From Lepiota brunneoincarnata (lineage: Eukaryota > Basidiomycota > Agaricomycetes > Agaricales > Agaricaceae): DNA of 64,000 bases. The notes beneath the pieces were generated by a model. That model was not told the DNA's origin. It was given only the letters and a program-made list of their open reading frames with translations, and did no database searches. The DNA is taken from NCBI GenBank assembly GCA_023014365.1, contig JAEBUN010000020.1:62001-126000 (forward strand), in the 5' to 3' direction. The position numbers were made by a program, and so were the translations under genes. How positions within the stretch are numbered: position 1 is the first letter of the stretch; each line of letters starts with the position of its first letter. Positions 1-64,000 of this stretch are shown here, piece by piece.

Positions 1-132
1 GGTACCGAGCCGGTAACAGCAAAGATGGACAAACGTATAAAGGTCGATGGTAATCAAATGGTTCCTTTCTGTGTCTCCAATTCCTTTTGAACTACAAACA
101 TGGTTCAGCAAACACGCCAGCCACAGTCTATT

Positions 133-486
133 TCACAACGCACCTTTCTCCCAATCTCGTCTATCATGCTCACCCATTTCTGCTTCATTGCCGCTCCTCT
201 TTTTCCCAAAGATCACTTCCTTCCATCCAATATTCTCTTTCACCCGCGTGCCCGCATCTTCAGGGTACAGAGGTGGTCGTGCTAGTCGATGCAGCCGGTC
301 CAGCTCCTCCAAGGAAATAGGCTTGTCCCCCCGTAGTTGCGTGGCTATTGATTCGAGAATCGACAAACGCGCGGCGACGCGTGCCCTCTCATCGCTGATT
401 GTGCGCTTCTGGCTGATGAGGTGGATGGATATTGAGGTAATAGCGATTGAGTATATCGCGTGCGGAAGGTAAGTGCTGGCGAACAT
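133..486 (-). CDS. small membrane-anchored protein, unknown function
   Basis: 117 residues with one hydrophobic stretch near the N-terminus (about residues 8-24) followed by a charged, probably helical segment and a basic end. The layout resembles short, single-pass fungal membrane proteins of unknown function; I do not recognise a named family with certainty. The start chosen is the ATG at 486, just before the hydrophobic stretch; an in-frame ATG at 567 would add 27 residues and would leave only 20 bases to the stop of the BTB gene upstream. No intron is needed. It lies on the same strand as, and downstream of, BTB gene 1. No catalytic motif is visible. Confidence 0.55.
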   Translation of the reverse strand: MFASTYLPHAIYSIAITSISIHLISQKRTISDERARVAARLSILESIATQLRGDKPISLEELDRLHRLARPPLYPEDAGTRVKENIGWKEVIFGKKRSGNEAEMGEHDRRDWEKGAL

Positions 487-587
487 TCTGTCGCTTACAT
501 AACCGAGTGTTGGCAAATGGACGTGAATGAGATACAAAAGTATACAGGGCTCATTACAAGCGAACATGAAGATGATATGAGCTACGA

Positions 588-2328
588 CTAGAACTTCCGA
601 AGCATCTCGTCAAAGAACGACCGGGGGTTTGATTTCTCCTGGGGAGACTTCAAGTCGTCGTTATTGATGACCATATCCCCCTGCCTGTCGTGTGGTGACA
701 AGAATCCAACCAATGTATTGTTCAAGCCTGATGGTCCGTGGGGACTAATCTTGGTGTCGTTGTTTTGGGAGGGTATCATAATAGCCGTTGTAGTTTTGTC
801 CGTAGAATCACCGTCGGCAGTAGCACCTATGTTCTTTCCCTCGTTCGCCTCATTCCCACCCTCGTCATTAGCACTCTGTACAATAACGGGAGCCACATTA
901 GAGGAACCAGCCTCTGTGCTCTCCTGCGACGGCTCGCCTGCCACCTCACTATTCGCGTCCTCCTTCTCTTCCTTCTCCTTTTCTCCTCCGAGTCCACCAT
1001 CTTGCGGGGGTACCACCTCACCCGCACTAGCGACGGCCTCGTCGTTTCTTGGCGTTTGTGAACCAGTCGGTGCTGTCTCCTCCTTCTTCTTTGCTGCCGC
1101 TGCCCTCTTTGCCGCCCTCTTCTGGGCTGCCGTCTTTGGACCCTGGTTGGAGGACTCCGTTACCGGCGTTTCCTGAACGGGTGTCTGTGGGCGAGAAAGG
1201 TCGTTGCTCAGCTGCTGTTGCTTGTTGGGTTTGGCTTGTTCTCCTTTCTGCCGACCCGTTTGCAGCTGGGGGCGTTCCGTTGGTTTTGGGGGCGGGGGTG
1301 GGAGCGGCTGTGAGGGGGTTTCCTGCGGAGGGGTGGGTGGCCTTTGTAACGGCGCCACCGTTTGGGGAGACACCGTTTTCTGGGCCTGGGTCGGAGGGGG
1401 AGACGGCGTTGAGGAAGGTGCCGTTGATGGTGGGGTGAGTGGGAGAGGCTATGGAAGAAGATCAGAATGATTGAGTCAGCCAATTTTGCAGAGTAAAAAT
1501 ATTAAGACGGTCATCACCGGTCCACCTGGGGAGGTCTCGAACACCGCATCATCCTCTGGAACTGGAATCCCAAAGAGCTCTCGAACAATCGAAGTTAATT
1601 TTGAACTGTGGAAACTCGGTGACGTAGGCGAAGAAAGCCCAGGAAGCTCACGGCGAGCTACCTCACGAGCTCTGGCAATTGTCAAGGACGTCTCGAGGCC
1701 AAGACGATAGCCTTCAGCTAGTGAAAGTGGTTCTTCGCGCTCACAAAGAGCGGCGTAACGGGGAATCAGGAGGTTGCGATCGACATCATTGTTATGATAC
1801 GTGACAACACGATCAATATCGCTCATGTCGAGCTTTTCGAGTTCCCGCACGGCCAAAGCCTTGACCTCCAGGAATAACCACCGGTGTGCAAGGGAAAGGA
1901 TTGCTGTCCAGTCACCGACAGTCGCGGAATACAGAGAGTATTTACTAAAGAATGCTGAAATGAGCGGGGGTCAGGTTGATAAGAGGTGGGGACGTACGGA
2001 TTATAAAACACCCAAAGGAAGCGCGCAAACTCTCCAACGTGCACATCCTCAAGGACAATGGCGTTAGTCTCACTAGTGCCTTGACGGGTGGCCCCTGGAG
2101 AGGCGGGTGTCGCAAGTTTCCCCTTGAAATATGAACTCTCCCGCTCGAAGAAGTATCGGTGAACCCGAAACACGTTGTGCTCGACCTGCCCAGCCGAGAT
2201 CAGCCACGCCCTCCACGATACTAAAGATTACAACGCACCAAGAAAAAAAGGTCACCGCCTGCTAAATAGTACTCATCGTACCTCTTCAGAGAGAGGAAGG
2301 ACCCGGAATCGTTATGAGCGTGAGGCAT
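588..2328 (-). CDS. BTB/POZ domain protein 1, with long disordered C-terminal exon
   Basis: Four exons on the minus strand: 2328-2239, 2185-1998, 1944-1518, 1448-588. Phases agree and give 521 residues. Exon 1 ends after the motif AGGDLFFL; exon 2 carries the BTB core (FRVHRYFF near its start, FYNP at its end); exon 3 carries the helical C-terminal part (GDW, VDRNLL, LGLETS, ARAREVAR). Exon 4 (287 codons with stop) is odd: Pro-rich, then Lys/Ala-rich, then Glu/Gln/Asn/Ser-rich, with no folded domain apparent. It joins after a 69-base GTGATG..CATAG intron that also removes an in-frame stop. Fungal BTB proteins of this family are thought to be protein-interaction adaptors; whether this one binds cullin-3 cannot be seen. 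The exon 4 join is inferred from phase and splice sites; without it the protein would end at 1476. Confidence 0.8.
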
Positions 2329-4271
2329 AGGCAAAGCTTCCTTGTTACACGAAGGAGGGGTGGAGGGTGGAATGGGGTTCGTGGAATAAAAAAAAATTGA
2401 TGGAGACGCTGCTCGGTATTTGAGTCCAACGATGGAGACACGTGTACGACCAGCACGTTGCTGTATGAACCCGAGGAATTTTTTTTCGTGGCTGCACAAA
2501 TGCTATAGTCCCTTGGTCCGATCGACACGAGGCAGAGGCTCCCTGACCATTGTCCGCCTGTGCTCAACGTAAGGCGGGAAGATGTCCGATACATCCATTG
2601 TTGTGCCGTGTGGCCTTGTACGGCTGGTCCATGTTCGACGTGTAGGCGTTGAGTCAGGAGGAAGACATGGGTTCGAAGCTATTTTACAAGATGGACAGAG
2701 CCAGTGGTGTGACCTGCAGGAGAGCGCGCAATGACGTGATGTGACAGCCCATACTCCTCTGGGAAAACCATAGTAAGTACGCCCAGGGTTGCGCAGGACC
2801 TGTAAACGATCCCAACAGGCTTTCAAGGCCTCCATCTAGCTTGGCAATGGTCACGGCCAGGCAGGAATGTATCTCATGGTAAACTCTGTCTATATTTTCA
2901 GAAGATTGAGCATCCCTACCAGTAGTGAAGAGAGAAAAACCAACGAAACCGGTACCCGCTGCACACAGATCCTAGACTAAATTACCACTTAGCCGTATCA
3001 TCAGCATCAAGGGCAGAACACAACGAGGCATGTCTATGCATAGCATTAACACCTACATAAAAGCAGGGTTCTGCAAATGGCCACCGGTTCGGTGGAACGC
3101 GCGCATGTAGGGAGGCCAACCCATAGACTCCGCGAGCTAATCTATAACCCATAGCCCCAATCAGTGGCGAATCCCTACCACCCTCAGAACTGCCGCGCGC
3201 CTGTGAAACCGTACTCAACACCACCACCTTTCCGAGGAACCAGCCTCAGTGGGAGAGGCATGGTAAACAGAACCCGACTGTTCGAACTTGGTTTTAACAC
3301 ACAGCCCCAACAGGTGATGGAGGGGGTACGTACCAAGGTGCGATACAAATACCAAGGTACACCGAAAACTGCCGAATTCTGCTGAACGGTAGTGGTCTTT
3401 TGTGAGCGATCAGACGTTCTCATCAAGCCCAGATTTGGGACTGAAGCTGCGGCTCCATGTTTAGAGACGTTGGTACCAAATAATTTGGAATTGAAGGTCT
3501 TTGCAGCGGTTTCAAAGGAGCAGGAACAAGTGTGGGCGCTAGGCTTCTGGAGATTGAAACACATACAGGTATCCAGATGTGATTCGTATATGTCATTGAA
3601 ACTGTAGTCTGTAGCGGGGGTCCCTTGTCCAGACGTACTCCCGATACCACGTCTGGAGATCCCGGCCCAATGCCCTCATCCTTATTGCATCTAGTTGTTG
3701 CCTTTCCTACCCGCTACCCAGCCCAACGACTCACGACACACGAAACGATATAAATAGCTAGCGATATGAACCACCGCCTAAGAATCTTCTGTTATCAAAA
3801 TGATACCCGTGCATTTAATATAATGACGATGACTCCTATGATTATATCTCCATGACCCCTTGCTGCGGACGCAACTGTGGTCAGGCTGCATAACATTTAC
3901 CTTCTTTGGCCTAGGGTCTGGACGCCCTCCGCCATGCAAGCGAGTGCGCTCTACCATGTGGTCTACAACCCAGTACGCTATATCGGCCAAATGCATCAAG
4001 GATCTGCATAAAAACATCGATTCAAATGACCAGAGTAGGAGATAACCTGCAATGGCTACAAAAAATTTCCAAAAAAAAAAAAAAACAGGTCCTACTACAG
4101 GCTAAACCTCGACTCCATAGCCCCGCCATTGTCGTGTGCCAAATCAAGAACGAAGGTGCTTGTTCTTATTTTTGCGTGTGTTGGAGTTCTGTCCAAGCCC
4201 TTTAACACCATCAGGCTTAGCGTTGGTATCGGAGTCTAAGGCGAACAAGCAGGGAAAGAGGGCCCGTAAGC
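2329..4271. other. intergenic spacer without recognisable genes
   Basis: About 1.9 kb between BTB genes 1 and 2. Reading frames here lack ATG starts, splice structure or recognisable motifs. A 15-base A run sits near 4070. Part of 3190-3400 resembles scraps of the spacers downstream (an ACAGCCCC-type segment also near 6170), suggesting old duplicated spacer material. Confidence 0.5.
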
Positions 4272-5136
4272 TTATAGGCGCCTGTCTGAGTAAGCTGGAC
4301 ACGTGTTACCTTCAGGCGGGAACACCCTTTCTTCAGGAGGAATGTTGAAAGTTGTACCGACAATTTCAGATATCTCGGCCTGATCACAATCAGGACGAAT
4401 AGGGCTGCGGAGGCCATCTCCCTCCGAGCGCTGAGCTCGAAGTCGCTCGCGAGCTTGATAAATGAGAACGGAGGTTTCAAGTCCCAGGATCTGGGAGTCA
4501 TCGAGCCCAAGGACCTCCTCCCTAGACGCGAGCTGGGCAAAGAGTGGGAACAAGTGTTTTCGTGGCACTTGGTTTTCTTGATAAAGCTGAATACGCTTTA
4601 TAAGATCCATATCTTTCAATTCTAAGTAGCGGATTGCAAGATCCATGACCTCTGGAAAATGCCATTTTGAAGCGTATTTCAGAACGATGACCCAATCCTC
4701 GTGAGTCATGTCGTATATATCATATTTTCTAGCTTGGGTGAAACTGGGTTGAGGACGCGATCTTAAGAAGGAACCGTTGCTCACGGGTTATAAAAGACCC
4801 GAAGGAGACATTCGAATTCCTCCGGCTTTTCATCAGCAAGGACAACTTCATTCGTGTCACTGGTGCCGGTCTTCAAAGGACGATCTCCAGGGTGTGTTGC
4901 CCCCGCGAGCTCGTCTTGCCAGTATCTGGACTCCCGGAGGAAGAAGTAAGAGTGGACTCGAAACTGAGTGCCGCCGACCTAGTACAAACATTAGACGAGG
5001 GGAATCACGGTTGCCTCCCAAGATAACGCACCCGGAAATGTAGGTCTCCCCCTCCTATGTAGTATTTGGAATGACGGGATCCACCTGAAGCGTTAGAGCC
5101 GTGTGCACCGGAGGAGTCTTTGTTATCCTTGGTCAT
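4272..5136 (-). CDS. BTB/POZ domain protein 2
   Basis: Three exons: 5136-5032, 4978-4785, 4728-4272; introns of 53 and 56 bases; phases agree; 251 residues. Exon 1 ends at IGGGDLHFR, exon 2 holds FRVHSYFF and ends in VFYNP, exon 3 holds THEDW, LLIKR-like helices, LGLETSVLIYQARERLR and an acidic-hydrophobic tail. The ATG at 5136 gives a short disordered N-terminus like that of its paralogues. It is the first of four tandemly duplicated copies (2-5) on the same strand. Likely an adaptor with a BTB fold; partners unknown. Confidence 0.85.
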
Positions 5137-6557
5137 CAGGAGAGAAAAGCAGGAGATGGGTTGTGATTGTAATGATGAGAGAGAAGGGAGGAGTTTAGGT
5201 AGCGTTCATCGTCCTATCTCCTCTAGCCCCTACCAACAAGAATACAAGAACCACCCCACATCCATTCTTGGAAGCAAGTTCGACGATGGCCGTGGGTACC
5301 ATCAAGTCAATTCTGCCTCGTGGCCGAGAGCTTTTGTTGCGCCGGAATCACGGCTTAGGGGCGAGCGTTGGTGGGAATCTGGACACACAACTCTCAAAAA
5401 GACAAGCCTACATGTAGTACCTTGTTTTCTGTACGTGATAACAGCAATAATCAGAAGGTTTCCACGTCGCCGTCTCCGGCTCCCCATCCTGTTGAAACCA
5501 CTCAAAGCATGACCTTGTACTCCAGACCAAATGGGGGTAGAGCCTTTAGCGACGGTCAACTGCATTTTAGGATGGTGGACCGCCCACCATCATAGCAAGA
5601 AGCACTGGCTGAGCCTAATTGAACCTGGTCGAACCTTCTCTCGGGACGATGCCTGTGTCCCGGGATAAGAGACACAGCCTCTGTCATGGTAAACCACTGT
5701 TCTACGTGGAATTTTGCTCACGATTCGCAACAAGCTGAAAGCTGGTAGTTATTCTGCGCCAATTTGACACAGAGTCCACTACTATCGGTCGGCGCGTGAA
5801 GAGATCGACATTCAGTCATGTATAGCCCTTTTGGGAACTATGGGTAGTCATGTCAAAGTCCACAGGTTTTGAAACAGCTTCATAAGTTCAAGAGGGAACA
5901 TGACTCCGGAGGGCTCGACGCGACTACTTAGGCCTGGACAGGTCTTTTGTGGTCCAACGTCATTTACTGGACCTGGCTAACCGAAGGTTGCATAGCAGAA
6001 GAGTCTCTGAAATTGGTGGACTGTTTCTCGCTGGTGCATACTACCAGTGTGTCCTTTGCATCCCCGCCACAGCAGCACCATCATCACGTCATGTTGCTCT
6101 CGAGACTAGTAGTAACACGAACAAACTGATCATAGCGGTGAGCATCAACTTTACTGCAAATGGCACAACACAGCCCCAGCACCGGTGATGCCGTTTTGGA
6201 GGGACACTTGACTTGTTGCTAGCACGGCGCGTTAAGCGAGCCGAATCAGAACATGAGAAGAGATCGCAAGAACGGCTAACGACATTACAAAACGCAGCGG
6301 GAAGTAAAGTAAAGAGCAGTCGCTTAGGTAATCGCCCGCTACTACCGAAACGGAACGCCCAACACCCAAACACCTGAACCCCTTTCCACCTCAACCATCC
6401 TCAATGCCTCACGGCCCGGATCCATGATTTTCCAAACGATCACCCTTCGTTTCTTTCATCGCTACTTGTGCGCCCGCTGGAGTTACGGTTCGCGGAACCA
6501 CACATTCCGCTGATGTTAGGGGCTAGAAAACAGGGAAAAAGTTGCATGAGTACCTCT
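5137..6557. repeat. duplicated spacer of the BTB array
   Basis: No gene. The part around 5340-5460 resembles the region upstream of BTB gene 3 (7600-7680), and 5900-6120 resembles 8636-8830: both have a stretch starting ACATGACTCC followed by a TGCATACT(A/G)CCAGTG motif. These are parts of the same tandem duplication that multiplied BTB genes 2-5. Confidence 0.55.
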
Positions 6558-7406
6558 TCAAAGGTGATTGAACATCACCCTACCTGTGGGCGAGGGCCCT
6601 ATATCTATTGAAGGAATACCGAATACTGAACGAACAATATCATTTACTTCAGCCGGGTCGAGATCGGCACGAGCAGGACTACGGGGACTGCCCCCTTCTG
6701 AAGGTTGAGCTCGAAGTCGCTCACGAGCCTGGTAGATGAGCCATGAAGTCTCAAGTCCCAGGGCGCGAGATTCTTCGAGCTCAATGATCTCTTCCCTGGT
6801 CGCGAGTTTGACATATAAAGGAAGTAAGTGCTCAATAGGCACTTGACGCTCTTCGTAAAGCCGGATGCGCTGGATGATATTCGCATCCTTCTGTTCTAAA
6901 CAACGAACCGCGAGGTTCATGATTCTTGGGAACTTCCATCGCATAGCATAGTCCAGAATACTTATCCAATCATCTGCGGTTGTTTCGTAAACACCATATA
7001 TCCTGAGTTCGGTGAGATTAAGCGGAGAGAACAAATCCACGAGGCAAAGGAGAGCACTCACGGATTGTAAAATATCCAGAGAAAGCGTTCAAAGGCCTCT
7101 GGTTCTTCATCGAGAACGATCGGATTTACGTCACTACTGCCAGCCTTTGGAGACGCATTTCCGGAGGAAATCGCGCTTGCAAGCTTGTCTTTCCAGAATG
7201 TTGATTCACGTATAAAGAAATGGGAATGAACCCGGAACAGGGTGCTACCGATCTGATGCAGTCTCACAGATATTAGCCGGGACGGACATCCACTGCTTTT
7301 TGAGATAACGTACACGAAAATGCAAGTCTGCTCCCCTTATATAGTACCTGGGGTGGGGTGACAAATGGCCATTCGAGGTAGAACTGCATTCCCTTTCGGT
7401 AGTCAT
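6558..7406 (-). CDS. BTB/POZ domain protein 3
   Basis: Three exons: 7406-7314, 7252-7062, 7002-6558; introns of 61 and 59 bases (GTACGT and GTGAGT donors); 242 residues. Exon 1 ends at IRGADLHFR, exon 2 contains LFRVHSHFF and ends FYNP, exon 3 contains ETTADDW, LGLETSWLIYQARERLR and a short tail. The closest relative in the window is truncated copy 4, whose exon 1 and exon 2 are nearly the same at residue level. All exons are open, with canonical splice sites, so this copy appears functional. Same strand and probably same duplication unit as copies 2, 4 and 5. Confidence 0.85.
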
Positions 7407-9002
7407 GAAAACTAGATGTGTATTATAAGCTTTGGGGGAGGGGGATGTGGGGGGTTCAGAACGTTCCAGGACGGCGTCCAACCTTTTATTCCCAGTTCTG
7501 AGGGCGGGCAACCCACAGCCTTTCTTTGATGGCGGGTGTCTATGTATTTAAGTGCCTCGTGTTCAACAGCTTTCAACCTGACTTGCCACTATGAGCACAA
7601 CAGCGCGAATCTGGGCACACCAGCTTCTAAAAAGGGAGCGGGGAGACCGCATGTCGTAACAGCCGTCTCTCTGGACCTTGTTCTGTCCCAACAACGAACT
7701 AGCCTCTGACCGTGAGAGAATGCAACGAGTGCACCGCAGTGGAGTGGGTTACGGACGCCGAACGACTTCGATATCCTACGAAATAAGCAAGTTGATCTTA
7801 GCCACTGATTGTTCCGTAGCTGGACTGCGCAGTTCAAACCTCATGTCGAACCTCCCTCGTTCCAGCATATTCCTCCGTATAAATTGTCCCTCAGTCCCCT
7901 TTCCCCTAATTATCCAAGCGCAGCAGTTACAGCAAAAATCCTTGAGCCGCTTTGGATGGTTAGCACCATCATTGCGGTCCGTCATAATTGTGATGGCAAG
8001 CGGGAGGGGTGTTGTCTTCGGAGCGCTTTGAGACTGCTCAGACCGAATGTTCACACAGCATCAACCGAAAGTCACCATTGCAGCATCGAAAACACAACCC
8101 GTAGTAGAGGTACGTCCGTCATGAGCAGTAACTCCTGGGACGATTGAACTAATAAAAGCAATTGGACGCCCACGAGCAGTGAGATCACCACAAGCCGGGA
8201 TCGTAAGGAGGTGTTGGCTTCTCGAACTATTCCCTCTTCGTAAACCTTGCAGTACTGCGCACAATGAAGCTGTGTGGAATCGGTTGTGGGGAGTGGTCAC
8301 GTCACGGTCATTGCCTTCGAAGACCCAGACTATCCAATAAAAGACACAAACGAAACGTAGGTGCAAGATGAGATATATGAAATCACGTATATGGTACATC
8401 ACAAAGGGGCTTGATGGCAGCGCCGTGTGCAGTCGTCACCGGGACCGCTGAAAGGCTGCTGGCGGCTTCCCTTGATACCAAATCTTGCAGGTCGACCTTA
8501 CCATGACCCGCACCTTGGCCTGTGCGTCCACTGCTTTATTGATTTGCGCGCGGAGAGATGGCTATAACCTATTTGAAAACTGTAGACAGATATCTTGAAT
8601 CATAAATCTTAAAACGACTTCCAGAGCTGAAAAGGGAACATGACTCCCGGGCGCTGAGCACTGCTATAGACTTAGGTGGGTCCTGATGGTCCAGCGCTAG
8701 TTACGCCCCGTAGTATGTCCGAAATCAGCGGGCCGTCTCTTGCTAGTGCATACTGCCAGTGAGTTCCTGCATCCCCGTCCCAGCCCAGGTCACCGGCCGA
8801 CTCGAACATATATCTCATCGAGTCGTGTACTTAGTCTTGGCTGCCCTCATAACGATACTATCATTTGGACGGGTGATTATGCTACGTATGAAAAACCCTC
8901 TACCCTGACTTATAGACAGACTACTGCAGTACAGGGTGGAACACTACTCGGTTTATTGCAGGTACGATCGGCTAGGCGATGCGGTCGGGATACAAGGAAA
9001 GG
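7407..9002. repeat. duplicated spacer upstream of BTB gene 3
   Basis: No supported gene. The segment 7520-8400 matches, with much divergence, 9690-10150 upstream of BTB gene 4; for example a stretch beginning GTGATGGCAAGCG occurs at 7991 and 9787, and GTGCCTCGTGTTCAACAG at 7552 and 9750. This fixes the tandem unit as BTB gene plus about 1-1.6 kb of upstream DNA. The two copies can be aligned only by eye here. Confidence 0.6.
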
Positions 9003-9594
9003 CTATAAGAATAGCCAATCATATGATTTTAAGACATTATAAACCCTGTTACGCTGTGCGGTATTAACGTTATTTCTTTCTAAACCACGAACAGCAAGAT
9101 CCAACACTTGTGGAAGCTGCCATTTCGCAGCGCACTCCAGAATGCTTATCCAATTCTCTGCGGTTGTCTCGCAAATACCATACCTCCTGGTTTTTGATGA
9201 GATTAAGTGGAGGCCAATCGAAATGTTTCAGGCAACAGATTCCTCACGGATTATAAAATACCCCGAGGAGGCGTTCGAAGACTTTCGGTTTTTCATCGAG
9301 AACGATTGGATTTGTGTCATTGCTGCCGGGCGTCGGAGGTGCACCTCCAGGGGGGATCACACCCGCGAGCCTGTCTCTCCAGAATGTTGATTCACGTGTG
9401 AAGAAATAGGAATGGACCCGGAAAAGGGTGTTATCAAGCTGACACGACCTCACAGATGTTAGGTGAAACGGGTGTGTTCGGTGCCTTTTGGGACAACGCA
9501 CACGAAGATGTAAGTCCGCTCCCCTTATATAGTACTTGGGGTGGGGTGACAAAGGGTTGTTCGGGGCAGAATTGTGTCCTATGTCGGTGGTCAT
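9003..9594 (-). pseudogene. truncated BTB/POZ gene 4
   Basis: Exons 9594-9502, 9438-9248 and 9186-9003 splice in phase but encode only 155 residues. Exon 1 (PKYYIRGADLHLR) and exon 2 (LFRVHSYFF .. VFYNP) are complete. Exon 3 follows gene 3 (ETTAENWISILE..) for about 47 residues, then diverges after an AQRNRVY segment and stops at 9003, losing the C-terminal helices. Intron 1 is 63 bases, a multiple of three without a stop, so retention would keep the frame. The break in homology near 9040 looks like a deletion or rearrangement rather than a point mutation. It could still yield a minimal BTB protein, so loss of function is an inference. Confidence 0.7.
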
Positions 9595-10420
9595 CAAGAC
9601 TAGATGTGTGTTATAAGCCTGGAGGGGGGATGTGGGAGGGTTCAAAACGTTGCAAGGTGGTGTTCGTCATTTTATTCCCACCTCTTGAGGGCGGGCACCT
9701 ACAGCCTTCCTTTGACGACCAATGTCTATATGTTTTAGCCCTTCTAAGTGCCTCGTGTTCAACAGCTTTCACCCTCGGAGAATCGTGATGGCAAGCGAGC
9801 CGGGGGCGTTGTCTGAGGAGCGCCTTGGGACTGTTCGGATTGTATGTACACACAGCGGCAAGCACAGCCCCATCAGTGCAGCATTGAACCCGTACGAGCA
9901 GGGAGATCGCCGGAGAGTACGAATCGAATGGGTCTTGGTTTCTCGAAATAACTCTTCTTTGCGGTTGCTGCGCACTAGGAAGCAGCGGAGCCGGGTTGTG
10001 GGGATTACTCATTTTACTTAGATCACAGTGGCCTTCGGAAACCCAGACTAGGTATCCAAATTTATTGGTCCGCAAAAACAAATGGTCGAATGGAACACAT
10101 AGATGCAAGATAAGATGTACAAAACTACACATATGGTACATTGCAAGAAATCTGGCACTAGGCGAAGTCGTCGGCGGGATTCCAGTGGTCCTGGTCCCAT
10201 CGACGGCTGCACATCATGTCATCAACCCGCGAATCAACCTCACTTTCCCTTACTACGGGGCGCACTTTGGGTCGTGCGTCCGGTCGAGTTGAGGGTTGGA
10301 GCACCACGTCCAGAGCCGCTTCCATTCATCATGGCGTTGGGGGTAACACCATTGGTGAGTGGGGACGCTAAATAAGAAATTAGGGTTGTGAGTATAAGGT
10401 CTCAAAGGAGGGGTGGTGCT
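9595..10420. repeat. duplicated spacer upstream of BTB gene 4
   Basis: Second copy of the spacer found at 7520-8400. No gene recognised. Confidence 0.5.
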
Positions 10421-11283
10421 TCAGTGAAACTTGCCTGGGCGCTGGAGCTCCTCGCGATCCTCCAACTTCAAATCGAATGTATTGGCAACTATCTCAAATC
10501 TCTCCGCATGACCAATGTCCGCCCGCACTGGGCTGATGGGTTCGCCGCCTCCCTCAGCAGGCTGTGCACGAAGTAATTCACGCGCACGGCCGATGAGGCA
10601 TAAGGTATCCTTGTCCAGGAGCTGATATTCTTCGCGTTTAAGCATCGTCGGCCGGGAAGCCAGTTCCATGTACAAAGGGAACAGGTACTTTTCAGGGACC
10701 TTGCACTCCTGATAGATTCTGATCTTCCTAACAGTTTCCATTTCCACCTGAGAGAGGTACGTTATGGCCAGCCTTCGGACTTCCGTGAACTCCCATCGGG
10801 ACGCTAGCTCAAGAATGGCTATCCAGTCATCCGTCGTGGCCTTGTAGACCCCGTAGCGTCTTAAATGATGTTATGTATGCGGTATGCCACTGGGGGAATG
10901 TACCTACGGATTGTAAAACACCCATAGGAGCCGGGCGAAATCTTTAGGCGCTTCGGTTAGGGTAATTGCTGTGGACTCATGACGCCCGGGCCTGGTGTCT
11001 TCGTCCCCAGGAGACGTGGCACCCGCGAGTCGATCTTTCCAATATCTTGATTCACGAGCAAAGAAATACGAGTGGACCCGAAAATATGTTTTTCCTAGCT
11101 GTGGAGCGTTGAGGAGAAAAGTAACATGTCATTGGAGATCTCAAGGCACACCAAGAAATATAAGTCGCCGCCCGCGATATAGTAGTCATTATGGCGACAC
11201 AGATTATCTGCGGGAGGTGCTTGATTCTTGTTGGTGGAATTCGCGTTGGATGTGCCGGCGCTAGAAGGTGTCATGGGGGGCAT
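10421..11283 (-). CDS. BTB/POZ domain protein 5
   Basis: Three exons: 11283-11152, 11098-10908, 10859-10421; introns of 53 and 48 bases; 253 residues. Exon 1 has a Ser/Thr/Asn-rich N-terminus and ends IAGGDLYFL; exon 2 has YFRVHSYFFARES and ends VFYNP; exon 3 has TTDDW, LLRAQPAEGGG and an acidic end. The ATG at 11283 is the first of two (MPPM) in exon 1. More diverged from copies 2-4 than they are from each other. All frames are open. Confidence 0.82.
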
Positions 11284-12274
11284 GAAGTGGTTTAATCCAA
11301 GGCTAATATTCAACGATGGGTGGCCTTTATATGCGGAAGAAGTTGCTGGAACCAAGAACCAGCGAGAAACACCCCCTTGGGTAGTGAGCGCTGGCTGTTA
11401 TCAATTAATCTGCCTCGTGTTCATTAAGTTCAGCCTTGATGTGGTCCCGTGAAACGGGCGGGGCACACCAACTCGCAGGAAGAATCACGGGTCTGGCGCC
11501 GTGGCGTAATGCTTCAAGATGCCCTTCAGACCTGAGGCTTCAAGCCTCAACACCTATAGGGCACTGGTCCGTTCGCCTGGGTGTGTTGAGAACGTAGTGA
11601 GACGAATTCCGAAGTGCTAGGAATCAGGGTTTTTCGCAGTTTCCTCATAGGGTGCTGGTTACCACCATAGGTGCTACTTTGCCTGTTGGATAGACTTCTG
11701 ACGTTTCCCTGGCATTCCGGGTCCCTTTGTCCAATTTCGGGTATCATTGATTACCAAGCTCTCCACAGCTTTTGGCAGTCTATCGATGTACCTGAATGAG
11801 TCATGAATCATTAGATGCTTTCAAGCTTCCTATCGCGCAGTTATCAAAGTTTACTGATTTATCGGTGGGGGCGAGGACCCTGCGCAGCACGGAGAAGCTG
11901 TATCTTGTTATATCCCTTCGCGGAAGTACTTTGTGGGAGGCCTCGTGTTGCTGTCCGTGGATGTTCGGAAGGAGATAAACGCCGTGGACCTGTGGTCTGT
12001 GGTCTCCCTGTTGCAAGCTCTCTGCAGCTCAAGCCCGCTCACCAAGTTCGAGTGGAGTGGTCCCTGTGCATTTGTCGCACGCTTCCCCTGCAAATATCAT
12101 GACATCACCGGTTAAACCCACTGGTAACACCTGATGTTCTAATTTGGCCCATTTACTCAGCTCTCCGGTCCGCAGCGCAGCGCACCATATGTTTGATTGA
12201 TCTTTTGCCTTCGACCAACAAACAACATAAAAACCTCCGACTCCCACCGTCAGAAACCTCTTGGTCCTCGAAAG
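11284..12274. other. intergenic spacer between divergent genes
   Basis: Holds the promoters of BTB gene 5 (minus) and the His-rich membrane protein (plus). Near 11410 a CTGCCTCGTGTTCA motif matches the upstream repeats of BTB genes 3 and 4. Nothing else recognised. Confidence 0.5.
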
Positions 12275-13991
12275 ATGTCAGGGAAACCGCCTGGTGCAGG
12301 CGCAGGACAGCCTCTTTTGTACGGTGCAGCGGTATCCCCTCCGCCTTACGGTAGTTCAGGTGCTTACAACCACCACCACCACCACCACCAACACCACCAC
12401 CAACACCATTATGGTCATCGTGGTCATCATGGTCATCACGGCGTGGCCTACGTGCCTCACATCCATCCCGTTCCGGTCGTCGTACAGCCACAGGCTACTG
12501 TGGCCGTCGTTGGGGAGAGGCCTCGTTACCGTTTTTGGAGGGCCTTTCTATTCGCCATCTTGGCCTGGTTCCTTGTCTACTCTCTCCTGAGGAGTATAGT
12601 TCTGATGTACCATTGGGACAGACATCGGCTGCCTCACGTATGTTTTGCCCAACGGATGGGTTTGTCTTCTGACAAATTGTTCTAGCAGTGGACCATTGGT
12701 CCAGGCAGCGAAAACTACGACTACCCTATCCCCCGAAACACTGACTTGATTTCTTGTGAGGAGCCGTTGAAAACAGGAAGCTCAGGCGAAACAACTCTCG
12801 AGGTATCCACGTCCTCCGATACTGTACTCCTCTTCGCCAACGGGCCCCAACTTCATGGGACTGTACGAGTTACTACGACTACGGAACGCAGCGATTCTGT
12901 TAGATTCTCAGTCGGCTTGGAGTCTAGGTGGAACCGCGAGGCGTATACGATTGTCTGCTCCCTCAAGCGTACAGATGGAGAGCGAGGCGTTGGAATTTTT
13001 GTGAGTCAGATGTGCCCTTAGCAACCCCCCCCCTCCCACAACTTACATTCCCACAGAACCCGTCCAGGGTCCCGGGACGAGATAATCTCGTTCGCTATAA
13101 CATTGTTGTCGAGTTCCCACAGAATCACCCAATCGTGAAGCGTTTCGAATCCAGCGTCATCAACTCCGTATATGATATCCAAGATCTCCAAGGCAAGATC
13201 TCTTTCGAAGAGCTGAGTCTCCGTGGTACGAATGGTGGTATCCGCTCCAAGGTGAGATCATAATTTAATACCGCGGAAAAGGTCCTTGTTGGGATTTTAA
13301 CTATATCCGCCCCCAGTCTCTCTTTGCGCACTGGGCGGACATTCAAACCACCAATGGACGCATTGACGGATACTTCAACGCCTCCGACTGGCTCAACCTG
13401 CGTACCTCCAATAGCCAAATCGACGTAGACATCGATTTCAACCAAGAGAGAGCTGATAAGGCTGACCTCTCCATCGTTACCTCAAACTCGTACGTCCCCC
13501 AGCTAGCCCATTAAAACAACAACACCACCCTCCTCGAGTCTGATTTGCATTCACTGACATGATTATTTTATTATAGTCCACTCAAGGCCAGGGTACACCT
13601 TTACGACCTCACATCCTCCAAAAAGTCCTCTTCCAGCTTCTCTGTCACCGGCAGAACCTCCAACAGTCCGCTCAATATCGCATTCCTCGATGCCCCAGTT
13701 GACTCCAAGTTGGTTCACCGCGCATCAACGTCAAACTCACCTGCCGAAGTATATTTACACCCAACATTCGAAGGACACTTTGATCTCCATTCGTCGTTGT
13801 TCGGAGCAGTGGTTCATCAGCATCCTGGCGTGGAGGATCCTTCTGGGAAAGGACGGGAGAGGCATATCAAGTTTAGGATGATTAGGGGCCCGAGAGTTGA
13901 AGGTGATGTGGCTTGGGGTAAAGACGCGGATGAAGGGACGGGGAGTGTGGATGTGGGATCGTCGAATGCTAGAGTTACGCTGAACTTGTGA
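12275..13991 (+). CDS. His-rich single-pass membrane protein with beta-rich outer domain
   Basis: Five exons: 12275-12637, 12686-13000, 13057-13251, 13317-13489, 13577-13991; introns of 48-87 bases; phases agree; 486 residues. Residues 32-56 form a His cluster (runs of H with Q, G, Y, R), residues about 88-111 a transmembrane helix, and the rest a long Thr/Ser/Asn/Gly-rich region with repeated short strands such as LSLRGTNGG, IQTTNGRIDG and LRTSNSQIDVDI. Such NG-turn repeats resemble the beta-solenoid-like putative adhesin (DUF4097-type) folds found in many fungal membrane proteins; this is a family-level resemblance, not a proven match. By charge and order the His-rich part is probably cytosolic and the large domain extracytoplasmic. 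Metal binding by the His cluster is a guess. Confidence 0.82.
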
Positions 13992-14257
13992 GGGGAGAGA
14001 TAATGGACTTGTGTATGCGCTTACATGATCCTTTGAATTGATGTTGTTTAGCCTTAGATATTGTCAGGAAGTCGTCAAAAATCAAAGTTGTAGTTGGCAA
14101 TGCGACAAGAAATACATGAGCAGTGCTGAAAATATCAACCCTTCCCCCAGTCACCTAGCATCCCGTTCTTCCTAACTTGTGTTTCTTTCCACCGCTGAGT
14201 CCGCCAGGCATGGGGTGGAGGTTATCAGAGCTGGGGCGGACTAGCAGGTATCGCTGA

Positions 14258-15189
14258 TCAGTCAAACAGCAGTTTCTTAAAGGAAAATCGAACCATACCA
14301 GACGAAGTGGAGGTACCAAGACCGTTAGGCCCAGGCGGAGCCAATGAGCCGTTCGAGGCCGGACCAGTGGAAGAGCGCCCGAGGTCACTGGGCAAAGGAC
14401 CACTTGCTAACACTGCGCGGACCATCTCAATGACGGCATTGTTCATCGAATCAGGCAAAGGCGCTGGAGAAGCCAACTTGTCCGAGGCAGCCCTCAAATA
14501 CTCGCGAGCACCTGAGATAATGAGGGTCGTCGTCATACCAAGGACATTGCCCTCGTCCAACGTTAAAGGCTCTGCACGAGAAAGAGCCTCGATGTATAGA
14601 GGCTCCAAGTACTTGAAATCTGCGGCATATTTCTTGTATAAAACAATACGGTCGACTAGCGGTAGGTCGAATTTTCCGGATGTGCTGAGTTGACGAAATG
14701 CCAGGTCCTTGACTTCGGGGAATTGGTACTGGTTGGCCAGGCGCAGGATGGTTTCCCATGTAGAGAGAGGCGCTTCGTAGATTGAAAATTCTCTAAAAAG
14801 GAAAATATAGGTCTTTAGACGAGGTGAAAGGTGGGAGAAGCGGGTAAAGTGCTGACTTGTTATAAAATACCCAGCATAATTTGGCAAAATCATCAGCGGA
14901 GACGTTCTCCTCTGGCTGGATAACAATTGTATTGATCGGAGTTCGAGTACTAGGGGTGTCGGAGCCATTGGTCTTTGGTTCCAGCCGTTCGCGGAAAATA
15001 GGAGACTCTCGAGTGAAGAATGACGACGCGACACGAAATGAAATGTCGCCGATCTGTATATGGCGGGTCAGTTGGAAGGTTAGAACTTGAAAAGGCACCA
15101 CTCACAATTACTATCAAATCACCACCCTCGTGAAAATATTCTTGGTGCCGTTTGAGACTTTTGAGTTTGTTATCGGAGGCGATGGACAT
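14258..15189 (-). CDS. BTB/POZ domain protein 6, divergent copy
   Basis: Three exons: 15189-15106, 15053-14857, 14792-14258; introns of 52 and 64 bases; 271 residues. Exon 1 ends at HEGGDLIVI; exon 2 has ISFRVASSFFTRES and ends VFYNK; exon 3 has EAPLSTWETILRLANQ, LGMTTTLIISGAREYLR and a Gly/Ser/Pro-rich tail. It is clearly the same family but well separated in sequence from copies 2-5 and closer to the relics at 16.4 kb and 24 kb, which share its SGARE(Y/H)LR segment or its exon 1. All exons open. Confidence 0.85.
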
Positions 15190-15443
15190 CTTTGGTGAAA
15201 ATGAAGAGAGGTCGTATAGGGTTGCGGGAATGGTCAGGGTCCTTCAGACTTCAAGGGCCTTTATAAAAGGGGTTCGGTGCTGGTAGAGAGACAAAGAACG
15301 AGTGAACACGGGGCCCCTACTGGTATTCTCTCGACGAGGATCAACTCAAAATCTTCGTCAAATGTGACTGGCCCGGACTATGTACTCTGGGTGGTTGCAA
15401 CAGGGTCTGCATTAGGCGATGGCGGAGGAATGGCTCAGCTTCG

Positions 15444-16301
15444 TTACTTGATCCACATTGGCACAGGCACGAGATGCTCAGAAAGTGACAGAGGCTTACT
15501 TCTGTTTACCACATCTTGACACCGAACTTTTAAATACGCTGCAATGACAAGTACGAGGACAATAAGACGGGTCGTAGGATCTCCGGGGCGAGGTTGCTCT
15601 TTCACTACGCCGCTGCTTCCTCCTCCCCTTCCTCGAGCTTCTCCAACCTGTAACCACATAGAACCTACTGCAGCCTGGCTGGCCTCAAGTTAACCTTCCT
15701 CGTTGCTGTTGTCTGACCCACGTGCCGAGGCGTCGCCGTTAAATATGCCCTCCAAACTTGGTTTAAAGATTCCCTTGGGAAAGGAAGGAACTGGTATGTG
15801 AGGGGCTGACAGTGGGGAAAAAAGGAAGGAAGAGAATAGAATTAGCGACGTCGAGCTATTTGAATCTGCCAGGTCCGTTGATCGCGATGGGTCCATATTT
15901 TCAATCCATATAGCGGTGCAGGTCTTGCTCCAAGTACTCGACTTTGGTTATTGTGCGTCGCTGCAGTGCTAGCCCGCACATTATGGATGTATGCACATAA
16001 ACCGGACAAAATCGAAAATTACCTGCAAGGTGCACAAGGTACATAACTCCTTGAACGGTGACCGGGACTGCAGGGGATTGAGGGCAAGTCGGTGCCTTTG
16101 AACCCTCACCCATCCACCACAGCGGGGTGGCGAGGCTTGCGGATCGTACGCAGGCAGTGATTCGGGATAGGTTTGTCCGCAGCTGCAGCGAGTCACGGAT
16201 GCGCCCTTCGAAAAGAGATCTAGTCTAGGATAGACGCCAGGACGGCGAACGCGGTCACGTGGGATCAGACGTATGCTGTAAATTAAAAGAGGTTCTTGCA
16301 A
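15444..16301 (-). other. possible small gene(s), uncertain
   Basis: Three short minus-strand open stretches could be exons but I cannot build a convincing model. 15896-15690 starts with ATG and ends Ser/Asn/Glu-rich. 15659-15444 encodes a Gly-rich stretch then a hydrophobic segment. 16301-16038 runs into a plausible GTAATT..CTGCAG intron (about 16037-15964) and then an exon ending at 15901 with a charged YLEQDLHRY end. No ATG is evident for the last one within the window section read. No family recognised. Confidence 0.2.
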
Positions 16302-16416
16302 TCAACTTCCTTGGTTTAATCTGGTGGTAGAAAGTCGGGGAGTATCGAGTATAAGAAACAGATGGCATATAGAATGGGAAATCGCCCACTGTACGATGGA
16401 ATGGTTTCTGAAGACC

Positions 16417-16500
16417 CTTACAATTATTATCGAGTCGCCGCCTTGGTAAAAAATACCCCAGAAGATGTAAAGCTTTTGAGTTTGGGATTGGTGGTTGCTT
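16417..16500 (-). pseudogene. relic of a BTB gene exon 1 and promoter
   Basis: Matches exon 1 of BTB gene 6 (15106-15180) base for base over much of its length, including the segment encoding YQGGDSIIIV, which corresponds to FHEGGDLIVI. A small indel breaks the frame before the GGD motif and no exon 2 follows. Upstream, 16565-16600 also resembles the gene 6 promoter (a GGTACTGGTAG segment against GGTGCTGGTAG). A broken duplicate of gene 6. Confidence 0.6.
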
Positions 16501-16894
16501 AAAGTGATTTCGATGAGCCCTGGCTGAAGAAGGGATTACGGAGATGCTGTAATCGCTCGGGGTCCGAGGGCCTCAAAAGTACGTCCGGTACTGGTAGGGA
16601 AGGTGGCTTTTTCGGATGAATTATGCTGATACTCTGACACTAGTTACTACATTTCGACGTAACTTAAATCGGGGAACCGTAGGATCTCAAGAAGAACATA
16701 CCCCTTCGCCACCTCATAAGTATCTTGAAGCTCACAGACAGCACGCCCAAAGAACCGGGGACAGATACAGTTATCGTAGCTACAGAGGAAGCTGACAATT
16801 CACGAAACAAATATACGAACACATGCCAAATGCGATCAGTGGCGAGTGAAGACAGTGATCCCCACCCACCACCAAAGTGTCTCTACTACTGGAC

Positions 16895-17852
16895 TTAAGC
16901 GCTCTGTGAGTTGGTGATAGCCATCCATGCAAGTATATAGCTGAACGAGTAAACCAGAATCTAAAAATCTTTGTCAGTTTTGACTCCCTGCCTTGGAGAA
17001 ACCACTCACCATGTAGGTGATATGATCGTACCAAGCATCCCCCTTCCCTAAACCTTTAAGGATTCGGTATCCAAGCAGCAGATGGATTAGGGTGAGCGAT
17101 ATTGGTATCATCTCCACGATATCCCCAATCCACAGGAAGAAATACCCGAGTGGAATAAAAACGAAGGCTATCATATACCTAGAACCAACGTCCCCAAATA
17201 TAATAGGAAGGGTTTTCCTATTAATTTTCAGATCACCCTGGACATCCCTCAAGTCCTGTAATGGAACAAGCGACCCAACCCACAACGCAAGGAAGATGAT
17301 TTGATTCTGGACAATGGGTGTCAACGGCAGAATGGTTTGCCACGATCCCGCAAGCAATGTCCAAGTACCGACACCCATCGCGGCAGAATTCTTGAAGGCC
17401 CAATGCTTTCCTAGAGGTGTGAAGCACAAGGGAATGAGGATCGAGACCCATGTCACAGTTGGGGCTAGCAGGAGCGGATTAAGGTAGGTTGTCGCTAGGA
17501 AAAGGACGAGTAGCACAACCCAGCGAATGGCAGCTTCCTTGTGGGTGACTTGTCCTGTGCAAAGCGGACGCTCGGGCTTGTTGACCTTGTCCTCTTCGAC
17601 TGACATGATCTGGTTGGAGATGTCGAAAATGTAGATGAAGAGGAGGGTCCAGACAAGGCAGGACGATAAACGTAGAAGGATGGGTGTGATAAGCTGGCTC
17701 TGGTCATACAGGATCCTCGAAGCTGAAAGACCAAATATGCACCCAGGAAGGATAGATGCCGACACGTTCCAGTTTGTGAAAGCATGGAACAGCTCCACCT
17801 CTTGGCGGAGGACGCGGCCCAGGAGCGCAAAGACAGCTGGTGACTTGCTCAT
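16895..17852 (-). CDS. UbiA-superfamily membrane prenyltransferase or terpene cyclase
   Basis: Exon 1 17852-17010 and a last exon 16960-16895, joined across a 49-base GTGAGT..TTTTTAG intron; 302 residues, the usual length for UbiA proteins, with about eight hydrophobic segments. First metal motif at residues 80-88 is NQIMSVEED (canonical NDxxDxxxD, here with Q and S in place of two Asp but Glu/Glu/Asp at the end), followed by NKPERPL; second motif at 200-207 is DLRDVQGD. UbiA enzymes transfer polyprenyl groups to aromatics or, in some fungal members, cyclise prenyl diphosphates. The altered first motif and the neighbouring tandem P450s fit a secondary-metabolism role. The substrate cannot be told. 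Start at ATG 17852; a longer N-terminus would need a non-ATG codon. Confidence 0.85.
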
Positions 17853-18951
17853 CGCGTATGAGAGTTTGAGGGGCAAAAATCCCAGTCCTGGCTCACTTAT
17901 AGTGCCCTTTCGCCATCACTCGGAACAGCGTTGAATAAGCAGTTGTTCAGGGTACAGTCGATCGATGATCTACGGGTAGGTCAAGGGCAACGATCCGCGG
18001 TGGATGTCTCCTGTCGTTCGTTCTGGATTGTGGTCTGATTTACCTTATGGGGTACGTGCTATCCTGTACGCGAGAATTCCTAACTTCTTCGGGCTCAGAA
18101 GCGTTTCATGTAATGGTTAATCGGGGAGTGGTCAGTAGTCACTACACTGCAGAGCTGGGTCCCAGCCAGGGGGTAATAATCCTTGTTTCTTCATCAGTGG
18201 ATAAGTTATCGTGACTTAGCCCTTTTAATCTATACACTGGCCAGTGCAACTTACTTTGTTTGCTCCCACTCCCCGTTGATGTAGTACAGCCACTCGGCGT
18301 CCGTTTCGGACTGCTCAATCGGCCCTACCAATTGCTCAGGCCCAGCGCTTTCCCCCCTCAAGCTACCCTGTTGGCAAGGCTGTTGGAATATCGAGCACTC
18401 CGCTGGCTCGGGTCCTCAGTTATTGTTCCCACCTTCATTCCTGTTTCTCGTTATTTTTATTGTTTTATTTCATTCTAACAGTCTTATTGAGTACATAATA
18501 GGTACATACAAACAGAGACAAACCCCTGCGCGTTGGCGACGGGTCCCTGTATTTGCTCGCTCTGAACTCTCTAAATCCAACAAAGGCGGCGGCCATTCCC
18601 CACTTCGCGTCCTTGCCTGGAGAATCTCTCAGCCCTCACAAGAGCATCTCCCCGTTATTTATGTAATGATCAGAAGCTCACGCCTCCTAACCGCCGGGAC
18701 CTCCGCAACCCAAACAATCGCCCACTTATTGTGCTTCATACAAAACACTCCTTACACTACAACGTGCGAAAGATTATCTTATATATGAAGCCAATAGGTT
18801 AACACGTGATAATATCATCGTGTCAAGACAGTTTGTACGCTCGGGTAAAGCCGAAAAGCGGCCTCTGTTCGTGAACAAGAAGCCCTCATGCCCTGTGTGA
18901 AATACATATGTTCAATCGAATTGGTGCCCGTCCCCGGCACACTGTCTTAGC
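17853..18951. promoter_or_regulatory. divergent intergenic region, UbiA gene / P450 A
   Basis: 1.1 kb between outward-facing genes, so it holds both promoters. The right part (from about 18589) is one of four related P450 upstream repeats. No gene recognised. Confidence 0.5.
18589..18951 (+). repeat. P450 upstream repeat (four related copies)
   Basis: A GC-poor promoter block containing GGCCATTCCCCA, AGAGCATCTCCCCGTTA, ATGATAATATCATCATGTCAAG-type segments and a TATATGTTCAA just before the start precedes P450 A. It recurs before copy C (24738-25121) and copy D (27953-28290), and in a shortened form before copy B (21287-21427). The copy B and D versions are almost identical next to the start codon. 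The repeats suggest co-regulation and mark the duplication units. Confidence 0.65.
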
Positions 18952-21011
18952 ATGACACTCCTAACTGCGGACTACACTACTGTCGCCCTTGCCCTTGCCC
19001 TCCTCACCTTCGCTCTAGTCCTATTCCCCGCCTTGAAACCCTTACCGCAGCCAAAGAAGTTGTATCCCCCAGGTCCGAAACGACTTCCAATCTTAGGAAA
19101 TTTACTCGACTTTCCAAAGACAGCTGCGTGGAAAAAATTCGCCCAATGGTCTAAAGAGCTAGGTAAACATCCGCTCATTAATGTGTGCCCGGAACCTGGT
19201 GAACGATTCTTGGTGATCAGACTCAGATGTTATCTACCTCGATGTAGTGGGTATGCCCCTCGTTGTACTCAACTCACTCGAAGCTGCCACGGACCTTCTC
19301 CATAAACGCTCGTTGCTCTACTCTAGTAGGCTCCAACTAGCAATGACTCACGAGCTGTGAGTATATAATGAACAACAATTGAATACCGCAGACACCTGAT
19401 CGTATAACAGTTTGGAAGGGAGACGCTTTTTTGTAGCGATGCCCTACGGCGATGAATGGCGTGAGTCCAGGCGTATCATGTCCAAGTATATCTCCACCCC
19501 AGACCAAACCATTCTATCCCGTACACGAGACTTTGTCCGCAAAGGCATTTTGCCCAACTTCCTTGACTATCCGGAAGACTTCTTCACCCACTTCAGGAAG
19601 TGCGTTACCCTTCTACCCTCTATTACGGAACTTGTCTGATGGACGCTCTCAGTGGCATAGGTGGCAGCGTCCTCTCTCTTACATATGGTCTTCGTATCAA
19701 GCGTGTTAATGACTCATGGATCGCTCTCGCAGATGAGGCAATGGATATGATGACTGTTGTAGGAGTCCCAGGCGCATATGCAGTCGATCTTTTGCCTTTC
19801 CTCAAACATGTTCCTGAATGGATGCCGGGTGCTGGGTTTCAGCGAGTGGCGAGGGAAGGGAGAACACTTATGAGACGCTTTTTCGGCCGCCCGTTTGAGA
19901 CTGCCAAGAAGAATATGGTGAGATTCTATTTGGGGCCTTCGAGAATACTTTGCGAGTGTCATTGATGTTTCAAAGGCTGAGGGTATGACGGGACCTTGCT
20001 TCATCTTGGATTGTCTCGAGGATGTAGGGAGAGATGGAGACAGCAAGCGATACCAAGAAAAGTTGATTGAGAACGTGGGAGGAACATTCATCGGAGGTAA
20101 ACCACAAACAACCCTTATATCCCCCTTACGACCTAATGTGCCGCATTTTCAGCTGGATCAGAGACCTCCACAACAGCCCTGAAGACATTTATGGCCGTGC
20201 TCCTTCTCTACCCCAACGTTCAGGCGAGAGCACAAGCAGAAATCGACGCTGTAGTTGGCCAGCACCGTCTTCCAGACTTTGATGACAAACCTAACTTGCC
20301 GTATCTCAGAGCATTGTTGAAGGAAGTTTTGAGATGGGAGCCCATTGTGCCTATGGGAATTCCACATATGTCAACTGAGGATGACACATATAGGGGCTAT
20401 TATATTCCAAAGGACTCGCTTGTCATCGGCAATACCTGGTCAGCACCACATTTTCTCTAAGGCTAATCTGAATGCTGTAACGAGACGTATGTTCTAGGGC
20501 GATATTCCATGATGAAAATAACTTCGCCAATCCCTCCAGTTTCGACCCGACCCGTTTCCTCACACCCTCTGGAGAACTGCGGACAGACGACAACATCCTT
20601 GACCCAGAAGAGGTTGCAACCTTTGGCTTTGGTCGCCGGTACTTGCACTCTTCCTTCTTCCACCACAAATTCCATTGTTCAATAAATATTGCTCTCACAA
20701 CTTGTAGGATATGCCCAGGCAGCGAATTTGGTCTTGCAGCTCTCTGGATAACGGCTGCGTCTATTCTGGCATGTTTTAATGTTGCTCCCCCGTTAAACGA
20801 GGATGGGAAAGAGGAAGTTCCTCATGTCGAATTTTTACACAAACAAGTTGTTTCGTGAGTTCACTTTTTCTTGTCACTTTGCCTTCAGTGTAAGATTGAC
20901 TGGTGAGTTATTAGGCCCCCCGAACCTTTCAGATGTCGTATCACGCCACGCTCAAAGGAAATCGTGGCTCACATTCGCGCGGGATATGACGAAACATCGG
21001 AATATATCTAA
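18952..21011 (+). CDS. cytochrome P450 A, intact
   Basis: Nine exons: 18952-19162, 19221-19356, 19411-19599, 19653-19917, 19976-20096, 20153-20438, 20498-20638, 20708-20854, 20933-21011; every phase agrees; 524 residues. N-terminal membrane anchor (about residues 10-30), proline hinge YPPGPKRLP, I-helix AGSETS (308-313), ExxR as EVLR (365-368), FDPTRF, and heme loop FGFGRRICPG with the thiolate Cys near 452. This is a class II, ER-bound fungal P450 of the type usually annotated as O-methylsterigmatocystin-oxidoreductase-like. It needs a host reductase. Its substrate is unknown; the adjacent UbiA gene suggests a terpenoid or meroterpenoid. The 58-base intron ending TTTCAAAG at 19975 is essential: without it the frame appears broken. 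Confidence 0.87.
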
Positions 21012-21427
21012 TGTCATGGTGTTAGATCATTGTATGTACATTGTATGGATAAATAGTGAGGTTAAAATAGGGCATCTGTGGATAGATGGGCTGTCGCCAA
21101 GACGAAAGAACAGGAACTTGGCAAAAAATAAGGCGGAGAGGGAATGCAAGAGAATTTACCGGCGAGGCGAACCTCGAGCAATGGGGTGTAGGAGTGACGG
21201 TAATGGCCTGACGGTGGGGCAGACTGCATCAGCTGCGTGCAGGGGAGGAGTGCCATTGTTAGTGCAGCTTAGTGGTGCGCGGCACATGATAATATCATCA
21301 TGTCAAGACAGCTCGGGTAAATCCGAAAAACGGCCTCTGTTCGCGAACAAGCCCACAGTCCTCACGCCCTGGGTGAAATATATATATTCAACCGAATTGG
21401 TGCCTGTTCCCGGCACGCAGTCTTAAC

Positions 21428-23473
21428 ATGACACTCCTAGCTGTGGACCACACTACCGTCGCCCTTGCCCTCACCCTCGCTCTCCTTCTATTCCACACCT
21501 TGAGATGCTTACGGCGGCCGAAGAAGTTGTATCCTCCAGGTCCGAAACGACTTCCAATCTTGGGAAATTTGCTCGACTTTCCAAGGACAGCTGCATGGAA
21601 AAAATTCGCCCAATGGTCCAAAGAGCTAAGTAAATGCCCACTCATTAATGTGTGCCCGAAACCTCGTTAACGATCCTTGGTGATCAGACTCGGATGTTAT
21701 CTACCTCGATGTAGTGGGTATGCCCTTCGTTGTACTCAACTCACTCGAAGCTGCCACGGACCTTCTCCATAAACGCTCGTTGCTCTACTCTAGTAGGCTC
21801 CAACTAACAATGGTTCACGAGCTGTGAGTATATAGCAGGCAACAGTTGAATACTGCAGACACCTGATCGTATAACAGTTTGGAGGGGAGACGCTTCTTTG
21901 TAGTGATGCCCTACGGTGATGAATGGCGTGAATCCAGACGCATAATGTCCAAATATATCTCCACCCTCGACCAAACCATTCTATCCCATACACAAGACTT
22001 TGTTCGCAAAGGCCTGCTGCCCAACTTCCTTGACTATCCGGAGAACTTCTTCACCCACTTCAGCAAGTCCGTTGCCCTCCTACCCTCTACTGTGGAACTG
22101 GTCTGATAGACGCTCTCAGTGGCATAGGTGGTAGCGTCCTCTCTCTGACATATGGTCTTCGTATCAAGCGTGTTAATGACCCATGGATCGCTCTCGCAGA
22201 TGAGGCAATGGATATGATGTCTGTTATAGGAGTGCCAGGCACATATGCAGTCGACCTCTTGCCTTTCCTCAAACATGTTCCTGAATGGATGCCGGGTGCT
22301 GGGTTTCAGCGAGTGGCGAGGGAAGGGAGAGTACTTATGAGACGCTTTTTCAGCCACCCGTTTGAGACTGCCAAGAAGAATATGGTGAGACCCCGCCTGA
22401 GCCCTTCGAGAATACTTTGCGAGTGTCATTGATGTTTCAAAGGCTGAGGGTATGGCAGGATCTTGCTTCATCTCAGATTGCCTCGAGGAAGTAGGGAGAG
22501 ATGGAGGCAAGCGATACCAGGAAAAAATGATTGAAAACATTGGGGGAACATTCATCGGAGGTTAACTATAAACAACCCTTATACCCCCTCCCCCTTACAA
22601 CCTAATGTACCGCGTTCTCAGCTGGATCAGAGACCTCCACAACAGCCCTGAAGACATTTATGGCCGTGCTCCTTCTCTACCCCGACATTCAAGCGAGAGC
22701 ACAAGCAGAAATCGATGCTGTAGTTGGCCAGCACCGTCTCCCAGACTTTGATGACAAACCTAGCTTGCCATATCTCAGAGCATTGCTGAAGGAAGTTTTG
22801 AGATGGGAGCCCATTGTGCCTATGGGAATTCCACATATGTCAGCCGAGGATGACACATATAAAGGTTATTACATTCCAAAGCATTCGCTTGTCATCGGCA
22901 ATACCTGGTCAGCACCACATTTTCTCTAAGGCTAATCTGAAGGCTGTAACAACGAATGTTCTAGGGCGATATTCCATGATGAAAATAACTTCGCCAATCC
23001 CTCCAGTTTCGACCCAACTCGTTTCCTCACACCCTCTGGAGAACTGCGGACAGACGGCAACACCCTTGACCCAGAAGAGGTTGCAACATTCGGTTTTGGT
23101 CGCCGGTATTTGCACCCTCCCTACCCGCACATTCCACCACTCAATAAATATTGCTCTCACAACCCGCAGGATATGCCCAGGCAGCGAATTTGGTTTGGCA
23201 GCTCTCTGGATCACGGCTGCGTCGATCTTGGCATGTTTCAATGTTGCTCCCCCGTTAAACGAGGATGGGAAAGAGGAAGTTCCCCATGTCGAATTTTTAC
23301 ACAAACAGGTTATATCGTGAGTTCAGTTTTTTCTTCCTACTTTGCCTTCAGTGTGAGATTGGCTGGTGGTTTGTAGGCCTCCGGAACCTTTCAGATGTTG
23401 CATCACACCACGCTCAAAGGAAGTCGTGGCTCTCATTCGCGCGGGATATGACGAAACATCTGAATATATCTAA
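21428..23473 (+). CDS. cytochrome P450 B, intact
   Basis: Same nine-exon plan as copy A: 21428-21629, 21688-21823, 21878-22066, 22120-22384, 22443-22560, 22622-22907, 22965-23105, 23170-23316, 23395-23473; 520 residues. It lacks three residues in the membrane anchor and one in exon 5 relative to A. I-helix AGSETS, ExxR, FDPTRF and FGFGRRICPG are all present, and splice sites are canonical. Intact paralogue of A, on the same strand 416 bases downstream, with a shortened version of the upstream repeat. Confidence 0.86.
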
Positions 23474-23699
23474 TATCATGGTGTCAGGCCATTGTATGTT
23501 GTATGGATAAATAGTGAGGGTTCAAATGAGACACCTCTGGACATATGGGCTTTCTCCAAGACGAATGGATAGGAACTCGGTGAAAAATAGGACTGTGCCG
23601 GCAAGGCACAAACCTTGAGCGATGGAGTGTAGGAGTAACGGTGGTGGCCTTACGGCATGGCAGATTGCGTCACCTGCGAGCAGGAAAGGAGTACCATTG

Positions 23700-23930
23700 T
23701 TAGTGCAACTTAGTGGTGCGCTTACTTGGGTTTGGCTTTCCTCCTAACCGCGGTGGCGGAGAAAACCAACGAAAGCGGACCGACATAGCCTACTGCGCAT
23801 TTGAGAAAGCATCCCTCGTTTCCATTCAGAATCCGACGCCATCCTTGCAGAAAGTAAACAACACACTCCTCTAGCCGCACAGAGACTGAGGGGCTGTATG
23901 GATTTCTGGAACATACACATTTCTTCACAA
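23700..23930. repeat. P450 downstream repeat (also at 27445-27640)
   Basis: A segment starting GCGCTTACTTGGGTTTGGC and running through CGCGGTGGCGGAGAAAACC follows copy B and, nearly identical, copy C. It extends the duplication unit beyond the P450 coding region. No gene is evident in it. Confidence 0.65.
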
Positions 23931-23942
23931 AGTTTACCCTAA

Positions 23943-24420
23943 CTAAAACTGCGTAGAGTCATCATAATCATACAAACCAGCGGTTCCCTTCTTTATAGGC
24001 CCCGCCTTCGACTTCTTGCTTCCTTTATCGTCGTTGTCTGTCATCATCAAGCTGAAACTGGTTCTGCGAGAGCATCCTCTGGAATACTCACCAGTGCTCC
24101 CAAGGCCTGTGGTTGTTGAAGGCCCTTTCTGCATCGGTGTCAGGCCATTCCCAGTCCGACTGAGAGCTGAACACCTGTAACGGGTTTTCCGAAGGCAGGG
24201 GGCGACCCACCTTGGAAGATCGACTTGATCATCTGCAGGACGTTGGTCTTCATGGATGCAGGGAGAGGCGAGGAAATGCCAAGAGGCTCCTGGAGATTTG
24301 TGCGAAGGTGTTCACGAGCCCCGGATGTTAAGAGGGCAGTCTTGAGCTGGAGCGCCTCACCCTCCTTGCACGTCAAAGGTCCGTCATCCTGCCCAGCAGC
24401 CAACATTTCTCCCCACTTTC
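23943..24420 (-). pseudogene. relic of a BTB/POZ gene C-terminal exon
   Basis: Reading leftward from about 24420, the frame to 24140 encodes a segment with LKTALLTSGAREHLR and SSPLPASMKTNVLQMI, parallel to LGMTTTLIISGAREYLR and PLPDSMNNAVIEMV in BTB gene 6. No exon 1 or 2 lies upstream. Further left, 24060-23943 has a Lys/Asp-rich frame ending DYDDSTQF that may have been its tail. Caught between P450 units B and C. Confidence 0.6.
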
Positions 24421-25121
24421 GATATCCTCCCCGGTCCGCTTGTCTTTGGATAGCGATTTTTTTTTCGATTCTATTTCTTTCCCCTGACCGTGATTATAGG
24501 CTTGCCTTCTCTTATTTCTCCATGCCCCACATACCACCTCTTTTGTCAATCCCTTTTTCTTTCCATAATCCTTCACTAATATAGTTGAGAAAAAATTCCT
24601 ATATCCCCTGTTCCGCTCCATCTCTCAGAAATAGCCTAGTTTTGTCAAGAATTCATTTTCCTCTCCCTTTCGAGCATAGGGAGGAAATAATTTACTCTAC
24701 TATCATGTATATGTGAAGGACGGCTCTTGGAGACGGCCATTCCCCATTTCGCCTCCTTGCCTGGAGATCCTCTCAGCCCTTGCGAGAGCATCTCCCCGTT
24801 AGTTAAGTGATAATCAGAGGCTCACGCCTCACAAGTGCCGGAGCCTCCGCAACCTAAATGATAGCTCTTGTTTGCATACCTTATCCATATAAAACACTCC
24901 TACTCTTACTTTCACTACAACGCGCAAAGAATTAACTTAATAGGTTAACACGTCATGGTATCATCATGTCAAGACAGTGTGTAAGTCGGGTAAATCCGAA
25001 TAACGGCTTCTGTTTGCGAACAAGAACACTCCATTAACGGCACATCACCACATGTCCTCATGCCTGAGGGAAATATATATGTTCAATTCAATGGATACCT
25101 GATTCGGCACGCAGTCTTAGC

Positions 25122-27184
25122 ATGACACTCCTAACTGCGGACCCCACTGCTGTCGCCCTTGCTCTTGCCCTCCTCACCTTCGCTCTAGTTCTATTCCCAA
25201 CCTTGAAGCGCTTACGGCGGCTGAAGAGGTTGTATCCTCCAGGTCCGAAACGACTTCCAATCTTGGGAAATTTGCTCGAATTTCCAAGGACAGCTGCGTG
25301 GCAAAAATTCGCCCAATGGTCTAAAGAGCTAAGTAAACACCCACCCACTAATGTGCCCAGAACCTAGTTAACGGTTCTCGGTGATCAGACTCGGATGTTA
25401 TCTACCTCGAAGTAGTGGGTACGCCTTTCGTTGTACTCAACTCACTCGAAGCTGCCACGGACCTTCTCCATAAATGCTCGTTGCTCTACTCTAGTAGGCT
25501 CCAACTAACAATGAATCACGAGCTGTGAGTATATAATGGGCAACAGTTGACGGAATACCGCAGACACCTGATCGTATAACAGTTTGGAGGCGAAACACTT
25601 TTTTGTAGCGATGCCCTACGGTGATGAATGGCGTGAATCCAGGCGCATAATGTCCAAGTGTATCTCCACCCCAGACCAAACCATTCTATCCCGTACACGA
25701 GACTTTGTCCGCAAAGGCCTGCTGCCCAACTTCCTCGACTATCCAGAGAACTTCTTCACCCACTTCAGCAAGTCCGTTGCCCTCCTACCCTCTACTGTGG
25801 AACTGGTCTGATAGATGCTCTCAGTGGCATAGGTGGTAGCGTCCTCTCTCTGACATATGGTCTTCGTATCAAGCGTGTCAACGAGCCATGGATCGCTCTC
25901 GCAGATGAGGCTATGGATATGATGACTGTTGTAGGAGTGCCAGGCGCATATGCAGTCGACCTTTTGCCTTTCCTCAAACATGTTCCTGAATGGATGCCGG
26001 GTGCTGGGTTTCAGCAAGTGGCGAGGGAAGGGAGAACACTTATGAGACGCTTTTTCGGCCGCCCGTTTGAGACTGCCAAGAAGAATATGGTGAGATTCTA
26101 TTTGGGGCTTTCGAGAATACTTTGTGAGTGTCATTGATGTTTCAAGGGCTGAGGGTATGACGGAACCTTGCTTCATCTCGGATTGTCTCGAGGACGTAGG
26201 GAGAGATGGAGACAGCAAGCGATACCAAGAAAAGTTGATTGAGAACGTGGGGGGAACATTCATCGGAGGTAAACCACAAACAACCCTTATACCCCCTCCC
26301 CCCTTATGACCTAATGTGCCGCATTCTCAGCTGGATCAGAGACCTCAACAACAGCTCTGAAGACAGTTATGGCCGTACTCCTTCTCTACCCCGACGTTCA
26401 AGCGAGAGCCCAAGCAGAAATCGACACTGTAGTTGGCCAGCACCGTCTCCCAGACTTTGATGACAAACCTAACTTGCCATATCTCAGAGCATTGCTGAAG
26501 GAAGTTTTGAGATGGGAACCCATTGTGCCTATGGGAATCCCACACATGTCAACCGAGGACAACACATATAGGGGTTATTATATTCCAAAGGATTCGCTTG
26601 TCATCGGCAATACCTGGTCAGCACCACATTTTCTCTAAAGCTAATCTGAATGTTGTAACGACGTATGTTCTAGGGCGATATTCCATGATGAAAATAACTT
26701 CGCCAATCCCTCTAGTTTCGACCCGACTTGTTTCCTCACACCCTCTGGAGAACTGCGGACAGACGGCAACATCCTTGACCCAGAAGAGGTTGCAACCTTT
26801 GGCTTTGGTCACCGGTACTTGCACTCTTCCTTCTTCCACAAATTCCATTGCTCAATAAATATCGCTCTCACAACTTGTAGGATATGCCCAGGCAGCGAAT
26901 TTGGTCTTGCAGCTCTCTGGATAACGGCTGCGTCTATTCTGGCATGTTTTAATGTTGCTCCCCCGTTAAACGAGGATAGGAAAGAGGAAGTGCCCCATGT
27001 CGAATTTTTACACAAACAAGTTGTTTCGTGAGTTCAGTTTTTCTTGTCATTTTGCCTTCAGTGGAAGATTGACTGGTGAGTTGTTAAGCCTCCCGAACCT
27101 TTCAGATGTCGCATCACGCCACGTTCAAAGGAAGTTGTGGCTCTCATTTGCGCGGGATATGACGAAACATCGGAATATATCTAA
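25122..27184 (+). CDS. cytochrome P450 C, probably decaying
   Basis: Exon plan matches copies A and B: 25122-25332, 25389-25524, 25583-25771, 25825-26089, (26148 or 26154)-26268, 26331-26616, 26674-26814, 26881-27027, 27106-27184. All exons are open. At the end of intron 4, however, the acceptor of A and B (CAAAG before GCTGAG) reads CAAGG here, so the AG has moved one base left; using it gives a stop codon at once. Splicing to the next AG (after 26153) would lose two codons and keep the frame. FDPTRF has become FDPTCF, losing a normally conserved Arg, and the heme loop reads FGFGHRICPG. Function is therefore doubtful. Confidence 0.75.
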
Positions 27185-28290
27185 TGTCATGGTGTTAGGT
27201 CATTGTATGTACATTGTATGGATAGATAGTTTAAATAGGGCATCTGTGGACACATGGGCTGTCGCCAAGATGAAAGAACAGGAACTTGGCAAAAAATAAG
27301 GCAGAGAGGGAATGCAAGAGAATTTACCGGCAAGGTGAACCTTGAGCAATGGGCTGTAGGAGTGACGGTAGTGGTCTCACGGTGGGGCAGACTGCATCAG
27401 CTGCAAGCAGGAAAGGAGTACCATTGTTAGTGCAACTTAGTGGTGCGCTTACTTGGGTTTGGCTTTCCTCCTAACCGCGGTGGCGGAGAAAACCAATGAA
27501 AGCGGACCAACATGGCCTACTGCGCATTTGAGAAAGGATCCCTCGTTTCCACTCAGAATCGGACACCCTCTTTGCAGAAAGTAAACGACACACTCCTCTG
27601 GCTTCACAGAGACTGAGGGGTTGTATGCATTTTTGGAACATACTGAAGAGGATCAAACTCTTCTACAAGTGGATCACGTCAAATAATCCTTGCTCCCTCA
27701 TCAGTGGATAAGTTATCGTGACATAGCCCCTCGAATCTACACCAACCAATACAACTCGCCTGAGCAAGAAAAGTATTTCTCCACTTTTCGAGCGCGGATA
27801 TTCTCCTTCTGCCCAATCCTCACAAGTTGTTTGCTCCTACTTCCCGGTGAAGTGGTACAGCCAATCGGCGTCCGTTTCGGACTGCTCATTTGGCCCTACC
27901 AATCGCTCAGGCCCGGGGCTTTCCCCCCTCAAGCTACCCTCTTGGCAAGGCGGCGGCCATTCCCTACTTCGCGTCCATGCCTCGAGATCCTCTCAGCCCT
28001 CACGAGAGCACCTCCGTTAGTTACGTGATAATCAGAGGCTCACGGTTCCCAACTGCCGGGACCTCCGCAACCTAAATGATAGCCCACTGGTTGTTTTCAC
28101 ATACTTTCAGACAATGTGCGAAGAATTAACTTAATAGGTTGGCATGTGACAATATCATCATGTCAAGACAGCTCGGGTAAATCCGAAAAACGGCCTCTGT
28201 TCGCGAACAAGCCCACAGTCCTCACGCCCTGGGTGAAATATATATATTCAACCGAATTGGTGCCTGTTCCCGCCGGCACGCAGTCTTAAC

Positions 28291-28753
28291 ATGACACTCC
28301 TAGCTGTGGACCACACTACCGTCGCCCTTGCCCTCACCTTCCCTCTCCTTCTATTCCACACCTTGAGATGCTTACGGCGGCCGAAGAAGTTGTATCCTCC
28401 AGGTCCGAAACGACTTCCAATCTTGGGAAATTTGCTCGACTTTCCAAGGACAGCTGCATGGAAAAAATTCGCCCAATGGTCCAAAGAGCTAAGTAAATGC
28501 CCACTCATTAATGTGTGCCCGAAACCTCGTTAACGATCCTTGGTGATCAGACTCGGATGTTATCTACCTCAATGTAGTGGGTATGCCCCTCGTTGTACTC
28601 AACTCGCTCGAAGCTGCCATGGACATTCTCCATAAACACTCCTTGCTTTACTCTAGTAGGTTCCAACTAACAATTGTTCATGACCTGTGAGTATATAGTG
28701 GGCAACAGTTGAATACCGCAGACACCTAATCGTATAACAGTTTGGAGGGGAGA
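28291..28753 (+). pseudogene. cytochrome P450 D, truncated after 1-2 exons
   Basis: Exon 1 (28291-28492) and exon 2 (28551-28686) are open and nearly identical to copy B. Exon 3 starts at 28741 but homology ends abruptly at 28753, where unrelated AT-rich DNA begins. The remaining seven exons are absent from the window. The junction marks the edge between the metabolic locus and the transposon-rich region, and looks like an insertion with deletion of the rest. Confidence 0.8.
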
Positions 28754-30393
28754 CCACATAGTCAACCTACATTGTATCGAGTGAGTGGGACCAGCAAACG
28801 CATACACTGTATCAAGTGAATGGGAGCCAGCGGGCCTGCTGGCTCTGCTACCTCACCATAAATCTTCATGCCCAGGTCTTATCCCATGGTCAAAGAGGTC
28901 CTAAGAGGTCAGGATCATGGGTACTAGAAATTCTGGGTTAGGGAGTGGAAAGCGGCAATCTGGGAGGGGTGGGCTGACACAACCTAGATATAACTGTCCT
29001 TCCATATTAGAATGTATGTGGCAAAGTGATGAGTATGATACATTTGTGAATGCCGGAAATATTGACAAATCGAATGCCAGATGTGATACATGTGCCAGAC
29101 AATGGGGTGGCAAACAGTGGCATGGGTACTACAATGGTCCATATGATGGCACACCACCAGCCATACATTCTGCGAGACATAACTTGTGCTGAGGCCAGCT
29201 GGCAGTCGGCTGGCATCATTTCAAGAATTGCCAGGATGTAAGTTGACAAAATGTCAAGGGCAAAAGCTGATGCAACATGCTGGGCAGGAGGCTAATGCTG
29301 GATGTGATACATGTGCCAGAGGATGGGTTGGCAAAGGGCAGGAGGAATACCAGACCAAGGTCCATGGGGTCAAGGTGAAAAACATACATTGTGAGGAATG
29401 TCGGCTGTGCCAGGGCCGGCTGTGGTACACCAGTATTGAGTGAGGTTGCAGTGCTAGAATAGTGTAGTGGGTGCCTAGCGATCAACTGACATGGATAGTG
29501 AACATGTTTGGAATGTAAAGTTGATGAAGCTGAAACGAGCAGCACACATATTGCTGGTGTACCAGTTGTATAATTAATACATGGGCCGAATGCAGGGCCA
29601 ACACTAAAACTGCCATAAAATGTGCCAAATGTATATGACACAGGATTCAATGAGCAGCAGGAAGGCTGCATGATAGCAAATAATCTGGAGTGGGAAAGAA
29701 CAATATTACAATTTTAATATTTAACATAAGTAATTATGTTACTAGAGCTCAACATCAGGAGTGGGGAAGACCGCATGATGGAATTATTGCCCATTGTCAA
29801 TATTTGAGATTTTCTGGGCAATATCTTCTTCAATGAGTTCATTGGCATGCTGGTGTAAGCTTAACAATCTTTTGTAGGCTTGGTCCTGGACAGCAAGCTG
29901 TTGCAGCTCTGAATGGTACAGCCTCACTGTGAGACCCAGGGGGTCATGAAAAACAACCTCTGATTCCAGCATAAGGTGTGGTCAATTCCTACTATAAATA
30001 GGGATATTGGTGTTGTGGATATTCACTGATAATGTAGTAATTATGTACCTTAGTGTACTTGATTACCACACTTAATGGAGGAATATCACTATATTTAAGG
30101 TCATGAGGGGCTGTGATTCACATCAAGTTTTTAAAGGATTACAACATTTGTTCAGAAGGAAACTGACAAAAATCACAACCTTTTCTGGGAAGGAAACTGA
30201 AGGGAATCACAACCCCTGTTCTGGAGGAAATCATGCTAGTTAGTCAGTGGAAGAGACGATGGTCTTAGTTGTCATTCTTGACTACAAAAGATGCTTAAGT
30301 TGAATGTTCAGGTGGTCAGCCCCCTCAGATGTGAGCGTGAAAAGTGTGTAATTATTGCCTATTACTAGATCAATAGGCAACAATATATCTGTA
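28754..30393. other. AT-rich, probably transposon-derived DNA
   Basis: No gene supported. Two loosely repeated segments share GATGTGATACATGTGCCAGA (29080 and 29307), about 230 bases apart. A short minus-strand frame at 29972-29784 could encode a charged helical peptide, but nothing supports expression. Origin unknown. Confidence 0.35.
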
Positions 30394-31583
30394 CTACTTC
30401 CTCCTCAACCTCTTCATCTTTCCACCACTTTCCATCACTTTTCTCTTCATCCCCACCAAAACCCCAGTATCCTCACCATCAACGCTGCCCTCTTCCTCAT
30501 CATCAGCACCATTCTCTTCATTGTCATTGGCGCCACTCCCTTCCTCATCATTGGCACTGTTCTCCTCATCATCGTCAGCACCACTCTCTCCCTTGTCATG
30601 GGCACCGTTCTCTTCCTCGTCATTGGTATCCCTCTCTTCCCCAGCATCACCACCTGCCTCTCCCCCATCACTGCTTGCTCCTTCTTCACCTGCACCCTTA
30701 CCACTGCTCATCCCCAGCTCTTCAAGCTCAGGAGCATTTCTGGTCCCGTTTTGATCCTTGTTAGTACCCTCATGGTCCTCACCTTCCTGAACTTGGGTGC
30801 TGTCCAGAGCGCAGAGGCTTCTGTTTCTGTTGGACCTTTTGTTTTTGAGCACTGTCCTCATGATCTCCAGAGTAGCCCAGTTTCCTTCATAACGTCGAAG
30901 TTGTGGATGCTTAGCATGTACCTGTGTGGTATATGTAGTTCACAGTCAGGATTTAGAGGTGGTTGAGAATAAACATACAATATTTACGACCCAGGCTAAG
31001 GGAACTGGGTCTTGACGCCTCCAATCAACTTTGTGTGGTATACATGTGTTGTCTAGGATATCACCAATAAATGTCTGTGATGAAAATTAGCATTGAAAGT
31101 AAAATGAGGGAAGGACTTACTCAATAGTAGTTGTAGAGTGGCTTGTTGTTCTCCAAACCCATTTTGTCTTGAAGCCTTGTAAGGCTGCCATGGGGGCGAG
31201 GGATCTGTTTCATATTTTGATCCTTGGCCTTTGAGGCACTACTTTTCTTCAACTTATCAATCTCTGCTAAACAATGTCAGTCGTATAGATAGTATGAAGA
31301 AAATAATGGACTTACCTTCTTGTTTTGCAACCTTGGCAAGCAGGGTGGCCAGGACGGCATCATTTGGGGTTTGGGTCTGTGCTTGAGGTGGTGCAGGCAT
31401 CCTGTTCTCTTTTGGTGGGGTGGGTGCCTTCCTTGTAGGTTTTTTCGTAGCTTTTGCAGTGGCAGTGGTGGGTGTCTGTGACAATGTCGGCTGGGAGCTG
31501 GGTTTCCCACCTGTGGTGCTGATTGTCTGCCTAGCGGGCTTCTTGGAGGCACTGGTGGTTTTCTTGGTGCTGGTCATGTTCAT
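30394..31583 (-). pseudogene. decayed multi-copy Agaricomycete gene, function unknown
   Basis: Four exons fit: 31583-31316, 31266-31121, 31074-30979, 30921-30394, all with GT..AG sites and consistent phase. The N-terminus is Lys/Thr/Pro-rich; the middle has IPRPHGS, MGLENNKPLYN and HPQLRRYEGNW; the C-terminus is a long Asp/Glu/Asn/Gly tract ending in a basic MKRLRRK. From memory, the IPRP..MGL..YN / HP.L.R....WAT layout belongs to a family present in many copies in mushroom genomes; its function is not known to me. Exon 2 ends in TGA (31123-31121) directly before its GTAAGT donor, in frame, where CGA would fit. That single nonsense codon makes this a probable pseudogene. Confidence 0.6.
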
Positions 31584-31783
31584 ACGCACTATGAATAAAG
31601 TGTGAGCAACTGCAGGAAGCAGTGTTCGACCACAAAATCCTTAAATACCTATCTGAACTTGTAATTGAATACCTCTTGAAGGTACGTTGGCGGTGTACGT
31701 GGAGGGGGCACTCAGGTGAAGGAACTTGTCATTGTCCAGCAGTGAGCTGGGGAGCATTGGAACTGGGCAGGAACATGAGCCGT

Positions 31784-33091
31784 TGATATGCCAATTTCAT
31801 GCCTATACATGAATTCCGTACTCTGGAATGATTCTCTACATAGAATCATTGGCTATATCATTAGAGAACTCTATAGAGGATTGGTACTATATCCCGTAGT
31901 AGCCAGTTCGACCAAATTGGGGATACTCGAGCCTCAGACGTGTTCAAACCAGTTCATTATCACTAAGCTTAGTGAACCAAGCTATCAGAACGCTCTCCAG
32001 AGGGATTCAGGACTCTACATAGCCTATCGAGTATACCCCGGTTGCATCAAGGGACCTTACGAGCAGTTTTCTGATGAACCCAAATGCGTTTGAACATAAA
32101 AGAATGTACCTAGCGGCTGTCGCAGGCATATTACGTCTATAGCGAGTTCAATAATGATGACCAGACCACGGAACAGAATGTCCAATGTTTGGGAGGCAAT
32201 ACCTGATGCCCAAAACCCTAGAAATATCAAAGACTCCTAATTAACAAGTGCTTTGTGGGTCCCAGCACTTTGGCATACTACTTAACTGAGATTAATTACA
32301 ATGGATCAAGGGATTGTCCATCCACTATACATTCCAATCATAATTGATCCGGAAACTTAACGCGCTTGCATGGATGCAGAATAATGCAGATGAGCATGGA
32401 ACACGTCTGGCTGGATTGCCATTCGTTAATCAGAGAAAAACCCATAACCCAGGGTGAGGTAGAAATGCTGCCGAACCTTCCAAAATGTTCTACAGTGCCT
32501 GTAACAATTAAGCTTATTGTTTTCTATTTCATATTTACTATCTCTCGTATGTATCTAAACAATATAAATATGGTCGCACTTGTTCGTGGAGAAGCAAGAG
32601 GTCTCACCCCCGCTTCCACACGCAAGTCTGCGAGCCGTGATCAAGAACGGTTTCAGAGGGCTATTTAGTGTGCATTGTTAAGTGTGATTTCTTCGGTTGT
32701 CGACCAACCCAGAGACAGAGATAGAGACCAGAGTTCAGAGTTTAGAGTTCCAGAGTGCTAGAGACAGAGACAGAGACAGAGACCAGAGTTCAGAGACCAG
32801 AGACCAGAGACCAGAGACCAGAGACCCAGCGCTTTGAATTGACAGGGATTGTCCTTTCATTGTTGCACCGTACGGCTAAGATAACTTCAACGGCTGTTCG
32901 TTAACCTCTAAAAACACTACTCTCTTGAATTTTGCTGTCAGAACGCACCCCCAGAACACCCTAAAAGACGAAACTGTTCATTATCTATCTCATTCCACTT
33001 GTATTAGCTTAAGCTTATTGAATTGCGGCTAAGCTTAGTGAAAACAAGCCCACTATCTATATTAAAACCTACAAAAGTTTCTACCTTTTCA
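31784..33091 (+). mobile_element. solo LTR of the Ty3-A family
   Basis: 1308 bases, starts TGATATGCC and ends TACCTTTTCA, same family as the LTRs at 38260 and 59127 but in opposite orientation. Flanked by CCGT on both sides (31780-31783 and 33092-33095), a four-base target duplication, with no internal region, so it is a solo LTR left by LTR-LTR recombination. TATA-like TATAAATA at 32563-32570. It contains four TAAGCTTA motifs and a GAGACAGA-type microsatellite. Confidence 0.8.
32709..32828 (+). repeat. GAGACAGA / AGAGACCAGA microsatellite inside LTR
   Basis: Short imperfect repeats (CAGAGACAGAGA, CCAGAGACCAGAGA) within the R/U5 part of every LTR copy of this family; other copies lie near 38523-38632, 59394-59487 and 62460-62570, with differing copy number. 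Confidence 0.8.
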
Positions 33092-33095
33092 CCGT

Positions 33096-34072
33096 GCTTG
33101 GGAAAAATGGGTCAGATGTACTGGAATGAGTCTATTATCTATTACGTCTAATTCGCATGCGTGGTGCCCTGGTGCAGTGCATCAGTGACAACATCCATGG
33201 ATAACCAATGCCTACAGGCCACACATTGTACTCCCATTTGTAGTGCCCTGGTGCAATAAATTGTTGGTGGATCAAAGTCCTAAGGGATAGCAGGGTGGGA
33301 GAGAATCCGAGGCGAACAAGAGCATGTGTTTTGGCTAATATAAAATAAGGACGTAAGGAATCAGGAGGCAATAACTCACCCATATTGAATCCATTAGCTT
33401 GACTGCAGTGCTGGATCCTGCTACCACCAATGTTTGTCACTCGGGGTGTATCCGGCTATAGGTACCACCGGTCTCACGAGTCAGCAAGCTGGGTAGCCCT
33501 TTGTCAAGCCTTTGTGCATATATAAATGAGCAGTATGATGTGTCAGTGAATCCAGTTATCACTGACAATGGTCCTTTCACCCAACACACATAGCCATGGA
33601 GCTAGTCCTTGTCAAGGAGCTTCAATATTGTCACCTGGGTCGACAACCAAAACTGAATCATCAACCGAATCGCATGGACCGTCGCCTGGGCCTTCAATCA
33701 AGACTCAACCATTGACTGAATTGTGTGAGCAGATGCCTGGGGTATGTGACTGCTCTAACCAACTTGCACATTGGGACATGGTGGGAGTTCTGCATCCCAA
33801 CCTACCGGAGCTATGCCAGCAGGCTGTGAAGAATTATGTCAATGCTATCGCCCAGGCCAGTGGAAATGGTAGGAGTACCAAATGTACTTACCATGGCAAT
33901 AGCTGACAATTGGGACAAGTTTCCATGCTTGCAAGGAAAGAAGACAACTGCTCCGAAAACGCGTCAGCCAAGGCGGAAGGTGAGACAGCTTGACCTACAA
34001 TGCCCCACTTCACTGAGAAGCTCCATAGTTATCAGGCAGGTGCCAGACCATTCTGTTGCAAGCATGAACGGG
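33096..34072. other. unassigned, probably repeat-derived
   Basis: No gene supported. A GTGCCCTGGTGCA sequence occurs twice (33162 and 33243). A Ser/Pro-rich plus-strand frame at 33568-33906 has no family resemblance I recognise. Confidence 0.3.
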
Positions 34073-34077
34073 GGGCA

Positions 34078-34388
34078 TGTTAGGGGAAGTAAGAGCACCG
34101 GAACCAAGTTGATATTTGGGTGGCGAATACAATCGACACCCACACTACTTATATACATAGAGGCCTGCGCACAGACCGGGTAGCCAAACACTACGTAGCT
34201 ACTAGAACATAACGTACGCAAACAATATACAAACAACGTCAGTCGCACGTGGGTTAGACTCGGGGATGGGGGTGGCCGAAGGCCGAGGCCGGGCTTAGGC
34301 ATCGGGCATCAGCTAGAGAGGCCAAGCACGGATACCCAACCACAGACCCCTAGACGTACCTTGCGTAAGGGGGTATAGTCCCCTTACA
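34078..34388. mobile_element. short solo LTR (family F)
   Basis: 311 bases, ends TGTTAGGGGAAG and GTCCCCTTACA (TG..CA with inverted terminal similarity), flanked by the five-base duplication GGGCA (34073-34077 and 34389-34393). A relative lies at 61216-61554. No internal domain, so a solo LTR. Confidence 0.85.
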
Positions 34389-34393
34389 GGGCA

Positions 34394-36135
34394 CACTGGT
34401 ATCAGCACACACGGGAATGCAGTCATTACTGAATCAAGAGGTGCCGATATGACCAAGACTGCAGCAGCTACAGACGGAAGCAATAGTACCATTGCTGGTA
34501 GCGTAGCATCCACAAATGGTCGTAAGCATGGGTTGGGGGAAAGTGGTGGAAGGAAATCTTGCAAGAAAAGAAAAGTGAGTAGATTGTCATAGCAGGGTTT
34601 TGTGGGAGCTAACCTTCGGAAAGATTAAAATAACCATCCGCATCAAGATTCATGAGGCAACACAGTCGCCCACAAAGGTCTCCAAGAAGTTGAGCAGGAA
34701 AGATCATGACTAGTAGAAGCAGGAGGGATATGTGTATGTAGTTACAGATGTGTCCAATTGTGCCCAGTAGTCCACAACGAGAGTTGGCACTTTCAGATAA
34801 GGTCTTGATCAATCGGCAATGTCTGCTTTGCTAGTCATCACATATCCACTATGTAAGCATTTCATCCCCTTGAGGAGAGGGGAAGGCAGTCGGGACGCAA
34901 GCGCAACTGTGTCCATCAGTTGCTGGGCTTTAATCCTCAAGGCGAGATAGAGGGAGAAGAGGGGCAAGAGAAGGTGGAGTAAATAATTCACTGAGTATTC
35001 ACATGACACGATCTGTCCTACTTTTATTCTACTGGTCCAAGGTATGTTCGGAGATGTGGGGCAGAAGAAAATGAGGCACAGAGAAGGTTTTTATCAACCA
35101 CAATTAGACCAGAACTGGAAGGGCGCAGAATAAACTACAAGGAGGGGGGAAGACAAAAAGAGATGGTAAAAATGAAGAAATTTGTGTTGGATGCATGCCT
35201 TGGTACTTGTATAGTTCAGCCGCGTATGTGTAAGTCGTGTTGAGCGTGAATCGAGCCAGGCTAGTGTAGTGGTGCAGGCATCATGGTACCAGTCCAAGTA
35301 TGTCGAGGTGTGTTTGTGTAAGCCTGCAGATCTGGCTTACAAGAGAGTTATGTTGCCATGTAGTTTCCATCTTCCTCCAGCGTTCCTTCTTGCTACACTT
35401 AATCCTCCCAGTCAAGGCAACTTAAGACATCAGGGGTACAAGGTGCCTGTGGTCATCTCCACTTGGCATTCTCTCGATCTCTCCCAGATTATACTATAGA
35501 TCTGAAGCCACATCCTTGTATATGATAGGTGGATGTACCTTGCCCAAGAAGACGGTTTCTCCGTGTGGAAATATAGTAGGCATTTCTGCACCAAATAGGT
35601 AAACGTAAGAATGATACAAGCATACTGAGAGTCAGGCCAGAATGGTGTATGGGGGTGCAAAAATCCAAGATCTGTTTCCTTGGGATACTGTTGCATCATA
35701 CTCTTCGCATATACAGATCATTGTCACAAAGCCATGCCAGGGGAGTAGAAAGATCTTTGGAGATCCAAAGACCATCATCCCAAGGCCATAATGAGGAGCA
35801 GAGGTCTTCGGAGATCCAATGACCACTACAACTCTAAAGACGAGTGTAGGTTGTTGGGTTGTTCCAACGATTGAGTTGAAGTTACAGCGATGAGGTGTTG
35901 GCGTACTCACCGTTAGCATCACATGACAAGAAATTTGTTGGAGGTCAGGTGATGTACCTGATCCGTCGATGCTGTGATCCGTTAGAGTCCCAAGCAACCA
36001 CCACCACAGCTTCCCCCCAAGTCGGCAACTGCGGGCACACGTTAGCATAAGTCAAGAAAAAACTCCTCATTTTATTTGACTAATTTCTTAATAGGTATCA
36101 CTGCTTCACCTGACACCCTAAGCTTGGAACCCTTG
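34394..36135. other. unassigned intergenic DNA
   Basis: No gene supported. Contains short direct repeats around 35757-35822 (GGAGATCCAA beside AAGACCATCA / TGACCACTAC). Nothing further recognised. Confidence 0.3.
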
Positions 36136-36253
36136 TCTGAGGATCTCCTCGGACGTGCGGTTCAAGTCAACACCAGAGCTTTCATCTGAGGATCTCCCTG
36201 GACAAAGAGTTTGAAATATTTCTACCAGTGTTTGTCTGAGGATCTCCTTGGAC
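36136..36253 (+). repeat. three spaced 19-base direct repeats upstream of the gene at 36276
   Basis: TCTGAGGATCTCC followed by a variable pair and GGAC occurs at 36136, 36185 and 36235, spaced 49 and 50 bases apart, ending 22 bases before an ATG. Could be transcription-factor sites or a short tandem array; no function is shown. Confidence 0.7.
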
Positions 36254-36275
36254 ATTGTCTGGTAGGATATCCATC

Positions 36276-37840
36276 ATGTCAGGACGAGTCACCATTGTGA
36301 ATGGTGACACCTTCTATTCACCCAACAGCCAGCACGACCTCACACTGGTGGAGGATAATACATATGAAGGCTTTCGTACATTTGTGCTAGGTACCTTGAC
36401 AGCCAACAATTTCCAGCAACCACGATGGTGGACTGCACAAACAGAGTGGTTGAGCTGCATCCCCACCATGCCCGTGGCTTACAGCAGTGTATTGGTAGAG
36501 TTGCTGGCTCATATCCCACAGAAATTTACCCACACAAACCCAGATGGATTCAGCTTGCCAGAACGGGTTGTTTCACAGTGGCTAGCGATTAAGAAGAGTC
36601 TGGATGAGGTCATAGGAATTCTGAAGGCTGAGAACGGCCTGAGTTTTGTTCATCCATTTGCCCCTTCTAGTTTTGGGTATCACGAAAAACATGGCACGGA
36701 ATCGCGCGCACGGCATCTCGCTACCAAAGCACATGACTGGTTTAGTATTTGGCTAGGCTTACTTCACTGGCAAATCCACAAGATTGTTGACCCTGGCTAT
36801 CATGAGGGAATCACACCCATGAAATGGGTTGTTCAGGTTGCAATGGCACGCAAGTTCAATCAGGCGCTGCTTGATAGCCTCTGGATGGCACCTCTGTTGC
36901 AGAGATACTGGGATATAAACTGAGCAGGTGTGATTCTCCATCTCCCACCCCAGCCATCACAGCCAAGTCCTGCATATTTCGCGAATATCGGTGTCCCTGT
37001 ATGGTACTGTTGGAGTCTTACAACGGATCCCTCATATCCTGCACCAAGTGCCCATGAACTTCAGCTGGCAACCACTTGGATTGCAAGACCACCTCACTTC
37101 CCTGCTACTGACCACTGGCTGCTCGTTGCATTTTCTGATGTACCCCATGAACAGCCACTCCCATCTTCCGACGTTGACACCAGTGATGGGTTTATGCCAT
37201 GGGAATCAGACTCTTTCCAACCACAACCACCAGATGATGATTATAATATGGAAATCGATGAGCCCACAGATGGAAGCTTACCGGACGCTCGTGTGTACCT
37301 CTCCAAGGGAGGAATGGTGAGAATGGAGCGCACCAAGTCTGGGAGAAATATTTGGGAACCATTCTTCCAAGAACGTGCGGCTGCTGTTGCTAAGCATAAA
37401 GAAAGAGGAACTCCACTAGATCGTCAAAAATGGGAGAACCGAGAGAGGAACCCACCCACTACTAGTGCACCTGTCTTTGTCTGGGATTGGGATTTTGATG
37501 ATCCCACCAAGTTTACATGACAACTTGTGAGGAGAGATAAATGAGAGAGTGCACTTGCGGAATACAGCCCAGAGCAGAAACAATATGACGCTGTTTTCAA
37601 TGAGTGGCACTGTTGCACAGAGTGGGGGAAGGATAAGGAGGATAGTGATGATGAAGACAGGCATGAAATCCAGGAGATTGCTGTGAGCCCAGTTGAGATG
37701 CTTCAGAGGGGGGGAGACCAAAGTCAGGCTCCTGTGAGCACAGCTGAAATTCCTTGGGGGGAGGTGCTGGAAGTTGAGCAGTCTACGCAACTTGCTCCTG
37801 TATCAACACATCTGGCAGACAGTGACCAATTTGTAGCCGA
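36276..37840 (+). pseudogene. decayed multi-copy Agaricomycete gene with in-frame TGA codons
   Basis: One frame runs from ATG 36276 to about 37840 with no indel but three TGA codons: 36921-36923, 37518-37520 and one near 37540. Before them: FYSPNSQHD, TYEGFRTFV, QTEWLSCIPTMP, a Leu/Trp-rich helical part. After: VPVWYCW, WENRERNPPTTSAPVFVW, and FNEWHCCTEWG near the end. From memory, such GDTFYP / TYEGFR / W.R..NPP..SA.VFVW proteins are abundant and uncharacterised in Agaricomycetes. The first two TGA codons fit former CGA. The 3' end is cut by an LTR-like sequence at 37841. Alternative: true introns at these sites, but no suitable splice sites flank the TGA codons. Confidence 0.6.
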
Positions 37841-38259
37841 TGTTAGAGCCGGTGCAGGTCGGGACCGAAGCGGAGGGTCGGGGTGGTATCCTTGATATAA
37901 GGTAACCGGGGGACAGGGCGAAGTCAGTACGTAGACTTCGGGACTGAGGTGGAGTACGTTGGGCGGGGGGTTGGACTTGCGGCCTCAGCGTATGTGCTGT
38001 GCCCTCCTACTGTCCTAGTCCGTATTTCAGGAAGTCGGGGCCAAAGCGGAGCGAGGCAGAAGAGAGGAGAGGACAGAGAACAGGGAGCTGGTCCACTGCT
38101 CGATTCGATTATCAGACTGAGGAGTACAAGCCAAGTACCTATGGTATATATACTACTGGCCTTACGAACTATGACTCGTACTGACTACGTGCGGAGCGAA
38201 GCAGAGACCGATCTAGTTACAAATGGATTACGAACGGATTACGAATGGAATGGAAACGG
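37841..38259 (+). mobile_element. partial LTR-like sequence (family G)
   Basis: Starts TGTTAGAGCCGGTGCAGG directly after the decayed gene, has a TATATATA segment near 38142, and is cut at 38260 by the Ty3-A LTR. Only the TG end is visible, so the assignment rests on position and style. Confidence 0.4.
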
Positions 38260-39559
38260 TGAAAAGGTAGCAACGTTTGTAGGTTTTAAATATCGATCGT
38301 GGGCTTGTTTTCACTAAGCTTAGCCGAAGTTCGATAAGCTTAAGCTAATACAAGTGGAACGAGATAGATAATGAACAGTTTCGTCTTTTAGGGTGTTCTG
38401 GGGGTGCGTTCTGACAGCGAAATTCAAGAGAGTAGTGTTTTAGAGGTTAACAAACAGCCGTTGAAGTTATCTTAGCCGTACGGTGCAACAATGAAAGGAC
38501 AATCCCTGTCAATTCAAAGCGCGGGGTCTCTGGTCTCTGGTCTCTGGTTTCTGAACTCTGGTCTCTGTCTCTGTCTCTGTCTCTAGCACTCTGGAACTCT
38601 AAACTCTGAACTCTGGTCTCTGTCTCTGTCTCTGGGTTGGTCGACGACCGAAGAAATCACACTTAACGACGCACACTAAATAGCCCTCTGAAACCGTTCT
38701 TGATCACGGCTTGCAGACTTGCGTGTGGAAGCGGGGGTGAGACCTCTTGCTTCTCCACGAACAAGTGCGACTGTATTTATATTGTTTAGATACATACGAG
38801 AGATAGTAAATATGAAATAGAAAACAATAAGCTTAATTGTTACAGGCACTGTAGAACATTTTGGAAGGTTCGGCAGCATTTCTACCTTGCCCTGGGTTAT
38901 GGGTTTTTCTCTGATTAATGAATGGCAATCCAGCCAGACGTGTTCCGTGCTTGTCTGCATTATTCTGCGTCCATGCGAGCGCGTTAAGACTCCGGATCAA
39001 TTATGATCGGAACGTATAGCGGATGGACAGTCCCTTGATCCGTTGTAATTAATCTCAGTTAAGCAATAGGCCGAGGTGCCGGGACCCACAAAGCACTCGT
39101 TAATTAGGAGTCTTTGACATTTCTAGGGTTTTGGGCATCAGGTGTCGCCTCCCGAACGTTGAACGTTCCGTTCCGTGGTCCGGTCATCATTATTGGGCTC
39201 ACTTTCGACGTAATACTCCTGCGACAGCCGCTAGGTACATTCTTTATATTCAAACGCATCCAGGTTCATCAGAAAACTGCTCGTAAGGTCCCTTGATGCG
39301 ACCGGAGTATACTCGATAGACTATGTAGAGTCCTGAATCCCTCTGGAAAGCGTTCCGATAGTTTGATTCACTAAGCTTAGTCATAATGAACTGGTTTGAA
39401 CACTTCCAAGGCTCGAATATCCTCAATTCGGTCAAACTGGCTACTACGGGACATAGTACCAATCCTCTATAGAGTTCTTTAATGATATAGCCAATGATTC
39501 TATGTAGAGAATCGTTCCGGAGTACAGAATTCATGTATAGGTGTGAAATCGGCGTATCA
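38260..39559 (-). mobile_element. Ty3-A 3' LTR
   Basis: 1300 bases, reads TGATACGCC..CTTTTCA on the minus strand. Differs from the 5' LTR by scattered substitutions and small indels (by eye a few percent). Contains four TAAGCTTA motifs. Confidence 0.85.
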
Positions 39560-39568
39560 TCTCCCCCT
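39560..39568 (-). promoter_or_regulatory. Ty3-A polypurine tract
   Basis: On the minus strand AGGGGGAGA lies directly before the 3' LTR, the expected place for the plus-strand primer of reverse transcription. Confidence 0.75.
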
Positions 39569-39884
39569 AACCAATTGCTGACTGTCCTCAGTCATTATCT
39601 CCTTCAAATTCGCAGAATCTGAGTCTCTCTGATGCGCTCTATGGTCTAGAACGTTCACCAGCTTCGAGGGTAGCGCACTTTTGCTAAGCTTATTCCAAAT
39701 GATGTCATGTCACCGAGTTTAAATGTATAGATCAACTTCTTGTTGCTATAGCTTAAATTTTTATCTCTTTATTGGGTCTTTTAAATGTCCCAAGGCCTCG
39801 TTTCCTCTCTTTCGTTCTCCCTCTCACTCTTTATTCGTTTTATCCTGCTCGCAGATCACTCCTTAACGCCCACTTCTATCAACA

Positions 39885-41924
39885 ATGGACAGAAACACGC
39901 GCAGCAGCAAACGTGCCCGATACGAAGTAGACACGGACTCCTCCTCTGGTGAGTAGAGTTCGTGTTACAATCATCTTTTGTTTTTCCTCACACTGTCCTC
40001 AGACTACGCTGGGCCTAGCACTGCCCCTCCGGCCTCTCAGGACGCGCCCTCTTCGTCGATTGCGCAACGTAAGTCTCTTTTCTCTCGCTCTCATTGTTTT
40101 CCTCATGCTTTCTTTGTCCTTAGGTCTCACTATTCGCCTCCCGGCGCGTCGCAACCTCCTTCCTCAATGGGAACCACCAGCACCACGTGTTAGGAGAGCT
40201 AGAGGAGGGCGAGTGGGACGAGGAGCTCGCGGAAATCGCCAGGGAGGTGTGGATAGGACCCCTCCCCCACCGTACTCGCCGCCCCGCGAACCAACCCCTC
40301 GGCCGGCCACTCCCCTGTCCACTCCTGTGCCGCGACGCGTCATCTCGATCGCGTCACTGTGCAATCCAACTGACAAGCGTTCTGCCGGATTGTCCGCAGA
40401 ACTTTCGTCAGGTATCCCTGTTGGCGGGCCCTCTGGTGGATTATCCACAGAGGCTCCGTCCAGTTCAATGTTGCTGCCCCCTCTCGCCATCTCTCTGCGC
40501 ACCCTGGTCGGTGAAGGCTCGCTGGTGCTCCCTCCCCTGGGTATTGCGTCAGGTTCAGAGGTGCCGGGCCCTTCAACAAACCGCCCCTCCTCTCCTGTAG
40601 CCTCTTCGGCTACTTCTACGTGTAAGCTTAAGCCTTTTTCTGCTTATTTCTCCGCTCCTGCTAATAGTGTGCCTCATAGCTCGTATCCCTGCCGCTCTCA
40701 AAGGCAAGCAACATGCACAGTCATCTGCGCCGCCCCCGTCGCCTCTGTTCCTGGCGAGTTCAAATTCGCCATCGCATTCTCCGGTCCCAGAGGTCTCCCA
40801 AGAAGACCTCTTCAAAATTTTTAACTGGTCCTCTACCCTGGTCGAGCGGAACGCATTGGCCTCTCCCAGGTGTCCTACGCCCTCGCTTCCTTACTTGGCT
40901 TCTGCTTCAGTCGAGTCTCTCCCAAGTCCCGCGGAGGCCTTGCCTTCTCCAGATTTGGAGCTCCTCTTGGAGCCTTCGCCTGTTCCCCAGGAGCCGGCGT
41001 TCGTTTTTCAAGACTCATTCTTAGCTTCTCCAACCCCCGTCCCCTCTCGTTTGCCGAGCCCGGTGGTCCCAGACACATCCCAGTCCTTGCCTCCCCAAGC
41101 CGGACCTTCAGGGTCGCGTCGCGCACGCGTAACCCTACCGAAGAAAAGCTCTAACACGCGCCCAAAGAAATATACTCCCTGGGCGCGCATCCGACGTTCT
41201 GAAGCCGAAATAATCCGGGATCATGGATACCGGCACCCAGTCCCGCTCTTTTGTGAGGACTTTTCTAGGCTGCTGGCAGCTAGCCAGCTTTCGGTATGTT
41301 CTCCAAGTTTTTCTCGTGTTTCCTTATTAACTGTTTTGCCCCTTCCCTAGTACGTGCCGCCTCGGTCTCGGTGCACTACTTGCGCCGCTCGTAAGTTGGA
41401 GTGCGAGCCTCTGGGCAAGGGTAAGAAGTGTCGCAGCTGCGACCTGTACAACTACCCCTGTACCTTCGCAGACCATCCGCGAGTCTCGGCTGGCGTTGCG
41501 AACGCCCTGGTCACGTCCTCACTGACCAGTGAATACCATAAGTTTCTCTGTTCACTGTTTTTCCCATTTATTCACTTTTTATTTCCCAGATCTTGCTGCC
41601 TTCGCATGTGTTGCATCCTCCAGCTTGGTCAGTCTGGAGGCCAATCGTGTTGCCTACGAGGCATCGGCCTTCCACCACCGCCGTGTAATCTACCAGTTCG
41701 TCCAGGAGATGCAAGCTACCAGGACGGCCTTGGACGGTAACGACGTGGCGTTCGTGGAGATGGGTATGGCCGAGTCCCTCGAAGACGTCCAGGCGTTCTT
41801 CGAGTTTGCTGACAACTTTCCGGGGGTCCCGACATACGAAGAATTCAAGGAGCTCAAATCGCTCCTCTTCCTCGCTTTCCCGATGACTCAGGATCCGGAG
41901 TCTGTCTTGGAGGACTTGAACTAG
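39885..41924 (+). CDS. antisense accessory gene X: Zn(II)2Cys6 protein carried by Ty3-A
   Basis: Six exons: 39885-39948, 40003-40068, 40124-40621, 40680-41293, 41351-41528, 41590-41924; introns 54-58 bases; every phase agrees; 584 residues with no lesion. Residues 1-20 are basic and Ser-rich; around 60-85 an Arg/Gly tract; 90-390 a Pro/Ser-rich disordered region; 422-451 a perfect CX2CX6CX8CX2CX6C cluster; 470-584 an acidic, helical C-terminus. That Cys spacing is the GAL4-type binuclear zinc cluster of fungal DNA-binding proteins. Placed antisense to gag-pol, between pol and the 3' LTR, it keeps its introns because the element's genomic RNA carries only their complement. One intron donor (40622) overlaps a TAAGCTTA motif. 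DNA binding and a role for the element are inferences. Confidence 0.82.
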
Positions 41925-42545
41925 TGCCTGCTTCCCTTTCCTCTCTTGAATGTAATATATCCTCTTGTCCTGTATATAGTTACATTTCGCTTAACGATTC
42001 TTGTCTCTTGGTATCTTTCTGAGTTAAGCTTAAGGCCCTTCTGGAATATCCCAAGCTAAGCTAAGGCTTCCAGCCGCTTATACGCTCATCAGATATTTCT
42101 CTGATACTTCTGCTATGTTTATTGACATCTCAGCGCGCCACAATTTGCCATGTGTAGTGAACTGGTCATCCGTTCCAGCTTCATTTACAAGCCCGAACCC
42201 GAACCAGCCTGTACACGGGGTTTGACGCGCCATTTGCGCCACTTGGGGCCCATCTCCCCCTAGCCAAATTGAAATCGGTGCCCTCACCGTTCCATCCGAA
42301 TCCCTGTGCACACTGATAACCGCGAGACCCTGGCGACCTGTTACCCAATAAGGCAACTGTGGTTCAGCTAGTCTGTCGAAGGCTGGCTACTCAAGATTAC
42401 AGGTTTCCTAGGCCTCTCAGGTCATAAGCTTAGGGTGGAGGGTGCTCCTTATCCACTCGTCATGATTCGTCATCACTGCCGACAGCCTTTTCTTATAAAA
42501 GCGAGGGAGCGACGTCTCATTCTAGCAGACACTCTTCGTAAGAAA
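41925..42545. promoter_or_regulatory. intergenic region between antisense genes, with TATA box
   Basis: Holds the terminator of gene X and the promoter of gene Y. TATAAAAG at 42494-42501 lies about 45 bases before the gene Y ATG. Two TAAGCTTA motifs (42025, 42425). No other gene supported. Confidence 0.55.
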
Positions 42546-43735
42546 ATGGCTTCTTCAATCCCCAACCTTCAAGTCGAGCTCGACGATCTCATCAGCAACA
42601 CCAAAGGTCGTCTTCAGCGCCTGCAAAACGGTCAAGTCGCTCGTCCCCTCGTCGAGAAGGCTCTCCTCGCATTCGACGCCCCTGGGGTATGTCTATTCTT
42701 TTCATGCTTCTCTCGCTGTTCCTCAATCATTTCTAGTCTGCTTATATTGAAGCGTTATCGGAGGATAATGAAGCTATCAAGCTTCATGTCAACCAAGACT
42801 ACGTCTTCCGTATTCGCAAGCTCTACGAAATTTACCAAAACAACTACCATTCGTCTTATGAGATGCCCGCGATCTATAAGGCGCTCTCTGAATGCTGTAG
42901 CCGCATTAATCGCGTCTGCTCTGAAGAATCCCACAAAACCCGTACCGAAGAGGCTCAGAACCCGTCGTCCACGACTGGCTCTACTTCCTCCAACATTGCC
43001 GAAGGCTCTGCTGTCCCCAAACGCGTAAGCTTAGCGTTCTTTTGGCTTCAAATCGTCTTCTCATGCATAAGCTTAGCCTCACAAGGGTCGCAAGGCCCCT
43101 ATCTCTGCTGCTGTTGTGGTAGACACCGATACCGAGCCTGCGGAGAGTATGAATAGTGCCTCCAACTCCCGAGCAACTGGTGCTGACACGGTAATCTAGC
43201 TGCTTCTCAACCTATTACATTGGCTGAGATCATCGCTCGCCTTCAGGACATGATGGTCGACGAGGAGGTCTCTCAAGCTATCGTCGAAGAGGTTCGTGTA
43301 GTTCTGCCTTATCGCAAGCGTCGTTTGTCTACCTCCGACGTGGTGCACCAGCTCCACTCCCCCCAACCACTGATTCTGACTTCCTCTCTCTCTAGGAGAC
43401 TGTCAAAAAGTCCTCATCGTCTAAAGGCTCTGTCCGTCTTCTTCCCTATTGTCAAGTTCCCAATATGAACACTAAACACTGCTGTTATGTCCGGGCTGAA
43501 CAGGTTCTAGCCAAAGCCAGCGCCAATACTGCCAAACGCGCCCGTACCGAGTCTGCTTCTGATGAGCGCACCTTCGCAGGCTTATCCGGTGGGCAATTTC
43601 TCACTTCTGTTCGTTAAGCTTAGCGGTTCTGACACTTTTCCCGGGCAGCTCGTTTGCTCCAGGAACTCCAAAACCTCCTGTCTCACTCTCGCGACGAGTA
43701 CGAGTCTGAATCTCGCAGTGACGATGCTCGGTCTG

Positions 43736-44433
43736 TGTTATGATCCGTGCTCCTTCTGTATCCGAGGATAACTGGAGACGGCCTTCAATCACTCTACAAG
43801 GTGTCCGAGACGGTTGGCCTTATAGAGCTTAGTGGATCGCGCTCAATGAGATAACGAGGGAAGACGCCAAGTTAAGGCAGAGAGGTAAACGACCGCTGTT
43901 AACAAGATTAAAGCTTAAGGCTTTAATCTCTACTTGTACAGGCCTTATATACCTATGAGGTGCTATATACTCGTTATAGGTTACTTGGCTGTTCTACTGG
44001 TCGTGCGCAGTCCTGACCATGATGCACATCCTGGCTGATGGCATCCTAGCGTTATTTATATTACAATGAGTCAGTACTCTCGCTACTGCTGTGCGATGTT
44101 CCATCGCTTTCCTCTGACTCATAATCTCCTTCTCCCGATTGTATCTCCATGGAGTCCTCTCCGTTCTCGCTCTCCATTCTCTCGGTGCTTCCATCCGTAT
44201 CGGAGGTTGGATCGGTTGATCCATGGTTATCTTCCTCGTCCTCGGGGTATTCCAATATATCCTCCAAGGTTATCTCCATTCCTGCTTCTCTCGCCAGGTC
44301 CTGCATGGCGGTGTAATATTCCCCTTCTTCGTCTTCGTATTCTTGTGCCCGTAGTTGGTCTGTAGTCTCCTGTACCCATCTTGTAAAGTCGAACAGTAGT
44401 TCTTGTTCCTCCCGGTCTGGACTGTTCATAACA
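43736..44433 (-). mobile_element. Ty3-B 3' LTR
   Basis: 698 bases. Its inner part encodes, on the minus strand, the acidic C-terminal end of the overlapping ORF that begins at 45632. TATATAAGG on the minus strand near 43945. Confidence 0.9.
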
Positions 44434-45632
44434 TTATCCCCTTCGTAAGGTCTGATGTCCTCATCAGACGTATCCTCAGTATAATCTGACAGGCTCTCCT
44501 GTAATGTTTGATTCGGCGATGGGGTCCCAGTCGAAGTATGGGTCGGGTTCTGGGGAGTCGCTTCGGTAGCTTGGTGGTCTGGGGATGGCGGGTCTTGGGT
44601 GAGGTCGATGACGATGGGTTCTCTGGAGTGAATGGTGGCGGGTGTGCTGAAGGATTGATTCAGGAAGTCGGTGGCTTCCGCTAGCAGATGTGGTGGTGGC
44701 GTTGGTGGTCGGAATGACGACGGGGGCATTTTGAATTCGGGTGCGGAGGGGTCTGGCTGAAGCGGGGCGCTGCTCGGTGCTTGCAACAATGTGTCGAATA
44801 TTGTTGTTTGTGGTTTCGCGTGTGAGGGATCGAGCTCTGCTTGGTATTCCTCGTGGGCGGCGATACAGGCCAGGTACCATACTTGCGGGTTGATGCTGGT
44901 AAGGGTTTCTCTCGCAGTGCTTCTCGTAATGGCCTGGGGCAATCTTTCGACAATATCGACATTGGTAGCGCGGGCATCCTGCTTTGATATGGCCGAATCG
45001 ACGGCAGCAATTGCAGCGAGTTCGGGTGGTGGATAAGTGAGTGGTGGTAGTCCCGATGGGGGCGTCATTAGAAGCAGATATAGCTTGTACAACACTTGAT
45101 GGTTGGTTACTCGTATCCACCATGGGAGGGTTGGAAGGTTGGGTGGTGGTCCCGATAGGTAGGATAGGGCGGTCCTGACTTCCGCTTCCATTGCTCGGGC
45201 TTGGGATCGTACTCTCGAACGGGAATTTGGTGAGAGCGGTTGATAGCATGGCAGAAATGGTATTGCGGTCCTGTTCCTCTGTTGCGCTAGAAAGAATAGT
45301 GGCGCATAGTTTTTCGAATTCTGTTGCTCGGTCGTGGACGAGGCGCTTGTGATACAGAAGAGCAGTAAATGTCTTCCAGCAGGTGTCGACCAGGGGTACC
45401 ATCGCTGGACTGCGTTTAAGACGGGTTCCGGTAATATGAAAGGGAACTTCGTGTAAAAGGATGGATCGTATCTCGGGTTGGTTGGAGGGAAGGAAGGTAT
45501 GCCGGATGATATAAGGACTGTTGGTCCTGTCTGGTTGGTTGTCAGCGGTATCGGTGGCAGGGTTAGGTTGGCTATTTCCTTCGACGCGGTTCGCCAGGGA
45601 TATGATTCTTTCCTGGATGAGAAGGCGTCCAT
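44061..45632 (-). CDS. Ty3-B overlapping 3' ORF, Pro-rich then acidic
   Basis: An uninterrupted 523-codon frame that overlaps the zinc-knuckle ORF in another frame and continues 373 bases into the 3' LTR. Its second half looks protein-like: NPQVWYLACIAAHEEYQ, EPIVIDLTQD, then a long Asp/Glu/Ser-rich tail. Its first half is less convincing. Probably the true product starts in the zinc-knuckle frame and ends in this one, so a one-base error or a programmed frameshift lies near 44,900. The same tail frame is open in the 5' LTR (51980-51612). Confidence 0.45.
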   Translation of the reverse strand: MDAFSSRKESYPWRTASKEIANLTLPPIPLTTNQTGPTVLISSGIPSFPPTNPRYDPSFYTKFPFILPEPVLNAVQRWYPWSTPAGRHLLLFCITSASSTTEQQNSKNYAPLFFLAQQRNRTAIPFLPCYQPLSPNSRSRVRSQARAMEAEVRTALSYLSGPPPNLPTLPWWIRVTNHQVLYKLYLLLMTPPSGLPPLTYPPPELAAIAAVDSAISKQDARATNVDIVERLPQAITRSTARETLTSINPQVWYLACIAAHEEYQAELDPSHAKPQTTIFDTLLQAPSSAPLQPDPSAPEFKMPPSSFRPPTPPPHLLAEATDFLNQSFSTPATIHSREPIVIDLTQDPPSPDHQATEATPQNPTHTSTGTPSPNQTLQESLSDYTEDTSDEDIRPYEGDNVMNSPDREEQELLFDFTRWVQETTDQLRAQEYEDEEGEYYTAMQDLAREAGMEITLEDILEYPEDEEDNHGSTDPTSDTDGSTERMESENGEDSMEIQSGEGDYESEESDGTSHSSSESTDSL

Positions 45633-45690
45633 CGTTGTCTGGCTCTGGGAGGTCTGGAGTGGTTGCTCGAGTGTTGGGTGGTTGGGTCAT
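44476..45690 (-). CDS. Ty3-B extra ORF with two zinc knuckles
   Basis: 404 codons from ATG 45690, overlapping the end of the integrase frame by 119 bases. Residues about 225-265 hold CNCCRRFGHIKAGC (CX2CX4HX4C) followed by CRYCRKIAPGHYEKHC (CX2CX6HX4C). Zinc knuckles bind nucleic acid and normally sit in Gag, which this element also has (CX2CX4HX4C in its own gag). The N-terminal 200 residues look like a structured, Gag-like or unknown domain; the region after the knuckles reads poorly in this frame. A third ORF downstream of integrase is unusual for a chromovirus. Confidence 0.6.
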   Translation of the reverse strand: MTQPPNTRATTPDLPEPDNDGRLLIQERIISLANRVEGNSQPNPATDTADNQPDRTNSPYIIRHTFLPSNQPEIRSILLHEVPFHITGTRLKRSPAMVPLVDTCWKTFTALLYHKRLVHDRATEFEKLCATILSSATEEQDRNTISAMLSTALTKFPFESTIPSPSNGSGSQDRPILPIGTTTQPSNPPMVDTSNQPSSVVQAISASNDAPIGTTTTHLSTTRTRCNCCRRFGHIKAGCPRYQCRYCRKIAPGHYEKHCERNPYQHQPASMVPGLYRRPRGIPSRARSLTRETTNNNIRHIVASTEQRPASARPLRTRIQNAPVVIPTTNATTTSASGSHRLPESILQHTRHHSLQRTHRHRPHPRPAIPRPPSYRSDSPEPDPYFDWDPIAESNITGEPVRLY

Positions 45691-48600
45691 TGGTGGGGTT
45701 GTCTAGTTTGTGGGCCCTTTTATATTCTTCAATGACTTCCTTGGCGTTCTCCAGGTTTGCTTCTGGCTCCCAGGAATCCTCAGTAGGAAGGTATCCTTTC
45801 CATCTGACTAGGAATTGATACTTGTTCCGGAATTTTCTGTGGCGCAGTATTGACTCGACCTCGTATTCTTCTTCTCCATTTACAAGGTCGGGTGGTGGGG
45901 CTGTGTTGTATTCCCCATGTGTGTCGTTCTCTTCTGCAGGCATTAGGAGGCTCGCATGAAACTTGTTGTGGATCTTCCATTTGATGGGTAATTTTAGTTC
46001 ATAGGTTACAGGTCCGAGTTTTCTTGTTATGGTGAAGGGACCTTCTCGGCGTTGGGCCAGTTTCTTTGAGGCGTACTGAATTGGGAGGTTGCGGTTGTCG
46101 AGCCAAACCTTCTGTCCAACTTTTAGATTGATATCTGGCCGGTTATATCTTGCAGCCATTTTTAGTCTGGCTTGTTCATGCGCAGCTTGGGCTTCTTGGC
46201 GTATCTTGGCGAGGTATTTAAACTTCTCTCCTATTGCTGGAATGTTCGTTGGCTCCTCGGAGGTCGGAAATCCTTTGGGGCTTGATCCATAGAGGAGTTC
46301 AAATGGGGTATGTTGGTGTTCGGCATGTGTTTTCGAGTTGTGGACGTATTCCAGGAGTGGGAGTGCCTTTACCCATTTGTTCGGGTTCGATGAGCAATAG
46401 ATGCCAAGGTAGAGTTCTATTTCTTGATTGAATCGCTCTGTTTGTCCGTCTGTCTGGGGGTGGTAGGCGGTAGAGAGTGCTTGTTCGATTCCGAGTTGTT
46501 TGTAGAATTCTTTCATGGATTTGGCAGCGAATCTGGGGTCGCGATCACTGAGAACTTTCTCGGGAAGGCCAAATCTAGAGAATAGCCGTTTGATAAGAAT
46601 TTCGGCGATCTTGTCCGCGTTGGCGGTTTTCGCAGTAGGTTCTAGAATTATCCCCTTCGTAAGCTGGTCGACCACGACCAGTATAGAATCATGGGGTCCG
46701 TCCGGGGGTAGGTCTGTGATAAGATCCATCGAGATGTTCGAGAATGGACGGGTAGAACGGGGTCCAGGGATAGGTTGAAGCGGTGGTTTTAGGGGGTGGC
46801 GATTGATCTTGTATTGTTGGCAAGCGCCACATCCTTTGACGTAGTTTTTGACAAATGATCGCATCCCGGGCCAGTAGGCGTATTCCTGGAGTTTTCTAGT
46901 TGTTTCTGCGATTCCAGGGTGTCCTGCGGTGGGTGAGTCGTGTACTCTTTGCAGTAAGCGGCGTCTGAGGTGTAAATCTTGTGGTATAAATAGTTTTCCT
47001 TGAACACGTGGGTGTCCTGAGTCGTCTTCTTGGGCGATGTCGGTCTGTTTCTTTTTCTTCCACAGCTCTTTTATTTCCTGTTTAGTATTTTCGTCGATAA
47101 TATGGATATGTTGTGGCTGTTTTGGGGTGAAGAATTTGTCAGGGAGTGCAACGACCTGTTTGTTGTCTCTTGTCTTGGGTTCATGATCGGGTCGTCTGGA
47201 AAGGGCATCTGCTGGTCCATTTTTCTTTCCAGGGATATGTCGGATTTCGATGTCAAATCGTTGCATGTAGGCAATCCATTCGGGCTTGTCTTCTGCTGAG
47301 GTCTTCAGGGTTTTCTCCAGCGGCGAAGGTTGTCGTGATCTGACCATACGATGGTCTTGTGTGATGATCCTTCTATGTGGTGGCGCCATTCTTTGAGTGC
47401 TCGGATAATGGCGAAGAGTTCCTGTTCGGAGCAATGATAGTTGCGTTCGGCTGGTGAGAATCCTTTCGAGAAGTATGCGACTGGGTGTTTAACTCCATTG
47501 TTGTCGCGTTGAAGTAGGACTGCTCCTGATGCAAATAGTGATGCGTCGCATTCGATTTCGAAGGGTTTGTCTCGGTCGGGGACCATTAATACCGGTTCGC
47601 TTTGGAATTTCCTCTTGAGAGTATCGAAGGCGTTCTGGCATTCTTCTGTCCATTCGAATTTCTTGGTTTTGGACATTAGGGCATTGAGAGGTTTTGCCCA
47701 TGTGGCGTATTGGTGTATGAATTTTCGATAGAAGTTGCAAAATCCTATGAATTTTCGTACGTCGCGCGGGGTAGTTGGTGTTGGCCATTCAGCGATGCCT
47801 TTGAGCTTTGCTGGGTCCATCGAAACTGAGTCGGGAGTGATAATAACTCCTAGATATTCGAGTCGTTGTCGTTCGAATTCGCATTTCTCGGTTTTGAGGT
47901 ATAGATCGTTGTCCTTGAGTATCTTGAGTACTTCTCTTGTGAGGCGTCGAAGTTCTTGTTTTGTTTTTGCGTGAATGAGGATGTCGTCCATGTAAACGAT
48001 TACTCCTCCATTGTCGATGAGTTTTCGGAATAATGAGTCCATCATGGTTTGGAATGTTGCTGGGGAGTTACACATTCCAAAGAACATAACCGTGGGTTCG
48101 AATAATCCTCGGGGTGTCCTGAAGGCTCCTTTCCATTCATCTCCTTTGCGTATGCGGATGTTGTTGTATCCTGCTCGTACGTCGAGTTTGGTAAAGTACT
48201 TTGATCCTCGGAGTTTGTCGAGAATATGAGAGATGAGGGGGAGGTTGTATGCATTTTTGACGGTATGCTCGTTGAGGTACCTGTAGTCTTGACAGGGGCG
48301 TAGTTTTCCGTCTTTCTTTCCTACGAAGAAGAAAGGTGATGCCATTGGCGATTCGGATGGTCGAATGTATCCCTTTTGAAGGTTTTCTTCTAGGAACGTA
48401 GTCGAGTTCCTTTTCTTCATTGAGGGAGAGTCGGTAGGACTTCATGGCAATTGGTTTGAATGATTCCTTGAGTTCAATTTTGTGATCCCATGGTCGTTGT
48501 GGGGGGAATCGTTCGGCTTGTTTCTTGCTAAATACTGGGAGGTATTCGTGGAATTCCGTGGGTACGACTTTTCTTGGGTCGTCGTTTTTCTTTTCTCCGT

Positions 48601-49231
48601 GTTGTACTGGCGAAGGAATTGTGATGCCGGAGGCTTTGAAGTTGATTTCTTCGAAGCTTGTGGGCTCTAGTGTGGAGATGTGGTTGAGTTGGTCATTGTA
48701 GATCCAATCGGGTTCCATGGATTGGATGAGTTCTCGGAATATAGTGTTGTCCCAACGTTCGTTTCTCCAGCGTAGTTGTTTGGCATCCCAGTCGATGTCT
48801 GGGTTGTGTTCTGCAAGCCAAGGGAATCCAAGGATGAGTCTTGGGCTTCCGAGGGAGACTACTTTTGGTTTGATCTCCATATTCTTCCCGTTAACCGTTA
48901 GGTTGAGGGTCGTGTAGTGGGTGGCTGTTCCATTTTCGTTAACAGATCCATCGGCATTTCGTACTTCGATGGGTCGATCGAGGGGTGTTGTTTTGAATGA
49001 ATGTTGTTTGACCATTCCGGGGTCAATGAAGTTTCCTGCTGCTCCTGAGTCGAGTAGGGCGAGTAGTTCCACGCTTTCGGGTCCTTCCTTAGTGAACTTG
49101 TGTTTTCGGATTCGACAGGGTAGATGTATTACGCGTGCTGACGATTCCTGTAACTTTACAACATTAATATCATTTTGTGAATAGGAAAGGGAAGGAGGTC
49201 TTTGTGGAGGGCTAGACGTGGTGGCTAGTCT
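45572..49231 (-). pseudogene. Ty3-B pol (protease, RT, RNaseH, integrase, chromodomain), frameshifted
   Basis: Opens in the -1 frame right at the gag stop. Protease: LLDSGAAGNFI and [22 protein letters not shown] and [11 protein letters not shown]. RNase[24 protein letters not shown]. Integrase: HPGI.. with CGAC for the zinc site, and the D,D,E set in MDLITDL, LSDRDPRFA and QTDGQTERF. A chromodomain (VRWKGYLPTEDSWEP) ends it. Breaks: one extra base near 48395 (after LNEEKELD) and two near 47300-47320 around the junction of RNaseH and its C-terminus (an AAAA run and a GAA). Because LTRs are nearly identical, these may be assembly errors as easily as real mutations. Confidence 0.85.
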
Positions 49232-49233
49232 CC

Positions 49234-50358
49234 TTAGGCAAAATCCTTAACCAGAGGGGCATCTGGGTGGTTGGATTCATTTGCAAAATGTTCGTAGATG
49301 TCCTCGACTTCTTCGTCGGTTGCATCTTCTAGTATGTTGTATAGCGAGTTCTTTTTCCTGTAGCTTGCTTGTCTTCTTCTGGATATCGCATTTGACCGGT
49401 TTCTGGCATCCAAATTGCGGGGTAGTTCGGATCGGCGATATATTGTCTTCTTGGTGGGGCATTCGCGGGCGAAGTGTCCAGTCTTGCGGCAGTTGAAGCA
49501 TCTCTTTTCTTTGAGATCCTTTCTTTGGGCGTCCGTGAGGATTGCATTGAGGGCTTCGCGGGTGCGTTCTTGTACCAACTGGTGGAGTCTGTCTTCTTCG
49601 GTCTCCTCGTCTTCATCAGCTTCCTCGGCGAGTAGATCTGGCTCGTCCTCAAAGTCGAGGTTGTAGACTGCTTCGGCGAGTTGGTCAATATCCATTGCGT
49701 TAGGGTCTGTTGCTTGATAGGGCAGTGGGACACGGCGCGTAAAAGCATTTCTTTTCCCTTTAAATGGGCGAGTGCGCGAAGTCGTTGGAAACGAGGGAGT
49801 TCCTCGAGTTTGCATATAGTCGCGTTGAGTTTGTAGTATTTGATATGCTGTTCGAGCTTGCTTGAACCAGTCGCTGAGTTTGTTTCCTGGATTGAGGCTA
49901 ATTGTCTTGATTGCGACGGGGCGATCCAGCCCGTTCTTGAAATAGTTGACCGCCGCCACTCCATCTCCAAGGTCGGCCTGATAGGCAAGTATCTGGAACT
50001 GGGATATGTAATCATCGATATATCGTCCATTCTGTTTGAGGTGGCGGATTCTGTCCATTGCGTCGGCGGGGACATTGTTTGGGGCGAAGGATGTATCGAG
50101 TCCTTCGAGAAATTTCTTCCATGTCGGAAGGGTCTGGCTTCCATCAAGTTCTTTGTTTGATTCCAAGAATGCTCCTCTCCATGTTGCGGCGGGGCCGGTG
50201 GACATGTATGAAAGGGCGAATTGTATCTTGGTCTTGTCATCGGAAAAGGCTCCTGGCTTTGCATCGATGTATAGTTGTACTGCATCCTTCCAGAGGCGGA
50301 AGTAGTCGGTCTCTCCATTAAAGGTTGGGGGTGTATTGATTTTTGCGGAGGAGGCCAT
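49234..50358 (-). CDS. Ty3-B gag
   Basis: 374 residues from ATG 50358. N-terminal capsid-like domain (FNGETDYFRLWKDAVQLYI, then FLEGLDTSFAP and YISQFQIL), a basic linker, an acidic stretch (EEADEDEETEED) and one zinc knuckle CFNCRKTGHFAREC. Length and order are typical of chromovirus Gag. Intact. Translated from the 5' LTR transcript; pol follows in the -1 frame. Confidence 0.9.
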   Translation of the reverse strand: MASSAKINTPPTFNGETDYFRLWKDAVQLYIDAKPGAFSDDKTKIQFALSYMSTGPAATWRGAFLESNKELDGSQTLPTWKKFLEGLDTSFAPNNVPADAMDRIRHLKQNGRYIDDYISQFQILAYQADLGDGVAAVNYFKNGLDRPVAIKTISLNPGNKLSDWFKQARTAYQILQTQRDYMQTRGTPSFPTTSRTRPFKGKRNAFTRRVPLPYQATDPNAMDIDQLAEAVYNLDFEDEPDLLAEEADEDEETEEDRLHQLVQERTREALNAILTDAQRKDLKEKRCFNCRKTGHFARECPTKKTIYRRSELPRNLDARNRSNAISRRRQASYRKKNSLYNILEDATDEEVEDIYEHFANESNHPDAPLVKDFA

Positions 50359-51286
50359 ATTGTTAATGTCAGAGGTTGTGGATTCCTCGTCGGAAGTGTG
50401 AATAGACCCGGTAGTGGGGCTAACTTCGGATGGTTCGGATTGTACAGGGGAACTGGATCGAGGCGGTGAGTGTACCGGTGATCCAAGTGGTGATGTGAGG
50501 GGTGAGAATGTTCTTGGGGGTTTCTGTTGCGAAGTGTTGTCGCTAGTTCTTGTACTTGTTGAGGGTTGAGGACCGGAGGATGGGGTAGATGTTCTATGAA
50601 TCGGCTCCCCGAGCTTTGAGCGGGTAGAGGTGGCAGTTCTTTCAGGTGGTGGTTGTTTAGGTAGGGATTGAAGAACTGATGCTGGGGGTGCTGGGTATCC
50701 TGGGTCTTCTGTTCGACGTTGAACTCTCTCGGTAGGTTGTGTAGGGTACGGTGCGGAACCAGAGGGTGAACGAGTGAGGGGTATAGGTTTTGTTTTCTTT
50801 TTAGGGTCCGTGGTGGAGGGGGTGTGAAGTCGGGTTCGGAGTCGGTTGTCGACCAGTCAGAACTTGTTGGATTCTTCGTAGTCGGTGGCAAGGGGGTCGT
50901 TTCGGTTTGTAGACAGGGTGAAGAGGGAAGAAGTCGAAGGTGAAGGTGAGGGTGAATAAACAACGCTTGCGGGTGCGTTATCCCAATCGACGCTTGAAGG
51001 TGTGGATGACCTGTATACAACGCTTACGGGTGCGTTATCCCAATCAACACTTAAAGGTGTGGATGACCTATCAACGCTTTCGGTGCGTCTGACCAAGGGT
51101 GCAGAGGGTATGGTGGCCTGCTCTACGGGGGTGTATCACCGGACAGCGACAAGGCGTGTCGTCAGATACGGTTGGCACTCGGATAGCGATAAAGCGTATC
51201 GTCTGCCGGTGTGGAAGGGTAGCGACAAGGCGTACCGATACCACGGGGTGTACGATGGAGGTTGTCCAAAGGAAGCTTTAATCTAA
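50359..51286 (-). other. Ty3-B 5' leader with short tandem repeats
   Basis: 928 bases between PBS and gag. Around 50960-51090 a unit of about 57 bases (ACAACGCTT.. GGGTGCGTTATCCCAATC ..GTGTGGATGACCT) is repeated twice and a bit; a second motif, GCGACAAGGCGT / GCGATAAAGCGT, recurs at 51145-51235. A Pro/His-rich frame (51020 leftward) is open here but lacks an ATG and has no recognisable domain. Confidence 0.6.
51273..51284 (-). promoter_or_regulatory. Ty3-B self-complementary primer-binding site
   Basis: Minus strand, two bases after the 5' LTR: AGATTAAAGCTT. Its exact complement, AAGCTTTAATCT, lies inside the LTR at 51467-51456, about 30 bases downstream of a TATA box, that is, at the expected 5' end of the transcript. 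This is the arrangement of self-priming (Tf1/sushi-type) elements rather than tRNA priming. No TGG-type tRNA site is present at this position. Confidence 0.7.
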
Positions 51287-51984
51287 TGTTATGATCCGTG
51301 CTCCTTCTGTATCCGAGGATAACTGGAGACGGCCTTCAATCACTCTACAAGGTGTCCGAGACGGTTGGCCTTATAGAGCTTAGTGGATCGCGCTCAATGA
51401 GATAACGAGGGAAGACGCCAAGTTAAGGCAGAGAGGTAAACGACCGCTGTTAACAAGATTAAAGCTTAGGGCTTTAATCTCTACTTGTACAGGCCTTATA
51501 TACCTATGAGGTGCTATATACTCGTTATAGGTTACTTGGCTGTTCTACTGGTCGTGCGCAGTCCTGACCATGATGCACATCCTGGCTGATGGCATCCTAG
51601 CGTTATTTATATTACAATGAGTCAGTACTCTCGCTACTGCTGTGCGATGTTCCATCGCTTTCCTCTGACTCATAATCTCCTTCTCCCGATTGTATCTCCA
51701 TGGAGTCCTCTCCGTTCTCGCTCTCCATTCTCTCGGTGCTTCCATCCGTATCGGAGGTTGGATCGGTTGATCCATGGTTATCTTCCTCGTCCTCGGGGTA
51801 TTCCAATATATCCTCCAAGGTTATCTCCATTCCTGCTTCTCTCGCCAGGTCCTGCATGGCGGTGTAATATTCCCCTTCTTCGTCTTTGTATTCTTGTGCC
51901 CGTAGTTGGTCTGTAGTCTCCTGTACCCATCTTGTAAAGTCGAACAGTAGTTCTTGTTCCTCCCGGTCTGGACTGTTCATAACA
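51287..51984 (-). mobile_element. Ty3-B 5' LTR
   Basis: 698 bases, TGTTATGA..TCATAACA (either strand shows the inverted ends), carrying the promoter for the minus-strand element. Confidence 0.9.
51496..51502 (-). promoter_or_regulatory. Ty3-B TATA box
   Basis: TATATAAGG on the minus strand; 29-35 bases downstream lies AAGCTTTAATCT, the proposed transcript start and primer. Confidence 0.65.
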
Positions 51985-52224
51985 GTCTGTCAAATGCGAC
52001 CTCAATTCGCTCAGCCGGGACTTCATCGAGGCTATTCCCTCGCTCGAAGCTAACTTAAAGAGGTTCCAATTCCTCATTCAAGAGCGCATCCGTCTCAAAA
52101 GTCTTTTGCGCAACCTCTCCGACTTGGACAAGCCCCTCCCCACTTAAGCTTAACGCTTTTACAGTCCCTAGGATAGTTTTCCGTCGATAAGTAGATAGTT
52201 CTGTCCACAATATCAGGTTTTTTT

Positions 52225-55200
52225 CTATCCTTCCAACTCTTCCGGCTCCCATCTGTCACTAGGCTCATCCTCAGTAGTCTCCTCCAGGGTCTTCAGTCCC
52301 TCTGGCGACAGATCTATCAACTCTTGTAATTCCGGCGGCAACGGTATATGTTTCCTGGCTAAGTAGGGAATTACTCTGAACACCGCCACTTTATTCTGCC
52401 ATACCGAACCATCCAACTCTGCCAGGATATAAGATCCTCCCTTTGATCTAGATATGACCACCATGGGTCCTAGATACCTGGGTTTCATCTTCCTGTCTGC
52501 TGAGCTCTCTATAGCTGTATTTCTCACTAATACTAAATCTCCCGCGCCGAAGCGATAGTCTTTTATCTTATGCGCTGCTTGCCGTTCCATTTCCCAAGCC
52601 TTGCTAAGCTTAGTGTCTGAAACACGCTGACGCATCTCCTCAACATGCCGAACATGTTTTGCCAAAGCCTGAGCTCGATATCCTATCAACTCGGCCGTGG
52701 TCAAGTACTTATTCGGTAGCTGCACCAGCCAAGTGGCCTCTTTGACATCCAAAGGTAGCGTCGGGTGCGCTCCAGTTACCAAAAAGTACGGGGAACACCC
52801 CATTCCTTTTCTAATGGTGATCCGATCTGCCCACATAACGTGCGGTAGGTGCCAATACCACTTTTTGACGTCTCCATCTGTAGCTTTGTACAACATTTGT
52901 CGCACATCCCAGTGGGGTCGCTCAATAATCCCGTTCGCTTTGGAATTGTAAGGAGATATCGTTACTCCCTTTATCCCATATTTTTCTTCCAGCCATCGAA
53001 CAGCTTTCTTAAATGGAGAACCGTTGTCCGTGACAATCTTCACTATACAGCCCCATCGGCAAATGATATCTTCGAATAACCACTGCGCGATCGAACTGGC
53101 GTTCTCTTTTCTCAACGCTTTTGCCTCCATCCAAGATGACAGTCCACACCTTCCATGCACAATATAACTACACCCATTAGAACTTGGCGTCATATGTAGT
53201 GTGTCCACATGTAGCACTTGGAATATCGACGGCGTGGGCGTTACTATTGGCGGCGTCTCGATGATCACCTTTTGCCGTTGCTGGCATAGATGGCACGATT
53301 GCACATACCAAGCTACGTCTCCTTCAACTTCCGGCCACCAGAACCTCTGCGTTATAAGCTTAGTGGTTGCGTATATTCCTCTGTGTCCTAGGAAGTCGTG
53401 GCTGGCTCGCAACATATACATACGTTGCTCCTTATCCACTACTAGCTGATGCTGACCGCTAGGACTCGTCCTATACAGCCTCCCCTCTTTATCCAAGAAG
53501 AAATGCTCTACCATATGCTTAAGCTTACGCAGATCTGGCTCATCCAAGCCTTCAGCTGCGCTACTGCCCCCTGTTTTCAGGTATTCCCTGACTTTGGGTA
53601 TCCTTTCATCTTGTATTCGTGCTGTATCTGTCCTGCGCGACTCATCATATGTTTCCTCTATCTTGGCCGACTTTTCCTCTTCGAAATCTGGCACTAGCCT
53701 GACATCCGTCATTAAGCTTAGTACTTGTCGATGGTTTTCTGGACAGGCTGGGTCTTCTATAACCCTTAGCTTAGCCTGTTGTTCATCCAAGTACTCTTCC
53801 CGGGCTTGATCCAGCTCATACTCAAAATCATACACATCACGCGCCAGACCCTGGTTGAAGCCAGAGCGACTGTCGATCTCATCGCAGAAGGCTTCCAAGG
53901 GTAAAGGATCTGCGGCCCCTGGATCTTCTTTGATCAGTTCGAACTCCTCTCCTTCATCCTCGGATCCATCATCGAAGCGACGGGCTGTCTCATCACCGGG
54001 ATAGTAGCGTCGCCTGGACAGTCCGTCCGGTCCAAAGTTCTTCCCTTCTTTGTGTACTAGCGTGAAGTGGAATGACCTAATGAAGTCCACCCAGCGGTTT
54101 ACTGTGGCGTTCGGGAGCTTCCCTGGGTTGTTTAACATCCCAAAGAGAAACTTCGCATCCGTCTCCACCACTAAGTTTCTTGATCCCCACAGTAAATATT
54201 TCTCTTGTTCCAGCACCATTCTTAAGCCACATAGCTCTCGCTTGGGCTGAGAGTATCTCTGCTGTCTTTCATCCAATAATATTGACCCAAACTTCACATA
54301 ATGTATAAGCTTAGCGTCTTCTCCATCTCTCTGATATATGTAGTATCCCACCACCCTCCATGAGGTATCCACGGCTACTACTATGGGTTGTTTACTCGGA
54401 AATTCGGGGTTCCTGGTCGGGAAACAGCGCTGAATCGCATCTTTCAGCTCCTGCTGCGCTTTCCGTTCGTTTTCTCCCCACTCAAACTCTTGCCCTTTTT
54501 TAAGCTTTTCGTACAGAGGTGCCGCTATGGCTATGAACTTTGGGATATGATTCCTGCAGCGCGTAGCTGTTCCTAGAAAACCCCTTAGCTCGGAGACATT
54601 CTCGCAATCCCCCCATCTTAATATCTTCCCAATGGTGTCTGTAGCAGGCAACCGTCCTTTATATGAGCATTCAAAACCCACCATGGTGATTTCATCAGCG
54701 CAGATAGTCGTCTTGGGCCCAGAGAAGGTCCCTCCTACATATTTCATCCTCTGTAGAATCCTATTGACGGTCTGCATGTGTTCCCATACAAATCTTCGGA
54801 TCCCTGGGTTCTCTTTCAACGTCTCTTCCGTGCCATCTGGCAACTCATATCTAGTTTTTGGCCCTCTGATAGGTACATCATCTATGTACGGCATCGTGTA
54901 TTCTGGTATCTCACTGGCTAGGATCGCTGTTACATCCTCATGGAATATAGGCACTGAGTTGGTCCATCCCATGGGTAATGTCACTAAGCGTAGCGCTCCA
55001 AAAGGCGTCTGGAACGTTGTTAAGTCCCGAGACGACTCAGCTAACAGTCGCTCGTCATAGCCAACATATAGATCCAGAATGCCTCCGCAAGCTCTGCCTG
55101 CGAAGTGCATCGCCAAATCTTCCGTTGCTGGCGGCAGTCCTGAATGCGCTATCATCACTCTGTTCAGCGGCTCCAAGCTGTGTACCAGTCTCAAACTTTT

Positions 55201-55743
55201 CCCATCTTTCTTCACCACACAGAACCATCGGGATCTATAGGATGAGTTCGACGGCTCGTATACACCAGCACTAATCTTTCTCTTTATAATGGCACAGACT
55301 TCATCATAGATCGCTGGTGGAATCGGAATGGGCTTCTCCACCCACGGAGTATGTTCTACCGTCGGTATCTCGATCAGCGGGAAGAAGTCTTCCCTAAAAC
55401 ATCCCCTCTCCTCATCTGTCCATGCGAATGCCCTTTCTTGAAGCATCATGACTTGGTGCATCAGCTTTCTTTCTTCTGGCCACAAGAAATCCCCTGCATG
55501 GGCTTCATCCAGCTTAAGCTTGCGCTCCTCCGTATATCTGCCTGTCAGGACAAACTCTGGAGGATGCATGCTAAGCTTAGGCATTTCTGCCAGCGGATCC
55601 CCTTTTATTTCTCGTTTTATCCTGAATTTCTCTGGTAAATCACCTAACACTGGCCTCACTTTTAAAGCGACTGGTTTATATTTCTTCCCAGCCAGGCATT
55701 GTACAATATCTTTGTCATCCCCTTCAGTTTTGAAGACAGTCAT
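52225..55743 (-). CDS. Ty3-A pol: reverse transcriptase, RNaseH, integrase
   Basis: 1172 codons without interruption. RT: residues 172-300 with [23 protein letters not shown] and catalytic YIDD (286-289). RNaseH: D459 (VAVDTSW), E503 (PKRELCGL), D529 (ETDAKF). Integrase: zinc site H782/H787/C817/C820 and D847, D906 (TDNGSP), E941 (NGIIERPH). The C-terminus ends in an acidic tail; no chromodomain is evident. The same frame continues upstream to about 55985 but is closed there by a TGA (55843-55841) where CGA would fit, and by a frameshift to the protease frame, so this catalytic part can no longer be made as a full polyprotein. The coding strand contains nine TAAGCTTA sites. Confidence 0.9.
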
Positions 55744-55970
55744 TCCCTGACCCTCCGTATCCTGTGCGTTGGCGATGCGCCCTAGGCACGATAACGCCGT
55801 TGCTCTATCTTCCTGTGGGCAGTCCTCATCGCGTATGACTCAGTCAATGAACATTAGCTGTAGCTCGGCCTCTGAGAAGCTTCCTTTTGCTAAGCTTAGT
55901 GTTTGTGCGACGACAGGGCCCTTCTCATCATCATAGTCTATTATACAAGCCACCTCTCCTTGTCCCTCAG

Positions 55971-57104
55971 TCAACTCATCGAGGTTTCTTGAAAATTTTG
56001 ACTGTTTTCCCTAAGCTTAGGAGGATTACACTCTCCTCGAGCATAAGTTGGTAACACAGCCCGTTCTCTGGTATTTGGGTCCGTAATAACTAAGGTTTGC
56101 TCGCCACTGGCGCTATTCCTGACTTCGCTAGCCGTCATTACATCAAAGGGTCGTCCCAAGAGTACTCGATACGCGGGGTTACGAACGATGTGAACTTGCA
56201 AATAGATTGTGACTCCCCCGCAGGTAAAGCCTACGTTCTTTGCCAGTCCACAAGTCTTTTCAACCTGCCCATTCGCACTCTGCAAATTTATTGTAGTATC
56301 TGGATCCCAAGAAACTTGACATGCAATCGCCGCTTCCTGACTCATGGAGACGATCTGTGACCCGCTATCTAGCAAGGCCTCTTCCTGCTGAATCCCATTT
56401 ATCAGAGTTGGCACTACTCTCAACGGCTCGCATTCTTTCGCAATAAACACTTGCCGTCCCCTGTCTCTTCGAGGAAGTGACTCCAAGTACTGCATGATTG
56501 GATCCTGCGCTACCCAGGCTTGGGTTGCCGAGCCTTCTCGGAGCACTGTATCATACTTCCGAGTGCCGTCTGCTAACTCCGTTATCATGACTTGTACTGG
56601 CCCACTATTAATCTCTATATCTTCTGTATCATCGTCCCAGGGCCCTACTCCTGCTATTAAGCTTTGACTCGTGGGTACCCGTTTTCTCATAATGCGCTCC
56701 CTATAAGCGTTCCTGTATATCGGTGACAATGCCAAGAGTTCTCCATGCGATACTGAGGCTTCTCGCTTCAATACCCTGCTGAGTACTTCCTCTACATCGA
56801 CACTCCTCTCTATAGGGGCCTGGTGCTTATACGTGGGCTCCTTCTTAGATGGTTCCATCCTTCTGACAGGCAACGGTGGCACCTCAACGACCGGGCGCAG
56901 TGGTTTCACATTTCTATATGGTAATTCCCCTGCTGCGGCACGCACTGGTTCCTCCGTTGTCTGCCCTATTTCCTCATTTTCTGATTCTTCTGATCGCTCG
57001 GAATCCGACGCGTCCTCAGGAGTCTGTCCTCTGGCGAAGGCGACCTTCTTCTTCAGAGCCGGCTCCTTCCTCGAACCCTTTAGAAACCCGACTCCGAGTT
57101 CCAA
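55971..57104 (-). pseudogene. Ty3-A linker and retropepsin-type protease
   Basis: Open frame that begins inside the gag C-terminus in a shifted frame. The first 110 residues are charged (FLKGSRKEPALKKKVAFAR, then Glu/Ser-rich). The protease part has ALLDSGSQIVSMS (catalytic DSG) and RVLLGRPFDV near its end. It joins gag through a one-base shift near 57190 and pol through another near 55990. No ATG is in place at its left edge, confirming it was translated as part of a polyprotein. Confidence 0.75.
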
Positions 57105-57553
57105 GTCTTCGCGCCACTCCTGGTGTCCAAATACTGGCTTGCCGAGGGCGTACCATCCGTCAGACCACTAAGCTTAGCCTGTATCTGGGCCAATTGCTCG
57201 GCCAAAGACTGTATCTCGACGTTATCATCCTTTCTTGTCATAAGCTTAACCTTTGGGGTACTCCTAGCGTGGATGGCAGCTGTCTCCAACATTTCCATGC
57301 GCTGCTTCAGACGGCGGATTTCTTCTTCCGCTGGCGACCTTTGGTTTTCTGACCTCGGGAACGCTCTCTGTGCAAACACCGCTGACGTTGGTACTTGCGG
57401 TAACTCAGGCTCAACCTCCGGCAGTTCTGGTATCTGAACGAAGAGTTGTCCCTTTGTCGCATAGTACTTTGCCACTTTCTCTTTAATAGGCCCTTCTCCT
57501 CGAGGGATACTCGAGCCGTCTCCCATATATATTTTGTTCCCTTCGACTCTAAT
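57080..57553 (-). pseudogene. Ty3-A gag C-terminal part, after a stop codon
   Basis: Same frame as gag beyond the TGA at 57556-57554. Starts IRVEGNKIYMGDGS and continues through a coiled-coil-like segment (EEEIRRLKQRMEMLE, SLAEQLAQIQAKL). Ends by a frameshift near 57190. Contains two TAAGCTTA motifs (57179, 57241). Confidence 0.7.
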
Positions 57554-58561
57554 TCAGCCGGCTTGTTTATCCGCCTCCATGTCCAGGCAGAATAACCAAC
57601 TATGCCCTAATAACCAGCAGTAGAAACACTTGCGATCGGAAAGCGACCCTGCCGGCCCACTTCCGGTATTCCTCTGGGCGTGATTATAACCGGCATGATT
57701 ATGTCCGTCCTTCGCCGAGCTCTCTAAATATGTTTTTAAGGTATGCCCCTGGATATTCATGAGGTCCTTAAGCTCAGCGAGGCCACCTGCCATCTGCGAG
57801 ACTTCATCCTGAAATTTCTGCTTTAAGCTTTGCAGTTCTCGCTTTACCACCGGGTCATAAGTCCCTGTTCCGGACGTCGCAGGTGGATGGCTCATCGATG
57901 CCGAGTTTACCGGCCTCAAATCCTGATGAAGGGATCGCATAAGTGTTTTGCCAATCGAAATTTCGACAGCTTTATCCACGACAATCCTCCAATCATAGGG
58001 GTCCTCTTCGCGTAAATCCTTTGCAGTCAGTGCCGACCCATCACTTGCGGTTCTACGCGCCCCGGTGATCGCTAATCTCGCATTGAGCACATCCTGGAAC
58101 ACCGAGTCCAGTGCGCTCGTAAATAACTCGACTAGCTCTCGGTTCGAGACTACCGCCGGCGACTTTAGACACTTCTCTGCTTCGAGAATGAATCGCCTTT
58201 TAAAGTCCAAGACTTTATGCTCCTCATTCATCGCAATGCCTCTACTCTCTGCGCAGAGTTCCCTCAAGCGTCGCACTGAGCCCTGCTCGGCTGCCACAGC
58301 CTCGGGATACTCTTTCTTTAATCTCTCTACGAAGCCTGTCCAGCTTCCTGCTAAGAACTCCGCAAAACTCATCCACTCTTCATGGATATCCTGGTCCACA
58401 TATAACACCGCCCAATTTATTCTTTCTGCCTCGTCCGTCGTCTTCGTTATCGTGAAGAGACGTTCCAGCGTCCAGAGATAATTTCTCAATGTCTGTGGTT
58501 TTGATGCATCCCACCTGGGAGCATTATTGCTAAAGGGAATTGGCATACGCTCGTGTCCCAT
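57554..58561 (-). pseudogene. Ty3-A gag N-terminal part
   Basis: From ATG 58561: MPIPFSNNAPRWDASKP, then a helical capsid-like domain (LRNYLWTLERLF, FVERLKKEYPEA), a coiled-coil stretch (LQSLKQKFQDEV) and a zinc knuckle CFYCWLLGHSWLFC just before TGA at 57556-57554. The frame is open further upstream to about 59097 without an ATG, giving a Lys/Ser/Pro-rich stretch that may be an untranslated leader or an alternatively initiated N-terminus. The TGA separates the knuckle from the rest of Gag; readthrough is possible but a mutation is likelier. Confidence 0.75.
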
Positions 58562-59107
58562 TTTTCTAGCTGTAGTCGTCGTCGACGGCGTAGTTTGGTT
58601 TGTCTGTACAGTCGGAGTTGACTGTGATATCTGTGGTACCGTGGGGGCACCAAAAGGGTTTGTATGAAACGAGTTTTGGTTTGGTAACGCTAAGCTTAGC
58701 GTAGGAACGGTCTGACCGTCCTGGTTTTCGGTGTGCAGAATATGCGCTATGTTGCGAGCTGAGGCTGGAAGCCTTATAGTAATTCTGGGAGCAGTAGAGA
58801 TCGGCGGTACGGCTTTTCTCAATACTGCAACTGCTGAACCACTCGCTGTGTTCGCAGCTAAAGCGCTAACGGGATCTTTTCGCTTTCGAGAGGTACTAGC
58901 GGCGATGAGGCCTTCAGAACCTTCTGGACGATTGGAGTTCCGAGTAGTTCTCTGTTTTGGTGGGTCGACCTTCCTGAGACTGCTCTCGAAGGACGTTTTG
59001 GGTGACTTTACAGTCTTTGCTTGAACCTTTTTCTGCTTCGCAGGTGAAAGGCGGGCCAGTGTCCAAGTCTTTTGGTGTTTGTCTCGTGAAATTCAACTGA
59101 AAACCCC

Positions 59108-59124
59108 CCTTGCGGTGGGCTCCA
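59108..59124 (-). promoter_or_regulatory. Ty3-A primer-binding site (tRNA type)
   Basis: TGGAGCCCACCGCAAGG on the minus strand, two bases after the 5' LTR end. The TGG start matches the CCA end of a tRNA. A near copy (TGGAGCCCACTGCAAGG) sits next to the LTR at 63061, so two families share this primer. Which tRNA is not determined. Confidence 0.7.
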
Positions 59125-59126
59125 GA

Positions 59127-60411
59127 TGAAAAGGTAGAAACGTTCGTATGTTTTAATATGGATAGTGGGCTTGTTTTCACTAAGCTTAGCCGAAATTCGA
59201 TAAGCTTAAGCTAATACAAGTGGAATGAGATAGATAAGAAACAGTTTCGTCTTTTAGGGTGTTCTGGGGGTGCGTTCTGACAGCGAAATTCAAGAGAGTA
59301 GTGTTTTAGAGGTTAACGAACAGCCGTTGAAGTTATCTTAGCCGTACGGTGCAACAATGAAAGGACAATCCCTGTCAATTCAAAGCGTGGGGTCTCTAGT
59401 CTCTGGTCTCTGGTCTCTGTCTCTGTCTCTGTCTCTAGCACTCTGGAACTCTAAACTCTGAACTCTGGTCTCTGTCTCTGTCTCTGGGTTGGTCGACGAC
59501 CGAAGAATTCACACTTAACGACGCACACTAAATAGCCCTCTGAAACCGTTCTTGATTATGGCTCGCAGACTTGCGTGTGGAAGCGGGGGTGAGACCTCTT
59601 GCTTCTCCACGAACAAGTGCGACCGTATTTATATTGTTTAGATACATACGAGAGATAGTAAATATGAAATAGAAAACAATAAGCTTAATTGTTACAGGCA
59701 CTGTAGAACATTTTGGAAGGTTCGGCAGCATTTCTACCTTGCCCTGGGTTATGGGTTTTTCTCTGATTAATGAATGGCAATCCAGCCAGACGTGTTTCGT
59801 GCTTGTCTGCATTATTCTGCGTCCACGCGAGCGCGTTAAGACTCTGGATCAATTATGATCGGAATGTATAGCGGATGGACAGTCCCTTGATCCGTTGTAA
59901 TTAATCTCAGTTAAGCAATAGGCCGAGGTGCCGGGACCCACAAAGCACTCGTTAATTAGGAGTCTTTGATATTTCTAGGGTTTTGGGCATCAGGTGTCGC
60001 CTCCCGAACGTTGAACGTTCCGTTCCGTGGTCCGGTCATCATTATTGGGCTCGCTTTCGACGTAATACTCCTGCGACAGCCGCTAGGTACATTCTTTATA
60101 TTCAAACGCATCCAGGTTCATCAGAAAACTGCTCGTAAGGTCCCTTGATGCGACTGGAGTATACTCGATAGACTATGTAGAGTCCTGAATCCCTCTGGAA
60201 AGCGTTCCGACAGTTTGGTTCACTAAGCTTAGTGATAATGAACTGGTTTGAACACTTCCAAGGCTCGAATATCCTCAATTCGGTCGAACTGGCTACTACG
60301 GGACATAGTACCAATCCTCTATAGAGTTCTTTAATGATATAGCCAATGATTCTATGTAGAGAATCGTTCCGGAGTACGGAATTCATGTATAGACGTGAAA
60401 TCGGCGTATCA
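59127..60411 (-). mobile_element. Ty3-A 5' LTR
   Basis: 1285 bases, TGATACGCC..CTTTTCA on the minus strand; TATAAATA at 59635-59628; microsatellite of GTCTCTG units downstream of it; four TAAGCTTA motifs. Confidence 0.87.
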
Positions 60412-61136
60412 CCGGGGGCAATGGGGTCCGTACGGGCCGGAGCAGGAGCCTGGGCTGCTCCAGGAGCAGGCGGTCCGGGGGCCGCCAAGGCGGGGCCGGA
60501 AACCACTGTGGTCTTCTCCTTCTTTGTCTTGGGAAGATGGACGCGCTTGCGCGCAATCCGCTTACCTAATACCACAAGGGCATCACCGAGTTGCTGCTCG
60601 GTCCCCCTAATAGAGACATGGTGCTCGTCGGCACCATCCGTGGCCACTGAATAGACACGGAGGTGAGCGCCGCTAATGTCTGCGACCTGTTTAAGGCCGC
60701 GGCCGCCGCGACCAATCACATGACCACTCAAGCCGTCGGCGATGACGAGAGTGGTCTGATAGCGATCGGCCTGGTCTTCCTGCGGGTAGTAGGCCGAGAG
60801 CGGGAGGGCGGTAGATGTGCCTTTTACCGAGGGGCGAGTGGGGCCCGGGCGGTTAGGAGTGCATGGGGCGCCGGCAGAAACCTGCGAGCAACCCTTTCGG
60901 GTAGTGGCCATTTGAATGACGGCTGGAGAAGGACCGGCGGCAGCCATCGAGGGACGTTCCTCGAGGGTGCGCAGGCGGGACGAGAGCGAACCAATCGAGC
61001 GGTTAAGCTTGCCGATCCAGGCCAATAAGGCCTGAGTGTCCTCACCTGAACGCGAGGGTCCTGCCAAGGCAGGGGCTGTGGTCGGTAGTGTGGGCGCAGT
61101 CGCTTTCTGCTTGCCTGAGGACTTTCGGCGAGGCAT
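60412..61136 (-). pseudogene. KH-domain Gag-like protein, truncated by the Ty3-A LTR
   Basis: From ATG 61136, 241 residues before the sequence enters the LTR at 60411. Basic Ser/Lys start (MPRRKSSGKQK), a coiled-coil-like segment (RSIGSLSSRLRTLEERP), a Pro/Thr linker, then a KH fold (TTLVIADGLSGHVIGRGG with the GxxG loop, GLKQVADISGAHLRV, IRGTEQQLGDALVVLGKRI) and an Ala/Pro-rich end. KH domains bind single-stranded RNA. Its position directly inside the family F LTR at 61216 suggests it is the first ORF of that element, hence a Gag analogue with KH in place of a zinc knuckle. Confidence 0.65.
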
Positions 61137-61215
61137 ACTGGCGATAGGGCTGGGGACAGGGTAGATGGGGTGCAGAGAGCTAGGGTGGCAAGTCCGCGTA
61201 GAGACCTGAATATTC

Positions 61216-61554
61216 TGTTAGGGGAAGTAAGGCACCGGAACCAAGTTGATATTCAGGTGGCGATTACAATCGCCACCCACACTATATATATACATAGTGG
61301 TCTGCGCACAGACCGGGTAACCAGACACTACGATAGCTACCAGTAATAACATACGCAAACAATAGACAAGCAACTAATAATAGAAGTCGCCCGCAGATCG
61401 GGCTCAGGGATGGGGGTGGCCGAAGGCCGAGACCGGGCTCGGGCATCGGGCATCAGCTAAGAAGGCCGAGCCCGGACGTCCAACCACAGGTCCCTAGAAG
61501 TACCTTGCGTAAGGGGGGGCGCAATGCAAAGCACACGACGCCAGTCCCCTTACA
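61216..61554 (-). mobile_element. family F LTR, 5' side of the KH-Gag element
   Basis: 339 bases, TGTTAGGGG..CCCCTTACA, same family as 34078-34388 with a longer GC-rich segment near its right end. It lies 80 bases outside the KH ORF. Outer flank TATAC and inner neighbour TATTC are similar but not equal. It has split the Ty3-A-family LTR to its right, whose first bases are missing. Confidence 0.7.
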
Positions 61555-62835
61555 TATACATGAATTCTGTACTCCGGAATGATTCTCTACATAGAATCAT
61601 TGGCTATATCATTAAAGAACTCTATAGAGGATTGGTACTATATCCCATAGTAGCCAGTTTGACCGAATTGGGGATACTCGAGCCTCAGACGTGTTCAAAC
61701 CAGTTCATTATCACTAAGCTTAGTGAACCAAGCTATCAGAATGCTCTCCGGAGGGATTCAGGACTCTACATAGCCTATTGAGTATACCCTGATCACATCA
61801 AGGGACCTTACAAGCAGTTTTCTGATGAACCCGAATGCATTTGAACATAAAAGAATGTACCTAGCAGCTGTCGCAGGCGTATTACGTCTATAGCGAGTTC
61901 AATAATGATGACTGGACCACAGAACGGAACGTCCAACGTTCGGGAGGCAATACCCGATGCCCAAAACCCTAGAAATATCAAAGACTCCTAATTAACAAGT
62001 GCTTTGTGGGTCCTGGCACTTCGGCATACTGCTTAACTGAGATTAATTACAATGGATCAAGGGATTGTCCATCCGCTATACATTCCGATCATAATTGATC
62101 CGGAAACTTAACGCGCTCGCATGGATGCAGAATAGTGCAGACAAGCACAGAACACGTCTGGCTGGATTGCCATTCATTAATCAGAGAAAAACCCATAACC
62201 CAGGGTGAGGTAGAAATGCTGCCGAACCTTCCAAAATGTTCTACAGTGCCTGTAACAATTAAGCTTATTGTTTTCTATTTCATATTTACTATCTCTCGTA
62301 TGTATCTAAACAATATAAATACAGTCGCACTTGTTCGTGAAGAAGCAAGAGGTCTCACCCCCGCTTCCACACGCAAGTCTGCGAGCCATAATCAAGAACG
62401 GTTTCAGAGGGCTATTTAGTGTGCATCGTTAAGTGTGATTTCTTTGGTCATTGACCAACCCAGAGACAGAGACAGAGACCAGAGTTCAGAGTTTAGAGTT
62501 CCAGAGTGCTAGAGACAGAGACAGAGACAGAGACCAGAGTTCAGAGACCAGAGACCAGAGACCAGAGACCCAGCGCTTTGAATTGACAGGGATTGTCCTT
62601 TCATTGTTGCACCATACGGCTAAGATAACTTCAACGGCTGTTTGTTAACCTCTAAAAACACTACTCTCTTGAATTTCGCTGTCAGAATGCACCCCCAGAA
62701 CACCCTAAAAGACGAAACTGTTCATTATCTATCTCATTCCACTTATATTAGCTTAAGCTTATTGAATTGCGGCTAAGCTTAGTAAAAACAAGCCCACTAT
62801 CTATATTAAAACCTATGAAAGTTTCTACCTTTTCA
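61555..62835 (+). mobile_element. 5'-truncated LTR of the Ty3-A family
   Basis: Begins at TATACATGAATTC, about 20 bases into the LTR, and ends CTACCTTTTCA at 62835. Orientation as the solo LTR at 31784. Missing 5' bases are explained by insertion of the family F element. Confidence 0.8.
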
Positions 62836-63060
62836 GCATGGCCTTGTAATGTCTCTTGGTCTGACAATGATGTGGTCACTGTAGGTCCTGCTCCTGATGG
62901 TTGTCGACGCTTCATGCTCTCAGAAGACTGACTTCGCTGGGATGGAAGCCTTGACTGTGACTGTGTCTGGACTCTTGGTTGGTCTGCTGTGTTGTAAGGA
63001 TTGTAGGGATAGAGAAGGAGTGTGGTTATGAGCTAGCCACCCCTTGCAGTGGGCTCCAAG
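62836..63060 (-). mobile_element. 5' end of another retroelement: PBS and gag start
   Basis: Minus strand from the LTR at 63061: TGGAGCCCACTGCAAGG, then a leader and a short frame beginning MKRRQPSGAGPTVTT that is cut by the Ty3-A-family LTR. Only about 27 codons of it remain. Confidence 0.5.
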
Positions 63061-63313
63061 TGTAAGGCTGCTACAAGTTCTCAGGGGTAAAAGACGTCCA
63101 TTCAGTAACTACGTGGCACGTATTTTAAAGGTTCTATGTGTCCGTGTTTCTACAAAAATTGGGAATAAAAGGAGTACTATGGTATGTAAATGAGAGACTG
63201 AGAGCGTAAACAAGCGAGTTTTCTACGTAAAATGAGTGTGAAGTTGAAAGAATTATGTGTAAGATAAGAATAAATAGAGAGAGATAAAGAGTGAGCCAAA
63301 TTACCACTGTACA
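63061..63313 (-). mobile_element. short LTR (family E)
   Basis: 253 bases, TGTAAGGCT..CACTGTACA, with TGTA/TACA inverted ends; adjoining PBS on its left. The 5' LTR of a minus-strand element whose body is mostly gone. Confidence 0.6.
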
Positions 63314-63369
63314 CTAGATAATTGCAATGTCCTCGCATAGCCGAGAGGGTGTCCCTACACTACATCCAA

Positions 63370-64000
63370 GGATGTGGTGCTTGCCAACAATACAAGATCA
63401 ATTGCCACCCCCTGAAGCCACCGCTTCAACCTATCCCTGGACCCCGCTCTACCCATCCATTCTCAAATATCTCAATGGATCTTATCACAGACCTACCCCT
63501 GGATGGACCCCATGATTCTATACTGGTCATGGTCGACCAGCTTACAAAGGGGATAATTCTAGAACCTACTGCAAAAACTGCCAATGTGGACAAGATCGCT
63601 GAAATTCTTATCAAACAGCTATTCTCTAGATTTGGCCTTCCTGAAAAGGTTCTCAGCAATTGCGACCCCAGATTCGCTGCCAAATCCATGAAAGAATTCT
63701 ACAAACAACTTGGAATCAAACAAGCACTCTCTACCGCCTATCACCCACAGACAGATGGACAAACAGAGTGATTCAATCAGGAAATAGAACTATACCTTGG
63801 CATCTATTGCTCATCAAACCCAAACAAATGGGCAAAGGCACTCCCACTCCTAGAATATGTTCACAACTCAAAGACACATGCCGAATGCCAACATACCCCA
63901 TTTGAACTCCTCTATGGATCAACCCCCAAAGGATTTCTGACCTCCGAGGAGCCAACAAACATTCCAGCAATAGGAGAGAAGTTTAAATACCTTGCCAAGA
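63370..64000 (+). pseudogene. Ty3-B-like integrase fragment, continues past the window
   Basis: Plus-strand copy of the integrase of Ty3-B, starting at GCGACQQYKIN and covering MDLITDLP, FGLPEKVLSNCDPRF, TAYHPQTDGQTE. A TGA at 63769-63771 replaces the CGA found in Ty3-B (QTERF), and the DRDPRF of Ty3-B reads NCDPRF, both explained by C-to-T or G-to-A change. Begins abruptly 57 bases after the family E LTR. Dead fragment. Confidence 0.85.

Follow-up and report, generated by a model that had tools for sequence, protein, structure and literature searches.

Conserved antisense spliced genes and a dense exact palindrome, a candidate self-recognition site, in a Ty3-type retrotransposon of Lepiota brunneoincarnata

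The window analyzed, 64,000 nucleotides of contig JAEBUN010000020.1 of Lepiota brunneoincarnata, contains a Ty3-type element, designated Ty3-A, in which LTRs, a primer binding site (PBS)-like stretch and a polypurine tract enclose a minus-strand gag-pol, as the initial annotation had described, together with two plus-strand genes, X and Y (Table 1). The two LTRs are unlike at 31 of 1285 aligned bases and differ by one 15-base gap. Pfam matches in the pol ORF were to RNase H-like and integrase zinc-binding domains, with no match to a reverse transcriptase (RT) model or an integrase core model in this pol itself; among its listed relatives, PF00078 was matched in P0087 and PF00665 in P0009 and P0108. 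The RT was assigned by eye from a YIDD motif and from the PF00078 match in P0087. The gag-like ORF had no Pfam match. No Chromo match, such as the chromodomain that follows the integrase in chromoviruses, was found in the pol ORF, and by its LTRs, PBS, polypurine tract and pol, Ty3-A is a non-chromodomain Ty3-type (Metaviridae) LTR retrotransposon. A protein search with pol returned Agaricus bisporus proteins at 68-69%, and no contig in IMG/VR matched any of six peptide patterns drawn from it.

Table 1. Features of the Ty3-A copy in the window (positions in the window; sites and tracts noted as such were read by eye)
Feature	Position	Strand	Remarks
Ty3-A, window copy	38260-60411		Ty3-type element; LTRs around minus-strand gag-pol and plus-strand X and Y
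3' LTR (relative to gag-pol)	38260..39559	-	TG...CA; 4 TAAGCTTA sites
Polypurine tract	39560..39571	-	Plus-strand reading TCTCCCCCTAAC; directly after LTR end 39559; read by eye
TAAGCTTA site	39685..39692	.	Upstream of X
Gene X	39885..41924	+	584 aa, 6 exons; between pol and 3' LTR, antisense to gag-pol
X exons	39885-39948, 40003-40068, 40124-40621, 40680-41293, 41351-41528, 41590-41924	+	
TAAGCTTA site	40623..40630	.	Overlaps donor of X intron 3 (GTAAGCTTA)
TAAGCTTA site	42025..42032	.	Downstream of X
TAAGCTTA site	42425..42432	.	Upstream of Y
Gene Y	42546..52147	+	~360 aa; antisense, between pol and 3' LTR; interrupted in window copy
Y exons	42546-42686, 42737-43024, 43077-43146, 43200-43342, 43396-43588, 43649-43735 then 51985-52147	+	Mapped from uninterrupted copy L011
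TAAGCTTA site	43026..43033	.	Overlaps donor of Y intron 2
TAAGCTTA site	43068..43075	.	Overlaps acceptor of Y intron 2
TAAGCTTA site	43615..43622	.	Within Y intron 5
Nested chromovirus	43736..51984	-	Ty3 with chromodomain; 698-bp LTRs, 99.7% identical
TAAGCTTA site	52145..52152	.	First three bases are the Y stop codon
pol ORF	52225..55839	-	RT, RNase H, integrase; 1204 aa in window copy
Further TAAGCTTA sites	52605, 53355, 53520, 53713, 54306, 55572, 55891, 56012, 57169, 57241, 58691		
Protease ORF	55971..57167	-	398 aa; aspartyl protease
gag-like ORF	57554..59092	-	512 aa in window copy
PBS-like stretch	59108..59124	-	Complement CCTTGCGGTGGGCTCCA; adjoins LTR start 59127; read by eye
5' LTR (relative to gag-pol)	59127..60411	-	TG...CA; 4 TAAGCTTA sites

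Because other copies have longer frames from stop to stop (gag, 670-708 aa in seven copies; pol, up to 1261 aa), the window copy is considered partly decayed. The initial annotation had contrasted a decayed gag-protease with an intact X. Exact 4-bp target site duplications (TSDs), as found at Ty3-type insertions, flank 6 of 8 two-ended copies and are absent at the window copy (flanks acgg / ccgg) and at copy C6.

The two antisense genes had been modeled with 6 and 7 exons in phase. The model of X is borne out, with six exons, GT-AG introns and no stops in the reading frame, whereas Y has six exons in our model and seven if an additional in-phase segment of 72 bases proves to be intronic. In the window copy, Y is split by a nested element that carries a chromodomain and was inserted in its last exon, with a 5-bp TSD (GTCTG, 43731-43735 and 51985-51989). 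Pfam matches of Y (Med28 and MAM1) were far below the cut-off.

X had been described as a zinc-cluster protein. Exon 5 does encode six cysteines spaced C-x2-C-x6-C-x8-C-x2-C-x6-C, the spacing rule of the Zn2Cys6 family, but the Pfam Zn_clus scores of 17.1 bits (exon-5 frame alone) and 13.6 bits (whole X) are below the cut-off of 21. All six cysteines are present in 9/9 distinct exon-5 sequences, one of which (L033) has a stop. Structure prediction for the last exon gave a 45-residue helix and shorter ones (mean pLDDT, 75.9 for the best of five models and 51.0 for the worst). In both its cysteine spacing and the predicted helix after the cluster, X is like fungal Zn2Cys6 transcription factors. 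In those proteins, however, the cluster is usually N-terminal and the usual site is of the CGG type; in X the cluster lies towards the C-terminus, and CGG half-sites are absent from TAAGCTTA. From the cluster followed by a long helix, we infer that X may be a dimeric DNA-binding protein of the Zn2Cys6 type. No relative of X (residues 370-584) or Y was found among 5.8 billion proteins by a search that needs shared 5-residue words, and thus no second species supports the model. Searches of the PDB by sequence returned nothing for Y and two chance-level hits only for X, and a search by fold with the sixth exon of X yielded none at E <= 0.001.

X and Y are part of the element, as initially proposed. 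Seven other full-length copies have both genes uninterrupted in the same antisense place, between pol and the 3' LTR, and at 99 of 125 pol loci (>=85% identity) an antisense X lies 3' of pol, no more than 25 kb away. The initial annotation had set this against copies lacking the genes and ordinary host genes elsewhere, and two observations count partly against it: at 26 of the 125 loci X is missing from that place, and two X-like genes, 61% identical to X in the last exon, lie outside the element near contig ends, with all six cysteines kept and introns that match by eye. X exon 6 has 149 matches in the genome, fragments included; the pairing of X with pol used 129 of these, the 20 weakest (short fragments) being omitted. 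Between subfamilies A and B, dN/dS is ~0.15-0.17 for X and for Y, and in both B copies all 10 intron borders are GT-AG. X and Y are under purifying selection. The introns are retained in copies made through RNA, as expected if they lie opposite to the genomic RNA strand, which is how the initial annotation had explained their persistence.

A sister family, E, whose pol is ~70% identical to that of Ty3-A, carries diverged genes X' and Y', likewise antisense, which compare with X and Y at 30-34% in alignable parts; the X/Y module is therefore old and fast-evolving. Loci with 64-71% pol identity had appeared to lack X (1/8 with X), a reading that was rejected when X' and Y' were found there. In a family with 54-55% pol identity, X of the type searched for was present at 0/8 loci, in a search blind to more diverged X. 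An Spt5-like gene lies 3' of one copy of that family (L036); the contigs that bear the other seven loci have no match to it. Taken as a whole, the element lineage carries a conserved antisense spliced pair, X and Y, between pol and the 3' LTR.

The second feature of Ty3-A is an array of an exact 8-letter palindrome, TAAGCTTA. Copy C17 (internal part plus one LTR) has 24 sites in 12,598 bases where 0.2 are expected, and there the palindrome ranks first among all 8-mers by likelihood ratio; no one-mismatch neighbor occurs more than 3 times. There are 0 sites in the 8.2-kb nested chromovirus and 1 in 32.6 kb of flanks. The sites are not copies of a longer repeat, since the flanks differ from site to site. 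The whole genome holds 5370 sites compared to 842 for the reversed pattern, and 94 of the first 100 listed are at most 2 kb from another. The array is dense in subfamilies A and B and their diverged copies. In the two stretches of family E that were covered (10 kb and 5 kb, LTR partial), neither the palindrome nor a comparably dense 8-mer or spaced pair was found, which counts against a general rule. The initial annotation included neither the array, nor family E with its diverged gene pair, nor the break in Y.

Gag-pol coding DNA holds 12 of the 24 sites, and no exon of X or Y contains a whole site. Of the 14 Lys-Leu pairs that C17 encodes in gag, protease and pol, 9 are written T-AAG-CTT-A, compared to an expected 0.02-0.04, a codon bias that was counted as evidence of probable DNA-level selection on the palindrome. 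Sites were kept at 12/13 in each of two B copies, in which 52-55% of all 8-mers were kept, and at 7/8 in L032 (7/13 if five A sites outside or at the edge of the stretch are included), 6/6 in L031 (6/8 with two sites beyond the blastn-matched part) and 6/7 in L033; L030, with an element match of only 1.6 kb and one site, was omitted. The excess is modest compared to 8-mers of equal G+C (59% kept for B, P about 0.01; 39% for L031; 43% for L033) because TAAGCTTA has no CpG. From C17 to C79, 19 of 392 CpGs had turned to TG/CA, with the same change at 0 of 2345 other C or G positions. As 70-74% of the CpGs in three diverged copies are now TG/CA, CpG seems to be where the family comes under host attack.

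It is possible, at a little short of an even chance, that X, alone or with Y, binds TAAGCTTA in the LTRs, in its own introns and in gag-pol, and that copies of its family are thereby marked, recognized as its own and either activated or released from silencing. This proposal draws on the array and its Lys-Leu coding, the kept sites, the selection on X and Y, the zinc-cluster cysteines with the predicted helix, and the CpG attack. Host attack at CpG would favor such a system, and with antisense placement the regulators could retain introns, and have their own promoter, while the genomic RNA is not spliced. The fuller form of this proposal, in which the antisense spliced zinc-cluster product binds the palindrome so that only its own copies escape host CpG silencing, is somewhat unlikely; the palindrome would then have been written into LTRs, introns and protein-coding sequence at a cost in amino-acid and codon choice. 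The sub-cut-off zinc cluster, the difference between TAAGCTTA and a CGG-type site, the array-less family E, the 12/24 coding sites, the absence of exonic sites in X and Y, the modest kept-site excess and the lack of support from a second species were all counted against the main proposal.

Other readings of the array were weighed. The palindrome might be read by Gag or integrase on the genomic RNA (UAAGCUUA), or by a host protein, with X and Y doing an unrelated job. Sites that span the whole genomic RNA, coding parts included, would fit this, as would a part for the self-complementary 8-mer in pairing or packaging of RNA, and in family E X' and Y' occur with no array. However, in the DNA examined the array is confined to subfamilies carrying X and Y, an exact palindrome suits a dimeric DNA-binding protein, and 24 sites exceed the usual need of packaging signals. 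This reading is considered unlikely. A little more doubtful is a role of X in repressing or limiting its own family through TAAGCTTA, as copy-number control. Repression shares the binding logic of the favored reading (array density, a lone exact motif, the Lys-Leu bias); sites beside X and Y, in introns and at the Y stop codon have the layout of an autoregulatory circuit, and dosage control would pay in a family as large as the 149 exon-6 matches indicate. A repressor, though, needs few promoter sites, not coding-wide ones, and the sites run throughout gag-pol; activation and repression cannot be told apart by sequence alone.

Two further explanations do without any function of the genes or of the array. 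The idea that a single capture brought X and Y in from the host, as passengers functionless for the element, receives some encouragement from the stand-alone X-like genes, but was already weakened by the low dN/dS of both genes and by the retention of antisense X and Y in two families (pol about 70%) despite divergence at the 30-34% level, and is very improbable. It seems equally improbable that mutation or gene conversion produced the array without selection. A motif without CpG escapes CpG decay and so looks better conserved in diverged copies than it otherwise would; young copies, with a CpG observed/expected ratio of about 1.0, nevertheless carry the same array, the sites share no flanks, the Lys-Leu coding is biased, and other elements of the same genome lack the array.

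Plant elements already provide examples of antisense genes, as does Boty (BcGypsy1) of Botrytis cinerea; it is the TAAGCTTA array that is new here. The Boty gene, brtn, is reportedly to be credited to Zhao 2011. It is cited in PMC7264820 and appears in passages of PMC8365987 as an additional antisense gene, and the view that antisense genes are undescribed in fungal elements is thus not supported; Boty is likewise fungal, but has one such gene whereas Ty3-A has two. Among the top-ranked literature listings, with subscription papers mostly outside coverage, no element had two spliced antisense genes or a zinc cluster. According to passages in PMC7264820 and PMC11963269, the plant elements Retand and Grande have antisense genes in the same place and orientation as Ty3-A, the Retand protein being predicted to bind DNA and the Grande protein being nuclear, and of the Retand elements studied, about half carry tandem repeats in that region. 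The hosts and proteins differ from those of Ty3-A; a TRP28 domain is named for the plant elements, "intron" has 0 occurrences in the Retand paper, and the passages on Retand and Grande describe no exact dispersed palindrome.

A parallel in logic is VANC of Arabidopsis VANDAL elements. In passages of PMC5735166 and PMC10398659, VANC is a protein that the element itself encodes, and it goes with a short motif that abounds in its own VANDAL family and is rare in other elements; VANDAL motifs also lie in introns of the elements' own genes, and the host silences these elements by DNA methylation. TAAGCTTA is likewise concentrated in the family of Ty3-A and scarce in other DNA. In contrast, VANDALs are DNA transposons and Ty3-A is a retrotransposon, binding and demethylation are documented for VANC and hypothetical for X, and VANC targets mainly noncoding tandem repeats whereas half of the TAAGCTTA sites are coding. 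In a VANC-type system related families would each have a different motif of their own, whereas the stretches of family E showed no dense motif.

The role of antisense genes for LTR retrotransposons is still an open question in the literature (PMC7264820, section 7). Ty3-A brings together an antisense candidate DNA-binding protein and an exact, abundant candidate target site, apparently under DNA-level selection. With such a candidate target site, the question of what antisense genes do becomes directly testable. If the anti-silencing reading is true, a fungal retrotransposon would have come independently to the VANDAL strategy of plant DNA transposons.

The initial annotation had placed the borders of the Ty3-type LTR retrotransposon Ty3-A at 38260-60411, and this placement was exact, with a pair of LTRs that start with TG and end with CA at the two ends. 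It had also proposed two spliced plus-strand genes opposite gag-pol. The six-exon model of gene X was borne out, but the model of gene Y lacked a break: Y is broken in the window copy because a chromovirus sits in its last exon. In this nested chromovirus two extra ORFs of 541 and 408 amino acids lie within 44061-45702, after pol and on the same strand as pol; neither had a Pfam match, and the 408-residue ORF has a Cys/His cluster by eye. A minus-strand KH-domain ORF (PF00013; 60412-61217) was cut by the Ty3-A insertion. Two further LTRs of the family lie in the window, a solo LTR in the opposite orientation with CCGT on either side (31784-33091) and a truncated one (~61552-62835).

Features of the Ty3-A copy in the window
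Feature	Position	Strand	Description
LTR pair	38260-39559 / 59127-60411		
gag, protease, pol	within the element	minus	
Gene X	39885-41924	plus	6 exons, 584 codons; every intron GT-AG
Gene Y	start 42546	plus	last exon broken in this copy
Nested chromovirus	43736-51984		698-bp LTRs, 99.7% identical; chromodomain; GTCTG duplication; in last exon of Y

The host genome (55.6 Mb in 95 contigs) holds at least 20 copies of the X region at 97-100% identity, including that in the window, and at least 20 more at 80-81%. Ten further loci were fetched in order to compare their layout, and seven (C17, C79, C60, C6, C36, C16 and C1) had the order LTR, X, Y, pol, gag, LTR with no nested element, as expected if the antisense genes belong to the element. 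C1 has a deletion in the left LTR and adjacent DNA, the left LTR of C12 is cut by a chromovirus copy, C40 runs out where its contig stops, and in C69, whose far end is beyond the stretch followed, there is an insertion near 42031.

The same arrangement recurred when 150 of 773 candidate pol loci were scored. X was antisense to pol, on its 3' side and within 25 kb, at 99 of the 125 loci with at least 85% identity, and 105 such pairs were found over all identity bins. The spacing was 4.14-4.33 kb in 57 of these pairs. In 17 it was 10.5-13.1 kb, about 6-9 kb above the 4.3 kb that is usual, which looks like one additional element lying in between, as it does in the window, and would suggest frequent insertion of other elements there; the insertion points in the window copy and C69 differ. 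The seven pairs more than 15 kb apart may join X and pol of different copies. Other layouts were rare (six same-strand pairs within 9 kb; four with X on the 5' side), and some pol loci without X were at contig ends. Conversely, 104 of the 129 X loci entered had an antisense pol among the listed pol loci.

An exact 4-bp target site duplication was present in six of the eight two-ended copies (gcga, ccgc, acgc, ccgc, acgt and tcgc), but the flanks of C6 (gcgc/gcgg) and the window copy (acgg/ccgg) were one base off. All eight have a central CG on both sides, in the form NCGN (window flanks 38256-38259 and 60412-60415; borders of loci L011-L024), as do three one-ended copies on the visible side. 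In the related subfamily B, one of two flanks fits NCGN (L029, ccgg) and one does not (L028, gcat). Judged by these flanks, the family looks like one that integrates at CpG. LTRs within a copy differed by 1-7 bases in six copies (the C1 comparison spans only 955 bases), 18 in C6, and 31 over 1285 aligned bases in the window.

Selection acts on X and Y. When C17 (subfamily A) was compared with C46 (subfamily B), dN/dS was 0.147 for X, with exon deletions of 3 and 6 bases, and 0.160 for Y, with no indels; against C7, also of subfamily B, the ratios were 0.173 and 0.172, and X of C7 has a 43-base deletion. GT-AG was kept at 10 of 10 intron borders of X and Y in both B copies. Three diverged copies (L031-L033) had higher ratios (0.19-0.28 for X, 0.30-0.56 for Y), had kept the splice sites of only 0-1 of five introns in X and 1-2 of five in Y, with frame-breaking indels in some of them, as decayed copies would. 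Introns persist in copies made by way of RNA, in agreement with the earlier reasoning that they lie opposite the genomic RNA strand. Synonymous divergence between subfamilies was about threefold greater for X (dS, 0.51-0.58) than for Y (0.15-0.17) in the same copy pairs, and the histories of the two genes are therefore different; possibly the X segment was exchanged between families by recombination.

With the second exon of Y as the query, at least seven distant loci were detected at 30-34% identity. One (L037; C17:777500-787499) has a pol ~70% identical, an antisense Y-like gene and, further on, an X-like gene, the last part of which matches X exon 6 (33% over 61 residues; E, 5e-6) and which has five Cys at the zinc-cluster position by eye. 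This X' was found at ten loci at 73-100% identity. Because pol of this sister family, E, is ~70% identical to that of Ty3-A and X and Y are 30-34% identical over alignable parts, the rate of evolution is much higher in the antisense genes than in pol. A stand-alone X-like gene (L034, C35:354000-362500; C60:120807) is 61% identical in the last exon, with six of six Cys and matching intron places by eye; the surrounding DNA is repetitive and recurs on C35, C60 and the end of C69. It is possible that this gene is a donor or a domesticated gene. At L036, from a family with 54-55% pol identity, an Spt5-like gene (NGN and KOW motifs; 2145-4361) lies antisense to a pol at 55%, on its 3' side; of its 16 matches in the host genome, none falls on the contigs that bear the seven other copies of this pol family.

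Word counts in element copies brought up TAAGCTTA, an 8-base exact palindrome that occurs 24 times in 12,598 bases of C17 (internal part and one LTR) versus 0.2 expected from trinucleotide content. Single-mismatch neighbours occur at most three times each, and flanking sequences differ from site to site. The LTR holds four of the sites, eight lie around X and Y or within their introns, and 12 are within the reading frames of gag, protease and pol. No X or Y exon contains a whole site, whereas the density in gag-pol would predict 4.9 (P 0.008); two sites overlap a splice donor and one an acceptor, and another starts with the Y stop codon. Lys-Leu pairs in gag-pol are spelled exactly T-AAG-CTT-A in 9 of 14 cases versus 0.02-0.04 expected. 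When five of these nine places were compared across 11 related pol proteins, residues other than Lys-Leu prevailed at four, and at the fifth Lys-Leu is present in 7 of 11.

The palindrome was absent from the nested chromovirus (8.2 kb), from an 8.5-kb stretch that includes the stand-alone X-like gene, from L036, and from the sister-family stretches L037 and L038, and at L035 it was confined to an inserted A-type LTR. It occurred once in 32.6 kb of flanks and twice in the first 31.8 kb of the window; genome-wide there were 5370 occurrences versus 842 of the reversed pattern. The two B copies kept 12 of 13 sites, compared with 52-55% of all 8-mers, a modest excess over 8-mers of equal G+C (59% kept; P about 0.01). 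Most sites were also kept in L031, L032 and L033, which is weak evidence because CpG decay spares TAAGCTTA.

From C17 to C79, TG/CA replaced 19 of 392 CpGs, versus T or A, respectively, at none of 2345 C or G positions outside CpG; from C17 to C46 the counts were 88 of 391 CpGs and 172 of 2327 other positions. In three diverged copies 70-74% of CpGs are gone (CpG observed/expected, 0.17-0.37). This pattern is the hallmark of CpG decay that is methylation-driven or RIP-like. Such host attack would give a reason for a putative counter-measure.

The element had been called undescribed, which does not hold for an antisense gene as such, since Boty of Botrytis reportedly has one, brtn. Among top-ranked matches in mostly open-access literature, neither a pair of spliced antisense genes nor a dispersed exact palindrome was seen in any fungal element. 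Antisense genes are known from plant elements (PMC11963269), and VANC and the VANC motif of the Arabidopsis anti-silencing system are described (PMC5735166, PMC10398659).

The Cys spacing of X is that of the fungal Zn2Cys6 cluster, with six Cys in all nine distinct exon sequences, and Pfam scores the cluster below the cut-off. For the following exon a long helix is predicted (pLDDT 75.9 in the best model, made with nine sequences). An exact palindrome would be a fitting site for a protein that binds DNA as a dimer, and we infer a link from X to TAAGCTTA. Because family E has X' and Y' without the array, it shows that the array would be either dispensable for the X/Y module or a later invention of one lineage.
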